A DNA stretch of 64,000 nt from positions 2,294,001 through 2,358,000 of the forward strand of contig NZ_CP094460.1 in assembly GCF_022809715.1 (NCBI RefSeq), written 5' to 3'. This stretch comes from Burkholderia pyrrocinia (GTDB lineage: Bacteria; Pseudomonadota; Gammaproteobacteria; Burkholderiales; Burkholderiaceae). A model generated the notes under the pieces. That model made no database searches. It was not told the origin of the DNA and saw nothing but the letters and a program-made list of their open reading frames with translations. The position numbers were made by a program, and so were the translations under genes. Numbering within the stretch: position 1 is the first letter of the stretch; each line of letters starts with the position of its first letter. Below are positions 1 through 64,000 of the stretch, in pieces.

Positions 1-128
1 CGACACGCTGACCTGTCCTGATAGCGCCCGGCAAACAACGAACTTTTCCGATACTTTCCCCGGTCACAATCGCCAGCTTGCGGGCGCGCCGAACGCGCTT
101 GTTGCCGGCACAGCGAACGGATGGCGGA

Positions 129-1151
129 TCACGCCACTTCCGGTCGACGCGCGATCCGCTCCCGGATCTCCGGCGACGCAAGGCACGTGGCAACCGCTTC
201 GTAGCCGGGCGCGCCCGGGTAGGGCGCCACGCGCGAAGGCGGGCTGTGATTGGCCGGGCACAGGATGATGGTTTCGTTCGGGCCGACCGCCGACAGGTCG
301 AGAATCGCCGACGAGCGCGTCAGCACGAACAGCGGCCGCATCCCGGCGCTCGCGTGCTCGCGCAGATGGGTGATCAAAGCGTGTTGCGTGGGCCGGTCGA
401 GATCCTGTTCGATCATGTCCACGACCAGCGCGCGCGGGCCATCCGCTTCGAGACTGACGAGCAGCGCGGTGAGTGCTACCGACGGCGTTGCACCGTAGCC
501 AACGAGCGCGGCCGATGCGCGGTCGACGCGCGACTTCAGTTCCGGATCGGCGCGCAACGCATCGCATGCGGCAGCGCCATCGTTTTCCAGCCGATCGAGA
601 CCGACGAACGCGGCGCCTGGCAGCGCGTCGGCCAGCCGAAGCGCCAGCCGCGTCTTGCCGCTTCCGAGCGAGCCGATGATGTAGTTCAACGGCCGGATAT
701 CGCGACATTCGAACCACTCGCCGCCCCACGGCCACGGCAGGCTGAACGCGACGCCGGCGCCGGTATCGTCGAGCAGCCGCGTCAGTTCGCCGTCGGCGGG
801 CATTCGGCCGCGCGCAAGGCCGGCGCGGATCGAGCGCACGCTGTCGACCTTGCGCACGAGATCCTGAATGCCGTGCTCAAGCACCGCTTCGTGAGCGGCC
901 AGCGCGTCGTCCAGGCTGCGTGCGTCGCCATCGAGCACGTTCGCCACCTGTGCCAGACTGAGGCCGAGCGCTCGCAGTGCCGCAATGTCGGCCGCGCGTG
1001 CGAGGTCGTCCGGGCCATAGGCACGGTATCCGGCAGGCGTTCGCTCCGGTGTCACGAGACCGTGCTGTTCGTACAGCCGCAGCGCTTTGACCGATACGCC
1101 GAGCTGCGCGGCGGCGGCCGATGCGCTCAAACGGGGCGTGGACGTACCCAT
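129..1151 (-). CDS. MerR family regulator fused to a P-loop ATPase-like domain
   Basis: Predicted transcription regulator of 340 residues. Residues ~8-75 form a MerR winged helix (AQLGVSVKALRLYEQHG, then GYRAYGPDDL), followed by the usual dimerisation helix to ~115. MerR proteins normally end there or carry a small effector domain. This one continues with a nucleotide-binding module: Walker A GSLGSGKT at 160-167 and a hydrophobic Walker B-like strand ending in LVVDMIEQD. ATP-responsive DNA binding is an inference. The start is ATG with GAGAGG upstream. It is separated from the sugar-acid operon by about 180 bp, so co-transcription is possible but not shown. Confidence 0.8.
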   Translation of the reverse strand: MGTSTPRLSASAAAAQLGVSVKALRLYEQHGLVTPERTPAGYRAYGPDDLARAADIAALRALGLSLAQVANVLDGDARSLDDALAAHEAVLEHGIQDLVRKVDSVRSIRAGLARGRMPADGELTRLLDDTGAGVAFSLPWPWGGEWFECRDIRPLNYIIGSLGSGKTRLALRLADALPGAAFVGLDRLENDGAAACDALRADPELKSRVDRASAALVGYGATPSVALTALLVSLEADGPRALVVDMIEQDLDRPTQHALITHLREHASAGMRPLFVLTRSSAILDLSAVGPNETIILCPANHSPPSRVAPYPGAPGYEAVATCLASPEIRERIARRPEVA

Positions 1152-1328
1152 CCGTCACCTCTCTCTGCTGTCGATTCGTTGCGCTCAGCATAAAGGCGAC
1201 CCCAAGGGCCGGGTCAAGCACGATTACGCGCGAAGGATCGAATACGCGAGCGCGCTGCCACTTGGTCGCTGGCCGCGGCCGGGCGCCATGCCCGATCGAC
1301 GGGATCGGGAAAGGCGCGGAAAGGCAGC

Positions 1329-2303
1329 TTATCCGCGAGCTGTCCGGGATGGCTCGTCGAGCGCAATCCGGTAAACGCGCAGCGCGTTGTCATGCCAGAT
1401 CGCGCGGCGTGCCGCGTCGTCGAGGTCCGCCATCGCGCGGGCGAACGTGCGCAGCAGCGCGGGATAGGACACGCGCAGGCCGGCCACCGGAAAGTTGCTG
1501 GCGAACAGGCAGCGCTCCCAGCCGAAGATCGCGATCGTGTCGCGGATGATCCGCGCGTTGTCCGCGTCGTTCCACACGGTATCGCGCAAGCCGAGTTCGG
1601 AAATCTTCACGACCACGCGCGGCGATGCCGCGAGCGCTTCCATGCCGCGGCGCCAGCGCACGAGCCCTGCGTCCGAGCGATCCCACGGCAGCCCGGCGTG
1701 TTCGAGCACGACGTCGACAGCGGGTGCATCGGCGAGCAGCGCGGCCGCGTCGCCGAGATGCCAGAACGGCACGCGCAGATCCCAGCACAGGCCGTGCGCG
1801 GCGACGCGTTCCAGCGCGGCCGGCCAGCGCGGATCGTGCAGCGTGCCGGGCCCGTCGACGGTCGCATCCGGCGACGATGCGGTGCACGGCTTGAAGCGCA
1901 CGCCGCGCACGCGCGGCCACGCGGCCTGTTCGGCGAGCCGTTCGTCCGCATCGCCGGCCAGCAGGTCGACCCACGCGACGACTGCCGACGGCAACCCGTG
2001 CGCCGCCGCGACCTCGTGCAGCCAGCGCGTTTCCGCCAGTGCTTCGTCGCGTGCGCGTTCGGCCTCGACGTGCACGCTGGCGACGATCGGCGCGCGTTGT
2101 GCCGCGCGCCGGAAATCGTCCACGCCGAAATCGCGGCACAGTGCCGCGTAATCGCCGAACATGAAGCGCGCGGGATCGTAGTGCGTCTGCAGCCACGGAT
2201 AGTGCGCGCCCGCATCGAGCCGCCACAGGTGGTGATGCGCATCGACGAGCGCGTCCGGCATGCCGTCGGGCGGCGCTCCTTCGGGCGGCGATCCGTCGCG
2301 CAT
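1329..2303 (-). CDS. Amidohydrolase family protein, probable sugar lactonase (COG3618 type)
   Basis: A 324-residue metal-dependent hydrolase of the amidohydrolase superfamily. The N-terminal DAHHHLWRLDAG..YPWL block and the late SNFPV motif are typical of the group that holds L-rhamnono- and L-fuconolactonases and 2-pyrone-4,6-dicarboxylate hydrolase. The reading frame is open further upstream, but that part overlaps the preceding gene out of frame. I chose the ATG just after the upstream stop; a second in-frame ATG at 2261 is also possible. As the last gene of the six-gene sugar-acid operon, a lactonase role (opening an aldonolactone before dehydration) fits. The substrate is not known. Confidence 0.8.
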   Translation of the reverse strand: MRDGSPPEGAPPDGMPDALVDAHHHLWRLDAGAHYPWLQTHYDPARFMFGDYAALCRDFGVDDFRRAAQRAPIVASVHVEAERARDEALAETRWLHEVAAAHGLPSAVVAWVDLLAGDADERLAEQAAWPRVRGVRFKPCTASSPDATVDGPGTLHDPRWPAALERVAAHGLCWDLRVPFWHLGDAAALLADAPAVDVVLEHAGLPWDRSDAGLVRWRRGMEALAASPRVVVKISELGLRDTVWNDADNARIIRDTIAIFGWERCLFASNFPVAGLRVSYPALLRTFARAMADLDDAARRAIWHDNALRVYRIALDEPSRTARG

Positions 2304-2304
2304 G

Positions 2305-3252
2305 TCAGCGTGCTCCCGCGAGCACGTACGATGCATCGGGCTCGCGCAGCGTCGCCAGCGCGCCGACGAAACGCCAGGTTTCGAGATCGAGTTCGCGCAC
2401 GTAGTCGTCCTGGAACGACACGTAGGCGACGCGCCGCGACGGATGGAACGACAGTGCGGTCGGGTTCGCGGGCAGCGCGATGCGTTCGATTTCCTCGAGC
2501 TGGCGTGCATCGAACACGGAGATCGACCGTTCGCCCGAATTGGTCAGCAGCAGCAGGTCGCGGCCGTCCGGCGCGCTGGTCCGGTAGATGCGGTTCGGAT
2601 CGCTGCGCGTCTTCACGCGGCGGCCGCAGGTCATCGTCTCCGTGTCGATCTCGACCAGCGTGTCGTCGCCGCGATTCGCGACGAACAGCGTGCGCTCGTC
2701 GGCCGACAGCGCATTGCCTTCGGGGCGCGGGCCGGGCATCACGGCGCGCGGCACGACCGTCGCATCGCGCGGATGGAACTGCGTGACCGTGTTCGACAGC
2801 AGGTGCACGCCGTACGCGCGGCTCGCGTCGCGCGTGAGCGTCACGAGGTGCGTCTTCACGCCACCGGAAGGCACGGCCATGTTCGGCACGGGTTGCCGGG
2901 TCGGCTCGTCGAACACGAGCAGCATGTCGTGCGCCTCGCTCATCGCGTACAACCGGCCGTCGCGGTCGCTCGCCATGCCGTGCGGCCGGTAGTACGGCCA
3001 CAGGTCGAGCATGCGCGTGTGCGTGTGCTCGACGAGGTCGATCTCGGCGATCCGGTGGTCGCCTTCATGGCCGCGCGACCACGCGGTCTCGATCCCGAAG
3101 ATGCCGACATACGCGTAGCGCTCGTTCACGTCGACGGTGAACTCGTGCGGGAAGTTCGGCAGCACGATGTGCTTGAGCGCGGCTTTCGTGTCGAGGTCGT
3201 AGAAACTGAAGGTATGGGCGCATTTCTGCACCAGCAGCAGGATGTCGTTCAA
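2305..3252 (-). CDS. YncE-like beta-propeller protein
   Basis: A 315-residue protein made of repeated blades with motifs such as GNALSADERTLFVANRG and SVFDARQLEEIERI, typical of YncE/lactonase-type seven-bladed beta-propellers. No signal peptide is visible, so it is probably cytoplasmic. The start codon reads TTG, supported by GGAG with suitable spacing and by the fit of the first blade. The gene lies between the MFS carrier and the amidohydrolase, one base from the latter. A lactonase or carbohydrate-binding role is possible; no catalytic residues can be assigned by eye. Confidence 0.7.
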   Translation of the reverse strand: MNDILLLVQKCAHTFSFYDLDTKAALKHIVLPNFPHEFTVDVNERYAYVGIFGIETAWSRGHEGDHRIAEIDLVEHTHTRMLDLWPYYRPHGMASDRDGRLYAMSEAHDMLLVFDEPTRQPVPNMAVPSGGVKTHLVTLTRDASRAYGVHLLSNTVTQFHPRDATVVPRAVMPGPRPEGNALSADERTLFVANRGDDTLVEIDTETMTCGRRVKTRSDPNRIYRTSAPDGRDLLLLTNSGERSISVFDARQLEEIERIALPANPTALSFHPSRRVAYVSFQDDYVRELDLETWRFVGALATLREPDASYVLAGAR

Positions 3253-3302
3253 GGTGTGTCTCCGTTATTTCGTTCGCAGGCCTGCATATCGGGTATCAGG
3301 GC

Positions 3303-4595
3303 TCAGTCCTCGCAGCGCTTCGGCAGCGTCAGCGCGAGCAGGCCGGCCACCGCGAGCGTGACCGCGAGGCTGAGCACGCCGGCCGCCGCGCTCACGTGCT
3401 GGGTCAGCACGCCGACCGCATACGGGCCGCAGAACCCGCCGAGATTGCCGAGCGCATTGATCAGGCCGCGCGCGCTGCCGGCCGTCTCGACGCTGCACAG
3501 CTTCGGCGGAATCGCCCAGAACACGCCGGCGGCCGCCTGCAGGAAGAAGCCGCAGCCGATCAGGAACGCGAACGATACGGCCATCGACGCGTGCGTGAGC
3601 ACCGACAGCGCGAGGCACGCGGCGAAGCCGACGAGCGGCAGCAGCACGAACAGGCGGCGCTTGCCGGTTCGGTCAGACAAATACGACGTGACGAACATCC
3701 CGATCACCATCGCGACATACGGCAGCATCGCGAGCAGGCCGACCTTGCCCATCCCGCCGTGCGTGAGGTTCTTCAGCAGCGTCGGCAACCACATCGTATA
3801 GCCGTAGATGCCGACCTGATAGCAGAAGTTGATCGCGATGAGCAGCCAGATCGTCGGGTTGCGCAGCATCTCGCCGAACGATGCGGCGGCCGGCGTGCCG
3901 GCCGCGCGCTTGCGTTCCTGCTCGTCGCGCAGCGCGTCGAGGATGTACGCCTTCTCGCGCGGCGACACCCAGCGCGCGGTCTCCGGGCCGTCGTCGGCGA
4001 GCAGCATCCACGCGACCAGGCACAGCAGCGACAGTGCGCCCGCGCTGTAGAACAGGTGACGCCAGTCGTACGCGGCGAGGATGAAGCCGGACAGCGGCGC
4101 GGTGATCATGCCGGCGAGCGGCACGAACATGATGACCATCGCATTCGCGCGGCCGCGTTCGCGGTCGGGGAACCAGTGGCTGACCATCGTGAGCACGACG
4201 GGCAGCATGCCGCCCTCGGCCACCCCGAGCAGGAAGCGCAGCGCCAGCAGCTGCCAGGTATGCGTGACGAGCCCGGTCAGCACCGACAGCACGGCCCAGC
4301 TCACGAGCGACCACGCGATGAATGTCTTGCCGCTGCCGAGCGCCGCGCGCCGGCCGCCGGGAATCTGCAGGAACAGGTAGCCGAAGAAGAAGATGCCGCC
4401 GGCGAGGCCGGCCATCGTCGCGTCCATGCCGAGCTCGGCGTTCATCCCGCCGGGCATCGCGAACGCAATGTTCACGCGGTCCATGTAGGAAATGATGCAG
4501 GCGAGCAGCAGCGGCGGAATCACGCGCAGCCAGCGGCGGCGCGGAATGGCTTCGCCGGCTTCGTATGCCGGGGTGGTGGGGTTCAACAGGGTCAT
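3303..4595 (-). CDS. MFS transporter, anion:cation symporter type (sugar acid uptake)
   Basis: A 430-residue inner membrane carrier with about 12 hydrophobic segments. The N-terminal YMDRVNIAFAMPGG, the loop FPDRERGRANA and the C-terminal RGLINALGNLGGFCGP are hallmarks of the ACS family, which includes glucarate, galactonate and tartrate carriers. Its place directly after the aldolase gene indicates that it imports the substrate of this operon. The ATG follows a GGAGACACA leader like those of its neighbours. Confidence 0.88.
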   Translation of the reverse strand: MTLLNPTTPAYEAGEAIPRRRWLRVIPPLLLACIISYMDRVNIAFAMPGGMNAELGMDATMAGLAGGIFFFGYLFLQIPGGRRAALGSGKTFIAWSLVSWAVLSVLTGLVTHTWQLLALRFLLGVAEGGMLPVVLTMVSHWFPDRERGRANAMVIMFVPLAGMITAPLSGFILAAYDWRHLFYSAGALSLLCLVAWMLLADDGPETARWVSPREKAYILDALRDEQERKRAAGTPAAASFGEMLRNPTIWLLIAINFCYQVGIYGYTMWLPTLLKNLTHGGMGKVGLLAMLPYVAMVIGMFVTSYLSDRTGKRRLFVLLPLVGFAACLALSVLTHASMAVSFAFLIGCGFFLQAAAGVFWAIPPKLCSVETAGSARGLINALGNLGGFCGPYAVGVLTQHVSAAAGVLSLAVTLAVAGLLALTLPKRCED

Positions 4596-4722
4596 TGTGT
4601 CTCCGTCCAGTTCGGGTAGTCGGCCGCGGCGGCCTTCTGATGGGCCGCTGTCTTGCCGTGGCGAGCCGGCAGGTGCCGGCCGCCGATGCGCAACGCGTTT
4701 GCGTCGCGCGTGCTTTCGATCT

Positions 4723-5640
4723 CTAGCGTCCCCAGCGCAGCACGAGCGGGTCGAGCCGCCGCGCCGTATCGAGCAGCCCCGCGCGCACCTGCGGATGCAG
4801 CTCGGGCCACGGCGCGCGCGGCCGGTCGCACGCGATCACGCCGCCTTCCAGCATCAGCGCCTTCGCGGTCAGGAAGCCCGACTGACGATTCTCGTAGTTG
4901 ATCAGCGGCAGCCAGCGCGCGTACTGCTCGCATGCTTCATCGCGGCGCCCGGCGAAATACGCGTCGGTGATCCGGCGAATCCCGTCCGGATAACCGCCGC
5001 CCGTCATCGCGCCGGTTGCGCCGGCGTCGAGATCGGCGAGTAGCGTGATGCCTTCCTCGCCGTCCCACGGCCCCTCGATCGCGTCGCCGCCGAGCGCGAT
5101 CAGCTCGCGCAGCTTCGACGCGGCGCCGGCCGTCTCGATCTTGAAGTACGACACGGCATCGATCTCGCGCGCAAGCGTCGCGAGGAACGACGCGGTGAGC
5201 GCGACGCCGCTGGCCGGCGCGTCCTGGATCATCAGCGGAATGCGGAGCCCGTCGGCCGCTTCGGCGAAGAACGCGCGAACCTGCGCTTCGGGCACGCGGA
5301 ACGTCGCACCGTGGTACGGCGGCATCACCATCACCATCGCCGCGCCGAGTGCCTGTGCGCGCCGGTTGCGTTCCGCACAGATCCGCGCGCTGAAGTGCGA
5401 CGTCGTGACGATCACCGGCACGCGGCCCGCGACGTGCTCGAGTGTGGTGCGCGTGATCAGGTCGCGTTCGTCGTCGCCGAGCGCGAACTGCTCGGAGTAG
5501 TTCGCGTGAATGCAGAGGCCCTGCGAACCGGCATCGATCATGAAGTCGAGGCTGCGGCGCTGGCCGTCGAGATCGAGCGCGCCGTGCGCGTCGAAGATCG
5601 TCGGCGCGACCGGAAAGACGCCCTGGTAGCGTGCGTTCAT
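4723..5640 (-). CDS. DapA-family aldolase/dehydratase (2-keto-3-deoxy sugar acid aldolase candidate)
   Basis: A 305-residue TIM-barrel protein of the dihydrodipicolinate synthase/N-acetylneuraminate lyase family. The MPPYHG segment carries the conserved tyrosine and SYFKIET the Schiff-base lysine; GGYPDG lies near the end. In catabolic operons, family members cleave or dehydrate 2-keto-3-deoxy acids, which suits a gene next to an acid-sugar dehydratase. True DapA is unlikely in this context. The reading frame extends upstream into the dehydratase gene, so I chose the ATG 8 bases beyond that gene's stop. Confidence 0.85.
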   Translation of the reverse strand: MNARYQGVFPVAPTIFDAHGALDLDGQRRSLDFMIDAGSQGLCIHANYSEQFALGDDERDLITRTTLEHVAGRVPVIVTTSHFSARICAERNRRAQALGAAMVMVMPPYHGATFRVPEAQVRAFFAEAADGLRIPLMIQDAPASGVALTASFLATLAREIDAVSYFKIETAGAASKLRELIALGGDAIEGPWDGEEGITLLADLDAGATGAMTGGGYPDGIRRITDAYFAGRRDEACEQYARWLPLINYENRQSGFLTAKALMLEGGVIACDRPRAPWPELHPQVRAGLLDTARRLDPLVLRWGR

Positions 5641-5648
5641 GGCCGGCC

Positions 5649-6821
5649 TCACTCGACGATGTCGAACTGGTCGAGGAATTCGGTCTTCAGCGTGAGGCCG
5701 AGGCCCGGCACGTCGTCGCGCAGTTGCAGGAAGCCGTTTTCGGCTACCGGCTCGCCGTCGAAGATGTAATAGAACAGCTCGTTGCCGACCTCGACGTCGA
5801 ACATCGGGAAGTATTCGCTCATCGGCGACGCGAGCGTGCTCATCGTCAGGTGATAGTTGTGCATCTGGCCCGCGTGCGGAATCACCGGCACGCTGTACGC
5901 CTCGCACAGCGCGTTGATCTTGTGCGCCATCGTGATCCCGCCGACGCGGTTCGTGTCGTACTGGACGACCGACACGGCCTTGCGGTCGAGCAGCTGCTTG
6001 AAGCCGTACAGCGAGAACTCGTGCTCGCCGCCGGAGATCGGAATGCGCGTCAGCTGGTTCAGCTCCGCGTAGCCGTCGATGTCGTCGGCGATCACCGGTT
6101 CCTCGAGCCAGCGCGGCTGGTATTTCTCGAGCTTCGGCAGGATGCGCTTCGCGTACTCGAGATTCCAGCCCATGTAGCACTCGAGCATCAGGTCGTTGTC
6201 GTAGCCGATCACCTCGCGGATCGCCGCGACCGACTTCAGGTTCTCGATCACCCCCTGCTGCCCGTGCGCGGGGCCGTAGCCGAAGCGCATCTTGAACGCG
6301 CGGAAGCCTTCCTTCAGATACTGCTGCGCTTCGTCCTGCATCGCCTTCAGGTCGGTGCGGTAGAGCTTCGAGTAGTAGCAGGGGATCTTTTCCTTGGTGC
6401 GGCCGCCGAGCAGCTTGAACACCGGCTTGCCGACGCTCTTGCCGAGGATGTCCCAGATCGCGATGTCGACCGCCGAGATCGCCGCCATGCCGATGCCTTT
6501 GCGGCCCCACGCGTGGGTGGCGCGATACATCCGCTGGTTCAGGTATTCGTAGTCCCACGGATCATGGCCGATCACGAGCGGTGCGAGGTACTGGTCGATG
6601 ATGACCTTCGCGACGTGCGGCGCGAGCGCGACGTTGCCGAGGCCGACGATGCCGTCGTCGGTCTCGACTTCGACGACCGTCCACGAATGGAAGCGGAACG
6701 TGCTCATCGTTTCCTGCGGCGCGTACAGCAGATCCATCGCGTTCGAGCAGAAGTTGCCCTGCGGCGGGACGGTCTTTCCTTTCCACTGGAATACGCGTGC
6801 GCGCACGGACCGGATTTTCAT
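5649..6821 (-). CDS. Enolase-superfamily acid-sugar dehydratase (rhamnonate dehydratase-like)
   Basis: A 390-residue enzyme of the mandelate racemase/muconate lactonising group. The capping domain starts [18 protein letters not shown]. The barrel shows AFKMRFG (base strand), the metal ligands in [14 protein letters not shown] and SGGEHEF, and a histidine-rich [12 protein letters not shown] segment where the catalytic histidine is expected. The family removes water from an aldonate to give a 2-keto-3-deoxy acid, which the neighbouring DapA-like enzyme would split. Resemblance is to the rhamnonate dehydratase subgroup, but the substrate cannot be read from the sequence. Confidence 0.87.
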
Positions 6822-6880
6822 GATGGTGTCTCCGAGAATCGATGTTGTCGTGTGTGAAAGGCGGGCGGCCGGCGTGGCCG

Positions 6881-7936
6881 TCACGCCGAAACAGCGGGGG
6901 TGCGGCGCGCGGCGCCCATCCGGCACGCGATCTGCAGCGCCTGCCAGGTGGCGCCGACATCGGCCGTGCCGCGGCCCGCGATGTCGTACGCGGTGCCGTG
7001 CGCGGGCGTCGTGATCGGCACGGGCAGCCCGCCCTGCACGGTCACGCCGCGCGAGAAGCCGAGCAGCTTGATCGCGATCTGCCCCTGGTCGTGGTACATC
7101 GTGACGATCGCCTGGTAGTCGCCGGCCTGCGCCTTCAGGAAGATCGTGTCGGCGGGGAACGGGCCGTGGAACGGCGCGTCGGTCGGCCAGTCGCGCGACT
7201 GCAGCTGGCGCACCGCGGGCTCGATGATGTCGACTTCCTCGCGGCCGCAACTGCCGCCGTCGCCGCCGTGCGGGTTGAACGCGGCGATCGCCACCTTCGG
7301 CGCGGCGACGCCGTTCGCGAGCAGCGACCGGTAGATCAGTTCGGATGCCTGTTCGATCCGCTCGATGCTCAGGCAGCCCGCCGCGTCCTTCAGCGGGATA
7401 TGCGACGAGATGCGCGCCGTCCACAGTTCGCCGAGCGTGTTGAATTCGCAGAAATAGCCGGTCACGCCGAGCGCTTCGGCGAAGTGGTGCAATTCGTCGT
7501 CGTGGCGGAGCCCGCCGAGCTTCATCGCGTACTTGTTCAGCGGAGCGAAGCAGATCGCGTCGATGTCGCCGGCGAGCGCGGCGTCGACGCACCGGTCGAG
7601 CACCGCGAGCGTCGAGCGGCCGCCGTCCGCGCCGGCCTGGCCGACCGTGACCTGCGCGGGCGCGACCGTATCGACTTCGACGAACGCGGCGCGCGCGGTC
7701 GACGGCCGGCCGCGCACCGCGGCCAGCGAAGCGACGGGTTCGACGGCGACCTGCACGCCGGCGACGCGCTGGCCGGCTTCCCACAGCCAGCGATCGCCGA
7801 TCAGCACGAGATTCGCATGAGCGGTGGCATCGGGCCGCGCGAGCAGTTTCGCGATCAGTTCGGCGCCGATGCCGGCGGGGTCGCCGAGCGTCAGCGCGAC
7901 GACGGGCAGGGGGGCGGCGGTCGAGGGGGTGTTCAT
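6881..7936 (-). CDS. PdxA-family dehydrogenase (PdxA2-like, catabolic)
   Basis: A 351-residue NAD-dependent dehydrogenase of the 4-hydroxythreonine-4-phosphate dehydrogenase family. [13 protein letters not shown] opens the protein; [15 protein letters not shown] and [11 protein letters not shown] carry the metal-binding histidine and aspartate. Vitamin B6 pdxA genes normally sit with surA/ksgA. This copy heads a sugar-acid operon, as PdxA2 proteins do when they oxidise phosphorylated four-carbon acids. No partner kinase is visible in the operon, so the substrate is open. It is the promoter-proximal gene, divergent from the LysR gene. Confidence 0.85.
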
Positions 7937-8020
7937 GCTGCGTCTCCGGTGGCGGCGCGTGGCCGTTCGTGTATGGGGTTGATGCTAGGTAGACGGAATG
8001 AGTCGGTAAATTGAAAACTC

Positions 8021-8050
8021 TTGATGAATCGATAACCTGGAGTAATCAAA
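8021..8050. promoter_or_regulatory. Putative LysR operator, copy 1
   Basis: In the 115-bp gap between the divergent pdxA-like and LysR genes, AATCGATAACCTGGAGTAATCA lies just before the LysR start. AATCGATAACCTG recurs upstream of the second MFS gene (10467-10489). Two 13-base identical stretches at the only two MFS divergons suggest a shared binding site for the LysR protein. Confidence 0.5.
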
Positions 8051-8051
8051 C

Positions 8052-8999
8052 ATGGGCTCGATCGACAGACGAGACTCGACCCCGCAGTTGCTGAACCGGC
8101 TGCGCATGCGGCAGATCGCGCTGTTGCTTGCCGTGGACGAATGCCTGACGCTGCGCGCGGCGGCCGAGCAGATGGGCCTCACGCAGCCGGCCGCGACGAA
8201 GATGCTGGCCGAACTGGAGAGCGCGCTCGGCCAGCGGCTGTTCGATCGCATCGGGCGCGGGCTCGTGCTGAATCCGGCAGGCGAGCGCGTGCTCGGCTAT
8301 TTCCGCGGAATCCGCGGCAGCATGGAGGCGCTGAACCGCGAGCTCGGCGAACTGCAGCTCGGCAGCGCCGGGCGGCTGGCGATCGGCAGCATCATGGCGG
8401 CGTCGCCGGGGCGGCTCACCGAGGCGCTGGTGCAGTTGAAGGCGCGTTATCCGCTGCTTGCGATCGACATCGCGGTGGACACGAGCGACCGGCTGATGCC
8501 GCAGCTTCGCGAAGGCGTGCTCGAAGTGGTGATCGGCCGCAACGTCGGGGCCGATTGCGACTTTCGCGTGGTGGACGACGAGGCGCTCGCGATCATCGCG
8601 GGCCGCGACCATCCGCTCGCGGGTGCCGGGCCGGTCGGGTTCGATGCGCTGCTCGATTACACGTGGATCCTGCAGCCGGCGGGTAGCCCGGCGCGCGAGG
8701 TCGTCGAGCGCGAGTTCCATGCGCGTCACCAGCCGATGCCGCGCGGGCTGGTCGAAACGGGCTCGATCCTGACCACGATGAACCTCGTCGACCGTTCGAC
8801 GATGCTCGGCGTGATTCCGCAGACGGTCGCGCAGCGCAACGCGGAGCACGGGCTCGTCGCGATCATCGACTACGCGCTCGATCAGAAGCTGCCGTCGTAC
8901 GGCAGCATCGTGCGGCGCGACCGGCCGCTGAGCATCCCCGCGCAGCAGTTTCTCGCGCTGTTTCACCGGGAGGGTGGCGAGGAGGAGGATGCCGCTTGA
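8052..8999 (+). CDS. LysR family transcriptional regulator of the sugar-acid operon
   Basis: A 315-residue LysR protein. The winged helix is at residues ~18-77 (LLLAVDECLTLRAAAEQMGLTQ), followed by a periplasmic-binding-like effector domain (RLAIGSIMAASPGRL...). It is divergent from the six-gene operon, the classic arrangement for control of neighbouring genes. The motif just upstream recurs before the MFS gene on its other side, so it may control both. The overall look is of the GbpR-like subgroup; the inducer is probably the sugar acid or its keto product. Confidence 0.88.
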   Translation: MGSIDRRDSTPQLLNRLRMRQIALLLAVDECLTLRAAAEQMGLTQPAATKMLAELESALGQRLFDRIGRGLVLNPAGERVLGYFRGIRGSMEALNRELGELQLGSAGRLAIGSIMAASPGRLTEALVQLKARYPLLAIDIAVDTSDRLMPQLREGVLEVVIGRNVGADCDFRVVDDEALAIIAGRDHPLAGAGPVGFDALLDYTWILQPAGSPAREVVEREFHARHQPMPRGLVETGSILTTMNLVDRSTMLGVIPQTVAQRNAEHGLVAIIDYALDQKLPSYGSIVRRDRPLSIPAQQFLALFHREGGEEEDAA

Positions 9000-9086
9000 C
9001 GGAGCGGTTCGCTGGCAGTGCCGATCACGCGTCGCGGGACGTGGCGATGCGTGATGGCGGCATGGGGGAAGCCGTGACGAGTCGGT

Positions 9087-10361
9087 TCAGTGTGCCGACG
9101 GCGCGACGGGTGCCTCGGCGAGCGTCGGCATCGATGCCGACAGCGTGCGGTCCGGGCGAATCCGCAGCGCGGCGACGATGCCGATCAGCAGCATCGCGAC
9201 CGATCCGATGAACGGCACCGTCCAGCTGCCCGTGCGGTCGACGAGATAGCCGAACAGGATCGGCGACAGGATCCCCGCGATCGCGGAACCGGCGTTCATC
9301 ATCCCGCTCGCGATGCCGGCGTGGGTCGGCGCGATGTCGCTAGGCACCGCCCAGATCGGCCCGATCGTCAGTTCGAGGCACAGGAACGACCCCGACAGGC
9401 ACAGCGCGATGCCGGCCGTGGAATGCACGAACGCGAGCGGCAGCAGGCAGACGAGCGCGCCGGCGAAGCTCGTCACGATCACGCTCTGGCGCGACAGCGC
9501 GAGGTTGCCGGTCTTCCGGTAGATCCGGTCGCAGAGCCAGCCGCCGAGCGTGTCGCCGACCACGCCTGCGAAGAACACGCCGGACGCGAACAGCGCGGTC
9601 GATTTCAGGTTCAGGCCCTGGCCGTTCAGGAAGAACGTCGGCAGCCACGTGAAGAACAGCCAGGCGGTCCAGCCGTAGCAGAAGTAGACGAAGATCGTCG
9701 GCGCCATCCGGCGCAACAGCGGCCCCCACGGCGTCGGGCCGGACGGTGACGCGGGGCGGGCGGCGGCGCGTGCGTGGCCGTCGTCGTCGCCGAGCGGATG
9801 CTCGCGGAAGCCGACGACCCACCATACGAGCCATACCAGCGTCACCGCGCCGATCACGAAGAACGCGGCGCGCCACGACAGCCACGTCATCAGCGCGGCG
9901 ACGATCGGTGGCGTGACCGCGTTGCCGAGCCGCGAGAACGAATGCGTGAAGCCTTGCACGACGCCGCGCCGCTCGCGCGGGAACCAGTGCGTGATCGCGC
10001 GGGCCTGGGCGGGCAGCGTCGCACCTTCGCCGATGCCGAGCAGCAGGCGCGCGGCGAACAGCAGCGTGAGACTGTGCACGAGCCCCGTCGTGAAGGTCGA
10101 CACGACCCAGATCAGCCCGCAGCCGATCAGCGTGATGCGGGCGCCGAACCGGTCGGCGATCCAGCCGCCGCCGATCTGGCAGATGGCATACGAATACGCG
10201 AACGCGGAGAATGCGACGCCGAGCTCGGTGTTCGACAGGCCGAGCTCGGCCTTGATCGCGCCGGCCGCGGTCGCGAGGTTGACGCGGTCGACGTAGAGGA
10301 TGAACGAAAGCGCGCACAGCAGCCACAGTGTGTGGCGCCGTTGACGGTGGTCGTTAGGCAT
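9087..10361 (-). CDS. MFS transporter, ACS family (second sugar-acid carrier)
   Basis: A 424-residue carrier with about 12 transmembrane segments, YVDRVNLATAAGAIKAELG at the N-terminus and WFPRERRGVVQG in the central loop. It belongs to the same family as the carrier at 3303-4595 but is clearly a different protein. The chosen ATG has GGAG at good spacing; a GTG three codons earlier is an alternative. It converges on the LysR gene and carries the putative LysR motif upstream, so it probably serves the same pathway. Confidence 0.85.
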   Translation of the reverse strand: MPNDHRQRRHTLWLLCALSFILYVDRVNLATAAGAIKAELGLSNTELGVAFSAFAYSYAICQIGGGWIADRFGARITLIGCGLIWVVSTFTTGLVHSLTLLFAARLLLGIGEGATLPAQARAITHWFPRERRGVVQGFTHSFSRLGNAVTPPIVAALMTWLSWRAAFFVIGAVTLVWLVWWVVGFREHPLGDDDGHARAAARPASPSGPTPWGPLLRRMAPTIFVYFCYGWTAWLFFTWLPTFFLNGQGLNLKSTALFASGVFFAGVVGDTLGGWLCDRIYRKTGNLALSRQSVIVTSFAGALVCLLPLAFVHSTAGIALCLSGSFLCLELTIGPIWAVPSDIAPTHAGIASGMMNAGSAIAGILSPILFGYLVDRTGSWTVPFIGSVAMLLIGIVAALRIRPDRTLSASMPTLAEAPVAPSAH

Positions 10362-10450
10362 GTGTCTCACTCCATTCGCGTGCGCGGCGTTGCAATGACA
10401 CCGCGTTCACTGGCGGGGCCAGCATCGCGCGGCGGCGGAGGCACCGTCTA

Positions 10451-10489
10451 ATGAATCTTTGGGATCAATCGATAACCTGAGGTATTCAT
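10451..10489. promoter_or_regulatory. Putative LysR operator, copy 2
   Basis: The sequence AATCGATAACCTGAGGTATTCAT at 10467-10489 repeats the motif at 8028-8048. It is framed by an inverted ATGAAT (10451-10456) and ATTCAT (10484-10489). It sits about 100 bases upstream of the second MFS gene, on the side expected for its promoter. Confidence 0.5.
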
Positions 10490-10518
10490 TTGTATTTCGG
10501 TCGGGCGCGGGTAACGCA

Positions 10519-11241
10519 GTGCTGGTGGCGCAACGGAACTCCACGGGTGAGACATTGACGGACAACGAAGAACTTTCGCTACACCGGGAGAGCCGATTCT
10601 GGCAGCTGTCGCCGGTGAAATGGTGGATCCAGGGGCACGGTCGCGGCGGCTATTCGTTCCGTCTGCTGCTGGTTCCGCTGGTCATCGTGTTCGTGCTCGA
10701 ATTCGTCTGCGTGATGTTCGACGCGCTGTACAGCGGCATCGTCGTCAGCGCGGTTGCGACGCTGTTCCTCGGCATCGCCGGGTTCTTCGGCGCGCAGCGC
10801 GAATGGCTGGTGACGTCCGCGGCCGCGCGCGCACTCGTGAAGGCGCGCATGAAGAAGGCGGCCGAACGGTTCTCGTCGCTCGGAGTGGGCGCAACCGTGC
10901 TTGCGATCTTCGTCGCGGCAACGTCGCTGTCGCTCGTGATGTCGGGCCAGCCGATGCTCGACAGCGTGTCGAAGGACGCGGTGTCGATCTTCATCGCGCT
11001 GGTGTTCCTGCCGGTGTACGTGTCCGGCGCGGTGCGCAAGCTGGCGATTGCGCGGATCGAGGAACTGGAGGCGCTGCGCAACGCGACCGTCGGCACGCAG
11101 CTGAAATTCGACCGGGCCGGCGCCGTGCGCGCGGTGGTGGTGCAGGGCGCGGCCGGGAAGGGGACGGTGTCCGTGACGGAGTACACGGTGCTCGGGTTCA
11201 GCCCGCCGCTCGAACAGGTCGGGCGCGAACCGCGCGCGTGA
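10519..11241 (+). CDS. Membrane protein of unknown function, four transmembrane segments
   Basis: About 240 residues with four hydrophobic stretches (LLLVPLVIVFVLEFVCVMF, a pair around the middle, and SIFIALVFLPVYVSG) and a charged C-terminal tail. I do not recognise the family. The start is uncertain: the frame is open from a TTG at 10459, but that start would place the putative LysR operator inside the gene, so I prefer GTG at 10519. TTG at 10555, after GGGTGAG, is another option. No partner gene is obvious; the histidine kinase beyond it converges. Confidence 0.55.
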   Translation: MLVAQRNSTGETLTDNEELSLHRESRFWQLSPVKWWIQGHGRGGYSFRLLLVPLVIVFVLEFVCVMFDALYSGIVVSAVATLFLGIAGFFGAQREWLVTSAAARALVKARMKKAAERFSSLGVGATVLAIFVAATSLSLVMSGQPMLDSVSKDAVSIFIALVFLPVYVSGAVRKLAIARIEELEALRNATVGTQLKFDRAGAVRAVVVQGAAGKGTVSVTEYTVLGFSPPLEQVGREPRA

Positions 11242-11290
11242 TCGCGGGAACGCGGCGCCGGCGCAAGCCCGTTATTGGCCGGAACAGGCC

Positions 11291-12388
11291 CTAAGCCGGG
11301 AACCGCTCGCTGTCGGGCGCCGGCACGAGGTTGTCGGGCCACTGCACCTCGAACCGCGTGCCGCCGGCGCCCGTCGGCACGCAGATCGCCTCGCCGTGGT
11401 GCGCATGCGCGATCGCCGCGACGACGGCGAGCCCGAGGCCGGTGCCGCCGGGCTGCGACTCGTCGACGCGCCTGAATGCCTTGAACACGTGCGGCGCGAA
11501 ATCGGCCGGGATGCCGGGGCCGTCGTCTTCGACACGCAGCCGGCACATCCCGTGTTCGATGCGCGTCTGGATCCGGATCGCGCCGGGCACCGCATGGCGG
11601 CGCGCATTCTCCAGCAGTGCCAGCAGCGCCTGGCGGAGGCGGACCGGGTCGCAGCACATGCGCCGCGGGTCGAGATCGAGCACCGGCTGCTGGCCGGCGG
11701 CCTGCAGCGCGTGTGCGAACACGTCGACCACGGCGCGCACGTCGGCGGCAAGATCGGTTTCGCGAATCTCGATGCTCAGGTGGCCGCTATCGGCGAGGCT
11801 GACCACGCGCAGATCCTCGATCAGCCGCGTCAACCCTTCGACCTGTGCGAGCAGGCTGCGGTAGAGCGCTTCACTCGGCGTGAACACGCCTTCGGCGAGC
11901 CCTTGCAGCCGCCCGCGCAGCACGGTGACGGGCGTGCGCAGTTCGTGCGCGATCGCGGCATTCCAGAACGTCTGCTCGTCGGTCACGCGCTGCAGTTCGC
12001 TCGCGAGCGCGTTGAAATTGTCGGCGAGCCGCGCGGCTTCGTGCAGCGAGCGGTCGCCGGCGACGGCGCGCGCGCCGAGATCGCCGCGCGCGACGCGGCG
12101 GATGCCGTCCGTCACCGAATTCAGCGGCACGAGGATGCGCCGCGACAGGTTGACCGCAACGATGATCGAGATCACGAGACCGACCAGCGCGGTCGAAGTG
12201 ATCCACACCCACTCCGGCCCGGTCGGGAACCAGCCCGTCTGCTTGAAATCGTCCGGCCAGTAGGTGTACAGAACGTAGTAAAACGCGTAGGCCGTCACGA
12301 CGACCAGCAGCGTGACGCCGAACGCGATCGCGCCCATCGCCAGCGCGATCTGGCGGCTCAGCCCGTCGAGTTTCAATCTCCGCTCCAC
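11291..12388 (-). CDS. Sensor histidine kinase, AdeS/BaeS-like
   Basis: A 365-residue inner membrane kinase. Transmembrane helices lie at ~14-40 and ~62-82 with a short periplasmic loop of about 20 residues, followed by a HAMP linker. Phosphoacceptor H148 is in AIAHELRTPVTVL, and the ATP-binding domain has DDGPGIP and GGTGLGLAVV. The start is GTG, overlapping the end of the response-regulator gene by 16 bases, so the two are co-translated. The very short sensor loop suggests sensing in or at the membrane, as in BaeS- and AdeS-type envelope stress kinases. Confidence 0.88.
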   Translation of the reverse strand: MERRLKLDGLSRQIALAMGAIAFGVTLLVVVTAYAFYYVLYTYWPDDFKQTGWFPTGPEWVWITSTALVGLVISIIVAVNLSRRILVPLNSVTDGIRRVARGDLGARAVAGDRSLHEAARLADNFNALASELQRVTDEQTFWNAAIAHELRTPVTVLRGRLQGLAEGVFTPSEALYRSLLAQVEGLTRLIEDLRVVSLADSGHLSIEIRETDLAADVRAVVDVFAHALQAAGQQPVLDLDPRRMCCDPVRLRQALLALLENARRHAVPGAIRIQTRIEHGMCRLRVEDDGPGIPADFAPHVFKAFRRVDESQPGGTGLGLAVVAAIAHAHHGEAICVPTGAGGTRFEVQWPDNLVPAPDSERFPA

Positions 12389-13110
12389 AGCTTGTAGCCG
12401 ACGCCGCGCACGCTCACGGGCACGCCCGCGACACCGAGATCGTCGAGTTTCTTGCGCAGCTTGCTGACGTGGCTGTCGACCGTGCGCTCCAGCGCATCGC
12501 CTTCCGGCAGGCAGGTGGCCATCAGCTCGGCGCGGCTGAACACGCGCCGCGGCGCGCGCGCGAGCTGCGCGAGCAGCTTGAATTCGGTGAGCGTCAGCAC
12601 GAGCGTGTGCCGTGTGCTGCCGACCTCGACCGTCGCTTCGTGGTGTTCGAGATCGATCTCGAACGGCGCGGCGCGCAGCACGCGCTGTTCCTCGTGGCGC
12701 GAGCCGGCCATCGAACGGCGCAGCACGGCCTGCGCGCGCGCAACGACTTCGGCGGGATTGAACGGCTTGACCACGTAGTCGTCGGCGCCGATGCGCAGCC
12801 CGGTCAGCTTGTCGATGTCCTGGTCGAGCGCGGTCAGCATGATGACGGGCGTGTCGCCGCGATGGCGGATCTCGGCGAGCACCTTCCAGCCGTCGACGTG
12901 CGGCATCTGCACGTCGAGCAGCACGAGGTCGGGCTTGAGCGACAGGTGGAGTTCGAGCGCGCGGCGGCCGTCGGTGGCGTGTACGGTGCGCAGGCCGCTG
13001 CGCGCGAAATAGGCGATCAGGATCTCGGCGATCTCGGGTTCGTCCTCGGCGATGAGGACGAGCGCCTGGGCGCCCTGGCCGGCGCCGGAAGATGAAGAAA
13101 TATCGGGCAT
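12373..13110 (-). CDS. OmpR-family response regulator, AdeR/BaeR-like
   Basis: A 245-residue regulator. The receiver domain has the acidic pair in AEDEPE, phosphoacceptor D66 in LVLLDVQMP, and the late lysine in VVKPFNPAEV. The C-terminal half is an OmpR-type winged helix. The stretch TPVIMLTALDQDIDKLTG is strikingly like AdeR. The frame extends upstream, but MPDISS is the better start because the receiver fold begins shortly after. It is divergent from the first amine-oxidase operon with 440 bp between, so it is a candidate regulator of that operon, although no OmpR-type direct repeat was spotted. Confidence 0.88.
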   Translation of the reverse strand: MPDISSSSGAGQGAQALVLIAEDEPEIAEILIAYFARSGLRTVHATDGRRALELHLSLKPDLVLLDVQMPHVDGWKVLAEIRHRGDTPVIMLTALDQDIDKLTGLRIGADDYVVKPFNPAEVVARAQAVLRRSMAGSRHEEQRVLRAAPFEIDLEHHEATVEVGSTRHTLVLTLTEFKLLAQLARAPRRVFSRAELMATCLPEGDALERTVDSHVSKLRKKLDDLGVAGVPVSVRGVGYKLWSGD

Positions 13111-13259
13111 GGCCACTCGTTCAGATCCATCGGGGTTCCGTCGAGCCGCCATACTACCGCACGGGCTGTTCCATCGAACGTAGACATCGGGCGCCACCGA
13201 TCCGCATCGTGCGCGCCGTCTTTCACAGACCTTTCAGAATCGGCACGATTCGCATCGCG

Positions 13260-13334
13260 ACAGGGGAATACCCTGTCTTTTTTTTTCAATCTTGTTTTAT
13301 GTATCATGACCTAACTTTTGCAACATTTACTAAT
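13260..13334 (+). promoter_or_regulatory. Conserved promoter element, copy 1 (amine oxidase operon 1)
   Basis: ACAGGGGAATACCCTGT (13260-13276), a T-run, then TATCATGACCTAAC (13302-13315) and TTACTAAT (13327-13334). The GGGAATACCC core starts 44 bp before GACCTA, and CTA lies 22 bp after the start of GACCTA, as in the other three copies. It lies about 215 bp before the amine oxidase start, in the 440-bp gap with the divergent response regulator. I see no other gene in that gap. Confidence 0.75.
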
Positions 13335-13550
13335 TCAGGGGGCCGGCAAATCCTTATCGATACAAGGAAATACGGCACGCGTACAGGCAGGAATGCGAAC
13401 TGGATCGCACACCGGAATCGAGGTGGGCGGGCCGGCGGCAGGTGAAGCGGAACGAGGTCGCATCCAGTCGTCAGATCCCGCGCGAGCGATGGCCGCGTGC
13501 CGCCGAGGCGGCCGCCGCTCGCGCCATTTGCAGGCGGTAACCAACACATC

Positions 13551-15035
13551 ATGTCCAGGAAGTCATCCACCAGCGGGTCGGCCGACATGCGGCGCAGGCA
13601 GTGGCTCAAGGTCGCGGGCGCGTCCGTCGCGGCGGGCGGGCTTGCGCTCGGCACGGTGCGGGCGAAGGCCGATGCGGTGCCTGCCGCCGGCAACGACGGC
13701 GACGTGCTCGATGTCGCGATCGTCGGCGCCGGGCTTGCCGGCCTGACGGCCGCGCGCGATCTGCGCTACGCGGGCTGCGAATCCTTCGTCGTGCTCGAGG
13801 CGCGCGATCGCGTGGGCGGCCGCACGCTCAATTACGACGTGGGTGGAGGCTATGTGACGGAAGTCGGCGGCCAGTGGATCGGCCCGGGCCAGACGGCTGT
13901 TGCGGATCTCGCCCGCGAGCTGGAAGTCGGCACGTTCCCGAGTTATTACGCAGGCAAGACGGTCATTCTCGGCGGCGACGGGCGCGCCGAGATCGACCTG
14001 CAGGGCACGTTCGGCACCGACGAGGCCGTCGCGGCGAAGCTCAGCAGGCTGTCGCGCGACGTGCCGTCGGCCACGCCGTGGACGTCGCCGAAGGCCGGCG
14101 AACTCGACCGGCTGTCGGTCGGCGACTGGCTCGCGCAGCAGGGCATCAAACCCGAAGACCGGATGGGCTGGAACGCGTCGATCTCGCTGTCGGGCGGCGT
14201 CGCGCCGGCGAAGATGGGGCTGCTGCATTTCCTGTCGATGATCAATTCCGCCGATTGCGATTACGCGCAGCTCGACTCGATCAAGCACAGCGCGCAGGAA
14301 ACCCGTTTCGTCGGCGGCTCGCAGATCCTCAGCACCCGGATGGCGCAGCAACTGGGCGACAAGGTGCGCCTGTCGTCGCCGGTGCGCCGGATCGTCGGCT
14401 GGGATCGCGACGTCGTCACGTTGCAGACCGATCGCGGCACGGTGCGCGCGAAACAGGTCGTGATGGCGCTCCACCCGGCGCTGTGCCACCAGGTGCAGTT
14501 CGACCCGCCGCTGCCGGAAAAGCGCAGCGCGCTGCAGCGTGCGTGGCCGGCCCATTCGCCGGCGCGCAAGACGGCGATGGTCTACCGCCGCCCGTTCTGG
14601 CGCGACAAGGGCTTGAACGGCCACCTTTTCCAGACCGACGGGCCGATCTTCTGGGCTTATGACAATTCGCCGCCGGGCGGCGAAATCGGCGTGATCAACG
14701 CGTTCGTCCGGAATGCGCTGGTGCCGTCGGACCCGCAGGCCGCGAAACAGATGCACATGGATCTGTACGCGCAGGCATGGGGCGACGACGCGCGCGCGCC
14801 GGTGTCGTACCACGATCGCGACTGGGGGCTCGCCGACCCGTGGACGCTCACGTGCGTATCGGCAATCCCGCCCGGCTTCTGGAGCGCGCACGGCGAAGCG
14901 TTGCGCGCGCCGTGCGGCAACCTGATCTGGTCGGGCACCGAGACCGCGAACATCTGGGCCGGCTATATGGACGGCGCCGTTCGCTCCGGTCACCAAAGCG
15001 CGCTTCAGGCGCTCAACGCACTGCGTCGCGCATAG
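13551..15035 (+). CDS. Tat-exported flavin amine oxidase/dehydrogenase, paralogue 1
   Basis: A 494-residue FAD enzyme of the monoamine oxidase family. The twin-arginine signal is RRRQWLK at 14-20, followed by a hydrophobic stretch and an AKA cleavage region. The dinucleotide-binding motif is VGAGLAGLTAARD (~58-70), with EARDRVGGRT and GGQWIGPGQ after it. The Tat signal places it folded in the periplasm. The next gene encodes a diheme cytochrome c, so it probably passes electrons to the cytochrome rather than to oxygen, as shown for the related nicotine enzyme NicA2 with CycN. A closely similar copy lies at 25391-26869. Its substrate is an amine of unknown structure. Confidence 0.87.
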   Translation: MSRKSSTSGSADMRRRQWLKVAGASVAAGGLALGTVRAKADAVPAAGNDGDVLDVAIVGAGLAGLTAARDLRYAGCESFVVLEARDRVGGRTLNYDVGGGYVTEVGGQWIGPGQTAVADLARELEVGTFPSYYAGKTVILGGDGRAEIDLQGTFGTDEAVAAKLSRLSRDVPSATPWTSPKAGELDRLSVGDWLAQQGIKPEDRMGWNASISLSGGVAPAKMGLLHFLSMINSADCDYAQLDSIKHSAQETRFVGGSQILSTRMAQQLGDKVRLSSPVRRIVGWDRDVVTLQTDRGTVRAKQVVMALHPALCHQVQFDPPLPEKRSALQRAWPAHSPARKTAMVYRRPFWRDKGLNGHLFQTDGPIFWAYDNSPPGGEIGVINAFVRNALVPSDPQAAKQMHMDLYAQAWGDDARAPVSYHDRDWGLADPWTLTCVSAIPPGFWSAHGEALRAPCGNLIWSGTETANIWAGYMDGAVRSGHQSALQALNALRRA

Positions 15036-15045
15036 GAGAGCGGAG

Positions 15046-15705
15046 ATGAAGAAACGCATGCTGCTTCTCGCGGTGCTCGTGGTGGCGGGCGCGCTGCTGG
15101 CCCTCTACGGCCCTGCGCTGCTCGGCTTCTATCGCCTGCAGCACCATATCGATACGACGGCGCAAGCCGACGACGCCGACGGCGGCCCGTGGCCGCGCGT
15201 GACCGACGCGTGCATGGGCTGCCACGGCGTGAAGGGCACGTCGCTCAGCCAGGCATATCCGAGCCTCGCCGGCCAGCCGGCCCAATACGTCGCCGCGCAG
15301 CTGCGCGCGTTCGCGAGCGGGCAACGGGCGAACCCGACGATGGGCCCGCTCGCGATGACCATGAGCGAAGCGGAGATCGCCCATCTGGCCGGTTACTACG
15401 CGAAACAGGCGCCGGCGGACAACCGCTATTTCAAACCGGATGCACGACTGCGCGCGAAGGGCGAGCAACTGGTGACGGGCGGCGCGTGTGCGGCCTGCCA
15501 CGGCGCGCGGCTGACGGGGCAGGCGCAGTTTCCGCGTCTGGCCGGGCAGGGCTACGACTACCTGCTCGCGCAGCTCGACGCGTTCGCGAACGGCTCGCGC
15601 AGCGAGGCCACGGGCACGATGCAGCGCGTCGCGCAGGCGCTGTCGGCGGACGATCGCGCGGCGGTCGCGACCTATCTCGCGAGTGTCGGCCCCGGCAAAC
15701 AGTGA
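15046..15705 (+). CDS. Diheme cytochrome c, electron partner of amine oxidase 1
   Basis: A 219-residue cytochrome anchored or exported by an N-terminal hydrophobic helix (~4-28). The two heme c motifs are CMGCH (56-60) and CAACH (148-152), each followed by a cytochrome c4-type domain with PSLAGQ or PRLAGQ and a downstream methionine region (TMGPLAMTM). It starts 10 bases after the amine oxidase stop with GAGAGCGGAG upstream. It is the likely periplasmic electron acceptor, passing electrons on to a terminal oxidase. A paralogue lies at 26870-27550. Confidence 0.88.
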   Translation: MKKRMLLLAVLVVAGALLALYGPALLGFYRLQHHIDTTAQADDADGGPWPRVTDACMGCHGVKGTSLSQAYPSLAGQPAQYVAAQLRAFASGQRANPTMGPLAMTMSEAEIAHLAGYYAKQAPADNRYFKPDARLRAKGEQLVTGGACAACHGARLTGQAQFPRLAGQGYDYLLAQLDAFANGSRSEATGTMQRVAQALSADDRAAVATYLASVGPGKQ

Positions 15706-15740
15706 ATCATCGAAAGCAATCGACCTCGGGAGTTCTCACC

Positions 15741-16418
15741 ATGGATCACAGATCACTTGCTCTTTGTCTTGCCAGCGCGACGCTTGCGACGACGACTGGC
15801 GTGTACGGCTTCAAGTTCGTCCGCAAGCGCAACTTCCTGCTCGGCTTCGAATGGTGGATCGTCACGATCTCCGCGACCAATGCGCTGATCTTTTTCGCGA
15901 CGGAATCCCCGGTGTCGTACGCCATTTCGCACTTTCTCGATGCATTCTCGCGGGGGTTCGGGATGCCGGTCATCGCCGTCGCGGGCCTGATGACCGTCAC
16001 GCACGGCTACCGGCCGTCGGTGTGGCAGGACGTGCTGCTGTTCGTGCTCGCGACCGTCGGAACGATCGCGCTGGTAACGGCCGATTTCCTGAAAGGCCCG
16101 CTGCCGTATTTCTACGTGACGATGTGGACGTTGCTCGCGATCTATCTCGCCGGCTTCGTGATGCGGCTGCTGCGCGCCGGGCACGCGTTTCATGCGCTGA
16201 CGACGCTCGTCGCGCTCGCCGCGTCGCTGGCGATCGCGTGCATCTACGACTTCTACAAGATACCGGGCGACGAGACCAATGTCGTGTTCAACTTCTACGT
16301 ACTCGCGTTGCTCACGTGGTCGTACTTCACGGTCGTGATCTATTACGCGTATTGCGCGCTGGAGCCGGAGCAGGGGCGAAGCCGTGACGGTGCGGGCGTC
16401 TTGTCGTATCCGAAATGA
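15741..16418 (+). CDS. Polytopic membrane protein of unknown function
   Basis: A 225-residue protein with six or seven hydrophobic helices covering nearly its whole length, and aromatic-rich ends (YDFYKIPGDE, YFTVVIYYAYC). I do not recognise the family. It starts 35 bases after the cytochrome gene and appears to be the third gene of that operon. The second amine oxidase/cytochrome pair has no such partner. A role in quinone or cytochrome docking, or in substrate passage, would be speculation. Confidence 0.7.
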   Translation: MDHRSLALCLASATLATTTGVYGFKFVRKRNFLLGFEWWIVTISATNALIFFATESPVSYAISHFLDAFSRGFGMPVIAVAGLMTVTHGYRPSVWQDVLLFVLATVGTIALVTADFLKGPLPYFYVTMWTLLAIYLAGFVMRLLRAGHAFHALTTLVALAASLAIACIYDFYKIPGDETNVVFNFYVLALLTWSYFTVVIYYAYCALEPEQGRSRDGAGVLSYPK

Positions 16419-16689
16419 GTAGCTGTACTGAAAAACTGGTTGGGATTCACGAATCGGAATCGGCTGGCCGAGGCGGTGGCGGAGCGTGCCGACGGAAGCG
16501 ACCCGCCTGACTCGGGCGCAGTGGCGCCGCGTGCGATCTTCGCGGAGAAGAGGCATGCGGCCGCGCGCGCGGACGAAGTCGCGACGAAGTGCCGGCCGCG
16601 CTTCGTCGCAAGCTTGTATGAAGGCCGAAAGCCGATTGTCATGACGGGCCGGCAGCCCGTCGCGATGCTCGTTCAATCATGCAGACAAA
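16419..16689. other. Intergenic stretch with one inverted repeat
   Basis: No convincing gene. It contains the 9-bp inverted repeat GCGACGAAG/CTTCGTCGC (16581-16589 and 16601-16609). The repeat has no T-run after it, so it is a weak terminator candidate. The promoter element of the next operon follows. Confidence 0.35.
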
Positions 16690-16762
16690 ACAGGGAATAC
16701 CCCGTCTATTTCTTTATTTTATTTTTGTCATGATGACCTAACATTGTCACCATGTTCTACTG
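16690..16762 (+). promoter_or_regulatory. Conserved promoter element, copy 2 (dioxygenase operon)
   Basis: ACAGGGAATACCCCGT (16690-16705), a T-rich spacer, TTGTCATGATGACCTAAC (16725-16742) and TTCTACT (16755-16761). GGGAATACCC to GACCTA is 42 bp, and GACCTA to CTA is 22 bp. The dioxygenase start lies about 60 bp beyond. The right arm carries one change (CCCCG), so it is a poorer hairpin but keeps the core. Confidence 0.75.
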
Positions 16763-16821
16763 AAAAGGTCGGCAATCGAGGTTGATCGCCGGCTATCGTT
16801 GGACGAATCAGGAGATCTACG

Positions 16822-17655
16822 ATGGATGCAGCCAAACGCAGGGCTTTCTTCGAGGATGGTGCGGTTCTCGTCGAAGGCGTGCTCAACGACGAACAACTGG
16901 CGCAATGCCGCGCGGTGTTCGACTGGGGGATGGAGAACCCGGGCCCGATGGCGACGACGCTGCTCGACGGCACCGAGTACAAGTCGCACAACGACAACGC
17001 GAACCCGTATGCGAAGGCACGGCTCGACGAACTCGTCGGCACGCTGCCGTTCGGGCAGTTGTTCGCCGACCTGTGGGGCTCGAAGCACGTGTGGTACTTC
17101 GCGGAGGAGCTGTTCATGAAGGGCGGCGGCAAGAGCGCGCGCTCGCCGTGGCACCAGGACACGTCGTACCTGCCATGGCAGGGGATGCACTTCGGCAACG
17201 CATGGATCAGCTTCGAGGCCGTGCCGAAGCGCAATGCGCTGGAGATCGTACGCGGTTCGCATCACGGCGTGCGCCACGACGGCACCACGTTCCAGAATGC
17301 CGACGACCCGACCGACCCGCTCCATGGCGGCGACGTGTGGCCGCGCCTGCCGAACATCGAAGCCGAACGCCGCGCGGCGCCGGGTGCGTACGACATCGTC
17401 TCGTGGGAAACGAAGCCGGGCGACGTGCTGCTGCTCCATCCGGGCGTGCTGCACGGCGGTGGCGCGGTCGATGCGGATTTCCCCGATCGCCACACGCTGG
17501 TGCTGCGCTTCTTCGGCGACGACGCGGTGTTCAGCCCGCTGCCCGATGACAGCCGCTCGGGCTTCACGCCCGCCGGCGTGCTGTTCGTCGAGGAACTCGC
17601 CGCGTTGAAGGCAGGCGATCCGTTCCGGGCACCATGTTTCCGTCAACTCGTCTGA
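16822..17655 (+). CDS. Phytanoyl-CoA dioxygenase (PhyH) family oxygenase
   Basis: A 277-residue Fe(II)/2-oxoglutarate oxygenase. The facial triad is H111 and D113 in WHQDTSY and H211 in HPGVLHGGG, with the 2-oxoglutarate-binding arginine probably R229 in TLVLRFFG. No signal peptide, so it is cytoplasmic. Family members hydroxylate carbon next to a carboxyl, a CoA thioester or an amine. It is the first gene behind promoter copy 2 and is followed closely by a RidA gene. It could hydroxylate the amine substrate or an acyl-CoA formed later in the pathway. Confidence 0.85.
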   Translation: MDAAKRRAFFEDGAVLVEGVLNDEQLAQCRAVFDWGMENPGPMATTLLDGTEYKSHNDNANPYAKARLDELVGTLPFGQLFADLWGSKHVWYFAEELFMKGGGKSARSPWHQDTSYLPWQGMHFGNAWISFEAVPKRNALEIVRGSHHGVRHDGTTFQNADDPTDPLHGGDVWPRLPNIEAERRAAPGAYDIVSWETKPGDVLLLHPGVLHGGGAVDADFPDRHTLVLRFFGDDAVFSPLPDDSRSGFTPAGVLFVEELAALKAGDPFRAPCFRQLV

Positions 17656-17672
17656 GCCAGGAGATTTTCATC

Positions 17673-18086
17673 ATGGCAGCTACCCCCAAGCGGCAATCGA
17701 TCGTTCCGCCCGCATTCCAGCCGTGGTACGACGCGTACCACTTCTCGCCGGCGACGCGTGTCGGCGACACGATCTGGGTCTCGGGTCAGGTCGGCCTCGA
17801 CGCGCAGATGCAGCCGGCGGACGGCGTGCAGGCGCAGGCGCGGATCGCGTTCGAGTGCCTGAAGATGATCCTCGAGGAGGCAGGCGCGAGCCTCGCCGAC
17901 GTCGTCGAATTGACGACATTTCATACGGATCTGCAGCGCGAGACCGAGGGCTTTGCGGCAGTCAAGGACGAGTATTTCCCGAACCGCTATCCGTCCTGGA
18001 CCGCGGTCGGCGTGACGCAACTGGCGCTGCCGGGCCTGTGCGTGGAGGTCCGCGCGGTAGCGGTGGCCGGTTCCGGCAAGGACTGA
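17673..18086 (+). CDS. RidA (YjgF/UK114) family enamine/imine deaminase
   Basis: A 137-residue protein with the RidA pattern: IWVSGQVGLD near the start, a central helix (ECLKMILEEAGASLADVVELT), and the conserved arginine in LCVEVRAVAV. RidA proteins hydrolyse reactive imines and enamines. Amine oxidases produce imines, so its presence 17 bases after the dioxygenase gene in an operon that also holds an amine oxidase is coherent. The ATG is preceded by CAGGAG. Confidence 0.88.
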   Translation: MAATPKRQSIVPPAFQPWYDAYHFSPATRVGDTIWVSGQVGLDAQMQPADGVQAQARIAFECLKMILEEAGASLADVVELTTFHTDLQRETEGFAAVKDEYFPNRYPSWTAVGVTQLALPGLCVEVRAVAVAGSGKD

Positions 18087-18315
18087 CGGGCGGCAGCGAC
18101 GAATTTCAGGACGGGTTCGCGTTCCATATGAATCGCAGTCCTGAAGGAAAGGCACGAGCGAATCGAAGAAGGCAATGCAATCGGCAGTCGGCCGGCCGGA
18201 CCCCCGGCCGGCCGCGATCAAGGAGCGACGCAATCGTCGGTCGACGATAGCGGTCGGAGTGAACGCGTTTCGCCCACGACGGGCGAACGAAGGCGGAGTG
18301 GGAAGGAGAACCGTG

Positions 18316-19680
18316 ATGAAGAAGCATAGTTTCTGGGCCGTGTCCGCGATCGCGGCCGCTGCATGTCTCGCGATCGGCACGGCCGTCGCGGCGGACGACC
18401 TGACACCGGCCGGCGCCGATCGAACGGCGAGCAAGGACGGCGCGGTGCCGGCCTATGCCGGTAAGCAATCGCCCGATGCGGGCTGGGAGTGGGGCAAGGT
18501 GCGCGCCGATTTCTGGAAGCACCGCAACGAGAAACCGCTCTACTCGATCGATGCCGCGAACGTCGACAAGTATGCGGACAAGCTGTCGCCCGGGCAGGTC
18601 GCGCTGATCAAGCAGAAGAAGGGCTACCGGATGGACGTCTACCCGTCCCATCGCGAATGTCAACTGCCGGACGTCGCCGAGCAGAACTCGAAGGCGAACC
18701 TCACTGCCGCGAAGCTGGATTCGACCGGCGAGAACCTCGCATCGGCCGCGTTGCCGGGCGTGCCGTTCCCGCAGCCGAAGAGCGGCGTGGAAGCGATCCT
18801 GAACTACGAGATGCGCTATCGCGGCGAAGGCGTCGAATGGGCGCAGGTCGCCACGGCCATTTCGCCGCGTCCGGGCGGCAGCGACTGGATCGACGCGGTC
18901 GGCCCGCAGACGTTCTACTTTCCGTCCGCCAAGCTCGGCAAGCGCTCGCCGCAGGATGTCGACCAGTTGAGCGCGGCCGTCTACTTCCAGATGAATTCGC
19001 CCGCCGCGCTCGCCGGGCAGGCCTTCGTCCAGCGGCAGTACTTCAACAAGGACTCGGAAACCTACTACTACTTCCCGGGCCAGCGGCGCGTGCGACGCAT
19101 GCCGGCCTATACGCACGACGCACCGTTGATCGGGTTCGAGAACCAGTACCTGATCGACGAGGCGAACATGTTCAACGGCTCGCTCGACCGGTTCAACTGG
19201 AAGCTGGTCGGCAAGAAGGAAATGATCGTCCCGTACAACGCGTTCGGCATGTACAAGTTTAAGAGCAAGCTGCACGACGTCGCGACACCCGACGGCCTCG
19301 CCGCTGCGAACCGCCGTTACGAGACGCATCGCGTGTGGGCGGTCGAGGCGACGCTGAAGCCGAGCGCGCGGCACGTCGCGTCGAAGAAGGTGTTCTATCT
19401 CGACGAAGACAGTTGGCTCGCGCTCGTCGGCGAGGACTACGACGCGCAGGGCAAGTTGTGGAAGGTGCGGGAAAGCTACCCGATTCCGGTATGGGAGCTC
19501 GGCGGCACCTGCGACAACGAACCGCTCGCGCAGTACGACATGATCAACGGCCGCTATGTGTTCGATGCGTCGTCGATCGGCCAGGGCAAGGACATTCGCT
19601 GGTTCGGTCAGGCCGACGATCCGCGCTTCAAGTCGGATTTCTACACGGCGGAATCGCTGCGCTCGGTCAGCGAACGGTGA
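18316..19680 (+). CDS. DUF1329 family exported protein
   Basis: A 454-residue protein with a Sec signal peptide (MKKHSFWAVSA... ending AVA at ~26). The DUF1329 family is all-beta and outer-membrane associated, with motifs such as YYYFPGQRRVRR and ETHRVWAVEATLK. It is regularly encoded beside a DUF1302 protein, an RND permease and a YCF48 protein in hydrocarbon, steroid and terpenoid catabolism loci, and exactly these follow here. Its biochemical function is unknown. A GGAAGGAGAA leader precedes the ATG; the 229 bp before it hold nothing I can name. Confidence 0.85.
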   Translation: MKKHSFWAVSAIAAAACLAIGTAVAADDLTPAGADRTASKDGAVPAYAGKQSPDAGWEWGKVRADFWKHRNEKPLYSIDAANVDKYADKLSPGQVALIKQKKGYRMDVYPSHRECQLPDVAEQNSKANLTAAKLDSTGENLASAALPGVPFPQPKSGVEAILNYEMRYRGEGVEWAQVATAISPRPGGSDWIDAVGPQTFYFPSAKLGKRSPQDVDQLSAAVYFQMNSPAALAGQAFVQRQYFNKDSETYYYFPGQRRVRRMPAYTHDAPLIGFENQYLIDEANMFNGSLDRFNWKLVGKKEMIVPYNAFGMYKFKSKLHDVATPDGLAAANRRYETHRVWAVEATLKPSARHVASKKVFYLDEDSWLALVGEDYDAQGKLWKVRESYPIPVWELGGTCDNEPLAQYDMINGRYVFDASSIGQGKDIRWFGQADDPRFKSDFYTAESLRSVSER

Positions 19681-19758
19681 CGGTCACCGGCTGACGGATA
19701 CAAGGACCGGCGCGCGCAACGATCGTGCGCCGGCATCGAACAGGGGCGGAGGTGGATC

Positions 19759-21603
19759 ATGGAATCGGCAAGATTAGTAAGGAATGCTACGGTATCGATT
19801 GCAATGGCGGGGGCTGCGACGTCGAGCGCCTATGCGTACGATTTCACGATGGGAGGCGGGGCACTGCAGGGCTCGTTGGTGTCGAACCTGACGGCCGGCG
19901 CCGGTATTCGCACCAAAAACCCGAGTTGCTCGCTCACCGGCGACCCGAACGCCTTCGGCTGCGGCGCGGGCGCGAACACCAACCAGTGGGGCTACGCGGA
20001 CAACGGTGACCTGAACTACCGCAAGGGCCAGCCGTTCAGCACCTACATCAGCGCGACCAGCGAGCTGCTGCTGAAGATGCCGAGCGAAGGGCTGAAGTTC
20101 ATGGTGCGCGGCACGGGCATGTACGACTTCATGGCCAAGAACACGAACCGCACGCCGTTGTCGAGCACCGCGGCCGCGCAGGTGGTGTACAACGCGCAAC
20201 TGCTCGACCTGTGGGCGCAGAAGGATTTCACGATCGGCGGGCGCAACGCGCACGTGCGGCTCGGCAACCAGGTGATCAACTGGGGCGAGAGCATGTTCGC
20301 GCAGAGCGGCATCAACGCAACCAACTCGATCGACGTGCAGAAGCTGCTGATTCCGGGCTCGCAGCTCAAGCAGGCGCTGCTGCCGGCGCCGATGGCGAGC
20401 TTCGCTGCCGACCTGTCGCACGGGTTCAGCACCGAGGCGTATTACCAGTTCCAGTGGAACGGCAATCGCTACCCGCCGGTCGGTTCGTACTGGTCGGTGA
20501 CGAACGGCTTCGGCCGCGGTGCCGAGCCGTTCACGATCAACACGAACAACCTGAACGTGACCGGCCCGAGCGCGGGCACGATCGCCAACGCGATCGGCGG
20601 GCCGGGCGCCGCCGGCAACCAGGACACGCTCAACGCGATCAAGAACGGGCTCGTGAACGGCACGTACGCAGGGCCGCCGTTCAACGACATCGGCCTGCCG
20701 AGCACGACGAACCTGCCGGCGAAATACCGGCCGCAGTTCGGCGTGAAGTTCAACTACTCGCCGCGCTCGTTCGACGCGAATTTCGCGTTCTACTACCTGA
20801 ACTACACGGACAAGTCGCCGGTGCTCGCGTCGCTCGCGAACGGGACCGTGCAATGGTCATATCTCGGCCGGCGGCAACTGTTCGGCGTCAGCGCGAACTT
20901 CGGGCTCGGCCCGTGGGCGATCGGCACCGAGCTGTCGTACCGGCCGCGCGACGCGGTCGCGCTGTCGAGCTGCTACGGCGCAGGCGGCCCGCTCGACCTG
21001 AACACGAACGGCGTGGCGGGCATCAACTGCCAGCAATGGGCCGACAAGAAGAAATTCCAGTACGACATCAACGGGTTGCTTGCGCTGACGCGCAGCGAAT
21101 ACCCGTTCCTGAAGCTGCTCGGCGCCGATTCGGCCGCGCTGACCTGGGAACTGACGTGGATCTACTACCCGGGCCTGAAATCCAGCGGCGTCACGCGCAC
21201 GATCGACGGCCAGACCGTCACGCAGGTACCTCAGGCCGGCTACCTGCCGTGGCTGAACAACGGGTCGGCGGCCGGCTATCCGATCGGGATGGGCCAGGGC
21301 ACCTCGAGCTCGGTGGGCGCGACGATCGACTTCAACTGGACCTACGACGGCTCGCTGATCCCCGGCTGGCAGGTCACGCCTGGCGTGACGTTCAGCACCG
21401 GCCTGTACGGCTACACGCCGACCTTCACCGCGAATTACATGCAGGGCGCGAAGTCGGTGAACGTCTACGTGCTGTTCAACCAGAACCCGCCGAACTGGCA
21501 GGCCGGCATCAACTTCACTTCGTTCTGGGGCGGCCACAACACGGTGGGCCAGCCTTACGCGGACCGCAATTTCGTCGGCTTGTTCGTCACGCGGAATTTC
21601 TGA
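19759..21603 (+). CDS. DUF1302 family outer membrane protein
   Basis: A 614-residue protein with a signal peptide ending SSAYA (~26). It is rich in alternating beta-strand and aromatic patterns and ends in a terminal phenylalanine (VGLFVTRNF), the usual signature of a barrel inserted by the BAM complex. DUF1302 proteins are predicted outer membrane channels for hydrophobic substrates. The gene is second in the DUF1329-DUF1302-RND-YCF48 set. It probably forms the outer membrane entry or exit route; the direction of transport is not settled by sequence. Confidence 0.86.
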   Translation: MESARLVRNATVSIAMAGAATSSAYAYDFTMGGGALQGSLVSNLTAGAGIRTKNPSCSLTGDPNAFGCGAGANTNQWGYADNGDLNYRKGQPFSTYISATSELLLKMPSEGLKFMVRGTGMYDFMAKNTNRTPLSSTAAAQVVYNAQLLDLWAQKDFTIGGRNAHVRLGNQVINWGESMFAQSGINATNSIDVQKLLIPGSQLKQALLPAPMASFAADLSHGFSTEAYYQFQWNGNRYPPVGSYWSVTNGFGRGAEPFTINTNNLNVTGPSAGTIANAIGGPGAAGNQDTLNAIKNGLVNGTYAGPPFNDIGLPSTTNLPAKYRPQFGVKFNYSPRSFDANFAFYYLNYTDKSPVLASLANGTVQWSYLGRRQLFGVSANFGLGPWAIGTELSYRPRDAVALSSCYGAGGPLDLNTNGVAGINCQQWADKKKFQYDINGLLALTRSEYPFLKLLGADSAALTWELTWIYYPGLKSSGVTRTIDGQTVTQVPQAGYLPWLNNGSAAGYPIGMGQGTSSSVGATIDFNWTYDGSLIPGWQVTPGVTFSTGLYGYTPTFTANYMQGAKSVNVYVLFNQNPPNWQAGINFTSFWGGHNTVGQPYADRNFVGLFVTRNF

Positions 21604-21671
21604 CGGCGGCGGGTGGCAAGCGGCAGGTGGCAGGTGGCGTACGCCACCGGAATACATGAAGGGGTAACGTC

Positions 21672-24032
21672 GTGCTCAATCGTCTGGTCAGTCGCCTGGA
21701 AAGGCTTTTCTTCGGTCACCGCGCGATCGTGCTCGCGGCGATCGCGTTGTTCACCGTCGCGATGGCCGTGTTCGCCGTGCAACTGCGCATGGATGCCGGT
21801 TTCGAAAAGCAGATGCCGATCGGGCACGAGTACATCCGCACGTTCCAGCAATACCGGAACGACCTGCTCGGCGCGAACCGGATCACGGTGGTCGTGCGCG
21901 CGAAGCACGGCTCGATCTGGTCGAAGCAGGGGCTGACGCGGCTGTACGACGTCACGCAGGCCGTCACGTACCTGCCGAACGTCGACCGGATCGGCGTTCG
22001 TTCGTTGTGGACGCCGAACGCGTTCGTCAACGAAGTGACCGACGAAGGGTTTCGCGCGGAGCCGATCATTCCGGGCACGGTCACGCCCGACCAGTTGACG
22101 TCCGACATCGTGGCGCGCGTGCGCCGCGCGACGACGCTCGGCGGCTACGTCGGCACGCTCGTGTCGCACGGCGAGGAGAGCGCGATGATCACGGCCGAGC
22201 TGAACGAGCGGGACAGCGCCGGCAAGGTGCTCGACTACGTGGCGTTCAATCACCTGCTCGAAGACAAGATCCGCAAGCCGTTCGAGGATGCCGGCTACGA
22301 GATCCAGATCATCGGTTTCGCGAAGCAGATCGGCGATATCGCCGACGGCGCGACGGCCGTGCTCGGCTTCTGCGCGGTCGCGCTGCTGCTGACCACGCTC
22401 GCGGTGTACTGGTACTGCCATTCGGTGCGCTTCACGGTGCTGCTGGTCGCGTGCTCGCTCACGTCGCTCGTGTGGCAGTTCGGCACGTTGAAGCTGCTCG
22501 GCTTCGGCCTCGATCCGCTCGCGGTGCTCGTGCCGTTCCTCGTGTTCGCGATCGGCGTGTCGCATGGCGTGCAGCAGGTGAACTTCATCGTCCGCGAGAT
22601 CGCGCACGGGCAGAGTTCGTTCGATGCGGCGCGCCACAGCTTCAGCGGCCTCTTGATCCCCGGCGTGCTCGCGCTGATCACCGCGTTCGTGTCGTTCATC
22701 ACGCTGCTGCTGATCCCGATCCCGATGGTGCGCGAGCTGGCGATTACCGCGTCGCTCGGCGTCGCGTACAAGATCGTGACGAACCTGATCCTGCTGCCCG
22801 TCGCGGCATCGTGCTTCAACTTCACGAAAACCTATGCGGACAATTCGCTGAAGCGCGCGCAGCAGCGTGCGAAGCCGCTGCGCGTGCTCGCCCGCGTGGC
22901 GGAGCCGAAGTACGCGGGCATCACCGTCGCGCTGACGGTGGCGATCTTCGCGCTCGCCGCATGGCAAAGCCGCGATCGCGTGATCGGCACGCTGCAGCCG
23001 GGCGCGCCGGAACTGCGTGCGGACGCGCGATTCAACCGCGACGCGACGTCGATTGCCGGCAACTACGACATGGGCCTCGACTGGCTGACGGTGGCGATCG
23101 AATCGACCGGCCACGCGTGCGACAACCCGGCGGTCGGCCTGTACGAGGACGACTTTTCGGCCGCGATGAAGACCGAGCCGGGCGTCGTGTCGGTGCAATC
23201 GTACTCGGCGATGCTGCGCGCGTACAACCAGGGCTACAACGAGGATTTCCCGAAGATGAACGTTGTGCCGATCGCTGCCGAGAACTACGGCGCGGTGTCG
23301 GTCGACGTGTCGCGCTTGAAGGGCTTCATGAGCCGCGACTGCGGGATGACGGCCGTGCATCTGTTCCTGACCGATCACAAGGCGACGACGATCAACCGCA
23401 TCCTCGACGACGTGAAGCAATACCGCGCGTCGCATCCGTTCCCGGGCATCACGGTGCGGCTGGCCGCGGGCAACGCGGGCGTGCTCGCCGCGACGAACGA
23501 CGAAGTCGAGAAGAGCGAGCTGCCGATGATGCTCTACGTGTATGCGGCGATCCTGGTGCTCGTGTTCCTCGCCTACCGCGACTGGCGCGCGATGCTCGCG
23601 TGCTGCGTGCCGCTGTCGGTCGCGACCTTCATCGGCTACTGGTTCATGAAGGAGTTGCAGATCGGGCTGACGGTTGCGACGTTGCCGGTGATGGTGCTGG
23701 CGGTCGGCATCGGTGTCGATTACGCGTTCTACATCTACAACCGGCTGCAGGTGCATCTCGCGGGCGGGCAGGACATCGTGAAGGCCGTGCAGCACGCGAT
23801 GCTCGAAGTGGGCGTGGCCACGATCTTCACCGCGATCACGCTGGCGATCGGCGTCGCGACGTGGAGCTTCTCGGCGCTCAAGTTCCAGGCCGACATGGGC
23901 AAGCTGCTCGCATTCATGTTCATCGTGAATCTGGTGATGGCGATGACCGCGCTGCCCGCGCTCGCGTCGCTGCTCGAACGCTGGTTCCCGCGCCGCAAGC
24001 CGGCCCGCGCACCAGGCCTGTTCAGCCACTGA
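21672..24032 (+). CDS. RND superfamily (MMPL-type) permease
   Basis: A 786-residue inner membrane protein. It has one N-terminal helix, a periplasmic domain, five helices around VLVPFLVFAIGVSHGVQQV, a second periplasmic domain and five more helices around VMVLAVGIGVDYAFYIYN. The repeated GxxxDYA-like helix suggests a proton relay. The size and lack of a fusion-protein partner fit the HpnN/MMPL lipid-carrier branch rather than drug-efflux RND pumps. The start is GTG; no suitable ATG lies nearby. Together with DUF1302/1329 it should move a hydrophobic molecule across the envelope. Confidence 0.88.
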   Translation: MLNRLVSRLERLFFGHRAIVLAAIALFTVAMAVFAVQLRMDAGFEKQMPIGHEYIRTFQQYRNDLLGANRITVVVRAKHGSIWSKQGLTRLYDVTQAVTYLPNVDRIGVRSLWTPNAFVNEVTDEGFRAEPIIPGTVTPDQLTSDIVARVRRATTLGGYVGTLVSHGEESAMITAELNERDSAGKVLDYVAFNHLLEDKIRKPFEDAGYEIQIIGFAKQIGDIADGATAVLGFCAVALLLTTLAVYWYCHSVRFTVLLVACSLTSLVWQFGTLKLLGFGLDPLAVLVPFLVFAIGVSHGVQQVNFIVREIAHGQSSFDAARHSFSGLLIPGVLALITAFVSFITLLLIPIPMVRELAITASLGVAYKIVTNLILLPVAASCFNFTKTYADNSLKRAQQRAKPLRVLARVAEPKYAGITVALTVAIFALAAWQSRDRVIGTLQPGAPELRADARFNRDATSIAGNYDMGLDWLTVAIESTGHACDNPAVGLYEDDFSAAMKTEPGVVSVQSYSAMLRAYNQGYNEDFPKMNVVPIAAENYGAVSVDVSRLKGFMSRDCGMTAVHLFLTDHKATTINRILDDVKQYRASHPFPGITVRLAAGNAGVLAATNDEVEKSELPMMLYVYAAILVLVFLAYRDWRAMLACCVPLSVATFIGYWFMKELQIGLTVATLPVMVLAVGIGVDYAFYIYNRLQVHLAGGQDIVKAVQHAMLEVGVATIFTAITLAIGVATWSFSALKFQADMGKLLAFMFIVNLVMAMTALPALASLLERWFPRRKPARAPGLFSH

Positions 24033-24063
24033 AGTAGACGCACGTCCCGACGGAGATCCAGTC

Positions 24064-24348
24064 ATGGTCAAGACCTTTGCTGTTTGCGGCGCACTTTGCC
24101 TCGTGGCGACAGGCTTCGCACGCTTCCATGAAACGGTTGCGCAACAACCCGCGCCGGCCCGCACGTTCGCGACCGACGCGCAACGCGTCGGTGTGCGCCA
24201 CGTCGCGGTCGACGAACCGGCTATGGCCCCGTCGGCAAACGACGGCGACGCCGGACCTCAGTCGGCGGCCGCGCAGGGTGCCGACAAGCCCGCCGTCGTC
24301 GCGCTCGGCGTCGCGCATGCCGGCTGGTCGGTGCTGTTCAGCCACTGA
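24064..24348 (+). CDS. Small exported protein, possible duplication product
   Basis: A 94-residue ORF with a signal-like N-terminus (MVKTFAVCGALCLVATGFA), an Ala/Pro-rich middle and a C-terminus ending VLFSH. GGAG precedes the ATG. Its leader resembles that of the next gene (MIKTLVACTALCAAAAAFA), and its end repeats the 15 bases CTGTTCAGCCACTGA that close the RND gene. Both junctions have exactly 31 bases before the next ATG. This points to a diverged tandem duplication of the RND-end/YCF48-start junction. Whether it is expressed is unknown. Confidence 0.5.
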   Translation: MVKTFAVCGALCLVATGFARFHETVAQQPAPARTFATDAQRVGVRHVAVDEPAMAPSANDGDAGPQSAAAQGADKPAVVALGVAHAGWSVLFSH

Positions 24349-24379
24349 TGCCAGCGCATACCACTACGGAGGTTCTTCC

Positions 24380-25348
24380 ATGATCAAGACGCTCGTTGCC
24401 TGTACCGCGCTCTGCGCCGCCGCGGCGGCCTTCGCGCAACCGCAGGACGGAACGGTTGCGGCCTGGGCCGCGAAGCCCGCGCATGCCTGGGCCGCGCCGA
24501 CGCACCGGATGCTGATGGATGCGGCGCGCGCCGGATCGCGGATCGTCGCGGTCGGCGAGCACGGCATCGTGCTGCTGTCCGACGACGACGGCAAGACCTG
24601 GCGGCAGGCGCAACGCGTGCCGGTAGCGGCGACGCTGTCGGCCGTGTCGTTCGCGGATGCGAAGCACGGCTGGGCCGTCGGCCAGTGGGGCGGGATTCTC
24701 GCGACCGACGACGGCGGCGACACGTGGGTCACGCAGCGGCTCGATACGTCGGTCGACCAACCGCTGTTCTCGGTGCTGTTCACGAACGCGCGGGACGGCA
24801 TTGCCGTCGGCCTGTGGTCGCTGATGCTGCAGACGCACGACGGCGGCAAGACGTGGGCGCGCACGACGCTGCCGAAGCCACCGGGCGGCGGCAAGGCCGA
24901 CCGCAATCTCTATCACGTGTTCGCCGACGCTGCGCAGGCGCTTTACATCGTGTCCGAACAGGGGATGGTGCTCAAGTCGGCCGACGGCGGTGCGAACTGG
25001 ACCTATCTGCCGACCGGCGGCAAGGGCACGTTGTGGTCGGGCGTCGCGATGCCCGATGGCCGAATCGTGGTCGGCGGGTTGCTTGGCAGCCTTTTCGAAA
25101 GTCACGACGGCGGCGCGACGTGGGCCGCGCTGAAATCCGGCACGCGCAGCTCGATCACCGATCTCGTCGCGACCGGCGGCGGGCTGGTCGGCGTCGGGCT
25201 CGACGGGCTGACGCTCGCGCAGCGCGTCGCAGGCGGCCCGTTCGACGTCGCGCAGCGCGCAGATCGCGCGACGCTCACCGCGACGCTGATCGATGCGCGC
25301 GGCAAGCCGATCCTGTTTTCGCAGGACGGCGTGCTGGCTGCGCCGTGA
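24380..25348 (+). CDS. YCF48/BNR-repeat exported beta-propeller protein
   Basis: A 322-residue protein with a signal peptide (~1-19) and repeated Asp-box blades: DDDGKTW, DDGGDTW, HDGGKTW, SADGGANW and HDGGATW. YCF48-like propellers are standard partners of the DUF1329/DUF1302/RND set and are thought to scaffold it in the periplasm. An ACGGAGG ribosome site precedes the ATG. It is followed within 45 bp by the second amine oxidase gene, apparently in the same operon. Confidence 0.85.
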   Translation: MIKTLVACTALCAAAAAFAQPQDGTVAAWAAKPAHAWAAPTHRMLMDAARAGSRIVAVGEHGIVLLSDDDGKTWRQAQRVPVAATLSAVSFADAKHGWAVGQWGGILATDDGGDTWVTQRLDTSVDQPLFSVLFTNARDGIAVGLWSLMLQTHDGGKTWARTTLPKPPGGGKADRNLYHVFADAAQALYIVSEQGMVLKSADGGANWTYLPTGGKGTLWSGVAMPDGRIVVGGLLGSLFESHDGGATWAALKSGTRSSITDLVATGGGLVGVGLDGLTLAQRVAGGPFDVAQRADRATLTATLIDARGKPILFSQDGVLAAP

Positions 25349-25390
25349 GTTGAATCCACTAAAAAGGCCTGGAAGGATGGAGCACTCAAG

Positions 25391-26869
25391 ATGAATCGCA
25401 AGCACAAGCCGGACCCGCAGACCCGGCGACAGGTACTGCGCGTCGCGGCCGTGGGCGCCGCGTCGCTCGCGGCCGGAGAGATGTCGTTCGCGGAAAGCAC
25501 GGCGTCGGCTTCGGCGGAGCGCGGCGTGTTCGATGTCGTCATCATCGGCGCCGGGCTCGCCGGGTTGACCGCCGCGCGCGACCTGAAGCGTGCCGGTTGC
25601 GAATCGTTCGTCGTTGTCGAGGCGCGGGATCGCGTCGGCGGCCGGACTTTCAACCACGACCTCGGGCACGGCGTCGTGTCCGAAGCCGGCGGCCAGTGGA
25701 TCGGCCCCGGGCAAACGGCGATCGCCGATCTCGCGCGCGAACTCGGCGTCAATACGTTCCCGACCTGGTACGCGGGCAAGACGGTCGTGCTGGCCGGCGA
25801 CGCGCGCGTCGCGCAGGATCTTCACGGCGGCTCGGGCGGCGACGACGCGATCGGCACGAAGCTCGGCGCGCTCGCGCGCGGCGTGCCGTCCCGCGAGCCC
25901 TGGACCGCACGGCATGCGGCGGAACTCGACAAGCTGACCTACGGCGACTGGCTGCTCAAGCAGGGCGTGACCTACGAGGACGGATACTTCCTCGGCGTCG
26001 CGGCCAAGCTGTCGCTCGGCGGTGCACCGGCGCAGCTCGGGTTGCTGCATTACCTGTCGATGATCAACAGTGCCGACTGCGATTACGCGAAACTCGAATC
26101 GATCAAGGGCGGCGCGCAGGAAACGCGCTTCGTCGGCGGCTCACAGGTATTGAGCGTCAGGATGGCGAACGAACTAGGCGCGAAGGTGCAGCTGTCCTGC
26201 CCGGTGCGCAAGATCTCGGGATGGGATCGCGAGGTGGTCGACGTGCGGACCGATCGCGGCACGATCCGCGCGCGGCGCGTGATCGTCGCGCTCAATCCGG
26301 CGCTGTGCAACCAGATCGTGTTCGATCCGCCGCTGCCGGACGGCCGCGCGCAGTTGCACCGGAACTGGCCGGCCAACGCGCCGATGCGCAAGACCGTGCA
26401 TGTGTACGAGCGTCCGTTCTGGCGCGACGACGGCTACAACGGGCAGATCTTCGAGGTCGGCGGCCCGGTCTTCATGGCGTACGACAACTCGCCGCCGGAC
26501 GGTTCGGTCGGCGTGCTCGCCGCATTCGTCGCGCCGGGCGCGCTGCCGACGGACCCGAAGGGCGCCGAGCGGACGCTGTCGGCGATCTTTGCTCGCGCGC
26601 TCGGCGACAAGGCGCTGCATCCGACGCAGTTTCACGACTACGACTGGGGCCGCGTCGATCCATGGACGCTGCAGTGCATTCATCCGCTGCCGCCCGGCTT
26701 CTGGACGAGGTGGGGCAAGTTCCTGCGTCCGGAGGTCGGCCGGCTGATCTGGTCGGGCACCGAGACGGCCGACCTCTGGCCAGGCGCGATGGACGGTGCG
26801 GTGCGCTCCGGGCATCGCGCGGCGCTGCAGGCGCTCGGCAAACTGGCCGGCCGCGGCAGGGAGGCCTGA
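25391..26869 (+). CDS. Tat-exported flavin amine oxidase/dehydrogenase, paralogue 2
   Basis: A 492-residue paralogue of the enzyme at 13551-15035, with the twin-arginine signal RRQVLRV at 12-18 and the same GAGLAGLTAARD, EARDRVGGRT, GGQWIGPGQTA and ADCDYA blocks; most of the length aligns without large gaps. It is expected in the periplasm. The cytochrome gene begins immediately after its stop codon. Two such enzymes may act on successive amines in one pathway, or on different substrates. Confidence 0.87.
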   Translation: MNRKHKPDPQTRRQVLRVAAVGAASLAAGEMSFAESTASASAERGVFDVVIIGAGLAGLTAARDLKRAGCESFVVVEARDRVGGRTFNHDLGHGVVSEAGGQWIGPGQTAIADLARELGVNTFPTWYAGKTVVLAGDARVAQDLHGGSGGDDAIGTKLGALARGVPSREPWTARHAAELDKLTYGDWLLKQGVTYEDGYFLGVAAKLSLGGAPAQLGLLHYLSMINSADCDYAKLESIKGGAQETRFVGGSQVLSVRMANELGAKVQLSCPVRKISGWDREVVDVRTDRGTIRARRVIVALNPALCNQIVFDPPLPDGRAQLHRNWPANAPMRKTVHVYERPFWRDDGYNGQIFEVGGPVFMAYDNSPPDGSVGVLAAFVAPGALPTDPKGAERTLSAIFARALGDKALHPTQFHDYDWGRVDPWTLQCIHPLPPGFWTRWGKFLRPEVGRLIWSGTETADLWPGAMDGAVRSGHRAALQALGKLAGRGREA

Positions 26870-27550
26870 ATGAAACGAACACTGACGATCGGCGCCGCGC
26901 TTGCGGTAGCCGGTGTGGTGGCGGCAGGCGTGCTGTTCGGGCCCGACCTCGTCGACGGCATGCGTTACCAGAAGGCGATGGCCGCGATCGGCGGCGCGGA
27001 CAAAACCAATGGCGGCGCGTGGCCGCAGCCGCAGGAGACGTGCTTCTTCTGCCACGGCGTGCACGGCCAGTCGCAGAACGCGTGGTATCCGTCGCTGTCC
27101 GGGCAGCCGGCCACGTATCTCGCCGCACAACTGCGAGCGTTCGCGAGCGACCGGCGCGGCAACGCGTATATGGGGCCGCTCGCGCGCGAACTCGACGACG
27201 CGAAGATCGACGCGCTGGCGACCTATTTCGCACGGCAGGCGTCGGCGCGTAACGAGACGGTGCCGGCCGACGCCGCGCTCGACAAGCGCGGGATGGCGCT
27301 GGTGGAGGCCAGAAGCTGCCGGGCATGCCACGGCGCGGCGCTGACGGGCAGGGACCAGGCACCGCGTCTCGCGGGCCAGGGGCAGCTTTACCTGGAGGCG
27401 CAGCTCGCGGCGTTCCGATCGGGCCAGCGCCACGATCCGGGCGGCGTGATGAATGGCGTCGCCGCGACACTGTCGGGCGACGACACGCGCGCAGTTGCGC
27501 ACTATCTGGCCGGCCTGTCGCCGGGCAGTGCCGACGGTGCGGCCCGATGA
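26870..27550 (+). CDS. Diheme cytochrome c, electron partner of amine oxidase 2
   Basis: A 226-residue cytochrome with an N-terminal membrane or signal helix and heme c sites CFFCH (58-62) and CRACH (150-154). It shares the c4-type layout of its paralogue at 15046-15705 (LSGQPATYLAAQLRAFAS, MGPLAREL). The ATG directly follows the amine oxidase stop, which implies translational coupling and a functional pair. It is the likely electron acceptor for the Tat-exported enzyme. Promoter copy 3 follows at once. Confidence 0.88.
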   Translation: MKRTLTIGAALAVAGVVAAGVLFGPDLVDGMRYQKAMAAIGGADKTNGGAWPQPQETCFFCHGVHGQSQNAWYPSLSGQPATYLAAQLRAFASDRRGNAYMGPLARELDDAKIDALATYFARQASARNETVPADAALDKRGMALVEARSCRACHGAALTGRDQAPRLAGQGQLYLEAQLAAFRSGQRHDPGGVMNGVAATLSGDDTRAVAHYLAGLSPGSADGAAR

Positions 27551-27566
27551 TGCCGGCCGCGCGACA

Positions 27567-27642
27567 GGACCGGGAATACCCTGCCTTTTTCTTTGCCGTT
27601 TACTTTGTCATAGTGACCTAAGATTGGTAATGTGTTCTATAA
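27567..27642 (+). promoter_or_regulatory. Conserved promoter element, copy 3 (CoA-ligase operon)
   Basis: CGGGAATACCCTG (27571-27583), a T-rich spacer, TTTGTCATAGTGACCTAAG (27604-27622) and TTCTATAA (27635-27642). GGGAATACCC to GACCTA is 43 bp, and GACCTA to CTA is 22 bp. It starts within 20 bases of the cytochrome stop, so the dyad plus T-run could also weakly terminate the upstream transcript. Confidence 0.75.
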
Positions 27643-27726
27643 AAGAAACACCCCCCGGATGTGAAGCGGCAGTACCCGGCGTTCGGCCGAATCGATTTTG
27701 AACAACGTACGTTTCAGGAGACAACC

Positions 27727-28860
27727 ATGGCTAAGCACCCCGTCGTCGTTTATGGCGCAAGCGGTTACACCGGCATGTTGATCATGGACTGGCTGATCGA
27801 CCAGAACATCCCGTTCACCGCGGTCGCGCGCAACGCGGGCCGCACGAAGGAAATGATGGCGCAGCGCGTCGTGCGCCTCGAATCGGCGAACTTCGAGATC
27901 ATCGAAGCGGATCACAGCGTCGATTCGCTCGTCAACGCATTCCGTGGCGCAAAGGTCGTATGCAACACGGTCGGACCGTTCTTCAATTTCGGTTTGGTGT
28001 CTGTCGAAGCAGCGCTCAAGGCGGGTTGTCATTACCTCGACACCACGGGCGAACAGCACTATATCCGCCAGGTCCGCGAACAGTTCGGCGAACTGTATCG
28101 GCAGGCAGGGCTGCTGCTGTCCCCTTCGGTTGCGTACATGTACTCGTTCGCGGAAATTGCCGCGGAGCTGGCACTCGAGACGCCGGGCATCGATGCGCTG
28201 GAAACCGCAACGCTTACGCGCGGCCCGCGGGGCGCAGGCGCCGGCGTAAGTGTCGGTTCGACGGCAACCATCTTCGAAGGGTATCGACAGGAAGCCTGCT
28301 ATCTGTGGGAAAAGCAGCTGGTGCCGCACGAACAGCACGCTTCGTTCAGCATCGTCTCCCCGGATTTCATTCAGCCGGTGTTCTCGCTGCCGTGGGGCGG
28401 CACGTCCCTGCCGGTGTACTTCGAGCATGACGCGCGTGTGCGCAGCTGTATCTCGTCCGTCGGTTTCTACGATAACAACGCGATGCAGATGGTGCATGCG
28501 CTCGGCCAGAAATGGGATGCGGAGTACAAGCACTTGCCGCGCGAACAGCAGGACGCAGTGCTGAAGCAGATCGTGGATTCGACGACGCCGTCGATGCCAC
28601 CGCGCGAGCGTACGTCGCTTCATCGCACGGTCGACTTCGCGATCGGTCGTGGCCACCTTAACGCAGTCCGCGCGACGTTGCATGGCATCACGCCGTACAT
28701 CGCAACCGGTGCATTGCATGCAGCGGGCGCCATCAAGCTCCTGGACGGCGATACCGCGAAGGTCGGCTTCGCATCGGGTTCGAAGGCGTTCGGCCATCGC
28801 TACCTGCTCGGCTTCCTCGAGCAGCGCGGGCTCGCGCGCGCCACGGTCACGCAACTGTGA
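27727..28860 (+). CDS. Saccharopine dehydrogenase-like NAD(P)-binding protein
   Basis: A 377-residue oxidoreductase-like protein. The N-terminal Rossmann motif VVVYGASGYTGML and the CHYLDTTGE segment are typical of the saccharopine dehydrogenase/trans-acting enoyl reductase family. The family is broad, so the reaction is open: in this setting it could act on an amino-acid-like adduct or on an acyl intermediate. Its codon use is somewhat less biased than in the flanking genes. It is the first gene behind promoter copy 3. The chosen ATG has AGGAG upstream; the longer frame lacks such a site. Confidence 0.75.
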   Translation: MAKHPVVVYGASGYTGMLIMDWLIDQNIPFTAVARNAGRTKEMMAQRVVRLESANFEIIEADHSVDSLVNAFRGAKVVCNTVGPFFNFGLVSVEAALKAGCHYLDTTGEQHYIRQVREQFGELYRQAGLLLSPSVAYMYSFAEIAAELALETPGIDALETATLTRGPRGAGAGVSVGSTATIFEGYRQEACYLWEKQLVPHEQHASFSIVSPDFIQPVFSLPWGGTSLPVYFEHDARVRSCISSVGFYDNNAMQMVHALGQKWDAEYKHLPREQQDAVLKQIVDSTTPSMPPRERTSLHRTVDFAIGRGHLNAVRATLHGITPYIATGALHAAGAIKLLDGDTAKVGFASGSKAFGHRYLLGFLEQRGLARATVTQL

Positions 28861-28902
28861 CGGCCGCCGCATTACCGGTACAGACTCAACGGAACCTGTG
28901 AA

Positions 28903-30456
28903 ATGGCCATTATCGATTTCTACGACCGCGGGTGGCGCATCAATCCCGACGGCATTGCCTATATCCAGGGCGACCGCAGCTATACGTTCCAGGAGATCGG
29001 CGAGCTGTCGTGCCGCATCGCCAACGGACTTCTTGCCGCCGGCTTCGCGAAGGAGACGAAGGCGGCTGTGTGGGCGGACAACGACGTGATCGGCTGGAGC
29101 TGCGCGCTCGGGATGTGGCGGGCCGGGCTCGCGTACATTCCGGTGAACGGGCGCAATGCGCCTGCGGAGAACCAGTACGTGCTCGATGCGTTCGACTGCG
29201 AAGTGCTGTTCTTCCACCAGGCGTTCGCGTCCGCGATCGACGCGCTGCGGCCGAGCCTGCCGAAGATCCGGCTGTGGGTGTGCCTCGACGCCGACCTGTC
29301 GTGGGCGCCGTCGCTGGCCACTTGGAGCGGGCGCCAGCCGGCGACGCTGCCGGCCGTCGAATACGCGATGGACGACGTCGTCGCGTTGTCGGCCACCGGT
29401 GGCACAACCGGTGCGCCGAAGGGCGTGATGAACACGCACCGCTCGCTGCAGACGTATTTCGCGCAATTCATGATTGCGATGACGTACGGCGCCGAGCTGC
29501 CGGTGAATCTCGCCGCGGCGCCGATGACGCACACGGCGGGCATGTTGTCGCTGCCATGCACCGCGCGTGGCGGCACGGTGGTCGTGCTGCCGAAGCCCGA
29601 CCCCGCGCTGCTGCTCGGCGCGATCGTGAAGCACCGCGTGACCGAGTTCTTCCTGCCGCCGACCGTCATCTACCGGCTGCTCGACATCCCGGGCATCGAC
29701 AACGTCGATTTTTCGTCGTTGCGCTACTTCCTGTATGGCGCGGCGCCGATGTCGGTCGAGAAGCTCAAGCGCGCGATCGATGTATTCGGGCCGGTGATGA
29801 CGGGCGGCTACGGGCAGACCGAAGCCCCCGCGTCGATCTCGTACCTGACGCCGGCCGAGCACTTCGTCGACGGCCGGCTCGCACCGGACGAGCGGCTGTC
29901 GTCGGTTGGCCGCCCGAATCCGCTGGTGCGCGTCGAGATCGTCGACGATCGCGGCGACGTGCTGAAGCAGGGCGAGACCGGCGAGATCTGCGTGCGCGGC
30001 GATCTCGTGATGAAGGGGTACTACAACGCGCGGGACAAGACGGCCGAGACGATCGTCGACGGCTGGCTGCACACCGGCGACATCGGTCATCTCGATACGG
30101 AAGGCTATCTGCACATCACCGACCGCAAGAAGGACATGATCATCAGCGGCGGCTTCAACGTCTATCCGAGCGAGGTCGAGCAGGTGATCTGGGCACATCC
30201 GGCGGTGCAGGACTGCGCGGTGATCGGCGTGCCCGACGACAAGTGGGGCGAGGCCGTGAAGGCCGTCGTCGAACTCAATGCCGGCCAGCACGTGAGCGCG
30301 GACGAGCTCGTCGCGCTGTGCAAGGAGAAACTCGGCTCGGTGAAGGCGCCGAAGAGCGTGGACTTCGTCGTCGCGCTGCCGCGCAGCACGGCCGGCAAGG
30401 TGCTGAAGAAGGACCTGCGCGAACAGTACTGGCAGGGCCAGCAGCGCAGGATATGA
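28903..30456 (+). CDS. Acyl-CoA synthetase (AMP-forming)
   Basis: A 517-residue member of the ANL adenylating superfamily. The phosphate-binding loop TGGTTGAPKG is at ~167, followed by GGYGQTEA, DGWLHTGDIGH with the hinge DRKKDMIISGG, and the C-terminal catalytic lysine region GKVLKKDLR. It activates a carboxylic acid to its CoA ester. In this operon it would prime the acid left after deamination and oxidation of the amine. The chain length is unknown. Confidence 0.9.
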   Translation: MAIIDFYDRGWRINPDGIAYIQGDRSYTFQEIGELSCRIANGLLAAGFAKETKAAVWADNDVIGWSCALGMWRAGLAYIPVNGRNAPAENQYVLDAFDCEVLFFHQAFASAIDALRPSLPKIRLWVCLDADLSWAPSLATWSGRQPATLPAVEYAMDDVVALSATGGTTGAPKGVMNTHRSLQTYFAQFMIAMTYGAELPVNLAAAPMTHTAGMLSLPCTARGGTVVVLPKPDPALLLGAIVKHRVTEFFLPPTVIYRLLDIPGIDNVDFSSLRYFLYGAAPMSVEKLKRAIDVFGPVMTGGYGQTEAPASISYLTPAEHFVDGRLAPDERLSSVGRPNPLVRVEIVDDRGDVLKQGETGEICVRGDLVMKGYYNARDKTAETIVDGWLHTGDIGHLDTEGYLHITDRKKDMIISGGFNVYPSEVEQVIWAHPAVQDCAVIGVPDDKWGEAVKAVVELNAGQHVSADELVALCKEKLGSVKAPKSVDFVVALPRSTAGKVLKKDLREQYWQGQQRRI

Positions 30457-30481
30457 GCCCATTTAATATGGATTCCAGACG

Positions 30482-31723
30482 ATGAGCAACATCTACATCG
30501 CCGGCATTTCGATGACCGTGTTCGGCCGGCACCTCGACCGTAGCCTCGACGACCTGGCGCGCGAGGCGCTGCAGCGTGCGTTGCGCGACGCGGGCTGCCA
30601 TGCCGATGCGATTCGCGCTGCGTTCTACGCCGGCATCACCAACGGCCCGCTGCAGGGGCAGTTGTCGATTCCTGGTCAGGTCGTGTTCAGCAAGATCGGC
30701 CTCGAAGGCATTCCGGTGTTCAACGTCGAGAATGCATGCGCGTCCGGCAGTACGGCCGTGCACCTGGCCGTGCGACAGCTTCAGTCGGGCGCGTGCGACG
30801 TCGCGCTCGCGCTCGGCGCGGAAAAGATGAACGTCGCGGACAAGGCGAAATCCTTCGCGCTGTTCGAGGCGGGCTGGGACGTGTCGCGCATCGACGAAAA
30901 CTTCGCGATGCTCGCGCAGCTCGGCGAAGGGATCGAGTCGCCGCCCGGCTCCGAATCCGACCGCCCGTATAGCCGCTTCATGAAGATCTACGCGGCGCTG
31001 TGCCGGCATCACATGCGCACGTACGGCACGACGCAGCGGCAGATCGCCGCCGTGTCATCGAAGAACCACGGGCATTCGGTGCACAACCCGTATTCGCAGT
31101 TCCGCCAGCCGTTCACGATCGACGAGGTGCTCGCGGCGGCGCCGATCACGTACCCGATCACGCTGCCGATGTGCGCACCGCTGTCGGACGGCGCGGCGGC
31201 CGCGATCCTCTGCACCGACGAAGGGCTGGAGCGCATCGGCGCCGATCGCAGCCGCTGCATCCGGATCGCCGCGAGCGTGCTGCGCAGCTTCACGCGTCGG
31301 CGCATCGACGAGCCGCACAAGCACATCGGCCGGCTTGCCGCGCTGCAGGCCTACGAGCAGGCCGGCGTGGGGCCGGAGGACATGGACGTCGCCGAAGTGC
31401 ACGACGCGTCTGCGATGGGCGAAATCATCCAGGCCGAGAACCTCGGCTTCGTGCCGTTCGGCGAAGGCGGCCCGGCTGCCGAGCGGGGCGAATTCACGCT
31501 CGGCGGGCGGATCCCGATCAACACGTCGGGCGGCCTCGAATCGAAGGGCCATCCGCTCGGCGCGACCGGCATCGGGCAGCTGTACGAGCTGGTCACGCAG
31601 TTGCGCGGCGAGGCGGGCGGGCGCCAGGTGCAGGGCGCGCGCCATGCGATCCAGGAAAACGGCGGCGGATTGCAGGGCGTCGAGGAAGCAGCGCTGGCGA
31701 TTCACATTCTCAGCAGGGACTGA
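30482..31723 (+). CDS. Thiolase family protein (SCP-x/lipid-transfer type)
   Basis: A 413-residue thiolase-fold enzyme. The nucleophile is C86 in ENACASGS; EVHDASAMGE and SGGLESKGHPLGATG carry the conserved His regions. It resembles the sterol carrier protein-x branch, which cleaves branched 3-ketoacyl-CoA or acts in retro-Claisen/aldol steps. No partner OB-fold (DUF35) gene is seen beside it. It lies 26 bases after the CoA ligase and probably cleaves the activated chain. Confidence 0.85.
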   Translation: MSNIYIAGISMTVFGRHLDRSLDDLAREALQRALRDAGCHADAIRAAFYAGITNGPLQGQLSIPGQVVFSKIGLEGIPVFNVENACASGSTAVHLAVRQLQSGACDVALALGAEKMNVADKAKSFALFEAGWDVSRIDENFAMLAQLGEGIESPPGSESDRPYSRFMKIYAALCRHHMRTYGTTQRQIAAVSSKNHGHSVHNPYSQFRQPFTIDEVLAAAPITYPITLPMCAPLSDGAAAAILCTDEGLERIGADRSRCIRIAASVLRSFTRRRIDEPHKHIGRLAALQAYEQAGVGPEDMDVAEVHDASAMGEIIQAENLGFVPFGEGGPAAERGEFTLGGRIPINTSGGLESKGHPLGATGIGQLYELVTQLRGEAGGRQVQGARHAIQENGGGLQGVEEAALAIHILSRD

Positions 31724-31734
31724 CGGAGGCGGAC

Positions 31735-33210
31735 ATGAGCGACGCACATGGCGCGATGGCGCTCGGGCGGGCAGGGCAGGCGGCGCGGCGCGCGCCGGAC
31801 GGCGTCGGCGCGGCGGCGTCGATGCAGGCAGTGGGCGCGGACGCGGCCGGGCCGCTGGCGCGCTGGGGCGAGGAAATCCGGGCCGACGCCGCGTTGCAGA
31901 AGTATCGTCCCGTCGGCGGATGGATCGAGGCGCCGGATGATGCGCAGCCGCAGCTCGAAGGCGACGTCCGCGCGGACGTGATCGTCGTCGGCGCCGGTTT
32001 TGCCGGCCTGTCCACCGCACTGGAACTGGCCGCGCGCGGCGCGAGCGTCGTCGTGCTCGAACGCGAGTTCGCGGGCTTCGGCGCGAGCGGGCGCAACGCC
32101 GGTTATCTCGCCGGTGGCCAGGGGCTCGAATACGAGCTGTTTCTCAAGCGCGTCGGGCGCGAACAGGCAAAGCAGATCGTCGGCTTTTACGACGAAGGCG
32201 TGGCCTACGTCGAGCGCAAGCTCACCGAATATGCGATCGACTGCGACTACCGTGCGTCGGGCATCATCCGCGCGGGCGTGCATCCGTCGCAGGAGAAGCG
32301 TTTGCGCGAGAGCATGGAAACCGGCATCGAACTCGGCTCGCCCGCGCAGTTTCTCGACGGCGCGGCGATGCGCGCGCGCGGGATTCCGCCGGCCTTCCTG
32401 TTCGGCGCGTATGTGCCGGGCGGCGGCACGCTCGATCCCGGCAAGTACGTGACGGGGTTGCGGCGCGCCGCGCTCGCGGCCGGCGTGAAGCTCTACGAGA
32501 ACACCGCGCTGCTCGATTTCGACGAAGGCGAGACGGTGCGCGTGCGCACGGCACGCGGCAGCGCGAGTGCGCCGGTGCTGGTGCTCGCCACCAACGCCTA
32601 CACGCCGCAGCTCGGCCTGCTCGGCGACAAGGTGATGCCGTTGCGCGTGTCGGCGCTCGAAACCGAGCCGCTGTCCGATGCGCAACTCGCGGCGCTCGGC
32701 TGGCCGCGTCGCGAGGGCATCGTCACGTCGCACCTGACGATGGAGAGCCATCGCCTCACCGCCCGCAACACGCTGCTGCTGACGACCAAGCGGCTGCATT
32801 ACGTCTACGGTTCGCAGACGCCGAACGTGCCGGACGACGACGCGTATCGCGCGCTCGTGAAGGCGCTGCACGCGCGCTTTCCGCAACTGGGCAACGTGCC
32901 GGTGCGCGCGTGCTGGAGCGGCTATATCTCGTTCGCCGGCGACGCGTTGCCGGTGGTCGGCGCGGCCGGCAAGCACGGGAACGTGTTTTATACGGCCGGA
33001 TGCTCGGGGCATGGCGTGGGCACGCAGTCGCTGATCGGGCGCGTGCTGGCCGAGCGGATCCAGGGCGAGCAATCGCCGCTGCTCGAGGCGCTGACGCACA
33101 AGACGCCATCGGTGCCGCCGGAGCCGCTGCGATGGTGCGCGATGAATGCGATGCTCGGCGTCGCGAACCTGCTCGACGAGCGCGTGAACCGCAAGGCGCG
33201 GAAGATGTAG
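31735..33210 (+). CDS. FAD-dependent oxidoreductase (DAO family, PuuB-like)
   Basis: A 491-residue flavoprotein. A low-complexity Ala/Gly-rich N-terminus of ~75 residues precedes the FAD motif VVGAGFAGLSTALELAARG, followed by GFGASGRNAGYL, the pattern of D-amino-acid-oxidase-like enzymes such as gamma-glutamylputrescine oxidase and sarcosine oxidase. CWSGYISFAGDALPVVG near the end closes the FAD site. Unlike the two MAO-type enzymes it has no Tat signal, so a cytoplasmic secondary amine or a glutamylated amine is a likely substrate. It starts 11 bases after the thiolase gene. Confidence 0.85.
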   Translation: MSDAHGAMALGRAGQAARRAPDGVGAAASMQAVGADAAGPLARWGEEIRADAALQKYRPVGGWIEAPDDAQPQLEGDVRADVIVVGAGFAGLSTALELAARGASVVVLEREFAGFGASGRNAGYLAGGQGLEYELFLKRVGREQAKQIVGFYDEGVAYVERKLTEYAIDCDYRASGIIRAGVHPSQEKRLRESMETGIELGSPAQFLDGAAMRARGIPPAFLFGAYVPGGGTLDPGKYVTGLRRAALAAGVKLYENTALLDFDEGETVRVRTARGSASAPVLVLATNAYTPQLGLLGDKVMPLRVSALETEPLSDAQLAALGWPRREGIVTSHLTMESHRLTARNTLLLTTKRLHYVYGSQTPNVPDDDAYRALVKALHARFPQLGNVPVRACWSGYISFAGDALPVVGAAGKHGNVFYTAGCSGHGVGTQSLIGRVLAERIQGEQSPLLEALTHKTPSVPPEPLRWCAMNAMLGVANLLDERVNRKARKM

Positions 33211-33314
33211 CGGCGCAAGCGATCGTCACGACGCTGAAACGTGCATCCGGCCGGACTGCCCCGCCGACGGGCGGCTCGATGGAAAATGAGGCTCGCATCG
33301 GGTATAGTCGTTGG

Positions 33315-33335
33315 CGCTCCGTAAGGTACGGAGCG
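33315..33335. promoter_or_regulatory. Inverted repeat before the TetR gene, probable operator
   Basis: A perfect 9-bp inverted repeat, CGCTCCGTA-agg-TACGGAGCG, 43 bases upstream of the TetR start. Size and position fit an autoregulatory TetR-type operator. It does not resemble the four promoter elements. Confidence 0.5.
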
Positions 33336-33377
33336 TCAATTCGACGAAGCCGAAACGCCACCTTCACGACGAACACG

Positions 33378-34055
33378 ATGACAGTGCCCAACGAGCAGCG
33401 CAGCGGCAAAAAGCGGCGCACTTCGACTGCCACCACCGCAGCGGCAAGCAACCCGGACGGTTTGCGGGCGCAAGGCCTGCGCACCCGCAACACGATTATT
33501 CGTGTCGCGCGGAAGCTGCTGCTGGAAGGCGGCCCGCTGGAATTCTCGCAGCGCGCGGTTGCCGCGGCGGCAGGCATCAGCGTCAGTAATCTGCAGTACT
33601 ACTTCCCGACCCGGATCGCCGTATTGCGGGCCGTCATCGAGCCGGTCATCGATACGTACCTGGACGACATGAAGCGCGCGCTCAGCAGCGACGCGTCGCC
33701 GCGCGACGTGTTCGAGGAGATCGTGGAGCGCTCGATCCGAGATGCGAAGGATGCCAAGTACAACGCACTGTTCCGGCACTTCCTGTCGTTCGCGGCGACC
33801 GATCCCGAGTGCTTCAAGCTTTACGACGAATGGTATGCGACGCTGACGCGTGATCTCGCGCAACTGCTGCGCACCGTCAATCCCGCATTCAGCGCGGCCG
33901 ACAGCCGGCATGCGGCGACGATGCTCATCGCGCTGGCGGACGGCCTCGCGATGCAGTACGGCACCGGGCGGCACACGCAGGCGCTCGACGCGTATTTCGC
34001 GGCGACGTCTCGCGCGCTCGCCTATGGCACGTTAGCGGTGCCCGCCGGCAAATAG
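33378..34055 (+). CDS. TetR family transcriptional regulator of the amine regulon (candidate)
   Basis: A 225-residue regulator. After a basic, Ala-rich tail of ~35 residues the helix-turn-helix reads EFSQRAVAAAAGISVSNLQYYF (given here only as position ~60-80), preceded by RNTIIRVARKLLLEGG. The helical C-terminal domain would bind the ligand. It lies between promoter copies 3 and 4 and is the only one-component regulator inside the cluster, so control of the four promoters is plausible, though its own promoter has a different dyad. The ATG was chosen because it keeps the whole DNA-binding domain without including the upstream inverted repeat. Confidence 0.82.
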   Translation: MTVPNEQRSGKKRRTSTATTAAASNPDGLRAQGLRTRNTIIRVARKLLLEGGPLEFSQRAVAAAAGISVSNLQYYFPTRIAVLRAVIEPVIDTYLDDMKRALSSDASPRDVFEEIVERSIRDAKDAKYNALFRHFLSFAATDPECFKLYDEWYATLTRDLAQLLRTVNPAFSAADSRHAATMLIALADGLAMQYGTGRHTQALDAYFAATSRALAYGTLAVPAGK

Positions 34056-34088
34056 CGGCCGGACCTCACAGCCGCCACGCAGGAGCAG

Positions 34089-34161
34089 ACAGGGGAATAC
34101 CCTGTCTTTTTTTTGCTCCCTGTCTTTGTCATGATGACCTATGTTTGGTATGTATTACTAG
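34089..34161 (+). promoter_or_regulatory. Conserved promoter element, copy 4 (acyl-CoA dehydrogenase)
   Basis: ACAGGGGAATACCCTGT (34089-34105), a T-run, TTTGTCATGATGACCTA (34125-34141) and TTACTAG (34155-34161). GGGAATACCC to GACCTA is 43 bp, and GACCTA to CTA is 22 bp. It is identical to copy 1 over the 17-base dyad. It lies 33 bases after the TetR stop, so it could also act as a terminator for that gene. Confidence 0.75.
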
Positions 34162-34226
34162 ATGTGGGATGGCCGGGCGCGTCCGCTGCCTGGTCGACAT
34201 GATTCGAGTCCAGGAGGAGAACGGAG

Positions 34227-35516
34227 ATGATTCGTCTGAACAAGTCCGCGGCGCTGCCGCTGGTCGGCTTGACCGGCTTCGAGACGCCGCTGAGCGAAGA
34301 GGAAAGCGCAATCCAGCACACGGTTCACCGCTTTGCGCGCGACGTGCTGCGGCCGATCGGCCGCGAGCTCGACCGGATGACGCCGGAGGAGGTGATCGCA
34401 CCCGGCTCGCCGTACTGGGCCGCGATCGTCGAGAGTGCGAAGCTCGGGCTCGATCCGCAACTGATCGCGCAGTTTCCGCCAGAGACGGCCGTGCGCATCG
34501 AGTCGCTGATCGGCGAGGAACTCGGCTGGGGCGATTCGGGCCTCGCCGTATCGATCGGCGCCGCGACGATGCCGCTGATGATGGCGCAGACGGTCGGCAA
34601 TCAGGAACTGATCGAGATGTGCGCTGGCAAGGTCGGCTGCTGGATGAACACGCAGCCCGATCGCGGGTCGGACGCGGCCATACTGTATCGGCAGGAACTC
34701 AGCGCGAACGGCAGGCAGCCGGTGGGCAACGTGTCCGCGAAGGTCGGCGCCGATGAAATCGTGATCAACGGGCAAAGCTCGGCGTGGATCTCGAACGGGT
34801 CGGTCGCGCAGGTCGCGCTCGCATACATGGCGGCCGACTACGGCGACGGGTTCTACGGCGAAGGCGAGCGCAGCGCATTCACGAACGGCATCGCGATGAT
34901 CCTGCCGCTCGATCTGCCGGGCGTGTCGCGCGGCAAGCCGCTCGACAAGATCGGCCAGCGCGCGCTGCCGCAGGGCGAGATCTATTTCGACAACGTGAAG
35001 GTGCCGAAGCGCTTCGCGGTCGCGCTGAAGGACGACTATCTCGGCAACCTCGCTTCGACGTGGTCGTACGCCGGCACGCACATGTGCCAGGTGTTCGTCG
35101 GCGCGGCGCGCGCCGCGTTCGAACTGGCGCTCGCGTATTGCCACGAGCGCAAGCAGGGCGGCGCGCTGCTGATGGATCACCAGATGACGCACCTGCGCAT
35201 CGGCGAGATGCTGCGCCGGCTGGAGATGGCGCGTGCGATCGCGCGCCGCAGCCTCGCGTTCTCGCGCCTGTCGCCGCAGAGCCATCCGTATGCAACCGCG
35301 CAGGCCAAGGTGAGCGTGACCGAGGAAGCGATGAAGATCACGCACGAGGCGTTCCAGCTGTTCGGCGGCAACGGCACCACGCGCGAGTTCCCGATCGAGA
35401 AGCTGTTCCGCGACGTGCGTTCGGCGCTGATCGAGGACGGCGAGAACTACGTGCTTGCGTTGCGCCTCGGTGTGCTGGCCGGGCAGCTCTATCAGAACGG
35501 CTGGACGCGCGAGTAA
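34227..35516 (+). CDS. Acyl-CoA dehydrogenase family protein
   Basis: A 429-residue flavoprotein of the acyl-CoA dehydrogenase fold: helical N-terminus (PLSEEESAIQHTVHRFARDVLRP region), beta-barrel middle (EIYFDNVKVPKR), and C-terminal helices ending with the conserved LFGGNGTTREFPIEKLFRD. The usual catalytic glutamate cannot be fixed by eye. It is transcribed from its own copy of the cluster promoter and ends the putative regulon. It would introduce a double bond into an acyl-CoA formed by the ligase at 28903-30456. Confidence 0.86.
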   Translation: MIRLNKSAALPLVGLTGFETPLSEEESAIQHTVHRFARDVLRPIGRELDRMTPEEVIAPGSPYWAAIVESAKLGLDPQLIAQFPPETAVRIESLIGEELGWGDSGLAVSIGAATMPLMMAQTVGNQELIEMCAGKVGCWMNTQPDRGSDAAILYRQELSANGRQPVGNVSAKVGADEIVINGQSSAWISNGSVAQVALAYMAADYGDGFYGEGERSAFTNGIAMILPLDLPGVSRGKPLDKIGQRALPQGEIYFDNVKVPKRFAVALKDDYLGNLASTWSYAGTHMCQVFVGAARAAFELALAYCHERKQGGALLMDHQMTHLRIGEMLRRLEMARAIARRSLAFSRLSPQSHPYATAQAKVSVTEEAMKITHEAFQLFGGNGTTREFPIEKLFRDVRSALIEDGENYVLALRLGVLAGQLYQNGWTRE

Positions 35517-35552
35517 GCGGCGCCATGCGGCCGCGCTCCCGGCAGGACACCG

Positions 35553-35603
35553 CCGGGGCGCGGCGAAGTGCTGATCCGGATTCACGCGGCCGGCGTAACC
35601 GGC
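35553..35603 (+). pseudogene. Remnant of a quinone oxidoreductase/zinc alcohol dehydrogenase gene
   Basis: A short in-frame stretch reads PGRGEVLIRIHAAGVTG, the N-terminal signature of MDR-family NADPH:quinone oxidoreductases. Nothing recognisable of that family precedes or follows it. It appears to be a deletion scar between the acyl-CoA dehydrogenase and the DUF3309 gene. Confidence 0.45.
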
Positions 35604-35645
35604 CCCGAACAGGCTTCCCGGCAGCACGACCGGCGCCGCCGGACG

Positions 35646-35801
35646 TCAGATTTGACCCAGCAGCACCAGCACGACGACGATGACGACGATCAGCCCGACC
35701 GTGCTCGATGGCCAGTAGCCCCAGCTTCGGCTGTGCGGCCATGTAGGAAATGCTCCGATGAGCAACAAAATCAGTATGACGATAAGGATGGTACCGAGCA
35801 T
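35646..35801 (-). CDS. DUF3309 family small membrane protein
   Basis: A 51-residue protein with two hydrophobic helices separated by PTWPHSRSWGYWPS, the hallmark of DUF3309. AGGAGGG lies just before the ATG, which decides this start over the longer frame. The family is common in proteobacteria, often induced by stress or in stationary phase, and has no known function. It lies on the opposite strand to its neighbours. Confidence 0.85.
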   Translation of the reverse strand: MLGTILIVILILLLIGAFPTWPHSRSWGYWPSSTVGLIVVIVVVLVLLGQI

Positions 35802-35901
35802 CGCATCCCTCCTGGAACGTTGTCGACTTGACGGCGGTTGGCGCCGCAATTTGCGTGCCGCCGGGCGGCGTCTCACGAACGAGTCAGGCCGGGGCGGTTG
35901 A

Positions 35902-35916
35902 ATTCATGAAATGAAT
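35902..35916. promoter_or_regulatory. Inverted repeat upstream of the phosphatase/kinase operon
   Basis: ATTCAT-gaa-ATGAAT, a perfect 6-bp dyad in an AT-rich patch about 80 bp upstream of the histidine phosphatase start. A possible promoter follows (TTTCAA at ~35939 and TATGCT at ~35963). It is probably the operator of this operon; the regulator is unknown. Confidence 0.4.
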
Positions 35917-35995
35917 ACTGGTCGATTCAGAAAATAAATTTCAAAAATGCACCCCCGCTCGCTATGCTGAATCCTTCTGATCCGGCAGGCATGCG

Positions 35996-36670
35996 ATGGC
36001 TGAACTCTTTCTGGTACGGCACGGGCAGGCGTCGTTCGGCACCGACGACTACGACCGGCTTTCCGCGGCCGGCGAGCAGCAGGGCGTCTGGCTCGGCGAA
36101 TACTTCGCGCGGCAGGGCTTGGGGTTCGACCGCGTGATCTGCGGCACGCTGAACCGCCACGCGCAGACGGTCGACGCGATCCGGCGCGGGATGGGCCGCG
36201 AAGGTGTGCCGTACGACCGTCATCCGGGCCTGAACGAATACGATTTCCACGGGCTGTTCGCGGCGGCCGCCGGCGACTATCCGGAGATCGCGCGGCGCGC
36301 AGACGGATCGATGAAGGAATATTTCCGTGCGCTCCGGCAGGTGCTGCAACTTTGGTCCGAGGACAAGCTCGGCGATGCGGCCCCCGAGACCTGGGCGCAG
36401 TTCCAGCAGCGCGTCGCCGATGCGCGCGCCGCGATCCGCCACGGCGGCGGCCAGCGCGTGCTCGCGGTGAGCTCCGGCGGCCCGATCGCGGTCACCGTGC
36501 AGCAGGTGCTCGCGGCACCGCCGTCGAGCGCGATCGCGCTGAACCTGCAGATCCGCAACAGCAGTCTTTCGCAGTTTTTCTTCAACGCCGATGCGTTCCA
36601 CCTCGCGTCGTTCAACGGCATCCCGCATCTGGAGGATCCCGAACGACTCGCGCTGCGAACCTACGGCTGA
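35996..36670 (+). CDS. Histidine phosphatase family protein
   Basis: A 224-residue protein of the phosphoglycerate mutase-like superfamily, with the phosphohistidine motif LVRHGQASFG at ~5-14, a second catalytic arginine near LNRHAQT and a late histidine replaced by a serine-rich stretch (AVSSGGPIAVTV). In typical members that position reads SHGG, so the second catalytic histidine may be missing. It is the first gene of an operon with an APH-fold kinase, 7 bases away. A role on a phosphorylated intermediate is plausible but not shown. Confidence 0.78.
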   Translation: MAELFLVRHGQASFGTDDYDRLSAAGEQQGVWLGEYFARQGLGFDRVICGTLNRHAQTVDAIRRGMGREGVPYDRHPGLNEYDFHGLFAAAAGDYPEIARRADGSMKEYFRALRQVLQLWSEDKLGDAAPETWAQFQQRVADARAAIRHGGGQRVLAVSSGGPIAVTVQQVLAAPPSSAIALNLQIRNSSLSQFFFNADAFHLASFNGIPHLEDPERLALRTYG

Positions 36671-36677
36671 CCCACGA

Positions 36678-37721
36678 ATGATCGCGACGATGACGAACCC
36701 TTCCCAGCAACTCGACACTGCCCGCCTCACGCGCTATCTGGAAGCGCACGTGCCGGGCTTCGAAGGCCCGGTCGACACGGAGAAATTTGCCGGCGGCCAG
36801 TCGAATCCGACTTTCCTGCTGCACGCGAAGAGCGGCCGCTACGTGCTGCGCCGCCAGCCGCCGGGCGAACTGCTGAAATCCGCGCATGCGGTCGACCGCG
36901 AATTCCGCGTGCTGACCGCGCTGTCGGGCACCGCGGTGCCGGTCGCGCGTCCGTATCACCTGTGCGTCGACCGCGACGTGATCGGCAGCATGTTCTACGT
37001 GATGAGCTTCGAGGACGGCCGGATCTTCTGGGATCCCGCGCTGCCGGAACTGCCGAAGGCCGATCGCGCGGCGTGCTACGACGCGCTGCTGCGGACCATG
37101 GCCGCGTTGCACGACATCGATGTCGATGCGGTGGGCCTCGCCGACTACGGCCGCCCCGGCAACTACTTCGAGCGCCAGATCGGCGTATGGACGAAGCAGT
37201 ATCGCGCGGCCGAAACCGGGCGCCTCGACGCGATGGAGACGCTGATCGACTGGCTGCCGAAGGCGTGCCCCGAGGACACGGGCCGGCCGGCGCTGGTGCA
37301 CGGCGATTTCCGGATCGACAACCTGATGTTCGCGCGCGACGGCTATCGCGTGCAGGCCGTGCTCGACTGGGAACTGTCGACGCTCGGCAACCCGCTCGCC
37401 GATCTCGCGTATTTCTGCATGTGCCTGCGGCTGCCGTCCGGCGGGCAGGTGCGCGGCATCGCGGGCCTAGATCGCGCCGAACTCGGCGTGCCGGACGAAG
37501 CGGCGATCGTCGCGCGTTATTGCGAATTGCGCGGGATCGAGCCGATCCGCGACTGGCACTTCTATCTCGCGTTCAGTTTCTTCCGCCTCGCGGCGATCGC
37601 GCAGGGCGTGAAGGCGCGCGCGCTGCAGGGCAACGCGTCGAGCGAGCAAGCGCTGCGCGTCGGCGAAATGGCCGGGCGGCTGGCCGAACTGGCCGTCGGC
37701 GTGATCGACGCGCATCGCTGA
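36678..37721 (+). CDS. APH-fold phosphotransferase, ACAD10/LvaA-like hydroxyacyl-CoA kinase
   Basis: A 347-residue kinase of the aminoglycoside phosphotransferase/choline kinase fold. The catalytic loop is VHGDFRIDNLMF and the metal site LDWELSTLGNP, with FAGGQSNPTFLL near the N-terminus. This is the branch found as the kinase domain of ACAD10/ACAD11 and as LvaA, which phosphorylates 4-hydroxyacyl-CoA so that an acyl-CoA dehydrogenase-like partner can remove the phosphate. Such a dehydrogenase is encoded in the same operon (39362-40606). It is not a resistance enzyme. A second ATG lies four codons downstream. Confidence 0.82.
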   Translation: MIATMTNPSQQLDTARLTRYLEAHVPGFEGPVDTEKFAGGQSNPTFLLHAKSGRYVLRRQPPGELLKSAHAVDREFRVLTALSGTAVPVARPYHLCVDRDVIGSMFYVMSFEDGRIFWDPALPELPKADRAACYDALLRTMAALHDIDVDAVGLADYGRPGNYFERQIGVWTKQYRAAETGRLDAMETLIDWLPKACPEDTGRPALVHGDFRIDNLMFARDGYRVQAVLDWELSTLGNPLADLAYFCMCLRLPSGGQVRGIAGLDRAELGVPDEAAIVARYCELRGIEPIRDWHFYLAFSFFRLAAIAQGVKARALQGNASSEQALRVGEMAGRLAELAVGVIDAHR

Positions 37722-37797
37722 AATCACTGAAATCGCTGACATCGCCGGGATCGCAGAACGGCGACACGACAAACCATCAATGGAGGAGCACAACGAC

Positions 37798-38562
37798 ATG
37801 GCAACGAATCTGTTCGACCTGACCGGCAAGATTGCGCTGGTGACGGGCGCGAGCCGCGGCATCGGCGAGGAAATCGCGAAGCTGCTTGCAGAGCAGGGCG
37901 CACACGTGATCGTGTCGAGCCGCAAGCTCGACGACTGCCGGGCCGTGGCCGACGCGATCGTCGCGGCAGGCGGCCGCGCCGAGGCGCTGGCCTGCCACGT
38001 CGGGCGGCTGGAAGATATCGCGGCGACGTTCGAGCATATCCGCGGCAAGCACGGGCGGCTCGACATCCTCGTGAACAACGCGGCCGCGAACCCGTATTTC
38101 GGGCACATCCTCGATACCGATCTCGCTGCGTACGAGAAGACCGTCGACGTGAACATCCGCGGCTACTTCTTCATGTCGGTCGAGGCCGGCAAGCTGATGA
38201 AGACGCACGGCGGCGGCGCGATCGTCAACACGGCGTCGGTGAACGCGCTGCAGCCGGGCGACCGGCAGGGCATCTACTCGATCACGAAGGCGGCGGTCGT
38301 CAACATGACGAAGGCGTTCGCGAAGGAATGCGGGCCGCTCGGCATCCGCGTGAACGCGCTGCTGCCGGGCCTGACGAAAACGAAGTTCGCGGGCGCGCTG
38401 TTCGCCGACAAGGACATCTACGAGAACTGGATGGCGAAGATCCCGCTGCGCCGTCACGCGGAGCCGCGCGAGATGGCCGGCACCGTGCTGTATCTCGTGT
38501 CGGATGCGGCGAGCTACACGAACGGCGAATGCATCGTCGTCGACGGCGGCCTGACGATCTGA
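37798..38562 (+). CDS. SDR family oxidoreductase
   Basis: A 254-residue classical short-chain dehydrogenase: cofactor motif TGASRGIGEE, structural NNAA, catalytic serine in NTASVNAL, and YSITK with the catalytic Tyr and Lys. It lies between the kinase and another SDR, so it is likely to reduce or oxidise a keto/hydroxy group on an acyl-CoA. The ATG has TGGAGGAG at suitable spacing; an ATG six codons earlier overlaps that ribosome site and is less likely. Confidence 0.88.
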   Translation: MATNLFDLTGKIALVTGASRGIGEEIAKLLAEQGAHVIVSSRKLDDCRAVADAIVAAGGRAEALACHVGRLEDIAATFEHIRGKHGRLDILVNNAAANPYFGHILDTDLAAYEKTVDVNIRGYFFMSVEAGKLMKTHGGGAIVNTASVNALQPGDRQGIYSITKAAVVNMTKAFAKECGPLGIRVNALLPGLTKTKFAGALFADKDIYENWMAKIPLRRHAEPREMAGTVLYLVSDAASYTNGECIVVDGGLTI

Positions 38563-38569
38563 GCGCACG

Positions 38570-39328
38570 ATGAAAATCGACAGCTACGCCGGGCAGGCCG
38601 TGATGATCACCGGCGCCGCAAGCGGCTTCGGCGCGTTGCTCGCGAGCGAACTGGCCGCGATGGGCGCGCGGCTGGTACTCGGCGACCTGAACGGCGAAGC
38701 GCTCGAACGCGTCGCCGCGCCACTGCGCGCGGCCGGCGCCGACGTGATCGCGCAGCGCTGCGACGTGCGTGTCGAAGCGGACGTCGCGGCGCTGGTGCAC
38801 GAAGCCGCCGCGCGTTTCGGGCGGCTCGACGTCGGCATCAACAACGCGGGCATCGCACCGCCGATGAAGGCGCTGATCGACACCGACGAAGCCGATCTCG
38901 ACCTGAGCTTCGCGGTGAACGCGAAGGGCGTGTTCTTCGGGATGAAGCACCAGATCCGCCAGATGCTCGCGCAGCGCGAAGGCGTGATCCTGAACGTCGC
39001 GTCGATGGCCGGGCTCGGCGGCGCGCCGAAGCTGGCCGCGTACGCGGCGTCGAAGCATGCGGTGGTCGGGATCACGAAGACGGCCGCGCTCGAATACGCG
39101 CGCCACGGCATTCGCGTGAACGCGGTGTGCCCGTTCTACAGCACGACGCCGATGGTCACCGACAGCGATATCGGCGACCGCCAGGATTTTCTTGCGCAGG
39201 GCTCGCCGATGAAGCGGCTCGGCCGGCCTGACGAAATCGTCGCGACGATGCTGATGCTGTGCGCGAAGGAAAACACTTACCTGACCGGGCAGGCCGTCGC
39301 CGTCGACGGCGGTGTCTCGGCCTTCTGA
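38570..39328 (+). CDS. SDR family oxidoreductase (second copy in operon)
   Basis: A 252-residue classical SDR with TGAASGFGALL, NNAG, catalytic serine in NVASMAG and YAASK. It begins 8 bases after the preceding SDR but is not a close duplicate of it. GDLN at the end of the second strand suggests NAD(H) preference. It probably carries out another redox step on the same acyl-CoA, comparable with LvaD in the levulinate pathway. Confidence 0.87.
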   Translation: MKIDSYAGQAVMITGAASGFGALLASELAAMGARLVLGDLNGEALERVAAPLRAAGADVIAQRCDVRVEADVAALVHEAAARFGRLDVGINNAGIAPPMKALIDTDEADLDLSFAVNAKGVFFGMKHQIRQMLAQREGVILNVASMAGLGGAPKLAAYAASKHAVVGITKTAALEYARHGIRVNAVCPFYSTTPMVTDSDIGDRQDFLAQGSPMKRLGRPDEIVATMLMLCAKENTYLTGQAVAVDGGVSAF

Positions 39329-39361
39329 CCGAACCGAACACGGAATCTCGAGGAGTCGATC

Positions 39362-40606
39362 ATGGACTTTGGCTACACCCCGAAAGTGGAAGAACTGCGT
39401 GAGCGCGTAAGCGCGTTCATGGACGCGCACATCGTGCCGCGCATCCGCCAGTGGAACGAGGAAGTGCAGGCGGGCCAGTATCCCGTGTCGTTCATGGAGG
39501 AACTGAAGGAACGCGCGAAGGCGGAGGGGCTGTGGAACCTGTTCCTGCCGCACCTGAAGGGCGACGAGCCCGGCACGGGCCTGACGAACCTCGAATACGC
39601 GCCGCTCGCCGAGATCATGGGGCGTGTGAGCTGGGCGTCGGAGGTGTTCAACTGCAATGCGCCGGACACGGGCAACATGGAGCTGCTGCACATGTTCGCG
39701 ACGCCCGAGCAGCGCGAGCAGTGGCTGCTGCCGCTGCTGCGCGGCGAGATCCGTTCGGCGTTCGCGATGACGGAGCCCGACGTGGCGTCGTCGGATGCGA
39801 CGAACATCACGACGCGCATCGAGCGCGCGGGCGACGAGTACGTGATCAACGGCCGCAAGTGGTTCATCACGAACGCCGCGCATCCGAACTGCAAGATCTT
39901 CATCGTGATGGGCAAGACCGATCCCGACGCCGAGTCGCACCAGCAGCAGAGCATGATCCTCGTGCCGCGCGACACGCCGGGCGTGACGGTCGTGCGCAAC
40001 ATCACGGTGGTCAATCACCATGCACCGGAAGGGCACTGCGAGATCACGTTCGACAACGTGCGCGTGCCGGCGCGCAACCTGCTCGGCGACGAAGGCAGCG
40101 GCTTCGCGCTCGCGCAGGCACGCCTCGGGCCGGGCCGCATCCATCACTGCATGCGTTCGATCGGCGCGGCCGAGCTCGCGCTGGAGCTGATGGTCGATCG
40201 CGCGCAGTCGCGCGTCGCGTTCGGCAAGCCGCTGAACCGGCACGGCACCGTCGGCGAATGGATCGCGCGCTCGCGCATCGAGATCGACCAGGCGCGCCTG
40301 CTGGTGCTGAAGGCCGCGTGGATGATCGACAAGGTCGGCGCGAAGGCCGCGCGCAAGGAAATCTCGATGATCAAGGCGCTCGTGCCGACCGTGTATACGG
40401 ACGTCTGCGACCGCGCGATGCAGGTGTTCGGCGCGGCGGGGTTGAGCCCCGATACGCCGCTCGCCGATCTGTGGACCTGGGGCCGCGCGCTGCGCTTCGC
40501 CGACGGCCCGGACGAGGTGCACCTGCAGGCGATCGCGCGGATGGAGATCAAGGACGGCGAGCCGGGTTCGACCGCGCCTTACCTGACGCCGCCGCCGCGC
40601 GGTTGA
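39362..40606 (+). CDS. Acyl-CoA dehydrogenase, ACAD10/11-like partner of the kinase
   Basis: A 414-residue flavoprotein of the acyl-CoA dehydrogenase family with [14 protein letters not shown], the [11 protein letters not shown] loop and the C-terminal [23 protein letters not shown] (a long motif at ~360-383, cited here in part). The [13 protein letters not shown] segment and the overall length match the ACAD10/11 and LvaC group. Together with the APH-fold kinase, this suggests removal of phosphate from a 4-phosphoacyl-CoA to route hydroxy acids into beta-oxidation. GAGGAG precedes the ATG. Confidence 0.86.
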
Positions 40607-40706
40607 GTGGTGCGCCGGGATGCGCAACGCGTCTGGTGCCGCTCGCGGAGCCGGCATGGACGAACGAATGGCGCACGCCGTAAGATGCCGGCAAGGAGAT
40701 CCGGCG

Positions 40707-41612
40707 ATGCGCCTTTCGAAGATTGATCTGAACCTGTTCGTCGTATTCGAGGCGATCTACAACAAGCGCAACCTGACGCGGGCGGCCGAGGTGCTGAACC
40801 TCACGCAGCCGGCCGTCAGCAACGCGCTGGCGCGGCTGCGCAAGACGCTGAACGATCCGCTGTTCGTCAGCACGCCGGCCGGGATGATGCCGACGCCGAT
40901 GGCCGAGAACATCGTCGGCCGCGTGCGCGAGGCGCTGCAGCTGCTCGATTCGAGCGCGCACGAAGGCGACGTGTTCGATCCCGCATCGTCGGCGCGCGTG
41001 TTCCGGCTCAGCATGAGCGACCTGACCGAAGCGCTGCTGCTGCCGGCGCTCGGTGAACTGCTGCAAACGCATGCGCCCGGCATGCACGTGCGCAGCTATA
41101 CGATGGACCGCCGCGAAGTGGCCACCGCGCTCGCGAACGGCTCGGTCGACATCGCGATCGACGCGCCGCTGATCGGCGATCCGCATCTGCACCAGGCGCT
41201 GCTCGTGCGCGACCGCTACGCGTGCATGATCCGCGACGACCACCCGTTCAAGGGCAACACGCTGACCATGGACGACTACCTGTCGATGGGGCACATCCAC
41301 GTGTCGAGCCGCCGCAAGGGCAGCGGGCACGTCGACGCGGAACTGACCCGCCTCGGGTTGCGCCGCAACATCCAGATGCGCGTGCAGCACTACATGGTCG
41401 CGCCGCTGATTGCGATGCGCGGCGATCTCGCGCTGACGGCGCCGCTGCGGCTGCTGCAGCGCTATCCGGCGCGGATCCTCGAACTGCCGTTCGAGATGCC
41501 GGGTCTCGAATACTTCTGCTACTGGCATCGCAGCGCCGATCAGGACCAGGGCAGCCGGTGGCTGCGCGAACAGTTGATGACGCTGATGGGCGGGATGGGC
41601 GAGCCGCAGTGA
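40707..41612 (+). CDS. LysR family transcriptional regulator
   Basis: A 301-residue LysR protein with an N-terminal helix-turn-helix (FEAIYNKRNLTRAAEVLNLT at ~12-31) and the NodD/PcpR-like look of regulators that begin KIDLNLF. The ATG has AAGGAG upstream; the longer frame overlaps the end of the dehydrogenase operon with no such site. It follows the kinase/dehydrogenase operon in the same direction, so it may control that operon in trans, for instance through the ATTCAT dyad at 35902-35916. Confidence 0.84.
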   Translation: MRLSKIDLNLFVVFEAIYNKRNLTRAAEVLNLTQPAVSNALARLRKTLNDPLFVSTPAGMMPTPMAENIVGRVREALQLLDSSAHEGDVFDPASSARVFRLSMSDLTEALLLPALGELLQTHAPGMHVRSYTMDRREVATALANGSVDIAIDAPLIGDPHLHQALLVRDRYACMIRDDHPFKGNTLTMDDYLSMGHIHVSSRRKGSGHVDAELTRLGLRRNIQMRVQHYMVAPLIAMRGDLALTAPLRLLQRYPARILELPFEMPGLEYFCYWHRSADQDQGSRWLREQLMTLMGGMGEPQ

Positions 41613-41646
41613 CGCTCGACGTTCTGCGGGTATAGCGCGTGCGCGC

Positions 41647-42774
41647 TTAAAACGGATCGTCGTCGAAGCGGGAGGAAGCCGGCCGGCGCTTCATGTCCTT
41701 CAGCCAGTCCCGGACGTTTTCCGGATCGTCGAATTCGCGCAGCGCCACGGTCAGGTCGTGGTTGCTGCGCTGCATGCCGGCAATGTCGCGCGTGAGCATG
41801 CGCATCACGGTATCGGGTGCCACCTTGACTGACGACGCGATTCCGTACGTCCGCCGGAAACCAGTCTCGACGTGCAGGATCTCCTGATCCAGCTCGTGGA
41901 TCTGTTCCTCCAGGATGCCGTTGTAGCGCGCCAGCCGATCTTCACCGAGGCCGGCGATCGCGCGCCGGTCGATCTGCTCGATCTCCAGTTGCAGCTCCAG
42001 CAGTTGCAGGAGATTGCCCTTCGCATAAGCGTGGTTGACCCGCTGCATCAGCACCGTCTTGCGTTGCTGTTCACGGGGATCGGTTTCGCGATCGGGATGC
42101 AGCACGCTCGCGAGCTTGCGATAGACCTCGCGGATCGACTTGCTCGATTCGGCCTGCTCGGCTTCGAGTTTGGCTGCCGCGGCCGATTGCCGGGGTGCTT
42201 TCTTGCGCTTCGCGCGCTGTGCTTCGCGGGCCTCGTGGGCGGCCATGTCGCGCTTGAACTGTTCGTCCTGTTCGGCTTGCATGCGCTCGATCAGTTCGTC
42301 GGGCGATAGCGTGTCGAGGTCGTCTGCCGGTTCAATGCGCGGCATCGGCTCCGGTTCCGGCTTCATCTGCTCGAGATCGGCCGCTGCGTTGCCTTCGTTG
42401 TCGGATGCGCTGTGCCGGTTGTAGATGACTTTCAGCTGCGCGTCGTCGCTGACGTCGAGCAGGTTGCGAGCCATATCGGCGATCAGTGCGGACAGCGTGC
42501 GCTGCTCGGCCTTGCTCAAACCCTTCTGCAGGAACGCGTCGTCGAGCAGATTGAGCAAGCTGATCCGCAACGCCGTCGATGCCTGTTCGAGCGGCAACAG
42601 CCCGTCGACGAATTTTTTCTGGAAGACCGGCATGACGGCTTCCCACGCACCGAGATGTTCGCGCCGCTTTTCGATTTGCTCGACGAGCGTGTTGAACGCC
42701 TTCTGGGCTTTCGACAGGCTGGCTGTCTCGTGGCTGGGCGCGATGACGACCGCGGCTCCGCGACGTGCGGTCAT
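41647..42774 (-). CDS. J-domain (DnaJ-like) protein
   Basis: A 375-residue, highly charged, mostly helical protein with probable coiled coils. A J-domain-like segment lies in the middle to C-terminal half: SKSIREVYRKLASVLHPDRE contains the essential HPD triad, followed by MQRVNHAYAKGNLLQLLELQ. J-domains stimulate Hsp70 ATPase; an internal position suggests a dedicated adaptor. No signal or membrane segment is seen. I chose MTARRG as the start because the upstream frame has a composition unlike the protein. Convergent with the LysR gene. Confidence 0.75.
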   Translation of the reverse strand: MTARRGAAVVIAPSHETASLSKAQKAFNTLVEQIEKRREHLGAWEAVMPVFQKKFVDGLLPLEQASTALRISLLNLLDDAFLQKGLSKAEQRTLSALIADMARNLLDVSDDAQLKVIYNRHSASDNEGNAAADLEQMKPEPEPMPRIEPADDLDTLSPDELIERMQAEQDEQFKRDMAAHEAREAQRAKRKKAPRQSAAAAKLEAEQAESSKSIREVYRKLASVLHPDRETDPREQQRKTVLMQRVNHAYAKGNLLQLLELQLEIEQIDRRAIAGLGEDRLARYNGILEEQIHELDQEILHVETGFRRTYGIASSVKVAPDTVMRMLTRDIAGMQRSNHDLTVALREFDDPENVRDWLKDMKRRPASSRFDDDPF

Positions 42775-42976
42775 GATTGATGTCCTCCGGCCGCGGCAGG
42801 AGGCGCGGCAGGCCGGTATTTTAGCCGGACGGGCGTTCCTCCGGCTTCCGGTTCCGTGCTTGCGTCGTATCGGGTGCCTGGCCGCCCGGGCGACAGCGAG
42901 CAACGCTACGTGCCATGGAGGTCCCGGTCGCCGGCGGCCCGGAAGGGTCTGCTCCTCAGAAACGACCGGCAGCGCG

Positions 42977-43300
42977 TTATTGCCTTACCGGCGCAACCGC
43001 CGGCGCGCCCGAATCCGAGCCCGCTGCGCCGTTCGCCCCGTAGGCTGCTTCCGCGCTCTTGCGTTCGGCGAGGCGCTTGGCGGCCAGGCGTTCCTGCGCG
43101 GCGACGATATCGCCCGGATAGTTGTCGCCGTCGCCGGCAATCGGCTCGTAGCCGACCGATTCGAGGTCGAGCAGTTCCTGGCGCACTTGTGCGCGCGTGA
43201 GCGTCGAGTGCGACGATTGCGCGTACGACGCGGCCGGTGCGGCGAGAAGAGCGGTGGCGGTAGCGGCGACAGTGGCGATGGTGACGATGATGGATTTCAC
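42977..43300 (-). CDS. DUF4148 family small exported protein
   Basis: A 107-residue protein with a signal peptide (KSIIVTIATVAATATALLAA..SYAQ, ~1-28), followed by LTRAQVRQELLDLESVGYEP, the core DUF4148 motif, and a Gly/Ala-rich tail. The start is GTG with TGAGGAAACC upstream, which decides it over the longer frame. DUF4148 proteins are abundant in Burkholderia and periplasmic, with no known function. Confidence 0.85.
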   Translation of the reverse strand: MKSIIVTIATVAATATALLAAPAASYAQSSHSTLTRAQVRQELLDLESVGYEPIAGDGDNYPGDIVAAQERLAAKRLAERKSAEAAYGANGAAGSDSGAPAVAPVRQ

Positions 43301-43510
43301 GGTTTCCTCAGACGATTGCGTTGCGGTTCGGCGCGAATTTGCTTCGCTGAACCGACGAGACAAGTTTAGGAACCCGGACCGGCCGGATAAATGGCGATTC
43401 CTGACCAACTGTGTTCCTGAATGAGTCAGAGTGAGTGATGCGTGCGCAACACGACGAAGATCGACGTCACGTGGAGGAGAGGTTGCGGTGGCGTGCGCAG
43501 CGCCGTTGCA

Positions 43511-45889
43511 TCAGTCGCCGAACAACTGCCCCTGCCCGGAGATCACGCGTTCGAAATCGTCGCGCAGGAACGGCAGGATCGCATCGGCGACGGGCTGCAA
43601 CTGGCGGCTCAGGTAGAACGCGTAGTCGATCGGCGAACGCATCGTTTCGAGCGGCTCGGGGCCGGCCGTCGTCATCACGTAGCTGATCCAGCCGCCGCGC
43701 TGGTACTGCATCGGCCGGCCTTGCGCCTGGTTGAACTCGTCGGCGATCCGCGCCGCGCGCACATGCGGCGGCACGTTGCGCTCGTACTCGCGCAGCGGCC
43801 GGCGCACGCGCTTGCGGTAGACGAGCTGGTCGTCGAATTCGCCGGCGAGCGTGCGCTGCACGTAATCGCGAATGAAATCCTGGTACGGCTCGCGTCTGAA
43901 CACGCGCCGGTACAGCTCGCGCTGGAACTGCTGCGCGAGCGGCGTCCAGTCGGTACGCACCGTTTCGAGCCCCTTGAAGACGAGGTCCTCGCCGCCGTCG
44001 GCCGTCGCCGCGAGGCCCGCGTAGCGCTTCTTGCTGCCTTCTTCCGCACCGCGCACGGTCGGCATCAGGAACCGGCGGTAATGCCGCTCGTATTGCAGTT
44101 CCAGCGCGCTTTCGAGCCCGAAGTGGTCGCGCAGGTGCGCGTGCCACCAGCGGTTCACGTGCTCGACGAGCGCGCGGCCCTTGGTGCCGGCTTCGTCGTC
44201 GTCGTGCGCGCGACCGAGCCACACGAACGTCGAATCGGTATCGCCGTAGATTACTTCGTAACCCTGAGCTTCGATCAGCTCGCGCGTGCGGTGCATGATC
44301 TCGTGGCCGCGCATCGTGATCGACGACGCGAGGCGCGGGTCGAAGAAGCGGCAGCCCGTCGAGCCGAGCACGCCGTAGAACGAATTCATGATGATCTTCA
44401 GCGCCTGCGACAACGGCGCGTTGCGCTGGCGCTTCGCGTCGTCGCGGCCTTCCCACACGCGGCGCACGATATCGGGCAGGCAGTGCGCGGTGCGCGAGAA
44501 GCGCGCGCCGAGAAAACCCGGCACCGACGCGTCGTCGCCGGGGTTCGCGAGCCCTTCGATCAGCCCGACGGGATCGATCAGGAACGTGCGGATGATCGAC
44601 GGATAGAGGCTCTTGTAGTCGAATACGAGCACCGAGTCGTACAGCCCGGGGCGCGAATCCATCACGAAGCCGCCGGGGCTGTTCTGCCCCGTCACGTCGC
44701 CGAGGTTCGGTGCGACATAGCCGAGCCTGTGCATGCGCGGCAGGTACAGGTGCGTGAACGCCGCGACCGAGCCGCCGGTGCGATCGGCCGCGAGCCCCGT
44801 GACGCTCGCGCGTTCGAGCGCGAAGGACAGCAGGTCGGCCTTGTCGAAGATGCGCGTGACGAGCTCGCAGTCCTTCAGGTTGTAGTGCGCGAGCGCGGGC
44901 TTGTCGTGGTCGAAGCGGCGCTGGATCTCGTCCATCCGCTGGTACGGGTTGTCGATCGACTTGCCTTCGCCGAGCAGCGCTTGCGACACGTATTCGAGGC
45001 TGAACGACGGGAACGTCCACGTCGCGGATTTCAGCATGTCGATGCCGTCGAGGATCAGCCGGCCGGCCGCGCCCGCGAAGAAGTGGTCGGGCTGCTGGCC
45101 GTGCGCGCGCCAGTCGAGCACGCTGCCGCCGCGCCCGAGCTTCAGCGGCACGCCGTATTGCTCCGCGTGCGCATGCAGGATGCGCAGGTCGAACTGCACG
45201 AGGTTCCAGCCGATCACCGCATCGGGATCGTGTTCGTCGAACCAGTCGTTCAGCCGCGCGAGCATCGCGGGCCGGCTGTCGCAGTAGTCGAGGCGGAAGT
45301 CGATGGCGCTCGCGTCGGCATCGCCGTTCGGCGGCCCGAGCATGTAGACCTGCCGTTGGCCGCAGCCCTCGAGCGCGATCGAATACAGCTCGCCGTGCAC
45401 GCTGGTTTCGATGTCGAGCGACACGCAGCGCAGCGCCGGCCGGTAGCCGGTCGCGGGTTTCAGCTCGCCGCCGGTCAGCGTGCCGTCGTTGCCGGGTTGG
45501 CCGCGAAACTGCACGCATGCCGTGATGAAGCGCTCCATCGCGTAGCGGTCGGGCGGCTGCACATCGGCTTCGTAGACGTCGACGCCGGCCGCCGCGAGGC
45601 GCTTCTGGAGCCCGGACAGGTGGCGATAGCGCCGGCAATAGAGACCGACGACCGGGCGCCGGCTGAAATCGCGCAATGCGAGCGGGCGCAATTCCGCATC
45701 GCGTTCGCCGGCCAGCGTGCGTTCGGCGAGCGCCTGCTGTTGGACCGGAATGAACGCGACGGCTTCCTGCGGGCGCAACCGCACGCGGCGCGGACCGTGT
45801 TCGGTTGCCAGCCAGAACTCGATCTCGATACCGGTCGCGGTGTCCCGCCAGTGGCGGGTGAGGATGAAACCCTGCTCGAACGCAGTCAA
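43511..45889 (-). CDS. polB: DNA polymerase II (family B)
   Basis: A 792-residue replicative-type repair polymerase. The 3'-5' exonuclease domain shows LDIETS (Exo I), [11 protein letters not shown] (Exo II) and YNLKDCELV (Exo III). The polymerase domain has [13 protein letters not shown] (motif A), [13 protein letters not shown] (motif B) and YGDTDSTFV (motif C). The C-terminus QGQLFGD fits a beta-clamp-binding peptide. It acts in translesion synthesis and replication restart. The start reads TTG; the first residues match the family N-terminus. No clear LexA box was found upstream. The long plus-strand frame opposite it is an antisense shadow. Confidence 0.95.
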
Positions 45890-45992
45890 AACGCTTGCTC
45901 GTCGTGGATGCCCAGGCGGCGGATTTTAGCGCTTGGGCGGGGTCCGTGCCTGACGCGGGCATGGACGAAATGGGGATGGAGCGATATCGGTT

Positions 45993-46013
45993 TATTGACT
46001 GATCTGTCCATAA
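45993..46013. promoter_or_regulatory. TetR operator 1 (autoregulatory)
   Basis: TATTGACTGATCTGTCCATAA, 16 bases before the TetR start. It differs by one base from the site before the SDR gene at 46671-46691. The dyad GACTGATC(A/T)GTC fits a TetR dimer site that also covers the promoter. Confidence 0.75.
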
Positions 46014-46029
46014 CGCCTATTCTGCGGCA

Positions 46030-46614
46030 ATGGTGAGACCACGTGAATTCGATCGGGACGAGGCACTGGAGCGCGCGTTGCGCGTGTTCTGGGAGAAGGG
46101 CTATGCCGCGACGTCCACTGACGACCTGCTGAGTGCGATGCAGATCGGCAGGCAGAGCCTCTATAACGCGTTCGGCGACAAGCGCAGGCTGTACGTCGAA
46201 GCGCTCGAACGCTACCAGTCGGACAGCGTGTCGGGCCACGTCGCACGCCTGACGGCGCCGGCGTCCGCGATCGCGGGTATCGAGGCGCTGCTGCTCGGCG
46301 TGATCGCCGGCAACGCGGCCGAGCGCGTGCTCGGCTGCATGGGCGTCAATGCGATCTGCGAATTCGGCACGGCCGATCCCGAGCTGGCCGAGCTGCGCGA
46401 GAAAGCCGGTGGGATGCTGCACAAGCAGATCGTCGCGCGCGTCCGCGAAGGGCAGGACGCGGGCGAGATCGACCGTGCAATCGATGCGCGCGAGGCCGCG
46501 AGTTTCATCCTGACGACGATGCAGGGTATCCAGCTCGGCGCGCGTGCCGGGTCGAAGCTGCAGGCGTTGCGCGCGACCGCGGAATTCGCGGCCGATCGCC
46601 TCAGGGCGCGCTGA
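46030..46614 (+). CDS. TetR/AcrR family regulator
   Basis: A 194-residue regulator with DNA-binding helices at ~10-50 (ALRVFWEKGYAATSTDDLL, then IGRQSLYNAFGDK) and a ligand domain with CMGVNAICEF. It resembles regulators that control a single adjacent reductase gene. Matching operators lie before this gene and before the SDR gene, so it very probably represses both. A rho-independent terminator separates the two genes. Confidence 0.88.
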   Translation: MVRPREFDRDEALERALRVFWEKGYAATSTDDLLSAMQIGRQSLYNAFGDKRRLYVEALERYQSDSVSGHVARLTAPASAIAGIEALLLGVIAGNAAERVLGCMGVNAICEFGTADPELAELREKAGGMLHKQIVARVREGQDAGEIDRAIDAREAASFILTTMQGIQLGARAGSKLQALRATAEFAADRLRAR

Positions 46615-46636
46615 TACCGATACACGCAAGACAACG

Positions 46637-46662
46637 CGCCGGCACGGCTGCCGGCGTTTTTT
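46637..46662 (+). terminator. Rho-independent terminator after the TetR gene
   Basis: Perfect 8-bp stem CGCCGGCA/TGCCGGCG with a 4-base loop, followed by TTTTTT. It ends the regulator transcript 23 bases after the stop codon and insulates the SDR promoter. Confidence 0.8.
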
Positions 46663-46670
46663 CGGGTACT

Positions 46671-46691
46671 TATTGACTGATCAGTCCATAA
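46671..46691. promoter_or_regulatory. TetR operator 2 (before the SDR gene)
   Basis: TATTGACTGATCAGTCCATAA, containing the perfect palindrome GACTGATCAGTC. It ends 11 bases before the SDR start and adjoins its AAGGAG site, so binding would block transcription of the reductase gene. Confidence 0.78.
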
Positions 46692-46702
46692 AGGAGCGAA
46701 TC

Positions 46703-47443
46703 ATGACAGGCATTTCCGGCGGCGCACGCAAGGCCGCGATCGTATTCGGCGGCTCGCGCGGGATCGGCGCGGCCATCGCCCGGCGGCTTGCGGCCGACGG
46801 CGCGGATGTCGCGTTCACCTACGTCTCGGCGCCCGAGCGCGCGCAGGAAACCGCTGCCGCGATCGAAGCGAGCGGGCGGGCTGCGCTGGCGATCCGGGCC
46901 GACAGCGCGAACGCGGACGAGATCCGCCAGGCCGTCGCGCAGGCGGTCGGGCGCTTCGGGCGGCTCGATGTCGTCGTGGTCAATGCGGGCATCCTGAAGC
47001 TGGGCGACGTGGCCGAGGTCAGCGTCGACGATCTCGACCGGATGCTGGCGGTCAACGTGCGGGGCGTGTTCCTGGCCGTCCAGGCCGGCGCCGCGCACCT
47101 GACGCACGGCGGCCGGATCGTCACGATCGGCAGCAACACGGCCGTGCGCAGCGGGCATCCGGGGTCGAGCGTCTATTCGATGACGAAGGCCGCGGTGGCC
47201 GTGATGGTCAAGGGCGTCGCCGTCGATCTCGCACCGCGCGGGATCACGATCAACAACGTGCAGCCGGGGCCGGTCGAGACCGACATGACGGCCGATCACC
47301 TCGACCGGATTCGCCCGCTGATTCCGCTGCGGCGGGCCGGCAGCCCGGACGAGATTGCATCGCTGGTGGCATGGCTCGCGAGTGCCGAATCGGGATACAT
47401 GACGGGATCGAGCCTGACGATCGACGGCGGGATGGCGTTGTAG
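46703..47443 (+). CDS. SDR family oxidoreductase under TetR control
   Basis: A 246-residue classical SDR with FGGSRGIGAAIA, a central VVNAGILK (in place of NNAG), catalytic serine in TIGSNTAV and YSMTKAAV. The final GSSLTIDGGMAL is the usual C-terminal signature. SDRs with a linked TetR gene and this operator layout are often induced by aldehydes, quinones or other electrophiles; the substrate here is unknown. AAGGAG precedes the ATG. Confidence 0.88.
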   Translation: MTGISGGARKAAIVFGGSRGIGAAIARRLAADGADVAFTYVSAPERAQETAAAIEASGRAALAIRADSANADEIRQAVAQAVGRFGRLDVVVVNAGILKLGDVAEVSVDDLDRMLAVNVRGVFLAVQAGAAHLTHGGRIVTIGSNTAVRSGHPGSSVYSMTKAAVAVMVKGVAVDLAPRGITINNVQPGPVETDMTADHLDRIRPLIPLRRAGSPDEIASLVAWLASAESGYMTGSSLTIDGGMAL

Positions 47444-47514
47444 CGCGATGCGCTCCGGAGCGGACGGGATCGGGGCAGTGCGACTACGCTGCGCGATGCC
47501 GCAGGATAGCCCCG

Positions 47515-47976
47515 TCACTCCTTCGGCAGCAAATACGCTTGCCGCGCGAACAGCCGCCATCCGTCCGGATGCCGCTTCCACACCTGCAGCACGCCGATAT
47601 GCGCGGTGCTCGTCTTGCCGTCCGGCAGGTTGTTGACGGAATCGAACGTATGGCGCACCCATGCGCTGTCGCCGCTCACCGTCACCGTCTGGCCCGACAG
47701 TGCGATCGACTGGAACGCGTGCGTGCCGTCGAGCGTCTTCAGGAATGCGGCGCGGTCCTGCAACTGGCCGGACGAGTGGCCATAGGTGAGATCGTCCTCG
47801 ACGAGCGTGCGCAGCGCGGCGCCGTTGCTGTCGAGCATCGCGACGCGCAGGCGCTCGACCGCATGCGCGACGCGCTCGGCATCGGCATCGGCGGCGTGAG
47901 CGGCGGCGCTTCCGGCAAGCAGCGCGGCAACGGCGACGAAACGGGCAGCGGCGCCGAAGCGCTTGAGCAATGACAT
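47515..47976 (-). CDS. Exported NTF2-like (SnoaL/DUF4440) protein
   Basis: A 153-residue protein with a signal peptide (SLLKRFGAAARF..AAHA, ~1-27) and a nuclear transport factor 2-like domain: VERLRVAMLDSNGAALRTLV, YGHSSGQL, WVRHTFDS and VLQVWKRHPDGWRL. Such domains are small hydrophobic pockets used as enzymes or binders; no catalytic pair can be assigned. The shorter ATG start was chosen because it begins the signal peptide directly and has AGGAAA upstream. Confidence 0.82.
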   Translation of the reverse strand: MSLLKRFGAAARFVAVAALLAGSAAAHAADADAERVAHAVERLRVAMLDSNGAALRTLVEDDLTYGHSSGQLQDRAAFLKTLDGTHAFQSIALSGQTVTVSGDSAWVRHTFDSVNNLPDGKTSTAHIGVLQVWKRHPDGWRLFARQAYLLPKE

Positions 47977-48025
47977 GGCGAACGGATTTCCTGTGACGGG
48001 AGTGGGGAACGACGTCAAAAGCGCA

Positions 48026-49048
48026 TCACACATGGCCTTCATGCTCGATCGGGCTTCCATGCGCGGGCCGTGCGGCCATCGACGGCAGCGACGCACCGCT
48101 TGCCCGCGCCGCCCGCCGCGCCCACATCGCCGTCAGAATCGGCACGAGGATCGCCGTGACGAGGCACGCAGTCGCGACGATCGCGGTCGCGGCCGGCACC
48201 ATCGGTTTGAACTTCGGAATCATCTCGCCGATGATCGCCGGGTTCGCGACCGCTGCGCCGGCCGTCGATGACGCAGCAAGACCCGCCGTGCCGTTGCCGC
48301 CGCCGACGAATTTGTCGGCAAGAATCAACGGCACACCCGTCACGACGATCACCGCGAGCCCGAGCGCGATGCCCGGCAGGCCGCTTTTCGCGATCACGTT
48401 GAGATCGATGCCGTTGCCGAGCGCGAAGCCGAAGAACGGGATCAGCGGATGCACGCAGCGCCCGAACAGCTCGCGCAGGTCCGCATCGAGATTGCCGAGC
48501 GTGAAGCCGATCACGAACGGCAGCACCGCGCCGACGAACAGCCGCGTCTCGAACACCGCGACGCCGGCCGCGCCGAGGATCAGCATGCTGACGAGCGGCC
48601 CCGATTCGATCGACATCAGCACGAACGCGCCGGCTTCCTCCTTGCTGCCGTACTGCTGCATCACGGCCGCATAGAGGCCGCCGTTGGTCATGTCCATCGA
48701 CGTCGTGATCGCGAGCAGCGACAGGCCCGCGAACAGGCCCGTCCGGATGCCGTCGTCGGGGATGAACCGCGCAGCGATCAACGTCGCGAGCCACGCGACC
48801 AGGATCTTCGTCGCGAGCAGCGTGCCCGATTTGCGCAGCACGACGCCCGTCGCGCGCAGGTTGATCGTCGCACCCATGCAGAAGAACCATACGGCGAGGA
48901 TCGGCACCGTGCCCGCGATCAGGCCGTTGGTGAACGAGCCGAAGTACTTCCCGGCGTTCGGTGCGAACGTATGCACGCACGCGCCGAGCAGCATCGGGAC
49001 CAGCATGAGCCCGCCGGGAATGCGGTCGATGGCCTGTTTCAGCTTCAC
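48026..49048 (-). CDS. kdgT: 2-keto-3-deoxygluconate permease
   Basis: A 340-residue inner membrane carrier with about ten hydrophobic helices and the KdgT family motifs [17 protein letters not shown] near the start and [14 protein letters not shown] near the end. It imports 2-keto-3-deoxygluconate or related uronate products by proton symport. GTG is the preferred start because GGAGGAGAC precedes it. It is divergent from kduI and kduD, which handle the matching intermediates. A 41-bp dyad in the shared promoter gap is the likely operator. Confidence 0.88.
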
Positions 49049-49135
49049 GTCTCCTCCGTGGACGTCGATGCGTCCCGTTGTCAAATGATGTCTGCTGACT
49101 GACTATAGGACATGATTCGGAACGTCGGTCCGTTT

Positions 49136-49176
49136 TTATGAATTTGTCGGGTAGTCGTATACCCGTAACTTCATAA
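49136..49176. promoter_or_regulatory. Nested inverted repeat between kdgT and kduI (KdgR-like operator)
   Basis: Outer arms TTATGAA (49136-49142) and TTCATAA (49170-49176), inner arms GGGTA (49149-49153) and TACCC (49160-49164). The symmetric TGAA/TTCA pattern resembles IclR-type KdgR operators. It sits in the 280-bp divergent promoter gap and is probably bound by the IclR protein at 51035-51916. Confidence 0.5.
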
Positions 49177-49328
49177 ATTGCTGATAAAAAATGGATTAAT
49201 TGCGCGTTGGCGCGATGCAAAAAATCCGGTTCGTCGTTCCGAATCTGAAAAATTTGTGCTTCAATTCATCGTATGACCGTCGGCCGAACAGGCATCGGCG
49301 GCGTGTCCATCCCCCATGGAGAACCGGC

Positions 49329-50165
49329 ATGGAAGTGCGGCAGGGCATCCACAGCGAACACGCGAAAGCGCTCGACACGGCCGGCCTGCGCCGGCATTTC
49401 CTGGTGGAAAACGTGTTCGAGCCGGACGGGCTGTCGCTCACCTACAGCCATATCGATCGCATCATCGTCGGCGGTGCGTGGCCGGCCACGCGGCCGGTCG
49501 AGGTGCCCGCATCGCTCGGCGCCGCGATGGGCGTGAGCCATCTGCTGGAGCGGCGCGAACTGGGCGCGATCAACATCGGCGGGCCCGGCTGGGTCGAGGT
49601 CGACGGGCAGCGTCACGCGGTGGGTACCGAGGAGGCGATCTACATCGGGCAAGGCGGGCAGGGCGTCGTGTTCGGCAGCGACGATCGCGCGCATCCCGCG
49701 AAGTTCTACGTGAACTGCGCGCCCGCGCACACCGCGTATCCGACGCGCACCATCACGCTTGCGCAGGCGTCGCCCGAAACGCTCGGCGATGCATCGACGA
49801 GCAATCGCCGCACGATCTACAAGTTCATCGTGCCCGACGTGCTGCCCACGTGCCAGCTGTCGATGGGGATGACGAAGCTCGAGCCGGGCAGCCTGTGGAA
49901 CACGATGCCGTGTCATACGCACGAGCGCCGGATGGAGGTGTATTTCTACTTCAACCTCGCCGACGACGCGGCCGTGTTCCACATGCTCGGCGAGCCGCAG
50001 GAAACGCGCCACGTGGTCGTGCACAACGAGCAGGCGGTGATCTCGCCGAGCTGGTCGATCCACTCGGGCGTCGGCACGAAGGCGTACACGTTCATCTGGG
50101 GGATGGTCGGCGAGAACCAGGTGTTCAAGGACATGGACCACATCGCCGTCGCCGATCTGCGCTGA
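49329..50165 (+). CDS. kduI: 5-dehydro-4-deoxy-D-glucuronate isomerase
   Basis: A 278-residue cupin enzyme, the same length as the E. coli protein. It converts 5-keto-4-deoxyuronate to 3-deoxy-D-glycero-2,5-hexodiulosonate in pectin and glycosaminoglycan degradation. The zinc site is visible in [15 protein letters not shown], with a later histidine in [15 protein letters not shown] lies before the ATG at 49329; the upstream in-frame region has non-coding composition. kduD follows after 4 bases. Confidence 0.95.
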
Positions 50166-50169
50166 CACC

Positions 50170-50976
50170 ATGAAACGCGACAACCCCGATCTTCCTTCCG
50201 CCGATGCGCGTTCCGCGCTCGCCGGCCTGTTCGACCTGACCGGCAAGGTCGCGATCGTCACCGGTTGCAATACGGGGCTCGGCGCGGCGATGGCCGTCGC
50301 GCTCGCGTCGGCCGGCTGCGACATCGTCGGCGCGAACCGCTCGGCGCCGGATGCGACGTCGGCGCGTGTCGCAGCGGCGGGGCGGCGTTTCGTCGACGTG
50401 CGCGCGGACCTGTCGACGCTGGAGCCGGTCGAGCGGATCGTCGGCGGCGCGGTCGATGCGTTCGGCCAGGTCGACATCCTCGTCAACAACGCGGGCATGA
50501 TCCGCCGCTGCGATGCGCTCGATTTCACCGAAGCGGACTGGGACGCCGTCGTCGACGTGAACCTGAAGAGCGTGTTCTTCCTGTCGCAGGCGGTGGCGCG
50601 GCAGATGGTGCGGCAGGGGCGCGGCGGCAAGATCGTGAACATCGCGTCGATGCTGTCGTTCCAGGGCGGCATCCGCGTGCCGTCGTACACGGCGTCGAAG
50701 AGCGGCGTGTTGGGCCTCACGCGGCTGCTCGCGAACGAATGGGCCGCGCGCGGGATCAACGTGAACGCGATCGCCCCCGGCTACATGGAGACCGACAACA
50801 CCGCGCAGCTGCGCGAGGACAGCCGGCGCAGCGACGAAATCCTCGGCCGCATCCCGGCCGGCCGCTGGGGCGTACCCGACGATCTCGCGGGCGCGGCCGT
50901 GTTCCTCGCGTCGCGCGCGTCGGACTACGTGCACGGCCACACGCTCGCCGTCGACGGCGGGTGGCTCGCGCGCTGA
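50170..50976 (+). CDS. kduD: 2-deoxy-D-gluconate 3-dehydrogenase (KduD)
   Basis: A 268-residue SDR with TGCNTGLGAAM, NNAG, catalytic serine in NIASMLSFQGG and YTASK. LFDLTGKVAIVTG at the start and the SMLSFQGGIRVPSYTASKSGV region (cited by position ~158-178) match KduD. It reduces 3-deoxy-hexodiulosonate to 2-keto-3-deoxygluconate, the molecule carried by KdgT. Translationally coupled to kduI. Confidence 0.93.
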   Translation: MKRDNPDLPSADARSALAGLFDLTGKVAIVTGCNTGLGAAMAVALASAGCDIVGANRSAPDATSARVAAAGRRFVDVRADLSTLEPVERIVGGAVDAFGQVDILVNNAGMIRRCDALDFTEADWDAVVDVNLKSVFFLSQAVARQMVRQGRGGKIVNIASMLSFQGGIRVPSYTASKSGVLGLTRLLANEWAARGINVNAIAPGYMETDNTAQLREDSRRSDEILGRIPAGRWGVPDDLAGAAVFLASRASDYVHGHTLAVDGGWLAR

Positions 50977-51034
50977 CGGTATTGCGCGGCGGACGCGTTA
51001 TGCTTTCCCGATTCGCATCTACGGATTCACGGAC

Positions 51035-51916
51035 ATGACAGCAACGCCCAGGCAGCGCAAGCGCGATCAGGCGAACATGGCACCGCAGGCCGACCCGTCG
51101 GCGGCCGGCGCCGCGGAGAAGGCCGATTCGGTCGCGGCCGTCGGGAAGGTCTTCACGATCCTCGCGGCGCTCGGCGATCGCCGCGAGATCGGCATCAGCG
51201 AGTTGTCGCAGCAGCTCGGCATGTCGAAGACGACGGTCCATCGCTTCCTGCAGACGCTCAAGACGCTCGGTTATGTCGCGCAGGAAGGCGAGACCGACCG
51301 CTACCGGCTGACGATCCGGCTGTTCGAGCTCGGCAGCAAGGCGCTGGAGAGCGTCGACCTCGTGCGCGAGGCCGATCTCGAGATGCGTCGCATCGGGCAA
51401 CTGACGCGCGAAGCCGTGCACCTCGGCGCATTCGACGAGGACGCGATCATCTACATCCACAAGATCGATGCCGATTACGGGCTGCGCATGCAGTCGCGGA
51501 TCGGCCGGCGCAATCCGCTCTACAGTACGGCGATCGGCAAGGTGCTGCTCGCGTGGATGTCGCCCGACGAGGCGCGCGCGGTGCTGGCCGGCATCGAGTT
51601 CAGGAAGTCGACCGCGAAGACGCTGTCGTCGGCGGACGCGGTGATGAGCATCCTGCCGCATGTGCGGCAGCAGGGCTACGGCGAGGACAACGAAGAACAG
51701 GAAGACGGCCTGATGTGTCTGGCGGTGCCCGTGTTCGATCGTTTCGGCCGCGTGATCGCGGGGCTGTCGATTTCGTTTCCGACGATGCGCTGCGGCGCGG
51801 ATACGAAGGCGCATTACATCGCATTGCTGAAGGAATCGGGGCGGGCGATTTCCGCGCGGCTCGGGCATCGCCCGGAAGCGGCCGGCATCGAGCCGGCGGC
51901 TATCGCGCAGGATTGA
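51035..51916 (+). CDS. IclR family regulator, KdgR-like
   Basis: A 293-residue regulator with an N-terminal winged helix (VGKVFTILAALGDRREIGIS, ~30-49; MSKTTVHRFLQTLKTLGYV) and an IclR effector domain (YSTAIGKVLLAWM, PVFDRFGRVIAGLS). A Pro/Ala-rich tail of ~25 residues precedes the fold, so a start at the next ATG (51077) is possible. It follows kduD in the same direction. It probably controls the kdgT-kduID region through the dyad at 49136-49176, as KdgR does in enterobacteria. Confidence 0.87.
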   Translation: MTATPRQRKRDQANMAPQADPSAAGAAEKADSVAAVGKVFTILAALGDRREIGISELSQQLGMSKTTVHRFLQTLKTLGYVAQEGETDRYRLTIRLFELGSKALESVDLVREADLEMRRIGQLTREAVHLGAFDEDAIIYIHKIDADYGLRMQSRIGRRNPLYSTAIGKVLLAWMSPDEARAVLAGIEFRKSTAKTLSSADAVMSILPHVRQQGYGEDNEEQEDGLMCLAVPVFDRFGRVIAGLSISFPTMRCGADTKAHYIALLKESGRAISARLGHRPEAAGIEPAAIAQD

Positions 51917-51964
51917 GCGTTCGAGGTGCGCGCAATAGGGCCGCGCACCTCGGCGGCAACGCCG

Positions 51965-53563
51965 CTACACCCATGCGCAATCGTGCCTCAGGTTCTCCGC
52001 CCGCTGCGGCCACTGATACAGGTAGCCTTGCGCGTACTGGATCCCGATCGCCTCCAGCGCGCAATGTTGTGCTTCGGTCTCCACGCCTTCGGCGATGATC
52101 TTCAAGCCGTAGTAGTGCGCGACGGCGGCGATCCCCTCGATCAGCCCCGCGCCGCCATCGCTCAGTCGTGCGGTGAACTGGCGATCGATCTTCACGTAGT
52201 CGAACGGAAAGCGCGACAGCATGTCGAGATTGCTGTGATTCGTGCCGAAATCGTCGATCGCGAACTTCGCGCCTTTCGACCTGAGCGCATGGAATATCGC
52301 GGTGGTCCGCGCGTTCTTTTCGAGCAGGGTGCGCTCGGTGACTTCGAGCACCAGCGTAAAGCCGGGCGGCAGCGAGCGGATTGTTTCGTCGACGACGGAC
52401 ACGAACCGCGCGCTTTCGAGATCCTTCGGCGAGACGTTCACGGCGATGCGCAGCGGCACGGACGGCGTCAGTGCGGTCAGTTCGGACACGGCCGTCCGCA
52501 GCACGAATTCCGTCACCTTCGGCAGGATCGTGCTCGATTCGACCTGCGGGATGAACAGCGCCGGGCTGATTGGCCCCCATTTCGGATGGTGCCAGCGCAG
52601 CAGCGCCTCGACGCCGACTGTCCTGCACGTCCGGACGTCGACGATCGGCTGGTACACGACATGGAACTCGTTGCGCCTGAGCGCCTGGCGAACGGCCTTC
52701 AGCAACAGCCGCCGCGGCGCCATCGCCAGCAGGTAGGCGGCGATCACGAGGCCATCGGCGAGCAGCGCGATCGTCATGCAGATCAACCGATAGTGGCGCT
52801 GGGCCTGCGACGCGTAGTGCGTCGACGCGGCGACCGACACCGTGAACGGCCATCGGTGCGACGCGATCGTGCTTCCGTCTGCGAGGCCGGCGTCCGATTC
52901 CGGCGCGTACTTTCCGTTCTGGTCGAGATGGCCCGAACCTGCGATCGACAGCGTCGCGGTTTCCGTGCCGTGATGGGCGCCGCGCGCGAGCGCGTCGGCC
53001 ACGTAGTCGCCCTCGATCAGGTAGAGCACACCCGCGCCGCGCGCGGTGGCGCGAAACACGGACAGCACCGGAATATCGTGCTGAAACGGCGTCTGGCGCA
53101 ACAGCGTGACGATTGTCGATCCCGGTTCCGGCTCGCGCGTGTACGCGTCGAGCGGCACGTCGATCGCGCCGAGCGCCGACGAGCATGTGACGCGACCGTG
53201 GTTCACCAGCCCGACGGCACGCAGGTAGCGCAGGCGAGTGCCCACTTCGGCCAGCGTCCGGAAGATCGTCGCGCATGGCCGCCCGACCAGCGCGGTCAGT
53301 TCGTCCGCATGTCGCAGACGGACGCCGTCGAGGATGCGGTCCACCGATGCGACGATGTCGTTCGCGGTGATGCGCTCGTGTGTGGTGACGGCATCGCGCG
53401 CGTAGCGATCGGCCAGCACGATCGCCAAGGTCGGTACGATCACGCAAACGATTACGGCAACGAAAAAGACAACTCGCGGCCACGCGCCGCTGCGCTGGAA
53501 AACTGGCTTAGAGCCTGGCGTGAGCGCCGACATTCCCGCAGTTGCCTTTCGTGTTGTTCGCAT
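51965..53563 (-). CDS. CSS-motif EAL-domain cyclic-di-GMP phosphodiesterase
   Basis: A membrane protein of ~532 residues. N-terminal helix, a periplasmic domain with two cysteines (GRPCATIF and the CSS motif in RVTCSSALG), a second helix (~LICMTIALLADGLVIAAYLL), then a cytoplasmic EAL domain with VEALLRWHHP, NVSPKDL, EVTERTLL, IDDFGTNHSN and EGVETEAQ. In CSS-EAL proteins the periplasmic disulfide state tunes hydrolysis of cyclic-di-GMP. All main metal ligands appear present, so it should be active. Start uncertain among three ATGs (53605, 53563, 53533). Confidence 0.87.
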   Translation of the reverse strand: MRTTRKATAGMSALTPGSKPVFQRSGAWPRVVFFVAVIVCVIVPTLAIVLADRYARDAVTTHERITANDIVASVDRILDGVRLRHADELTALVGRPCATIFRTLAEVGTRLRYLRAVGLVNHGRVTCSSALGAIDVPLDAYTREPEPGSTIVTLLRQTPFQHDIPVLSVFRATARGAGVLYLIEGDYVADALARGAHHGTETATLSIAGSGHLDQNGKYAPESDAGLADGSTIASHRWPFTVSVAASTHYASQAQRHYRLICMTIALLADGLVIAAYLLAMAPRRLLLKAVRQALRRNEFHVVYQPIVDVRTCRTVGVEALLRWHHPKWGPISPALFIPQVESSTILPKVTEFVLRTAVSELTALTPSVPLRIAVNVSPKDLESARFVSVVDETIRSLPPGFTLVLEVTERTLLEKNARTTAIFHALRSKGAKFAIDDFGTNHSNLDMLSRFPFDYVKIDRQFTARLSDGGAGLIEGIAAVAHYYGLKIIAEGVETEAQHCALEAIGIQYAQGYLYQWPQRAENLRHDCAWV

Positions 53564-53760
53564 GGAGACGCAAGCCGAACCGGTCGATGCGCAAACGGCG
53601 AGCATGCGTCGTGCCGGGTCCCGCGCACCGATATCCCGATGCTAATCGATTCAACGGTCGCGAGGGCCATGGGCGGCGGCACCTCGCGATCGGCCATTCA
53701 TCCGGAGGCTCGCGACCATAACATGTGCCTGTGGCACATGTATATCGACGTAGCACACCG

Positions 53761-53794
53761 AAAAAAACCCCGGCCGCAAGGTCGTGCGGCCGGG
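53761..53794 (-). terminator. Strong rho-independent terminator
   Basis: Perfect 10-bp stem CCCGGCCGCA/TGCGGCCGGG with a 6-base loop, followed on the minus strand by a run of seven T. No recognised minus-strand gene ends close by (the nearest, at 54187, is about 400 bases away), which supports a separate short transcript. Confidence 0.75.
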
Positions 53795-53829
53795 ACGAAA
53801 GACACCTTCTCTTGGCACGAGGATGGTGC
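53761..53829 (-). ncRNA. Candidate small RNA with own promoter and terminator
   Basis: On the minus strand, a possible -10 TATACT (53841-53836) follows TTTTGC/TTGCAA at a spacing of 15-17. About 35 bases downstream of the expected start lies a strong hairpin, then TTTTTTT. This would give a transcript of about 70 nt with no convincing coding content. No known sRNA family was recognised. It lies in a 620-bp stretch between the EAL gene and the small exported protein. Confidence 0.45.
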
Positions 53830-53948
53830 GCGGCAAGTATAAGGTGCGACGCGGGATTGCAAAATATTGTTATTCAACAAATGGTGTAGTTTTGTGATTG
53901 CATCTCGACAGGAAATATTTTTTACGCGGCGCCGTTTTCGTCGAACCG

Positions 53949-54151
53949 ATGCCGGTGCGTGAGCGGTCGCTGCACGAAGTCGGCCGCACGGTACGCCGCG
54001 CTATGACGCCATCAACGGAGAGCATGGAGTGCTGTCGAAAGGTGAACGACAGGAATGGCTGGCGCTGCTCGATCGCAGTGCCGATCCCGCGATGCGGGCC
54101 GGTATCGCCGGCACGTTCATGCAGGTGCTGAAGCGGCCTGACGTCGAATGA
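53949..54151 (+). pseudogene. Degenerate short ORF with a probable frameshift
   Basis: The first part (MPVRERSLHEVGRTV) and the second part (KGERQEWLALLDRSADPAMR, ending KRPDVE and a stop) both look coding but lie in different frames, joined near 53995-54005. The second part alone could start at GTG 54029 (40 residues). No family recognised. It may be a broken small gene or a sequencing frameshift. Confidence 0.35.
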
Positions 54152-54186
54152 TCGATGCGGTGCCGGCGCGTCGCACCGGCCGCGAT

Positions 54187-54495
54187 TCAGAAATCGTTGC
54201 GCATCTTGCGCAGCAGGTCGCCGGGTGACTGGTGCGTGTCGACCGCGGTGAGCACGTCGGTCAGGAACCACGGCAGGTTCAGCTGCGTGTCGGAATCGCC
54301 GACGCACACGCGGATCGGCGGCGCCTTCGACGGGGAGCGGGTGTCGTACGCGACGTCCCGGGACGGGACGCAATTCTTTGCGTGCGCTTGAACAGGAACC
54401 GGCGCATTGGCGCCGGACGATGATGCGCCGGCGGCTGCCGGCAAGCTGACGGCGGCAAGCAGGGTCAGGACAGCGACAATGGCAACGCGTTTCAT
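54187..54495 (-). CDS. Small exported protein of unknown function
   Basis: A 102-residue protein with a clear signal peptide (KRVAIVAVLTLLAAVSLPAA, ~2-21). The mature part holds two cysteines (NCVPSRD, RVCVGDSD) that could form a disulfide, and a C-terminal helix (PGDLLRKMRNDF). GGAG precedes the ATG. I do not recognise the family. It stands alone on the minus strand, 111 bp from the acid phosphatase gene, which reads the same way. Confidence 0.65.
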   Translation of the reverse strand: MKRVAIVAVLTLLAAVSLPAAAGASSSGANAPVPVQAHAKNCVPSRDVAYDTRSPSKAPPIRVCVGDSDTQLNLPWFLTDVLTAVDTHQSPGDLLRKMRNDF

Positions 54496-54606
54496 GGGAA
54501 TCTCCGGCGATGCAGGTTCGACCGCGCGGGCGGACGCGAGTTCGTCGATGCCGCGGCGCCCCGCTCATCCTCTCATCCGCGCGCGACGCGTGCACCGCGC
54601 GTCACG

Positions 54607-56226
54607 TCACTGATACCCGTAACACTGCTTCAGCCCCGCATAGTCATAGAAGTGGCTGCCCGGCGCGATTTTCGCGCCGTCGCACGCGGCCTGGAAATCC
54701 GTCTCGCGCTCGTTGTACAGCATCTTCACGATCAGCCGCGACCCGTTGCGATAGACATCCCATTGCATGTTCGCGGCCATCGGCGACACCTGGTCGCCGC
54801 GCCACGGGTTGTTCGCATACGTGTAGGTCTGCGCCTGCGGCGTCGGCACGAACACGTTCTTCAGGTTCATGATCGACGCGAACGGAATCACGATCTCCGC
54901 ATGCGTGAAGCGCAGCTTCGCGGCGCGGGTCAGGTCGCCGCGCGCGATCGCGTCGACTTCGCCGAAGAAGTCGTCCTGCAGCACTTTCGCCATCCGGTAC
55001 GTGACGGGGTTCGCCTCCTGGATGCCGGGCCCCTTCTGGTAGTAGTCCTCGGCATCCTGCAGATAGGCCAGATACTGCGCCTGCTCCGCGCCGATGTATT
55101 TCTCCATCGTGACGCCGCCGGTTTCCTCCGTCATCGCAGGCGCGATCTGCAGCAGGTTGTACAGCACGTTCACCGCATCGACGGCCGTCGCGATCTTCGT
55201 CTTGCCGTCGCCCTTCAGCGTGTTGGTGAACTTGCCGTCCGCCGACGTGAACGCATAGGTTCCCGTGTTCGTGAACGTGTAGCCGTCGGTGCCGAGCTTC
55301 GCGATGAACGCCGGCGACACCAGCGCGGACAGCACCGTTTGCGCGACGTCGGCCGCTTGCGGTGCGGCCTTGATCGCCTTCAGCTTCGCGGCCACCGTCG
55401 CGTCGTTCGCGTAGGCCTGGTAGGCCTGGCTTGCCTGATAGGTCGCGTAGTACGGATCGCTCGCGTCGGTCACGAGATCGGTGGCCGGTTTCAGCGAATG
55501 GAAATACAGCAGGAAGCGGTTGGTGCCGGCCGGCTGCGCGGCCGGTGCGTTTGCCGGATAGCCGGACGGCGCGGCGGGCAGCGTGATCGCCGCGGCCAGC
55601 GCCGGCTGCGCGGCGACGAGCGCCGCGGAGAAAAACGTCGAGCTGTCGACCGCGCGATCCTGGCCCGAGTTGACGACGACAACCTGCCGGTTGCCCGCCG
55701 AGAACAGCGCGGGCAGCCGCTGTGCGAGCCGTGCGGCGAGCTGCTGGTGTTCGCGGATGCCGGTTTGCGTGAGATTGCCGTATCCGGGCGTCGAGATGCC
55801 CGGCACGCCGTAACCGAGCAGCGCATTGGCCTTCATCATCGCGTACGTATCGGCCTTGAGCTGCGCGCCGAGCGCGGTCAGCGCGCCGTCGGCCTCGGCC
55901 TTGACCAGCATCGCGTAGATCGCGCCGTCGTACTTGAAGCCCGACAGCCCGCGCGAGCCATGGCGTGCGACGAGTTCGGCGTAGACGGGTACGTAGCCGG
56001 CGGGCGGCGCTTCGTACGTCGCGGCGTCCTGCTGCGGGCGGTACGGCGTCTTCGTCTGGTAGTAGGTCGCGGGAACCGGCGTCGGCGTTGGTTGCGGCTG
56101 CGGTGCGGGCGTCGGGCCGCTGTTGTCGGTCGACGTGGCGGGCGGTGTCGAGGTTTCCCCGCCGCAGGCGGCAAGCAGCAGACAGGCGATTGCGAGGGCG
56201 AGGGCGGGGTGGGGCGGGCGTGTCAT
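54607..56226 (-). CDS. Lipoprotein histidine-type acid phosphatase (phytase-like)
   Basis: A 539-residue exported enzyme. The lipobox LLLAAC puts the lipidated cysteine at ~21, followed by a Pro/Thr-rich linker (~24-53). The catalytic domain has VARHGSRG (nucleophile H89) and FTHAEIVIP, where HAE takes the place of the HD/HAE proton-donor motif of histidine acid phosphatases. It removes phosphate from organic phosphates outside the cytoplasm, possibly phytate or nucleotides. It could be co-transcribed with the small exported protein downstream. Confidence 0.87.
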   Translation of the reverse strand: MTRPPHPALALAIACLLLAACGGETSTPPATSTDNSGPTPAPQPQPTPTPVPATYYQTKTPYRPQQDAATYEAPPAGYVPVYAELVARHGSRGLSGFKYDGAIYAMLVKAEADGALTALGAQLKADTYAMMKANALLGYGVPGISTPGYGNLTQTGIREHQQLAARLAQRLPALFSAGNRQVVVVNSGQDRAVDSSTFFSAALVAAQPALAAAITLPAAPSGYPANAPAAQPAGTNRFLLYFHSLKPATDLVTDASDPYYATYQASQAYQAYANDATVAAKLKAIKAAPQAADVAQTVLSALVSPAFIAKLGTDGYTFTNTGTYAFTSADGKFTNTLKGDGKTKIATAVDAVNVLYNLLQIAPAMTEETGGVTMEKYIGAEQAQYLAYLQDAEDYYQKGPGIQEANPVTYRMAKVLQDDFFGEVDAIARGDLTRAAKLRFTHAEIVIPFASIMNLKNVFVPTPQAQTYTYANNPWRGDQVSPMAANMQWDVYRNGSRLIVKMLYNERETDFQAACDGAKIAPGSHFYDYAGLKQCYGYQ

Positions 56227-56405
56227 CGTGGCGTGTAACGGGCGGGACGATGCGGTATCGCGTCGTCCCGTTTCCGGGAGAGATCGGTCGAACCCGGAAG
56301 TGTTGCAAGCGACTTTGACAGCAGAATGTCAGGATCGGGTCGGGCAATCGTCGGATTGCGGCCCGATCGACGATGGCCGGCCGCCGCCGGCCCGTGTGCC
56401 GGCGT

Positions 56406-56840
56406 TCAGTGCAGGCCGGCCGATGCGATCGAGCGCACCGTATCGGTGATGTTCACGCAGCGCGACAGGCCGAAATGCTCGGCTTCGCGGCGTTCCGGTT
56501 CGCTGCTCGCAATCGCCACCGCACGTTCGGGCGGCACGCCGAGCGCTTGCAGCGCAACGTCGAAAGGATGCTGGTTTGATCCGGAGTCCTGCTGATTGGC
56601 GTCCGTGACGACGACCGAGAAGCGGTCGAGGTTCGCGCGGCCGAACTGGCCTTCGAACATGTCGCTGAGCCGTGCGGCCGGCAGCGTCGTGACGAGACCG
56701 AGTCGATATCCTTCTTCCGACGCACGGTCGAGCCACTGGATGATTGCGTCGCGCTGATGGCGCGCTTCGTGCGAATCCGGTGTTGCTTCGATCTGTGCGA
56801 ATGCAGCGTCGAGACGGGTGACGATGGCTTCGATAACCAC
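56406..56840 (-). CDS. Partial HAD-like protein lacking the nucleophile motif
   Basis: A 144-residue protein that resembles only the second half of a HAD phosphatase: RLGLVTTLPAARL (motif II region with Thr), FSVVVTDAN, HPFDVALQALGVPPERAVAI (motif III/IV-like). The N-terminal DxDx(T/V) nucleophile strand and the acidic motif IV are not visible, so catalytic activity is doubtful. It begins with GTG after GAGGAATCACC, which looks like a functional start rather than a random truncation. It may be a decayed or repurposed HAD protein. Confidence 0.65.
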   Translation of the reverse strand: MVIEAIVTRLDAAFAQIEATPDSHEARHQRDAIIQWLDRASEEGYRLGLVTTLPAARLSDMFEGQFGRANLDRFSVVVTDANQQDSGSNQHPFDVALQALGVPPERAVAIASSEPERREAEHFGLSRCVNITDTVRSIASAGLH

Positions 56841-57096
56841 GGTGATTCCTCTTCAGAAACGTGATGATCCGTTCGCCGACGGGAATGCCACACACCTTAG
56901 CGTTGATCCGGAATATGCAACCAATTAATATTTTTATCCGACTCATACGATACGACTAATGAATCGGGTTGCGAGCCAGTGTGGGCGCGGCATGCGTGTC
57001 CCGCAATGTTTTTTCACGCAATGCATCGTATCGACGGCTTTCAATGTGATGCACCAAACTCGCGCACGTTGTGCATGCACCGGTCAGATGCATGTG
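56841..57096. other. Intergenic AT-richer stretch
   Basis: Between the HAD-like gene (reading left) and the terminator of the NADH dehydrogenase gene. It holds an AT-rich patch around 56925-56960 that may be the HAD-like gene's promoter. I see no gene in it. Confidence 0.4.
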
Positions 57097-57131
57097 AAAA
57101 AAACAGCATATCGGGCGATGCGCGCCCGATA
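57097..57131 (-). terminator. Rho-independent terminator of the NADH dehydrogenase gene
   Basis: On the minus strand, the 9-bp stem TATCGGGCG/CGCCCGATA with a 5-base loop is followed by TGCTG and seven T. It lies 33 bases after the stop codon of the gene at 57164-58522. Confidence 0.78.
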
Positions 57132-57163
57132 CGCCGTCATGCGCTGCCGCTTTCGGCAGGCGA

Positions 57164-58522
57164 TCAGTGCAGCTTGATCGACGGCTGGTTGCGGCTTTGC
57201 AGCCAGTGGCTCAGCGACTGGAACAGCGCGCGCTTCGCGCCGTACACGCTGAACAGGTGCTTGCGGTACAGGAACTTGTACAGGCCGATCGCGGCAAGCC
57301 CGTCGACGATCAGCGAACGCGAACGCACGCCGAGGTCGGCCTGGTACACGGCGCCGGCGTGCCCGAGCGACACGACGGTGCCCGCATCGCGGAACGTGAA
57401 GCCGGCCACCGGCTTGCCGGCGACGCGCCGCGCGAATGCGTGGACCAGATACACGGCCTGCTGGTGCGCGACCTGCGCGCGCGGCGGCAGGAAGCCGCTC
57501 GCGCCGGCCGACGGGCACGCGGCGCAATCGCCGAACGCATACACGTGCGGATCGTCGGGTGTCTGCAGCGTGTCGGTCACGATCACCTGGTTCGAGCGAT
57601 TGAGCGCGATGTCGCCGATCTCCCGCAGGATCGCGGGGCCCGCGACGCCGGCCGCCCAGATCGTGATGTCGCTCGCGAGCCGTTCGCCCGTCGCGGTCGT
57701 CACGGCATCGGCGCTCACTTCCGCCACGCGTGTATCGGTCAGCACGTCGACGTTCAGCGCGCGAAGCTGCGCGTGCATCTTCGCGGACAGCCGCGCGTCG
57801 AGCACCGGCAGGATGCGCGGGCCGCCTTCGATCAGCCGGATGTGCACGTCGCGCGCGGACACCAGCGCCTTGAAGCGGTACGTCGTCAGTTGCTGGATCG
57901 CGTGCCGCAGCGCGGCGGCCAGCTCGACGCCCGTCGCGCCCGCGCCGATCACGTTGATGCAGATCGGCGCCGCGTGCTTCGCCGGATGCTGCTCGGCCTG
58001 ATGATTCGCCTTTGTGCAGGCCGCGAGAAACTTCCGGCGGAAATCCTCGGCCTGGTCGAGGTTTTCGAGCGGCAGCGCATGGCGTGCGGCGCCCGGCACG
58101 TTGAAGAAGTTCGTCACGCTGCCGACCGCCAGCACGAGATCGTCATAACCGAGCTCGCGCTGCGGCAGGATTTCCGTGCCGTCCGCGTCGTGCACGGCCG
58201 CGATCGTCGCCGTGCGTGCCGCGCGGTCGACCTGCTGCAGCGCGCCCTGCACGAAGCGGAAGCCGTGGCGCTTCGCCTGCGCCGCGTATTCGATCGTGTG
58301 GGATGCCGGGTCGCGATGGCCCGATGCGGCTTCGTGCAGCAGCGGCTTCCAGAAGTGCGTCGGGTAGCGGTCGACGAGCACGACTTCGGCTTGCCCGCGG
58401 CGTCCGACCGTATCGCCGAGACGCGTGGCGAGCTGCAGGCCGCCGGCGCCGCCGCCGACGATCACGATGCGCGGCATGCGCGGTGCGCGGTCCGTTGCAA
58501 GGTTGGGCGTGATGTTGTCCAT
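57164..58522 (-). CDS. Type II NADH:quinone oxidoreductase-like FAD protein
   Basis: A 452-residue monotopic flavoprotein of the Ndh family. The FAD motif is IVIVGGGAGGLQLATRLG (~18-35), the NADH motif VIGAGATGVELAAALRHA (~186-203), and the late FAD contact VYAFGDCAACP. The C-terminal amphipathic region (LYKFLYRKHLFSVYG) suits membrane attachment. It oxidises NADH and reduces ubiquinone without pumping protons. It is divergent from a LysR gene that may control it, and ends at a clear terminator. Confidence 0.88.
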   Translation of the reverse strand: MDNITPNLATDRAPRMPRIVIVGGGAGGLQLATRLGDTVGRRGQAEVVLVDRYPTHFWKPLLHEAASGHRDPASHTIEYAAQAKRHGFRFVQGALQQVDRAARTATIAAVHDADGTEILPQRELGYDDLVLAVGSVTNFFNVPGAARHALPLENLDQAEDFRRKFLAACTKANHQAEQHPAKHAAPICINVIGAGATGVELAAALRHAIQQLTTYRFKALVSARDVHIRLIEGGPRILPVLDARLSAKMHAQLRALNVDVLTDTRVAEVSADAVTTATGERLASDITIWAAGVAGPAILREIGDIALNRSNQVIVTDTLQTPDDPHVYAFGDCAACPSAGASGFLPPRAQVAHQQAVYLVHAFARRVAGKPVAGFTFRDAGTVVSLGHAGAVYQADLGVRSRSLIVDGLAAIGLYKFLYRKHLFSVYGAKRALFQSLSHWLQSRNQPSIKLH

Positions 58523-58607
58523 GTTGGGCTCCCGCTGATGACGATTCGGATGACATTGCTCAAGAACCGACGATATAGTTTCGAACCCAGTCGAACAATT
58601 TAATGTT

Positions 58608-58636
58608 TATAAGCGACTCATATGTATTCACTTATA
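58608..58636. promoter_or_regulatory. Inverted repeat over the LysR start codon
   Basis: TATAAG (58608-58613) and CTTATA (58631-58636), separated by 17 bases that include the ATG of the LysR gene. Possible LysR autoregulatory site in the 99-bp divergent gap. Its overlap with coding sequence makes the annotated start slightly doubtful. Confidence 0.4.
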
Positions 58637-59575
58637 GGAAAGACCGCGACGTTCCGGCAGTTGAAGGCGCTGGACATGATCGCGCGGCTCGGCAGCGTGT
58701 CGCGCGCGGCCGAGGAGCTGAACCTGACGCAGCCGGCCGTGTCGCTGCAGGTTCGCCTGCTCGAGGAGGCCGTGGGCGCCGCGTTGCTGCAGCGGGTGGG
58801 GCGCGGAGTGCAGCTGACCGCGGCCGGTGAGATCGTGTCGCGTTATGCGCGCGAGATCCTGCATCTGTGGAGCGAGGCCGGCGACGAAGTGGCTGCGTTG
58901 ACGGGCGATCTCGGCGGCACGCTGCGGATCGGCGCGATCACGACGGCCGAGTATCTGATCCCGCCGCTGCTCGTCAAATTCACCGCGACGCGTCCGCATG
59001 TGAAGACGTATTTCAAGGTCGGCAACCGCGACGACATCATCCGCATGCTCGCGACGCATGAAATCGATCTCGCGGTGATGGGCAGCGCGCCGAAGGAGCT
59101 GCGCACGCACGCGGTCGAGTTCGCGAAGCATCCGATGGTGTTCGTTGCGGCACCCGGCCATCCGCTGATGCAGCGCAAGCGCGTCGCGCTGAAGGATCTC
59201 GAATCCGCGCACCTGCTCGTGCGCGAACGCGGCGCGGGCACGCGCTCGACCGTCGAGAGCCTGTTCAAGACGGCCGGCCATCGCTTCCATGTGGGGTCCG
59301 AATTGTCGAGCAACGAGGCGATCAAGCAGATGGCCGAAGCGGGTCTCGGCATTGCGTTCCTGTCGCTGCACGCGTGTGCACTCGAATTGCGCACGGGCCT
59401 GCTCGGGCAACTGCCGTTCCCCGGCAACCCGATCGAGCGGGAATGGTATGTGGTCACGCTCGCCGACCGGCGGATCTCGCAGGTGACGGGGCTGTTTCGC
59501 GACTTCCTGATCAAGCAGGGCGCGCCGGTGATCGACGGCGCGACGGCGGCGCCGCACGAGCGGCGGCGCAAGTAG
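58622..59575 (+). CDS. LysR family regulator, CbbR-like
   Basis: A 317-residue LysR protein. The DNA-binding helices (LDMIARLGSVSRAAEELNLT at ~18-37) and the effector domain start (GGTLRIGAITTAEYLIPPLL) match the CbbR/CysB-like branch. No Calvin-cycle genes are nearby, so the name cbbR is not warranted. It is divergent from the type II NADH dehydrogenase and probably tunes it to redox or metabolite state. A later start would cut into the helix-turn-helix, so the ATG at 58622 is kept. Confidence 0.86.
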   Translation: MYSLIGKTATFRQLKALDMIARLGSVSRAAEELNLTQPAVSLQVRLLEEAVGAALLQRVGRGVQLTAAGEIVSRYAREILHLWSEAGDEVAALTGDLGGTLRIGAITTAEYLIPPLLVKFTATRPHVKTYFKVGNRDDIIRMLATHEIDLAVMGSAPKELRTHAVEFAKHPMVFVAAPGHPLMQRKRVALKDLESAHLLVRERGAGTRSTVESLFKTAGHRFHVGSELSSNEAIKQMAEAGLGIAFLSLHACALELRTGLLGQLPFPGNPIEREWYVVTLADRRISQVTGLFRDFLIKQGAPVIDGATAAPHERRRK

Positions 59576-59605
59576 GTGGATGATGTCGGCCGGGCGGCCG
59601 CTCGG

Positions 59606-59782
59606 TCAGCCGAGCCCGAAGTCGTCGTTGCTGTCGGGAATCGACGCGAGCAGCCGTTCGAGCCGATACCAGCCGACGATGCGCAGGCACCACGCGGCGA
59701 TGGCAGTCCGGTCGTTGCGGGCGTCGGGGCGTGACGGCGAGCGGGCGATGAACGCCGCGCATTGCGGGCAGTAATGGGGCAT
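59606..59782 (-). CDS. Small CxxC protein (58 residues)
   Basis: A minus-strand ORF of 58 residues beginning MPHYCPQCAAFIARSP, with one CxxC pair near the N-terminus, a further cysteine, and an acidic tail (DSNDDFGLG). GGAG lies before the ATG at good spacing, and codon use matches the neighbours. The CPQC knuckle suggests metal binding or a protein contact. I do not recognise the family. It lies between the LysR and AraC genes on the opposite strand. Confidence 0.6.
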   Translation of the reverse strand: MPHYCPQCAAFIARSPSRPDARNDRTAIAAWCLRIVGWYRLERLLASIPDSNDDFGLG

Positions 59783-59974
59783 GACGGGCTCCGTAGGTGT
59801 CGGATGGGGCGATCGTAAGCGTCACCGCACGTGTCGGCGCTCACGTAAGGATCGGCTTGAGCAGAAACGGATGATCTTTTTCTGTCCGGCCGGATACGGC
59901 CCCCGCAGGCCCGGCACGCCGCCCGAAAACGCGTCACAATGCGCGTTCGACACACGATCTGGTGGAGCCAAGCC

Positions 59975-60892
59975 ATGAGCGATCCGATTCTCGCCGCGCC
60001 GTCGGACAACGGCGTGCCGGTCAGCCTGCGTTCGAGCCGCGGGCTCGGCTGGCGGGGCTTCGGCGCGGCGCTGCTCGACATTCGCGCCGGCACGTACCGG
60101 ATTCCGGCGGCCGACCATCACCGCATCGGTGTGCATATCGGCGGCCCCGTTCGAGCGGACTGCGTGTGCGACGGCGAGCGCGTGTCGCGCATCCAGGCGC
60201 ATGGCGACGTCGACGTGATTCCTGCCGGCCTGCCCGGCCAGTGGACCGACAGCGCCGACTGCCGGATCCTGCACATCATGCTCAGCGACACGTTCGTGCG
60301 GCGGACCTTCGAGCATCTGGAGCTGAAGCCGTCGCAGGCGCAGATCCGCCGCCGGCTGCAGGTGCGCGACCCGCGCCTGCAGCACATCGCGTGGGCGATG
60401 GCCGCCGAGCTCGAAGCGGAAGACGCGTCGGATCCGCTTTATGCGGAAAGCCTGTGCACGGCGCTCGTCGCGCGGCTGGTCGACAGCCAGCCGGCGTTCC
60501 GCGAGCGCCGGCGCACGCTCGCACCGAAGGCGGCAGCGCGCGTGATCGACTATGTCGAGGCGAACCTCGACCGGCGCCTGACGCTTGCCGAACTCGCGGC
60601 GCTCGTCGCGATCAGCGTGCCGCATTTCAAGGTGCTGTTCCGCGAAACGCTCGGGATGCCCGTGCACCAGTACGTCGTGCGGCGCCGGGTCGAGCGCGCG
60701 AAGGCGCTGCTGCTCGAAGGCCGGCTCAGCATCAGCCAGATCGCGCTCGAAGCGGGGTTCGCGCATCAGAGCCACATGGCGAACTGGATGAACCGCGTGC
60801 TCGGCGCGACGCCGATGGAGATTGTGCGATCGGGGGCACGGGGTGGGTTGCGGCTGGCTTATGACGGCAAGGACGGGGGGAGCGGGGCATAA
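59975..60892 (+). CDS. AraC family transcriptional regulator
   Basis: A 305-residue regulator with an N-terminal cupin-like sensor domain (VHIGGPVRADCVCDG, DVDVIPAGLPGQW) and a C-terminal double helix-turn-helix of AraC type (RLTLAELAALVAISVPHFKV, ~205-224; ISQIALEAGFAHQSHMANW, ~250-268). The likely target is nearby; the closest candidates are the reductase at 61318-62205 or an unlinked gene. The ATG after GTGGAGCC was preferred to the one 36 bases upstream. Confidence 0.86.
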   Translation: MSDPILAAPSDNGVPVSLRSSRGLGWRGFGAALLDIRAGTYRIPAADHHRIGVHIGGPVRADCVCDGERVSRIQAHGDVDVIPAGLPGQWTDSADCRILHIMLSDTFVRRTFEHLELKPSQAQIRRRLQVRDPRLQHIAWAMAAELEAEDASDPLYAESLCTALVARLVDSQPAFRERRRTLAPKAAARVIDYVEANLDRRLTLAELAALVAISVPHFKVLFRETLGMPVHQYVVRRRVERAKALLLEGRLSISQIALEAGFAHQSHMANWMNRVLGATPMEIVRSGARGGLRLAYDGKDGGSGA

Positions 60893-60924
60893 CGACGCGG
60901 TGGCGCCCTGATGGATGCGGGCTG

Positions 60925-61227
60925 TCACGTTCGATTCACTGCAGACAGGTTATGGCCCCAGGGCAATTGTCCAACAGGCTGTTGGACAATTGCCGCGTCC
61001 GGCCAGGCGTCCGCGAAAGGGCGCATGTGTATCAGGTTGGCGCGGGAGAGGCCCTTCAGATCGGGAAGGGCCGCCTCGATGTCGTGCGCCAGTCGCTCGA
61101 TAACCTTACCCCTAACCTTGCTCTGCCTGCCGCCACCGGCTGTCACGACCGGTCTGCCAGTAGAGCAGTACCAGTTCGCGATTGATGGCCCGTGCGGCAC
61201 GTTGCCGGGCACTAGTTGAATCGCTCA
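60925..61227 (-). pseudogene. Decayed DUF1016/YhcG-type nuclease gene fragment
   Basis: Read on the minus strand from an ATG at 61227, one frame gives ARQRAARAINRELVLLYWQT, the DUF1016 N-terminus. It then runs out of frame, and the match resumes in another frame as KVIERLAHDIEAALPDLKG followed by SRANLIHMRPFADAWPD and VGQLPWGH. The C-terminal PDDEXK nuclease domain is absent. This is a frameshifted, truncated remnant, probably brought in by mobile DNA, as this family often travels with defence or mobile loci. Confidence 0.75.
60962..60994. repeat. Perfect 16-bp inverted repeat with 1-base loop
   Basis: GGCAATTGTCCAACAG and its exact complement flank a single G. It lies inside the DUF1016 remnant, where it encodes IVQQPVGQL. 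It is longer than expected by chance; it may reflect gene conversion between the two arms or a recognition site. Confidence 0.7.
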
Positions 61228-61317
61228 TCCGTTCCTGCTCGATTCATCCCTCCCTGCGCGCCGTCCCGGCCGCGCATGCCGACAATCACCACACCTTCAT
61301 CCCCCCAGGAGCGGATC

Positions 61318-62205
61318 GTGTTCGTGATCTTCGGTGCATCAGGCAACGTCGGTTTGTCGACCGTAACGACCTTGCGCAACGCAGGCCATCCCGTGCGCGC
61401 GGTGCTGCGCGACGCACACCATCGTGAACGTTTCGCGCAGCTCGGCTGCGACGTGGCGATCGCGGCGCTGACGGACGTGAACGCGGTCGCGTCGGCGATC
61501 GACGGCGCGCAGGCCGTGCAGATGCTGTGCCCGGTGCCCGTCGCCGACTCCGATCCGGCCGCGACGATGGAGCGGACGATCGACGTCGCGACCGCCGCGC
61601 TCGCCGCGAACCCGCCGCCGGCATTGCTCGCGCTGTCGGACTACGGCGCGGAGCTCGACGGCAATACGGGTATCACACGTCTCTTTCATCACTTCGAGGA
61701 ACGGCTCAAGACGATCCCGACGCAGCTGACGCTGCTGCGCTCGGCCGAGCATCTGCAGAACTGGGCGCGGGTCCTGCCGGTCGCGCTCGGCACCGGTGTG
61801 CTGCCGAGCTTTCATCATCCGGTGTCCAAAGTGTTTCCGACGGTCTGGGCGCCCGATGTGGGCGTCGTCGCGGCGCGGTTGCTGCTCGATGCGCCCGAAG
61901 GCGGCAACGGGCCGCGCATCGTCAGCGTCGAAGGGCCGCGGCGGGTGAGCGTGACGGCGATCGCGGATACGCTCGGCGCGGCGGCCGGCCGCGCGATCGT
62001 CGCGCACGAGCTGCCGCGCGATACCTGGAATGAGACGCTGCTGCGCGCGGGACTCGGCGAACGCCATGCACAACTGATCGTCGATCTGTACGACGTGCAC
62101 AACGCCGGGCAGATCGACGTCGAGGCCGGCGTGTCGGAGCGACTTTACAGCACGACGACGCTGGCGGATGCGCTCGCGCAACTGGTGCGCCGGCACGCGC
62201 GGTGA
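61318..62205 (+). CDS. NmrA-like NAD(P)-binding reductase/regulator
   Basis: A 295-residue protein with an N-terminal Rossmann motif (VIFGASGNVGLSTVTTL), then LRDAHHRERFAQLG, of the NmrA/quinone oxidoreductase QOR2-type atypical SDR family, which lacks the classical YxxxK pair. It may reduce quinones or azo compounds, or sense NADP. I chose GTG at 61318 because AGGAG stands directly before it and the fold starts there; the longer frame adds a Pro/Arg-rich stretch. Confidence 0.82.
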   Translation: MFVIFGASGNVGLSTVTTLRNAGHPVRAVLRDAHHRERFAQLGCDVAIAALTDVNAVASAIDGAQAVQMLCPVPVADSDPAATMERTIDVATAALAANPPPALLALSDYGAELDGNTGITRLFHHFEERLKTIPTQLTLLRSAEHLQNWARVLPVALGTGVLPSFHHPVSKVFPTVWAPDVGVVAARLLLDAPEGGNGPRIVSVEGPRRVSVTAIADTLGAAAGRAIVAHELPRDTWNETLLRAGLGERHAQLIVDLYDVHNAGQIDVEAGVSERLYSTTTLADALAQLVRRHAR

Positions 62206-62248
62206 TCGAAGCGGCGGCGAGCGATGCGCACGACGGGCGCAACGTGCA

Positions 62249-63451
62249 TCACGCGGGCCGCCGCACCTTGTTCAGCACCGCATACGAAAGCGACCCGATC
62301 ACGATCCCCCAGAATGCGGCGCCGAGCCCGAGCCACGTCATCCCCGATGCGGTCGCGAGGAACGTGATTACCGACGCTTCGCGGTGATTCTCGTCCTCGA
62401 AGATCCCGTGCACGTTCGCGCCGATCGCACCGATCAGCGCGAGCCCCGCGAGGATCGCGACGAACGCCTTCGGCAGCGCGAAGAACACCGTGACGATCGT
62501 GCCCGCGAAGAGCCCGCCGATCAGGTAGAACGCGCCGTTCGCGAGCCCGGCGATGTACCGCCGGTCCGGATCCTCGTGCGCGTCCTTGCCCGTGCAGAGC
62601 GCCGCGGTGATCGCCGCGACGACGATCGTGATCCCGCCGAAGCATGCGACGACGAGCGACATCACGCTGGTCGCGGTGATGATCGGGCGCGCGCTCGTGT
62701 GATAGCCCGACACGCGCAGGATCGTCATCCCCGGCAGGAACTGGCCGGTGAGGCTGACGACGACGAGCGGCAGCGCGAGGCTGAGCGTCGTGCCGAGCGT
62801 CCATTCGGGCGCGATGAAGATCGGCTGCGCGATGCTCGGCGATACGTTGCCGAGATGCGTCATCCCGAGCAGCGTCGCGAGCGCGGCGCCCGTGAGCAGC
62901 ACGAGCACGATGCTGTAGCGCGGCAGCAGGCGCTTGAAGATCACGTAGGCCGCGATCATCCCGAATGCGAGCGCCGGCTGCTCGGATGCCGCGGCGAACG
63001 CATGCGTGCCGAACGGCAGCAGGATGCCGGCCATCATCCCGCACGCGATGCCGCGCGGAATGTGGCGCACGAGCCGGTCGAAATAGCCGGTGACGCCGAT
63101 CAGCAGGATGATCAGCGCGGCCGTGATGTACGCGCCGACGGCCTGGTTGAGCGTCAGTTGCGGAAACAGGCCGACGAGCAGCGCGGTGCCGGGCGCCGAC
63201 CACGCGGTGACGATCGGCACCTTCAGCTTCCAGCTCGCGAACAAGCCCGATATGCCCGCGCCGATCGAGATCGCCCAGACCCACGACGACACCATTGCAT
63301 TGGACGCGTGAGCCGCCTGCGCGGCCTGGAAGAAGATCGCGAGCGGGCCCGAGTACGAAATCAGCACCGCGAGAAAGCCCGCGGTGATCGCGGAAACGGA
63401 CCAGTCGTTGCCGATCGCGCGGATCGCGCCGGGCGGGGTGTTCGGTTGCAT
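62249..63451 (-). CDS. BenE-family benzoate/H+ symporter-like transporter
   Basis: A 400-residue inner membrane protein with about 12 helices and the BenE pattern: SAITAGFLAVLISYSGPLAI near the start, TAWSAPGTALL, and FLPGMTILRVSGY in the middle. The family imports benzoate-type acids and is related to the uracil/xanthine permease fold. No aromatic degradation genes are visible in this window. Convergent with the NmrA-like gene. The upstream 240 bp contain a dyad ATTGCC/GGCAAT at 63539-63559. Confidence 0.86.
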   Translation of the reverse strand: MQPNTPPGAIRAIGNDWSVSAITAGFLAVLISYSGPLAIFFQAAQAAHASNAMVSSWVWAISIGAGISGLFASWKLKVPIVTAWSAPGTALLVGLFPQLTLNQAVGAYITAALIILLIGVTGYFDRLVRHIPRGIACGMMAGILLPFGTHAFAAASEQPALAFGMIAAYVIFKRLLPRYSIVLVLLTGAALATLLGMTHLGNVSPSIAQPIFIAPEWTLGTTLSLALPLVVVSLTGQFLPGMTILRVSGYHTSARPIITATSVMSLVVACFGGITIVVAAITAALCTGKDAHEDPDRRYIAGLANGAFYLIGGLFAGTIVTVFFALPKAFVAILAGLALIGAIGANVHGIFEDENHREASVITFLATASGMTWLGLGAAFWGIVIGSLSYAVLNKVRRPA

Positions 63452-63694
63452 CGTCGTCGGAGAATGAGCGCCCGGCCAGCAGCGGAGCCGGGGCGATGGG
63501 CTTGTTTTGGGAGCCCCGGATGACCCGCCATTCTGGACATTGCCGACGCGATTGGCAATTCGACGACGAACCGCCGGGTTGTCGGCATTTCGTAAGTAAT
63601 TCGCGCCGACGCGCGCGGATCGGCATGGCGTGCGGCGTCGCGCCTGCATCGTCGAATCGGGCGACTTCACGACGAAGCGCGGCTCCGTCGAACG

Positions 63695-64000
63695 TTACGT
63701 GCTGATCTGCAGCACCTCGTCGACCACCGCCACCTGCACCCCGCCACCCGTCGACAGCGACGCGGTGCCCTGATCGAACGGATGCACCGGCGCATCGGTC
63801 GGCGTCCACGCGTGGCGCGCCAGCAGCTCGCGATACCCGCCGCGGATCACGAAGCCGCCGCATTTTTCCGCATACGCGTCGCGCCGCATCCGGTACGCGC
63901 GCGGCAGGTCGTACCACGGCAGCTTCGGCAGGTCGTGATGGACGAGGTGATAGTTGTTGTTCAGGTACAGCAGCCGCATCGCGAAGCCGGCTTCGTTGAT
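63695..64000 (-). CDS. Fatty acid desaturase, C-terminal part (cut by window edge)
   Basis: The visible 101 residues, running off the window edge, contain YLNNNYHLVHHDLPKLPWYD, whose HxxHH box binds the diiron centre of membrane fatty acid desaturases and related hydroxylases. The tail beyond it is short and soluble. The missing N-terminal part should carry the other histidine boxes and the membrane helices. The substrate cannot be inferred from this fragment. Confidence 0.82.
   Translation of the reverse strand: MNEAGFAMRLLYLNNNYHLVHHDLPKLPWYDLPRAYRMRRDAYAEKCGGFVIRGGYRELLARHAWTPTDAPVHPFDQGTASLSTGGGVQVAVVDEVLQIST

Follow-up and report, generated by a model that had tools for sequence, protein, structure and literature searches.

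Four copies of a short sequence element precede genes in a 64-kb window of Burkholderia pyrrocinia DNA (the whole stretch of 64,000 nucleotides that was analysed), which raises the question of what the element does and which protein reads it. Each copy consists of a dyad, GGGAATACCC, a T-run, and a core containing GACCTA and CTA. The four elements are most likely binding sites of a repressor encoded by the gene cluster itself, and the element appears to be a conserved yet fairly ordinary kind of gene control.

Occurrence and geometry of the element

GACCTA starts at positions 13308, 16735, 27615, and 34136 in copies 1–4, at offsets of 44, 42, 43, and 43 bp from the start of GGGAATACCC (Table 1). 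CTA starts exactly 22 bp after the start of GACCTA in 4/4 copies, and TTGTCAT precedes the core in three of the four. A preliminary description of the locus had given the same four copies, a 42–44 bp offset, a 22-bp CTA offset, and TTGTCAT in three copies, and all of these were reproduced on re-measurement. It had also named scatter at random genome positions as a finding that would speak against the element. In the whole 7.69 Mb genome, the pattern GGGAATACCCN{28,38}GACCTA matches four times, always on the + strand and inside one cluster. Base composition predicts ~0.03 matches for the genome, and the reversed control gives 0 matches genome-wide. Searched separately over the genome with up to two mismatches, the dyad with its T-run and the core alone each return the same four places only (controls, 2 and 0, respectively), and no site outside the cluster rises above the control level in this genome. 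A mobile repeat is ruled out, as the elements occupy the heads of orthologous operons and keep their geometry although the spacers have diverged. The earlier proposal of a cis-regulatory element of fixed geometry serving one cluster is supported. With just these four sites in the genome and none away from the cluster, one expects a regulator dedicated to that cluster.

The element is present in 26 of the 61 same-genus genomes searched, a count of exact matches only, which missed copy 2 of genome G058 with its GGGAATACCT. Seven further named genera carry diverged forms. No Rfam family matches anywhere in the window, and a plasmid search with copy 2 gave no match. In the literature collection searched, no publication pairs "GGGAATACCC" with Burkholderia and none combines the four terms chosen for the cluster; a further search gave a single publication, which deals with a different cluster.

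The gene cluster

A single putative catabolic cluster has four transcription units, each headed by one of the elements (Table 1). The cluster may resemble the antifungal afc cluster. One detail needs correction: copy 1, described earlier as having no plus-strand gene to terminate, does have a + strand gene downstream, ORF 13497–15035, with codon-position GC of 0.68/0.53/0.88, a strong bias, and a PF01593 amine oxidase domain. A GTG ORF at 15683 is misframed, the true ORF being the membrane-protein-like one in Table 1. A gap of 173 bp lies ahead of the TetR gene, which probably belongs to the copy 3 operon. The cluster contains two amine oxidase/cytochrome c pairs and an AmeABCD-like envelope cassette. 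Monoamine and putrescine oxidases are the best solved-structure matches of the second amine oxidase, and for this reason the limonene dehydrogenase CtmAB (PMC4109377) is not favoured.

Table 1. Coordinates of the element copies and of the genes they precede (window numbering).
Feature	Position	Strand	Remarks
Copy 1 operon	13551–16418	+	Putative, from gene order and spacing
Amine oxidase	13551–15035	+	Copy 1 operon; PF01593, ATG at 13551
Cytochrome c	15046–15705	+	Copy 1 operon
Membrane-protein-like ORF	15741–16418	+	Copy 1 operon
Copy 2 operon (putative)	16822–27550	+	PhyH, RidA-like, DUF1329, DUF1302, MMPL, YCF48/BNR, amine oxidase, cytochrome c
Copy 3 operon	27727–34055	+	DUF5938/saccharopine DH-like, AMP-ligase, thiolase, DAO oxidoreductase, TetR
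TetR-family regulator	33384–34055	+	Candidate binder of units
Acyl-CoA dehydrogenase	34227–35516	+	Copy 4 target
Copy 1 hairpin GACAGGG-GAATA-CCCTGTC + T-run	13259–13286	+	z −4.58, terminator-like; dyad 13264–13273
Copy 2 dyad GGGAATACCC	16693–16702	+	Poor hairpin, z −0.46
Copy 3 dyad GGGAATACCC	27572–27581	+	Poor hairpin, z −0.16
Copy 4 hairpin AGACAGGG-GAATA-CCCTGTCT + T-run	34087–34114	+	z −2.93; dyad 34093–34102
Copy 1 unit 1 TTATGTATCATGACCTA	13297–13313	+	Putative operator
Copy 1 unit 2 TTTTGCAACATTTACTA	13316–13332	+	Putative operator; end overlaps predicted −10
Copy 2 unit 1 TTTGTCATGATGACCTA	16724–16740	+	Putative operator
Copy 2 unit 2 ATTGTCACCATGTTCTA	16743–16759	+	Putative operator
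Copy 3 unit 1 TTTGTCATAGTGACCTA	27604–27620	+	Putative operator
Copy 3 unit 2 ATTGGTAATGTGTTCTA	27623–27639	+	Putative operator
Copy 4 unit 1 TTTGTCATGATGACCTA	34125–34141	+	Putative operator
Copy 4 unit 2 TTTGGTATGTATTACTA	34144–34160	+	Putative operator

Tandem units of the core

The core had been read as plain promoter hexamers. This reading is incomplete, as GACCTA and the CTA 22 bp on form the ends of two direct 17-bp copies, 19 bp apart, which look like tandem operators. Units 1 and 2 are identical at 11, 12, 10, and 10 of 17 positions in copies 1–4. The four-copy mean at shift 19 is 10.75/17, with 6.75 at the next best shift and 0/20000 permutations, in a test that is not circular apart from the CTA supplied by the original finding. 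Over 59 non-redundant cores the mean is 9.98/17 at shift 19 (next best, 6.46), an average that is partly circular because the matrix used to pick these cores contains unit 2. Loci L075 and L087 show visibly iterated units. The near-palindrome TTTGTCAT-N-ATGACCTA is found in Burkholderia copies 2–4 only, and the mean self-complementarity of the unit over the 59 cores is only 0.45. On the + strand, none of the four copies has a sigma-70-like TTGACA/TATAAT pair with 16–18 nt spacing; a single such match lies on the − strand at copy 2, where 0.2 are expected.

The TetR protein as candidate regulator

The TetR protein matches PF00440 at 30.4 bits (cut-off 24) and PF13977 at 42.2 bits (cut-off 27). 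TetR is the last in the row of genes behind copy 3 and would be co-transcribed with them. In 31 of 38 loci, the acyl-CoA dehydrogenase gene directly follows the TetR gene. A recognisable core precedes the dehydrogenase gene in 29/31 of these loci and in 0/7 others, and of 37 same-genus genomes, 19 have TetR as well as the element and 18 have neither; linkage, co-occurrence, and the 29/31 versus 0/7 difference are confounded, however, because cluster, TetR, and promoter are gained or lost as a set. Among 19 TetRs picked from 45 others aligned, the helix-turn-helix stretch is 86% identical to the present protein, and SVSNLQYYF, taken as the third helix, is 96% identical; the ligand-domain part reaches 49%. 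In locus L083, MP-TetR has a core of 40.1 bits ahead of it, and in L077 the core ahead of TetR is weak, at 28.8 bits. The earlier suggestion of TetR as a candidate regulator is supported by the linkage and co-occurrence. The TetR-2 of relatives is not needed as the regulator, because it is deleted in the present genome, which still has all four elements.

TetR proteins do not usually bind direct repeats. AraC/XylS half-sites span ~17 bp in direct repeat. The asymmetric, directly repeated unit resembles this two-box layout, and cores persist in L081 and, weaker, in L076, two loci whose genomes lack a TetR ortholog at E 1e-25. The tandem units could be bound by an unlinked activator, such as one of the AraC/XylS type, while TetR acts elsewhere. 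We consider this unlikely, since sites confined to the cluster would be surprising for an unlinked regulator, a scan of 17 neighbouring ORFs, part of the unmatched ones, found no AraC gene, and unit 2 overlaps the predicted −10, which is a repressor position. The period of AraC sites is also 21, not 19 as here. Two loci speak against binding by the cluster's TetR: in L080 and L082 TetR is present, yet TAGGTC iterons replace the core upstream of the dehydrogenase.

Double-TetR proteins and TAGGTC iterons

Five genomes with a related cluster, but without the TetR ortholog, encode proteins with two TetR domains (23–30% identity per domain). One putative recognition helix, the N-terminal third helix, is conserved and also reads NLQYYF; the other has diverged to ALRNYF, ALKNYF, ALQNYF, or ALQHYF. 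In five of the six loci L111–L116, the double-TetR frame has TAGGTC iterons within ~300 bp on its upstream side. The iterons share the half-site of the core, have a period of 22, and often precede a box that ends in ACG or GCG. Among the matches listed, a literature search on tandem TetR proteins returned unrelated work only. It is possible, though doubtful, that the TetR lineage and its operators switched architecture together in related clusters. A homodimeric TetR would read tandem quasi-palindromic 17-bp units with a 19-bp period, and a single-chain double TetR would read asymmetric TAGGTC iterons with a 22-bp period. If true, this would be a natural record of a dimeric repressor becoming a covalent pseudo-heterodimer along with its operator.

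The upstream hairpin

A GC-rich hairpin followed by a U-run has a terminator-like score in copies 1 and 4 and not in copies 2 and 3; for copies 2 and 3, the folding scores bear out the earlier remark that two copies are poor hairpins that keep the core. The copy 4 hairpin lies 31 bp past the TetR stop codon. A hairpin of −6 kcal/mol or lower with a T-rich tail occurs in 43 of 59 related elements. Across genera, the loops are 3–7 nt long and the stems show G-U and compensatory changes. Hairpin arms were counted outward from the loop, and four of the 53 listed hairpins are chance folds in dyad-less elements (L069 and L073, both at 13327, L081, and L083). The two modules occur separately, as a hairpin is kept behind a TetR gene with no core after it in L042–L045 and cores without the dyad occur in L064, L069, L077, and L081. 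The dyad is a module apart from the core, and across genera it behaves like a terminator hairpin with a U-run. A terminator alone is ruled out for the whole element because the core is conserved by itself and copy 1 has no + strand gene upstream. That reading also leaves the exact GGGAATACCC in the poor-hairpin copies unaccounted for.

The preliminary description favoured an activator site at GGGAATACCC, here taken as that of a dimer, about four helical turns upstream of a promoter formed by GACCTA and CTA. In line with this, the distance from hairpin centre to GACCTA is 36.5–39.5 in 51/59 non-redundant elements, and the exact 10-mer survives arms cut to 3–4 bp in 5/5 listed PhyH elements of rearranged clusters and in copies 2 and 3. 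Nevertheless, we regard an activator site as quite improbable because the loop and stem vary as in a terminator, with compensation, and the hairpin stands behind TetR without a core. The dyad-less cores also argue against it, and the 1-bp difference in left-arm offset from GGGAATACCC between copies and the 3–7 nt loops suit RNA over a rigid DNA dimer. A protein site may still exist at the dyad, given the exact 10-mer in two poor-hairpin copies. Binding by the response regulator (12373–13110) of the linked two-component pair, also proposed earlier, is very improbable: its gene is divergent from copy 1, and several Burkholderia relatives carry related pairs inside the cluster or close to it (in G058, L049, at the far end of the sequence retrieved), but the pair is less consistently linked than TetR, with no match in the 40 kb fetched from G056 (L036, L037) or in the 32 21-kb loci L058–L089, where cores are present.

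Proposed mechanism

We lean, by a little, towards a model in which the TetR protein, bound to the tandem units, represses the four promoters, among them that of its own gene. The evidence for this model is correlative and comprises linkage, co-occurrence, the conserved helix-turn-helix, and the double-TetR variant with the same half-site. Each element would be the composite promoter region of one pathway-specific regulon, its core formed by two tandem 17-bp operator units in direct repeat with the half-site TGACCTA. If transcription starts ~35 nt after the G of GACCTA, the units would lie at roughly −46 to −30 and −27 to −11, and a TA-rich −10 would begin at the conserved TA. TetR dimers on the units would block RNA polymerase, also at the promoter upstream of their own gene, until a pathway metabolite releases them. 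The dyad and T-run would be a separate intrinsic terminator or insulator. A possible second role of the T-run, that of an AT-rich upstream promoter element, would account for the fixed dyad–core distance.

The analysis names a conserved, cluster-specific control element for eight genera of Burkholderiales and supplies a candidate regulator for a putative catabolic cluster. It also tells apart two modules, a terminator-like hairpin and a putative tandem operator, within an apparent single motif. The single- and double-TetR systems provide a comparative case for a possible joint change of repressor and operator.

Comparison with known systems

Copies 1 and 4, with their terminator-like scores, resemble compact intergenic regions in which a promoter follows an intrinsic terminator. 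Copies 2 and 3 score otherwise, and the nearly fixed core spacing and the 10-mer, mostly exact in this genus, also differ from such an arrangement.

The RutR operator of E. coli reads TTGACCAnnTGGTCAA. Its half-site and that of the present units both hold TGACC, and both third helices read NLxYYF. RutR belongs to the same TetR family and is one of the solved structures that the present TetR matches (E 3.7e-05), and the present TetR is cluster-linked and probably autoregulated, as are pathway repressors of this family with quasi-palindromic operators. On the other hand, the RutR operator is a ~16-bp palindrome according to PMC10891134, while the present promoters have two directly repeated 17-bp units that are palindromic only in part of the copies. 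Against the RutR family models, the present TetR scores far under the cut-offs.

AmeABCD is described in PMC6394551 as a monoterpene export cassette of Castellaniella defragrans; in the main text of that paper, the words regulator and promoter are absent. The second operon here holds the same four families as given there, namely DUF1302, DUF1329, YCF48/COG4447-like, and MMPL/RND. In contrast to AmeABCD, the present cassette stands behind a putative tandem-unit promoter and is combined with PhyH, a RidA-like protein, MAO-like amine oxidases, and cytochromes c.

Occurrence and conservation of the element

The promoter architecture is real, conserved, and cluster-specific. A preliminary description had claimed four copies, each consisting of a dyad and T-run followed by a GACCTA...CTA core, and direct checking of the sequence has found both positions and spacings as described. 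The exact element pattern has four matches in the 7.69 Mb genome (three contigs), all within this cluster, while the reversed control has none and base composition predicts 0.03. With up to two mismatches, the dyad-plus-T-run alone occurs only at these four places (control, 2), as does the core alone (control, 0). Unit 1, the first of the two direct 17-bp repeats forming the core, has been searched alone as it occurs in copies 2 and 4; with up to three mismatches it gives 13 genome matches, compared with 16 in the reversed control. These include three of the cluster's four sites at 0–1 mismatch, copy 1 being more divergent, and the ten matches elsewhere all have three mismatches. On these searches the regulon is confined to one cluster, and unlinked members have not been detected. 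The likeliest reading is a TetR regulon local to the cluster, with a terminator-like module lying upstream of predicted tandem operators.

A search of 101 genomes has found the exact element in 26, all of them among the 61 of the same genus (own included); the 40 others have none. Exactly four elements are present in 17 of the positive genomes, three in one, two in another, and a single element in the remaining seven. Named records of Cupriavidus, Pandoraea, Paraburkholderia, Caballeronia, Trinickia, Massilia, and Pseudoduganella hold clearly recognisable, diverged elements; counting Burkholderia, eight genera have the element. Other Burkholderia genomes carry the cluster in rearranged form, the second amine oxidase having been relocated (loci L042–L047).

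Tandem units and the predicted transcription start

Relative to the G of GACCTA, the conserved columns of 61 distinct seed elements form two similarly shaped blocks, one spanning -11 to 5 and the other 8 to 24. With a shift of 19 between the blocks, window copies 1–4 have 11, 12, 10, and 10 matches over the 17 positions; their mean, 10.75, is not reached in any of 20000 permutations, and the second-best shift has a mean of 6.75. All loci together supply 59 non-redundant cores, with a mean of 9.98/17 at this shift vs 6.46 at the next, the former being partly circular because unit 2 was included in the picking matrix. Units are visibly iterated in L075 (two) and L087 (three). On the strength of the match at shift 19, GACCTA and the CTA at 22 bp are read as the ends of two tandem units with the half-site TGACCTA. 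The earlier proposal of GACCTA and CTA as a promoter holds for the spacing, but plain promoter hexamers would be an incomplete description of these unit ends.

The bases past CTA lean toward A/T in the 61 seed elements, and no sigma-70-like pair has been found at the predicted start region on the + strand of any of the four copies. A hairpin in the mRNA leader of the acyl-CoA dehydrogenase gene is kept across genera. Its pairing holds in 83.1% of cells (22 sequences), compared with 15–49% in slid versions and 78.9% in shuffles, of which 2/500 are as high. Two-sided changes occur in 4/7 pairs, but shuffles match that in 88/500, so the covariation is weak. If the hairpin is real, the transcription start would fall between CTA and the hairpin.

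The dyad module

The RNA hairpin is strong in copy 1 (z -4.58) and copy 4 (z -2.93) and not above shuffles in copy 2 (z -0.46) and copy 3 (z -0.16). Under loose criteria, some hairpin with a T-rich tail is found in 57/59 elements, with 43 at <= -6 kcal/mol, and the hairpin centre lies 36.5–39.5 nt from GACCTA in 51/59. A stronger test is passed by 53/63 (the 59 elements and four TetR-terminators). The loops are gaata (22), aata (14), and sixteen other kinds seen once or twice each, four of these rarer kinds being chance folds. Paired stem changes have been observed, for example from A-T to G-C in both L045 and L046 and, at the closing pair, from G-C to C-G in L077 and L087. In the rearranged clusters L042–L045, a hairpin with the loop catgc, catgt, or ccgt follows TetR, with no core behind it within the stretch examined. 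This lone hairpin supports a terminator role for the dyad module.

The ten-mer GGGAATACCC is exact in 5/5 PhyH elements of rearranged clusters, where the arms are merely 3–4 bp. It is also exact in 9/9 aligned copy-3 elements; these come from ten Burkholderia loci retrieved with the dehydrogenase protein, of which L055 contributed no element. The Burkholderia loci L063, L064, L084, and L089 stand outside this alignment, and such a dyad has not been seen upstream of the dehydrogenase gene in them. This exact retention of the ten-mer counts against a terminator alone, and a second, sequence-specific role may exist beside it. The control is ordinary in kind; its points of note are GGGAATACCC in hairpin-poor copies and the putative change from single to double TetR.

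Linkage to TetR

Of 38 loci, 31 have TetR immediately before the dehydrogenase gene. A recognisable core precedes this gene in 29 of those 31, the exceptions being L080 and L082, and in none of the 7 loci without TetR there, a comparison confounded because joining genes into one operon loses the promoter. Presence of TetR (E <= 1e-30) agrees with presence of the element throughout 37 same-genus genomes, 19 having both and 18 neither, a co-occurrence confounded with presence of the cluster. Identity to the window TetR over 19 TetRs picked from 45 others aligned is 86% in the helix-turn-helix, 96% in the third-helix stretch, and 49% in the ligand-domain part. Upstream of the saccharopine dehydrogenase-like gene, the core is decayed in L063, from a genome without a TetR ortholog, and kept in the related L064, from a genome with two. 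A core of the 19-bp kind in L081 and a weak one in L076, both without the ortholog, argue against strict TetR/core pairing. The two-component genes are beside copy 1 both in the window and in certain relatives, and in G058 they occupy the far end; neither the 40 kb fetched from G056 nor L058–L089 has given a match.

Five genomes without a TetR ortholog (G101, G103, G104, G105, G107) carry double-TetR proteins, with two Pfam TetR_N stretches within one frame (L111–L115). Their genes overlap the fetched related locus or sit <=7.5 kb from its end. TAGGTC iterons, the same half-site as TGACCTA on the opposite strand, recur with a 22-bp period ~300 bp or less upstream of the double-TetR frame in 5/6 loci (L111, L112, L114, L115, and the putative frame of L116; L113 is negative). 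They occur further in L075, L076, L080, L082, L084, and L089; in L075, L080, and L082 they accompany a single TetR, so the iterons appear not to be confined to double-TetR clusters. The N-terminal third helix reads NLQYYF in 5/5 double TetRs, as in the window TetR. Taken together, the link between TetR-type helices and TGACCTA is purely one of correlation. The core pattern (<=1 mismatch) is absent from G101, G103, and G105, with one match in G104, two each in G107 and G109, three in G108, and four each in G102 and G106; reversed controls give 0–6 per genome, so low counts mean little.

Genes of the cluster

Coordinates of the features discussed (window positions unless a locus is named; targets are putative, being genes that follow the copy)
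Feature	Location	Remark
Amine oxidase	13551-15035	copy 1 target
Cytochrome c	15046-15705	copy 1 target
Membrane-protein-like ORF	15741-16418	copy 1 target
Place of second TetR gene of relatives	16420-16690	L051:1114-1737
Saccharopine dehydrogenase-like protein	27727-28860	copy 3 target
TetR	33384-34055 (+)	copy 3 target
Leader hairpin	34171-34195	
Acyl-CoA dehydrogenase	34227-35516 (+)	copy 4 target
Double TetR	L111:1483-2928	481 aa
Double TetR	L112:700-2139	479 aa
Double TetR	L113:1486-2949	487 aa
Double TetR	L114:1306-2934	542 aa
Double TetR	L115:1435-2874	479 aa

Copy 1 had been described as lacking a plus-strand gene, which is wrong, as the amine oxidase, cytochrome c, and membrane-protein-like ORF sit downstream. 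The putative targets of copy 2 are PhyH, RidA-like, DUF1329, DUF1302, MMPL, YCF48/BNR, and a second amine oxidase/cytochrome c pair. Those of copy 3 comprise, ahead of TetR, a DUF5938/saccharopine dehydrogenase-like protein, an AMP-ligase, a thiolase, and a DAO-type oxidoreductase. Relatives have a second TetR gene in the interval from the membrane-protein ORF to copy 2; ~570 bp of this stretch is missing in this genome, and a long match is no longer present.

The saccharopine dehydrogenase-like protein is 82–84% identical to its orthologs in the close relatives G001, G056, G058, L065, and L086, where the remaining cluster proteins are mostly ~90% or more identical. It shares 93% identity with one Burkholderia protein and 89% with one Paraburkholderia protein. 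Gene exchange is possible for this gene.

The solved structures nearest to the second amine oxidase are monoamine, putrescine, and cyclohexylamine oxidases, and a lipophilic amine may be guessed as the substrate of the cluster. The AmeABCD cassette comprises the DUF1302, DUF1329, YCF48, and MMPL families (PMC6394551), and all four are present in this cluster.
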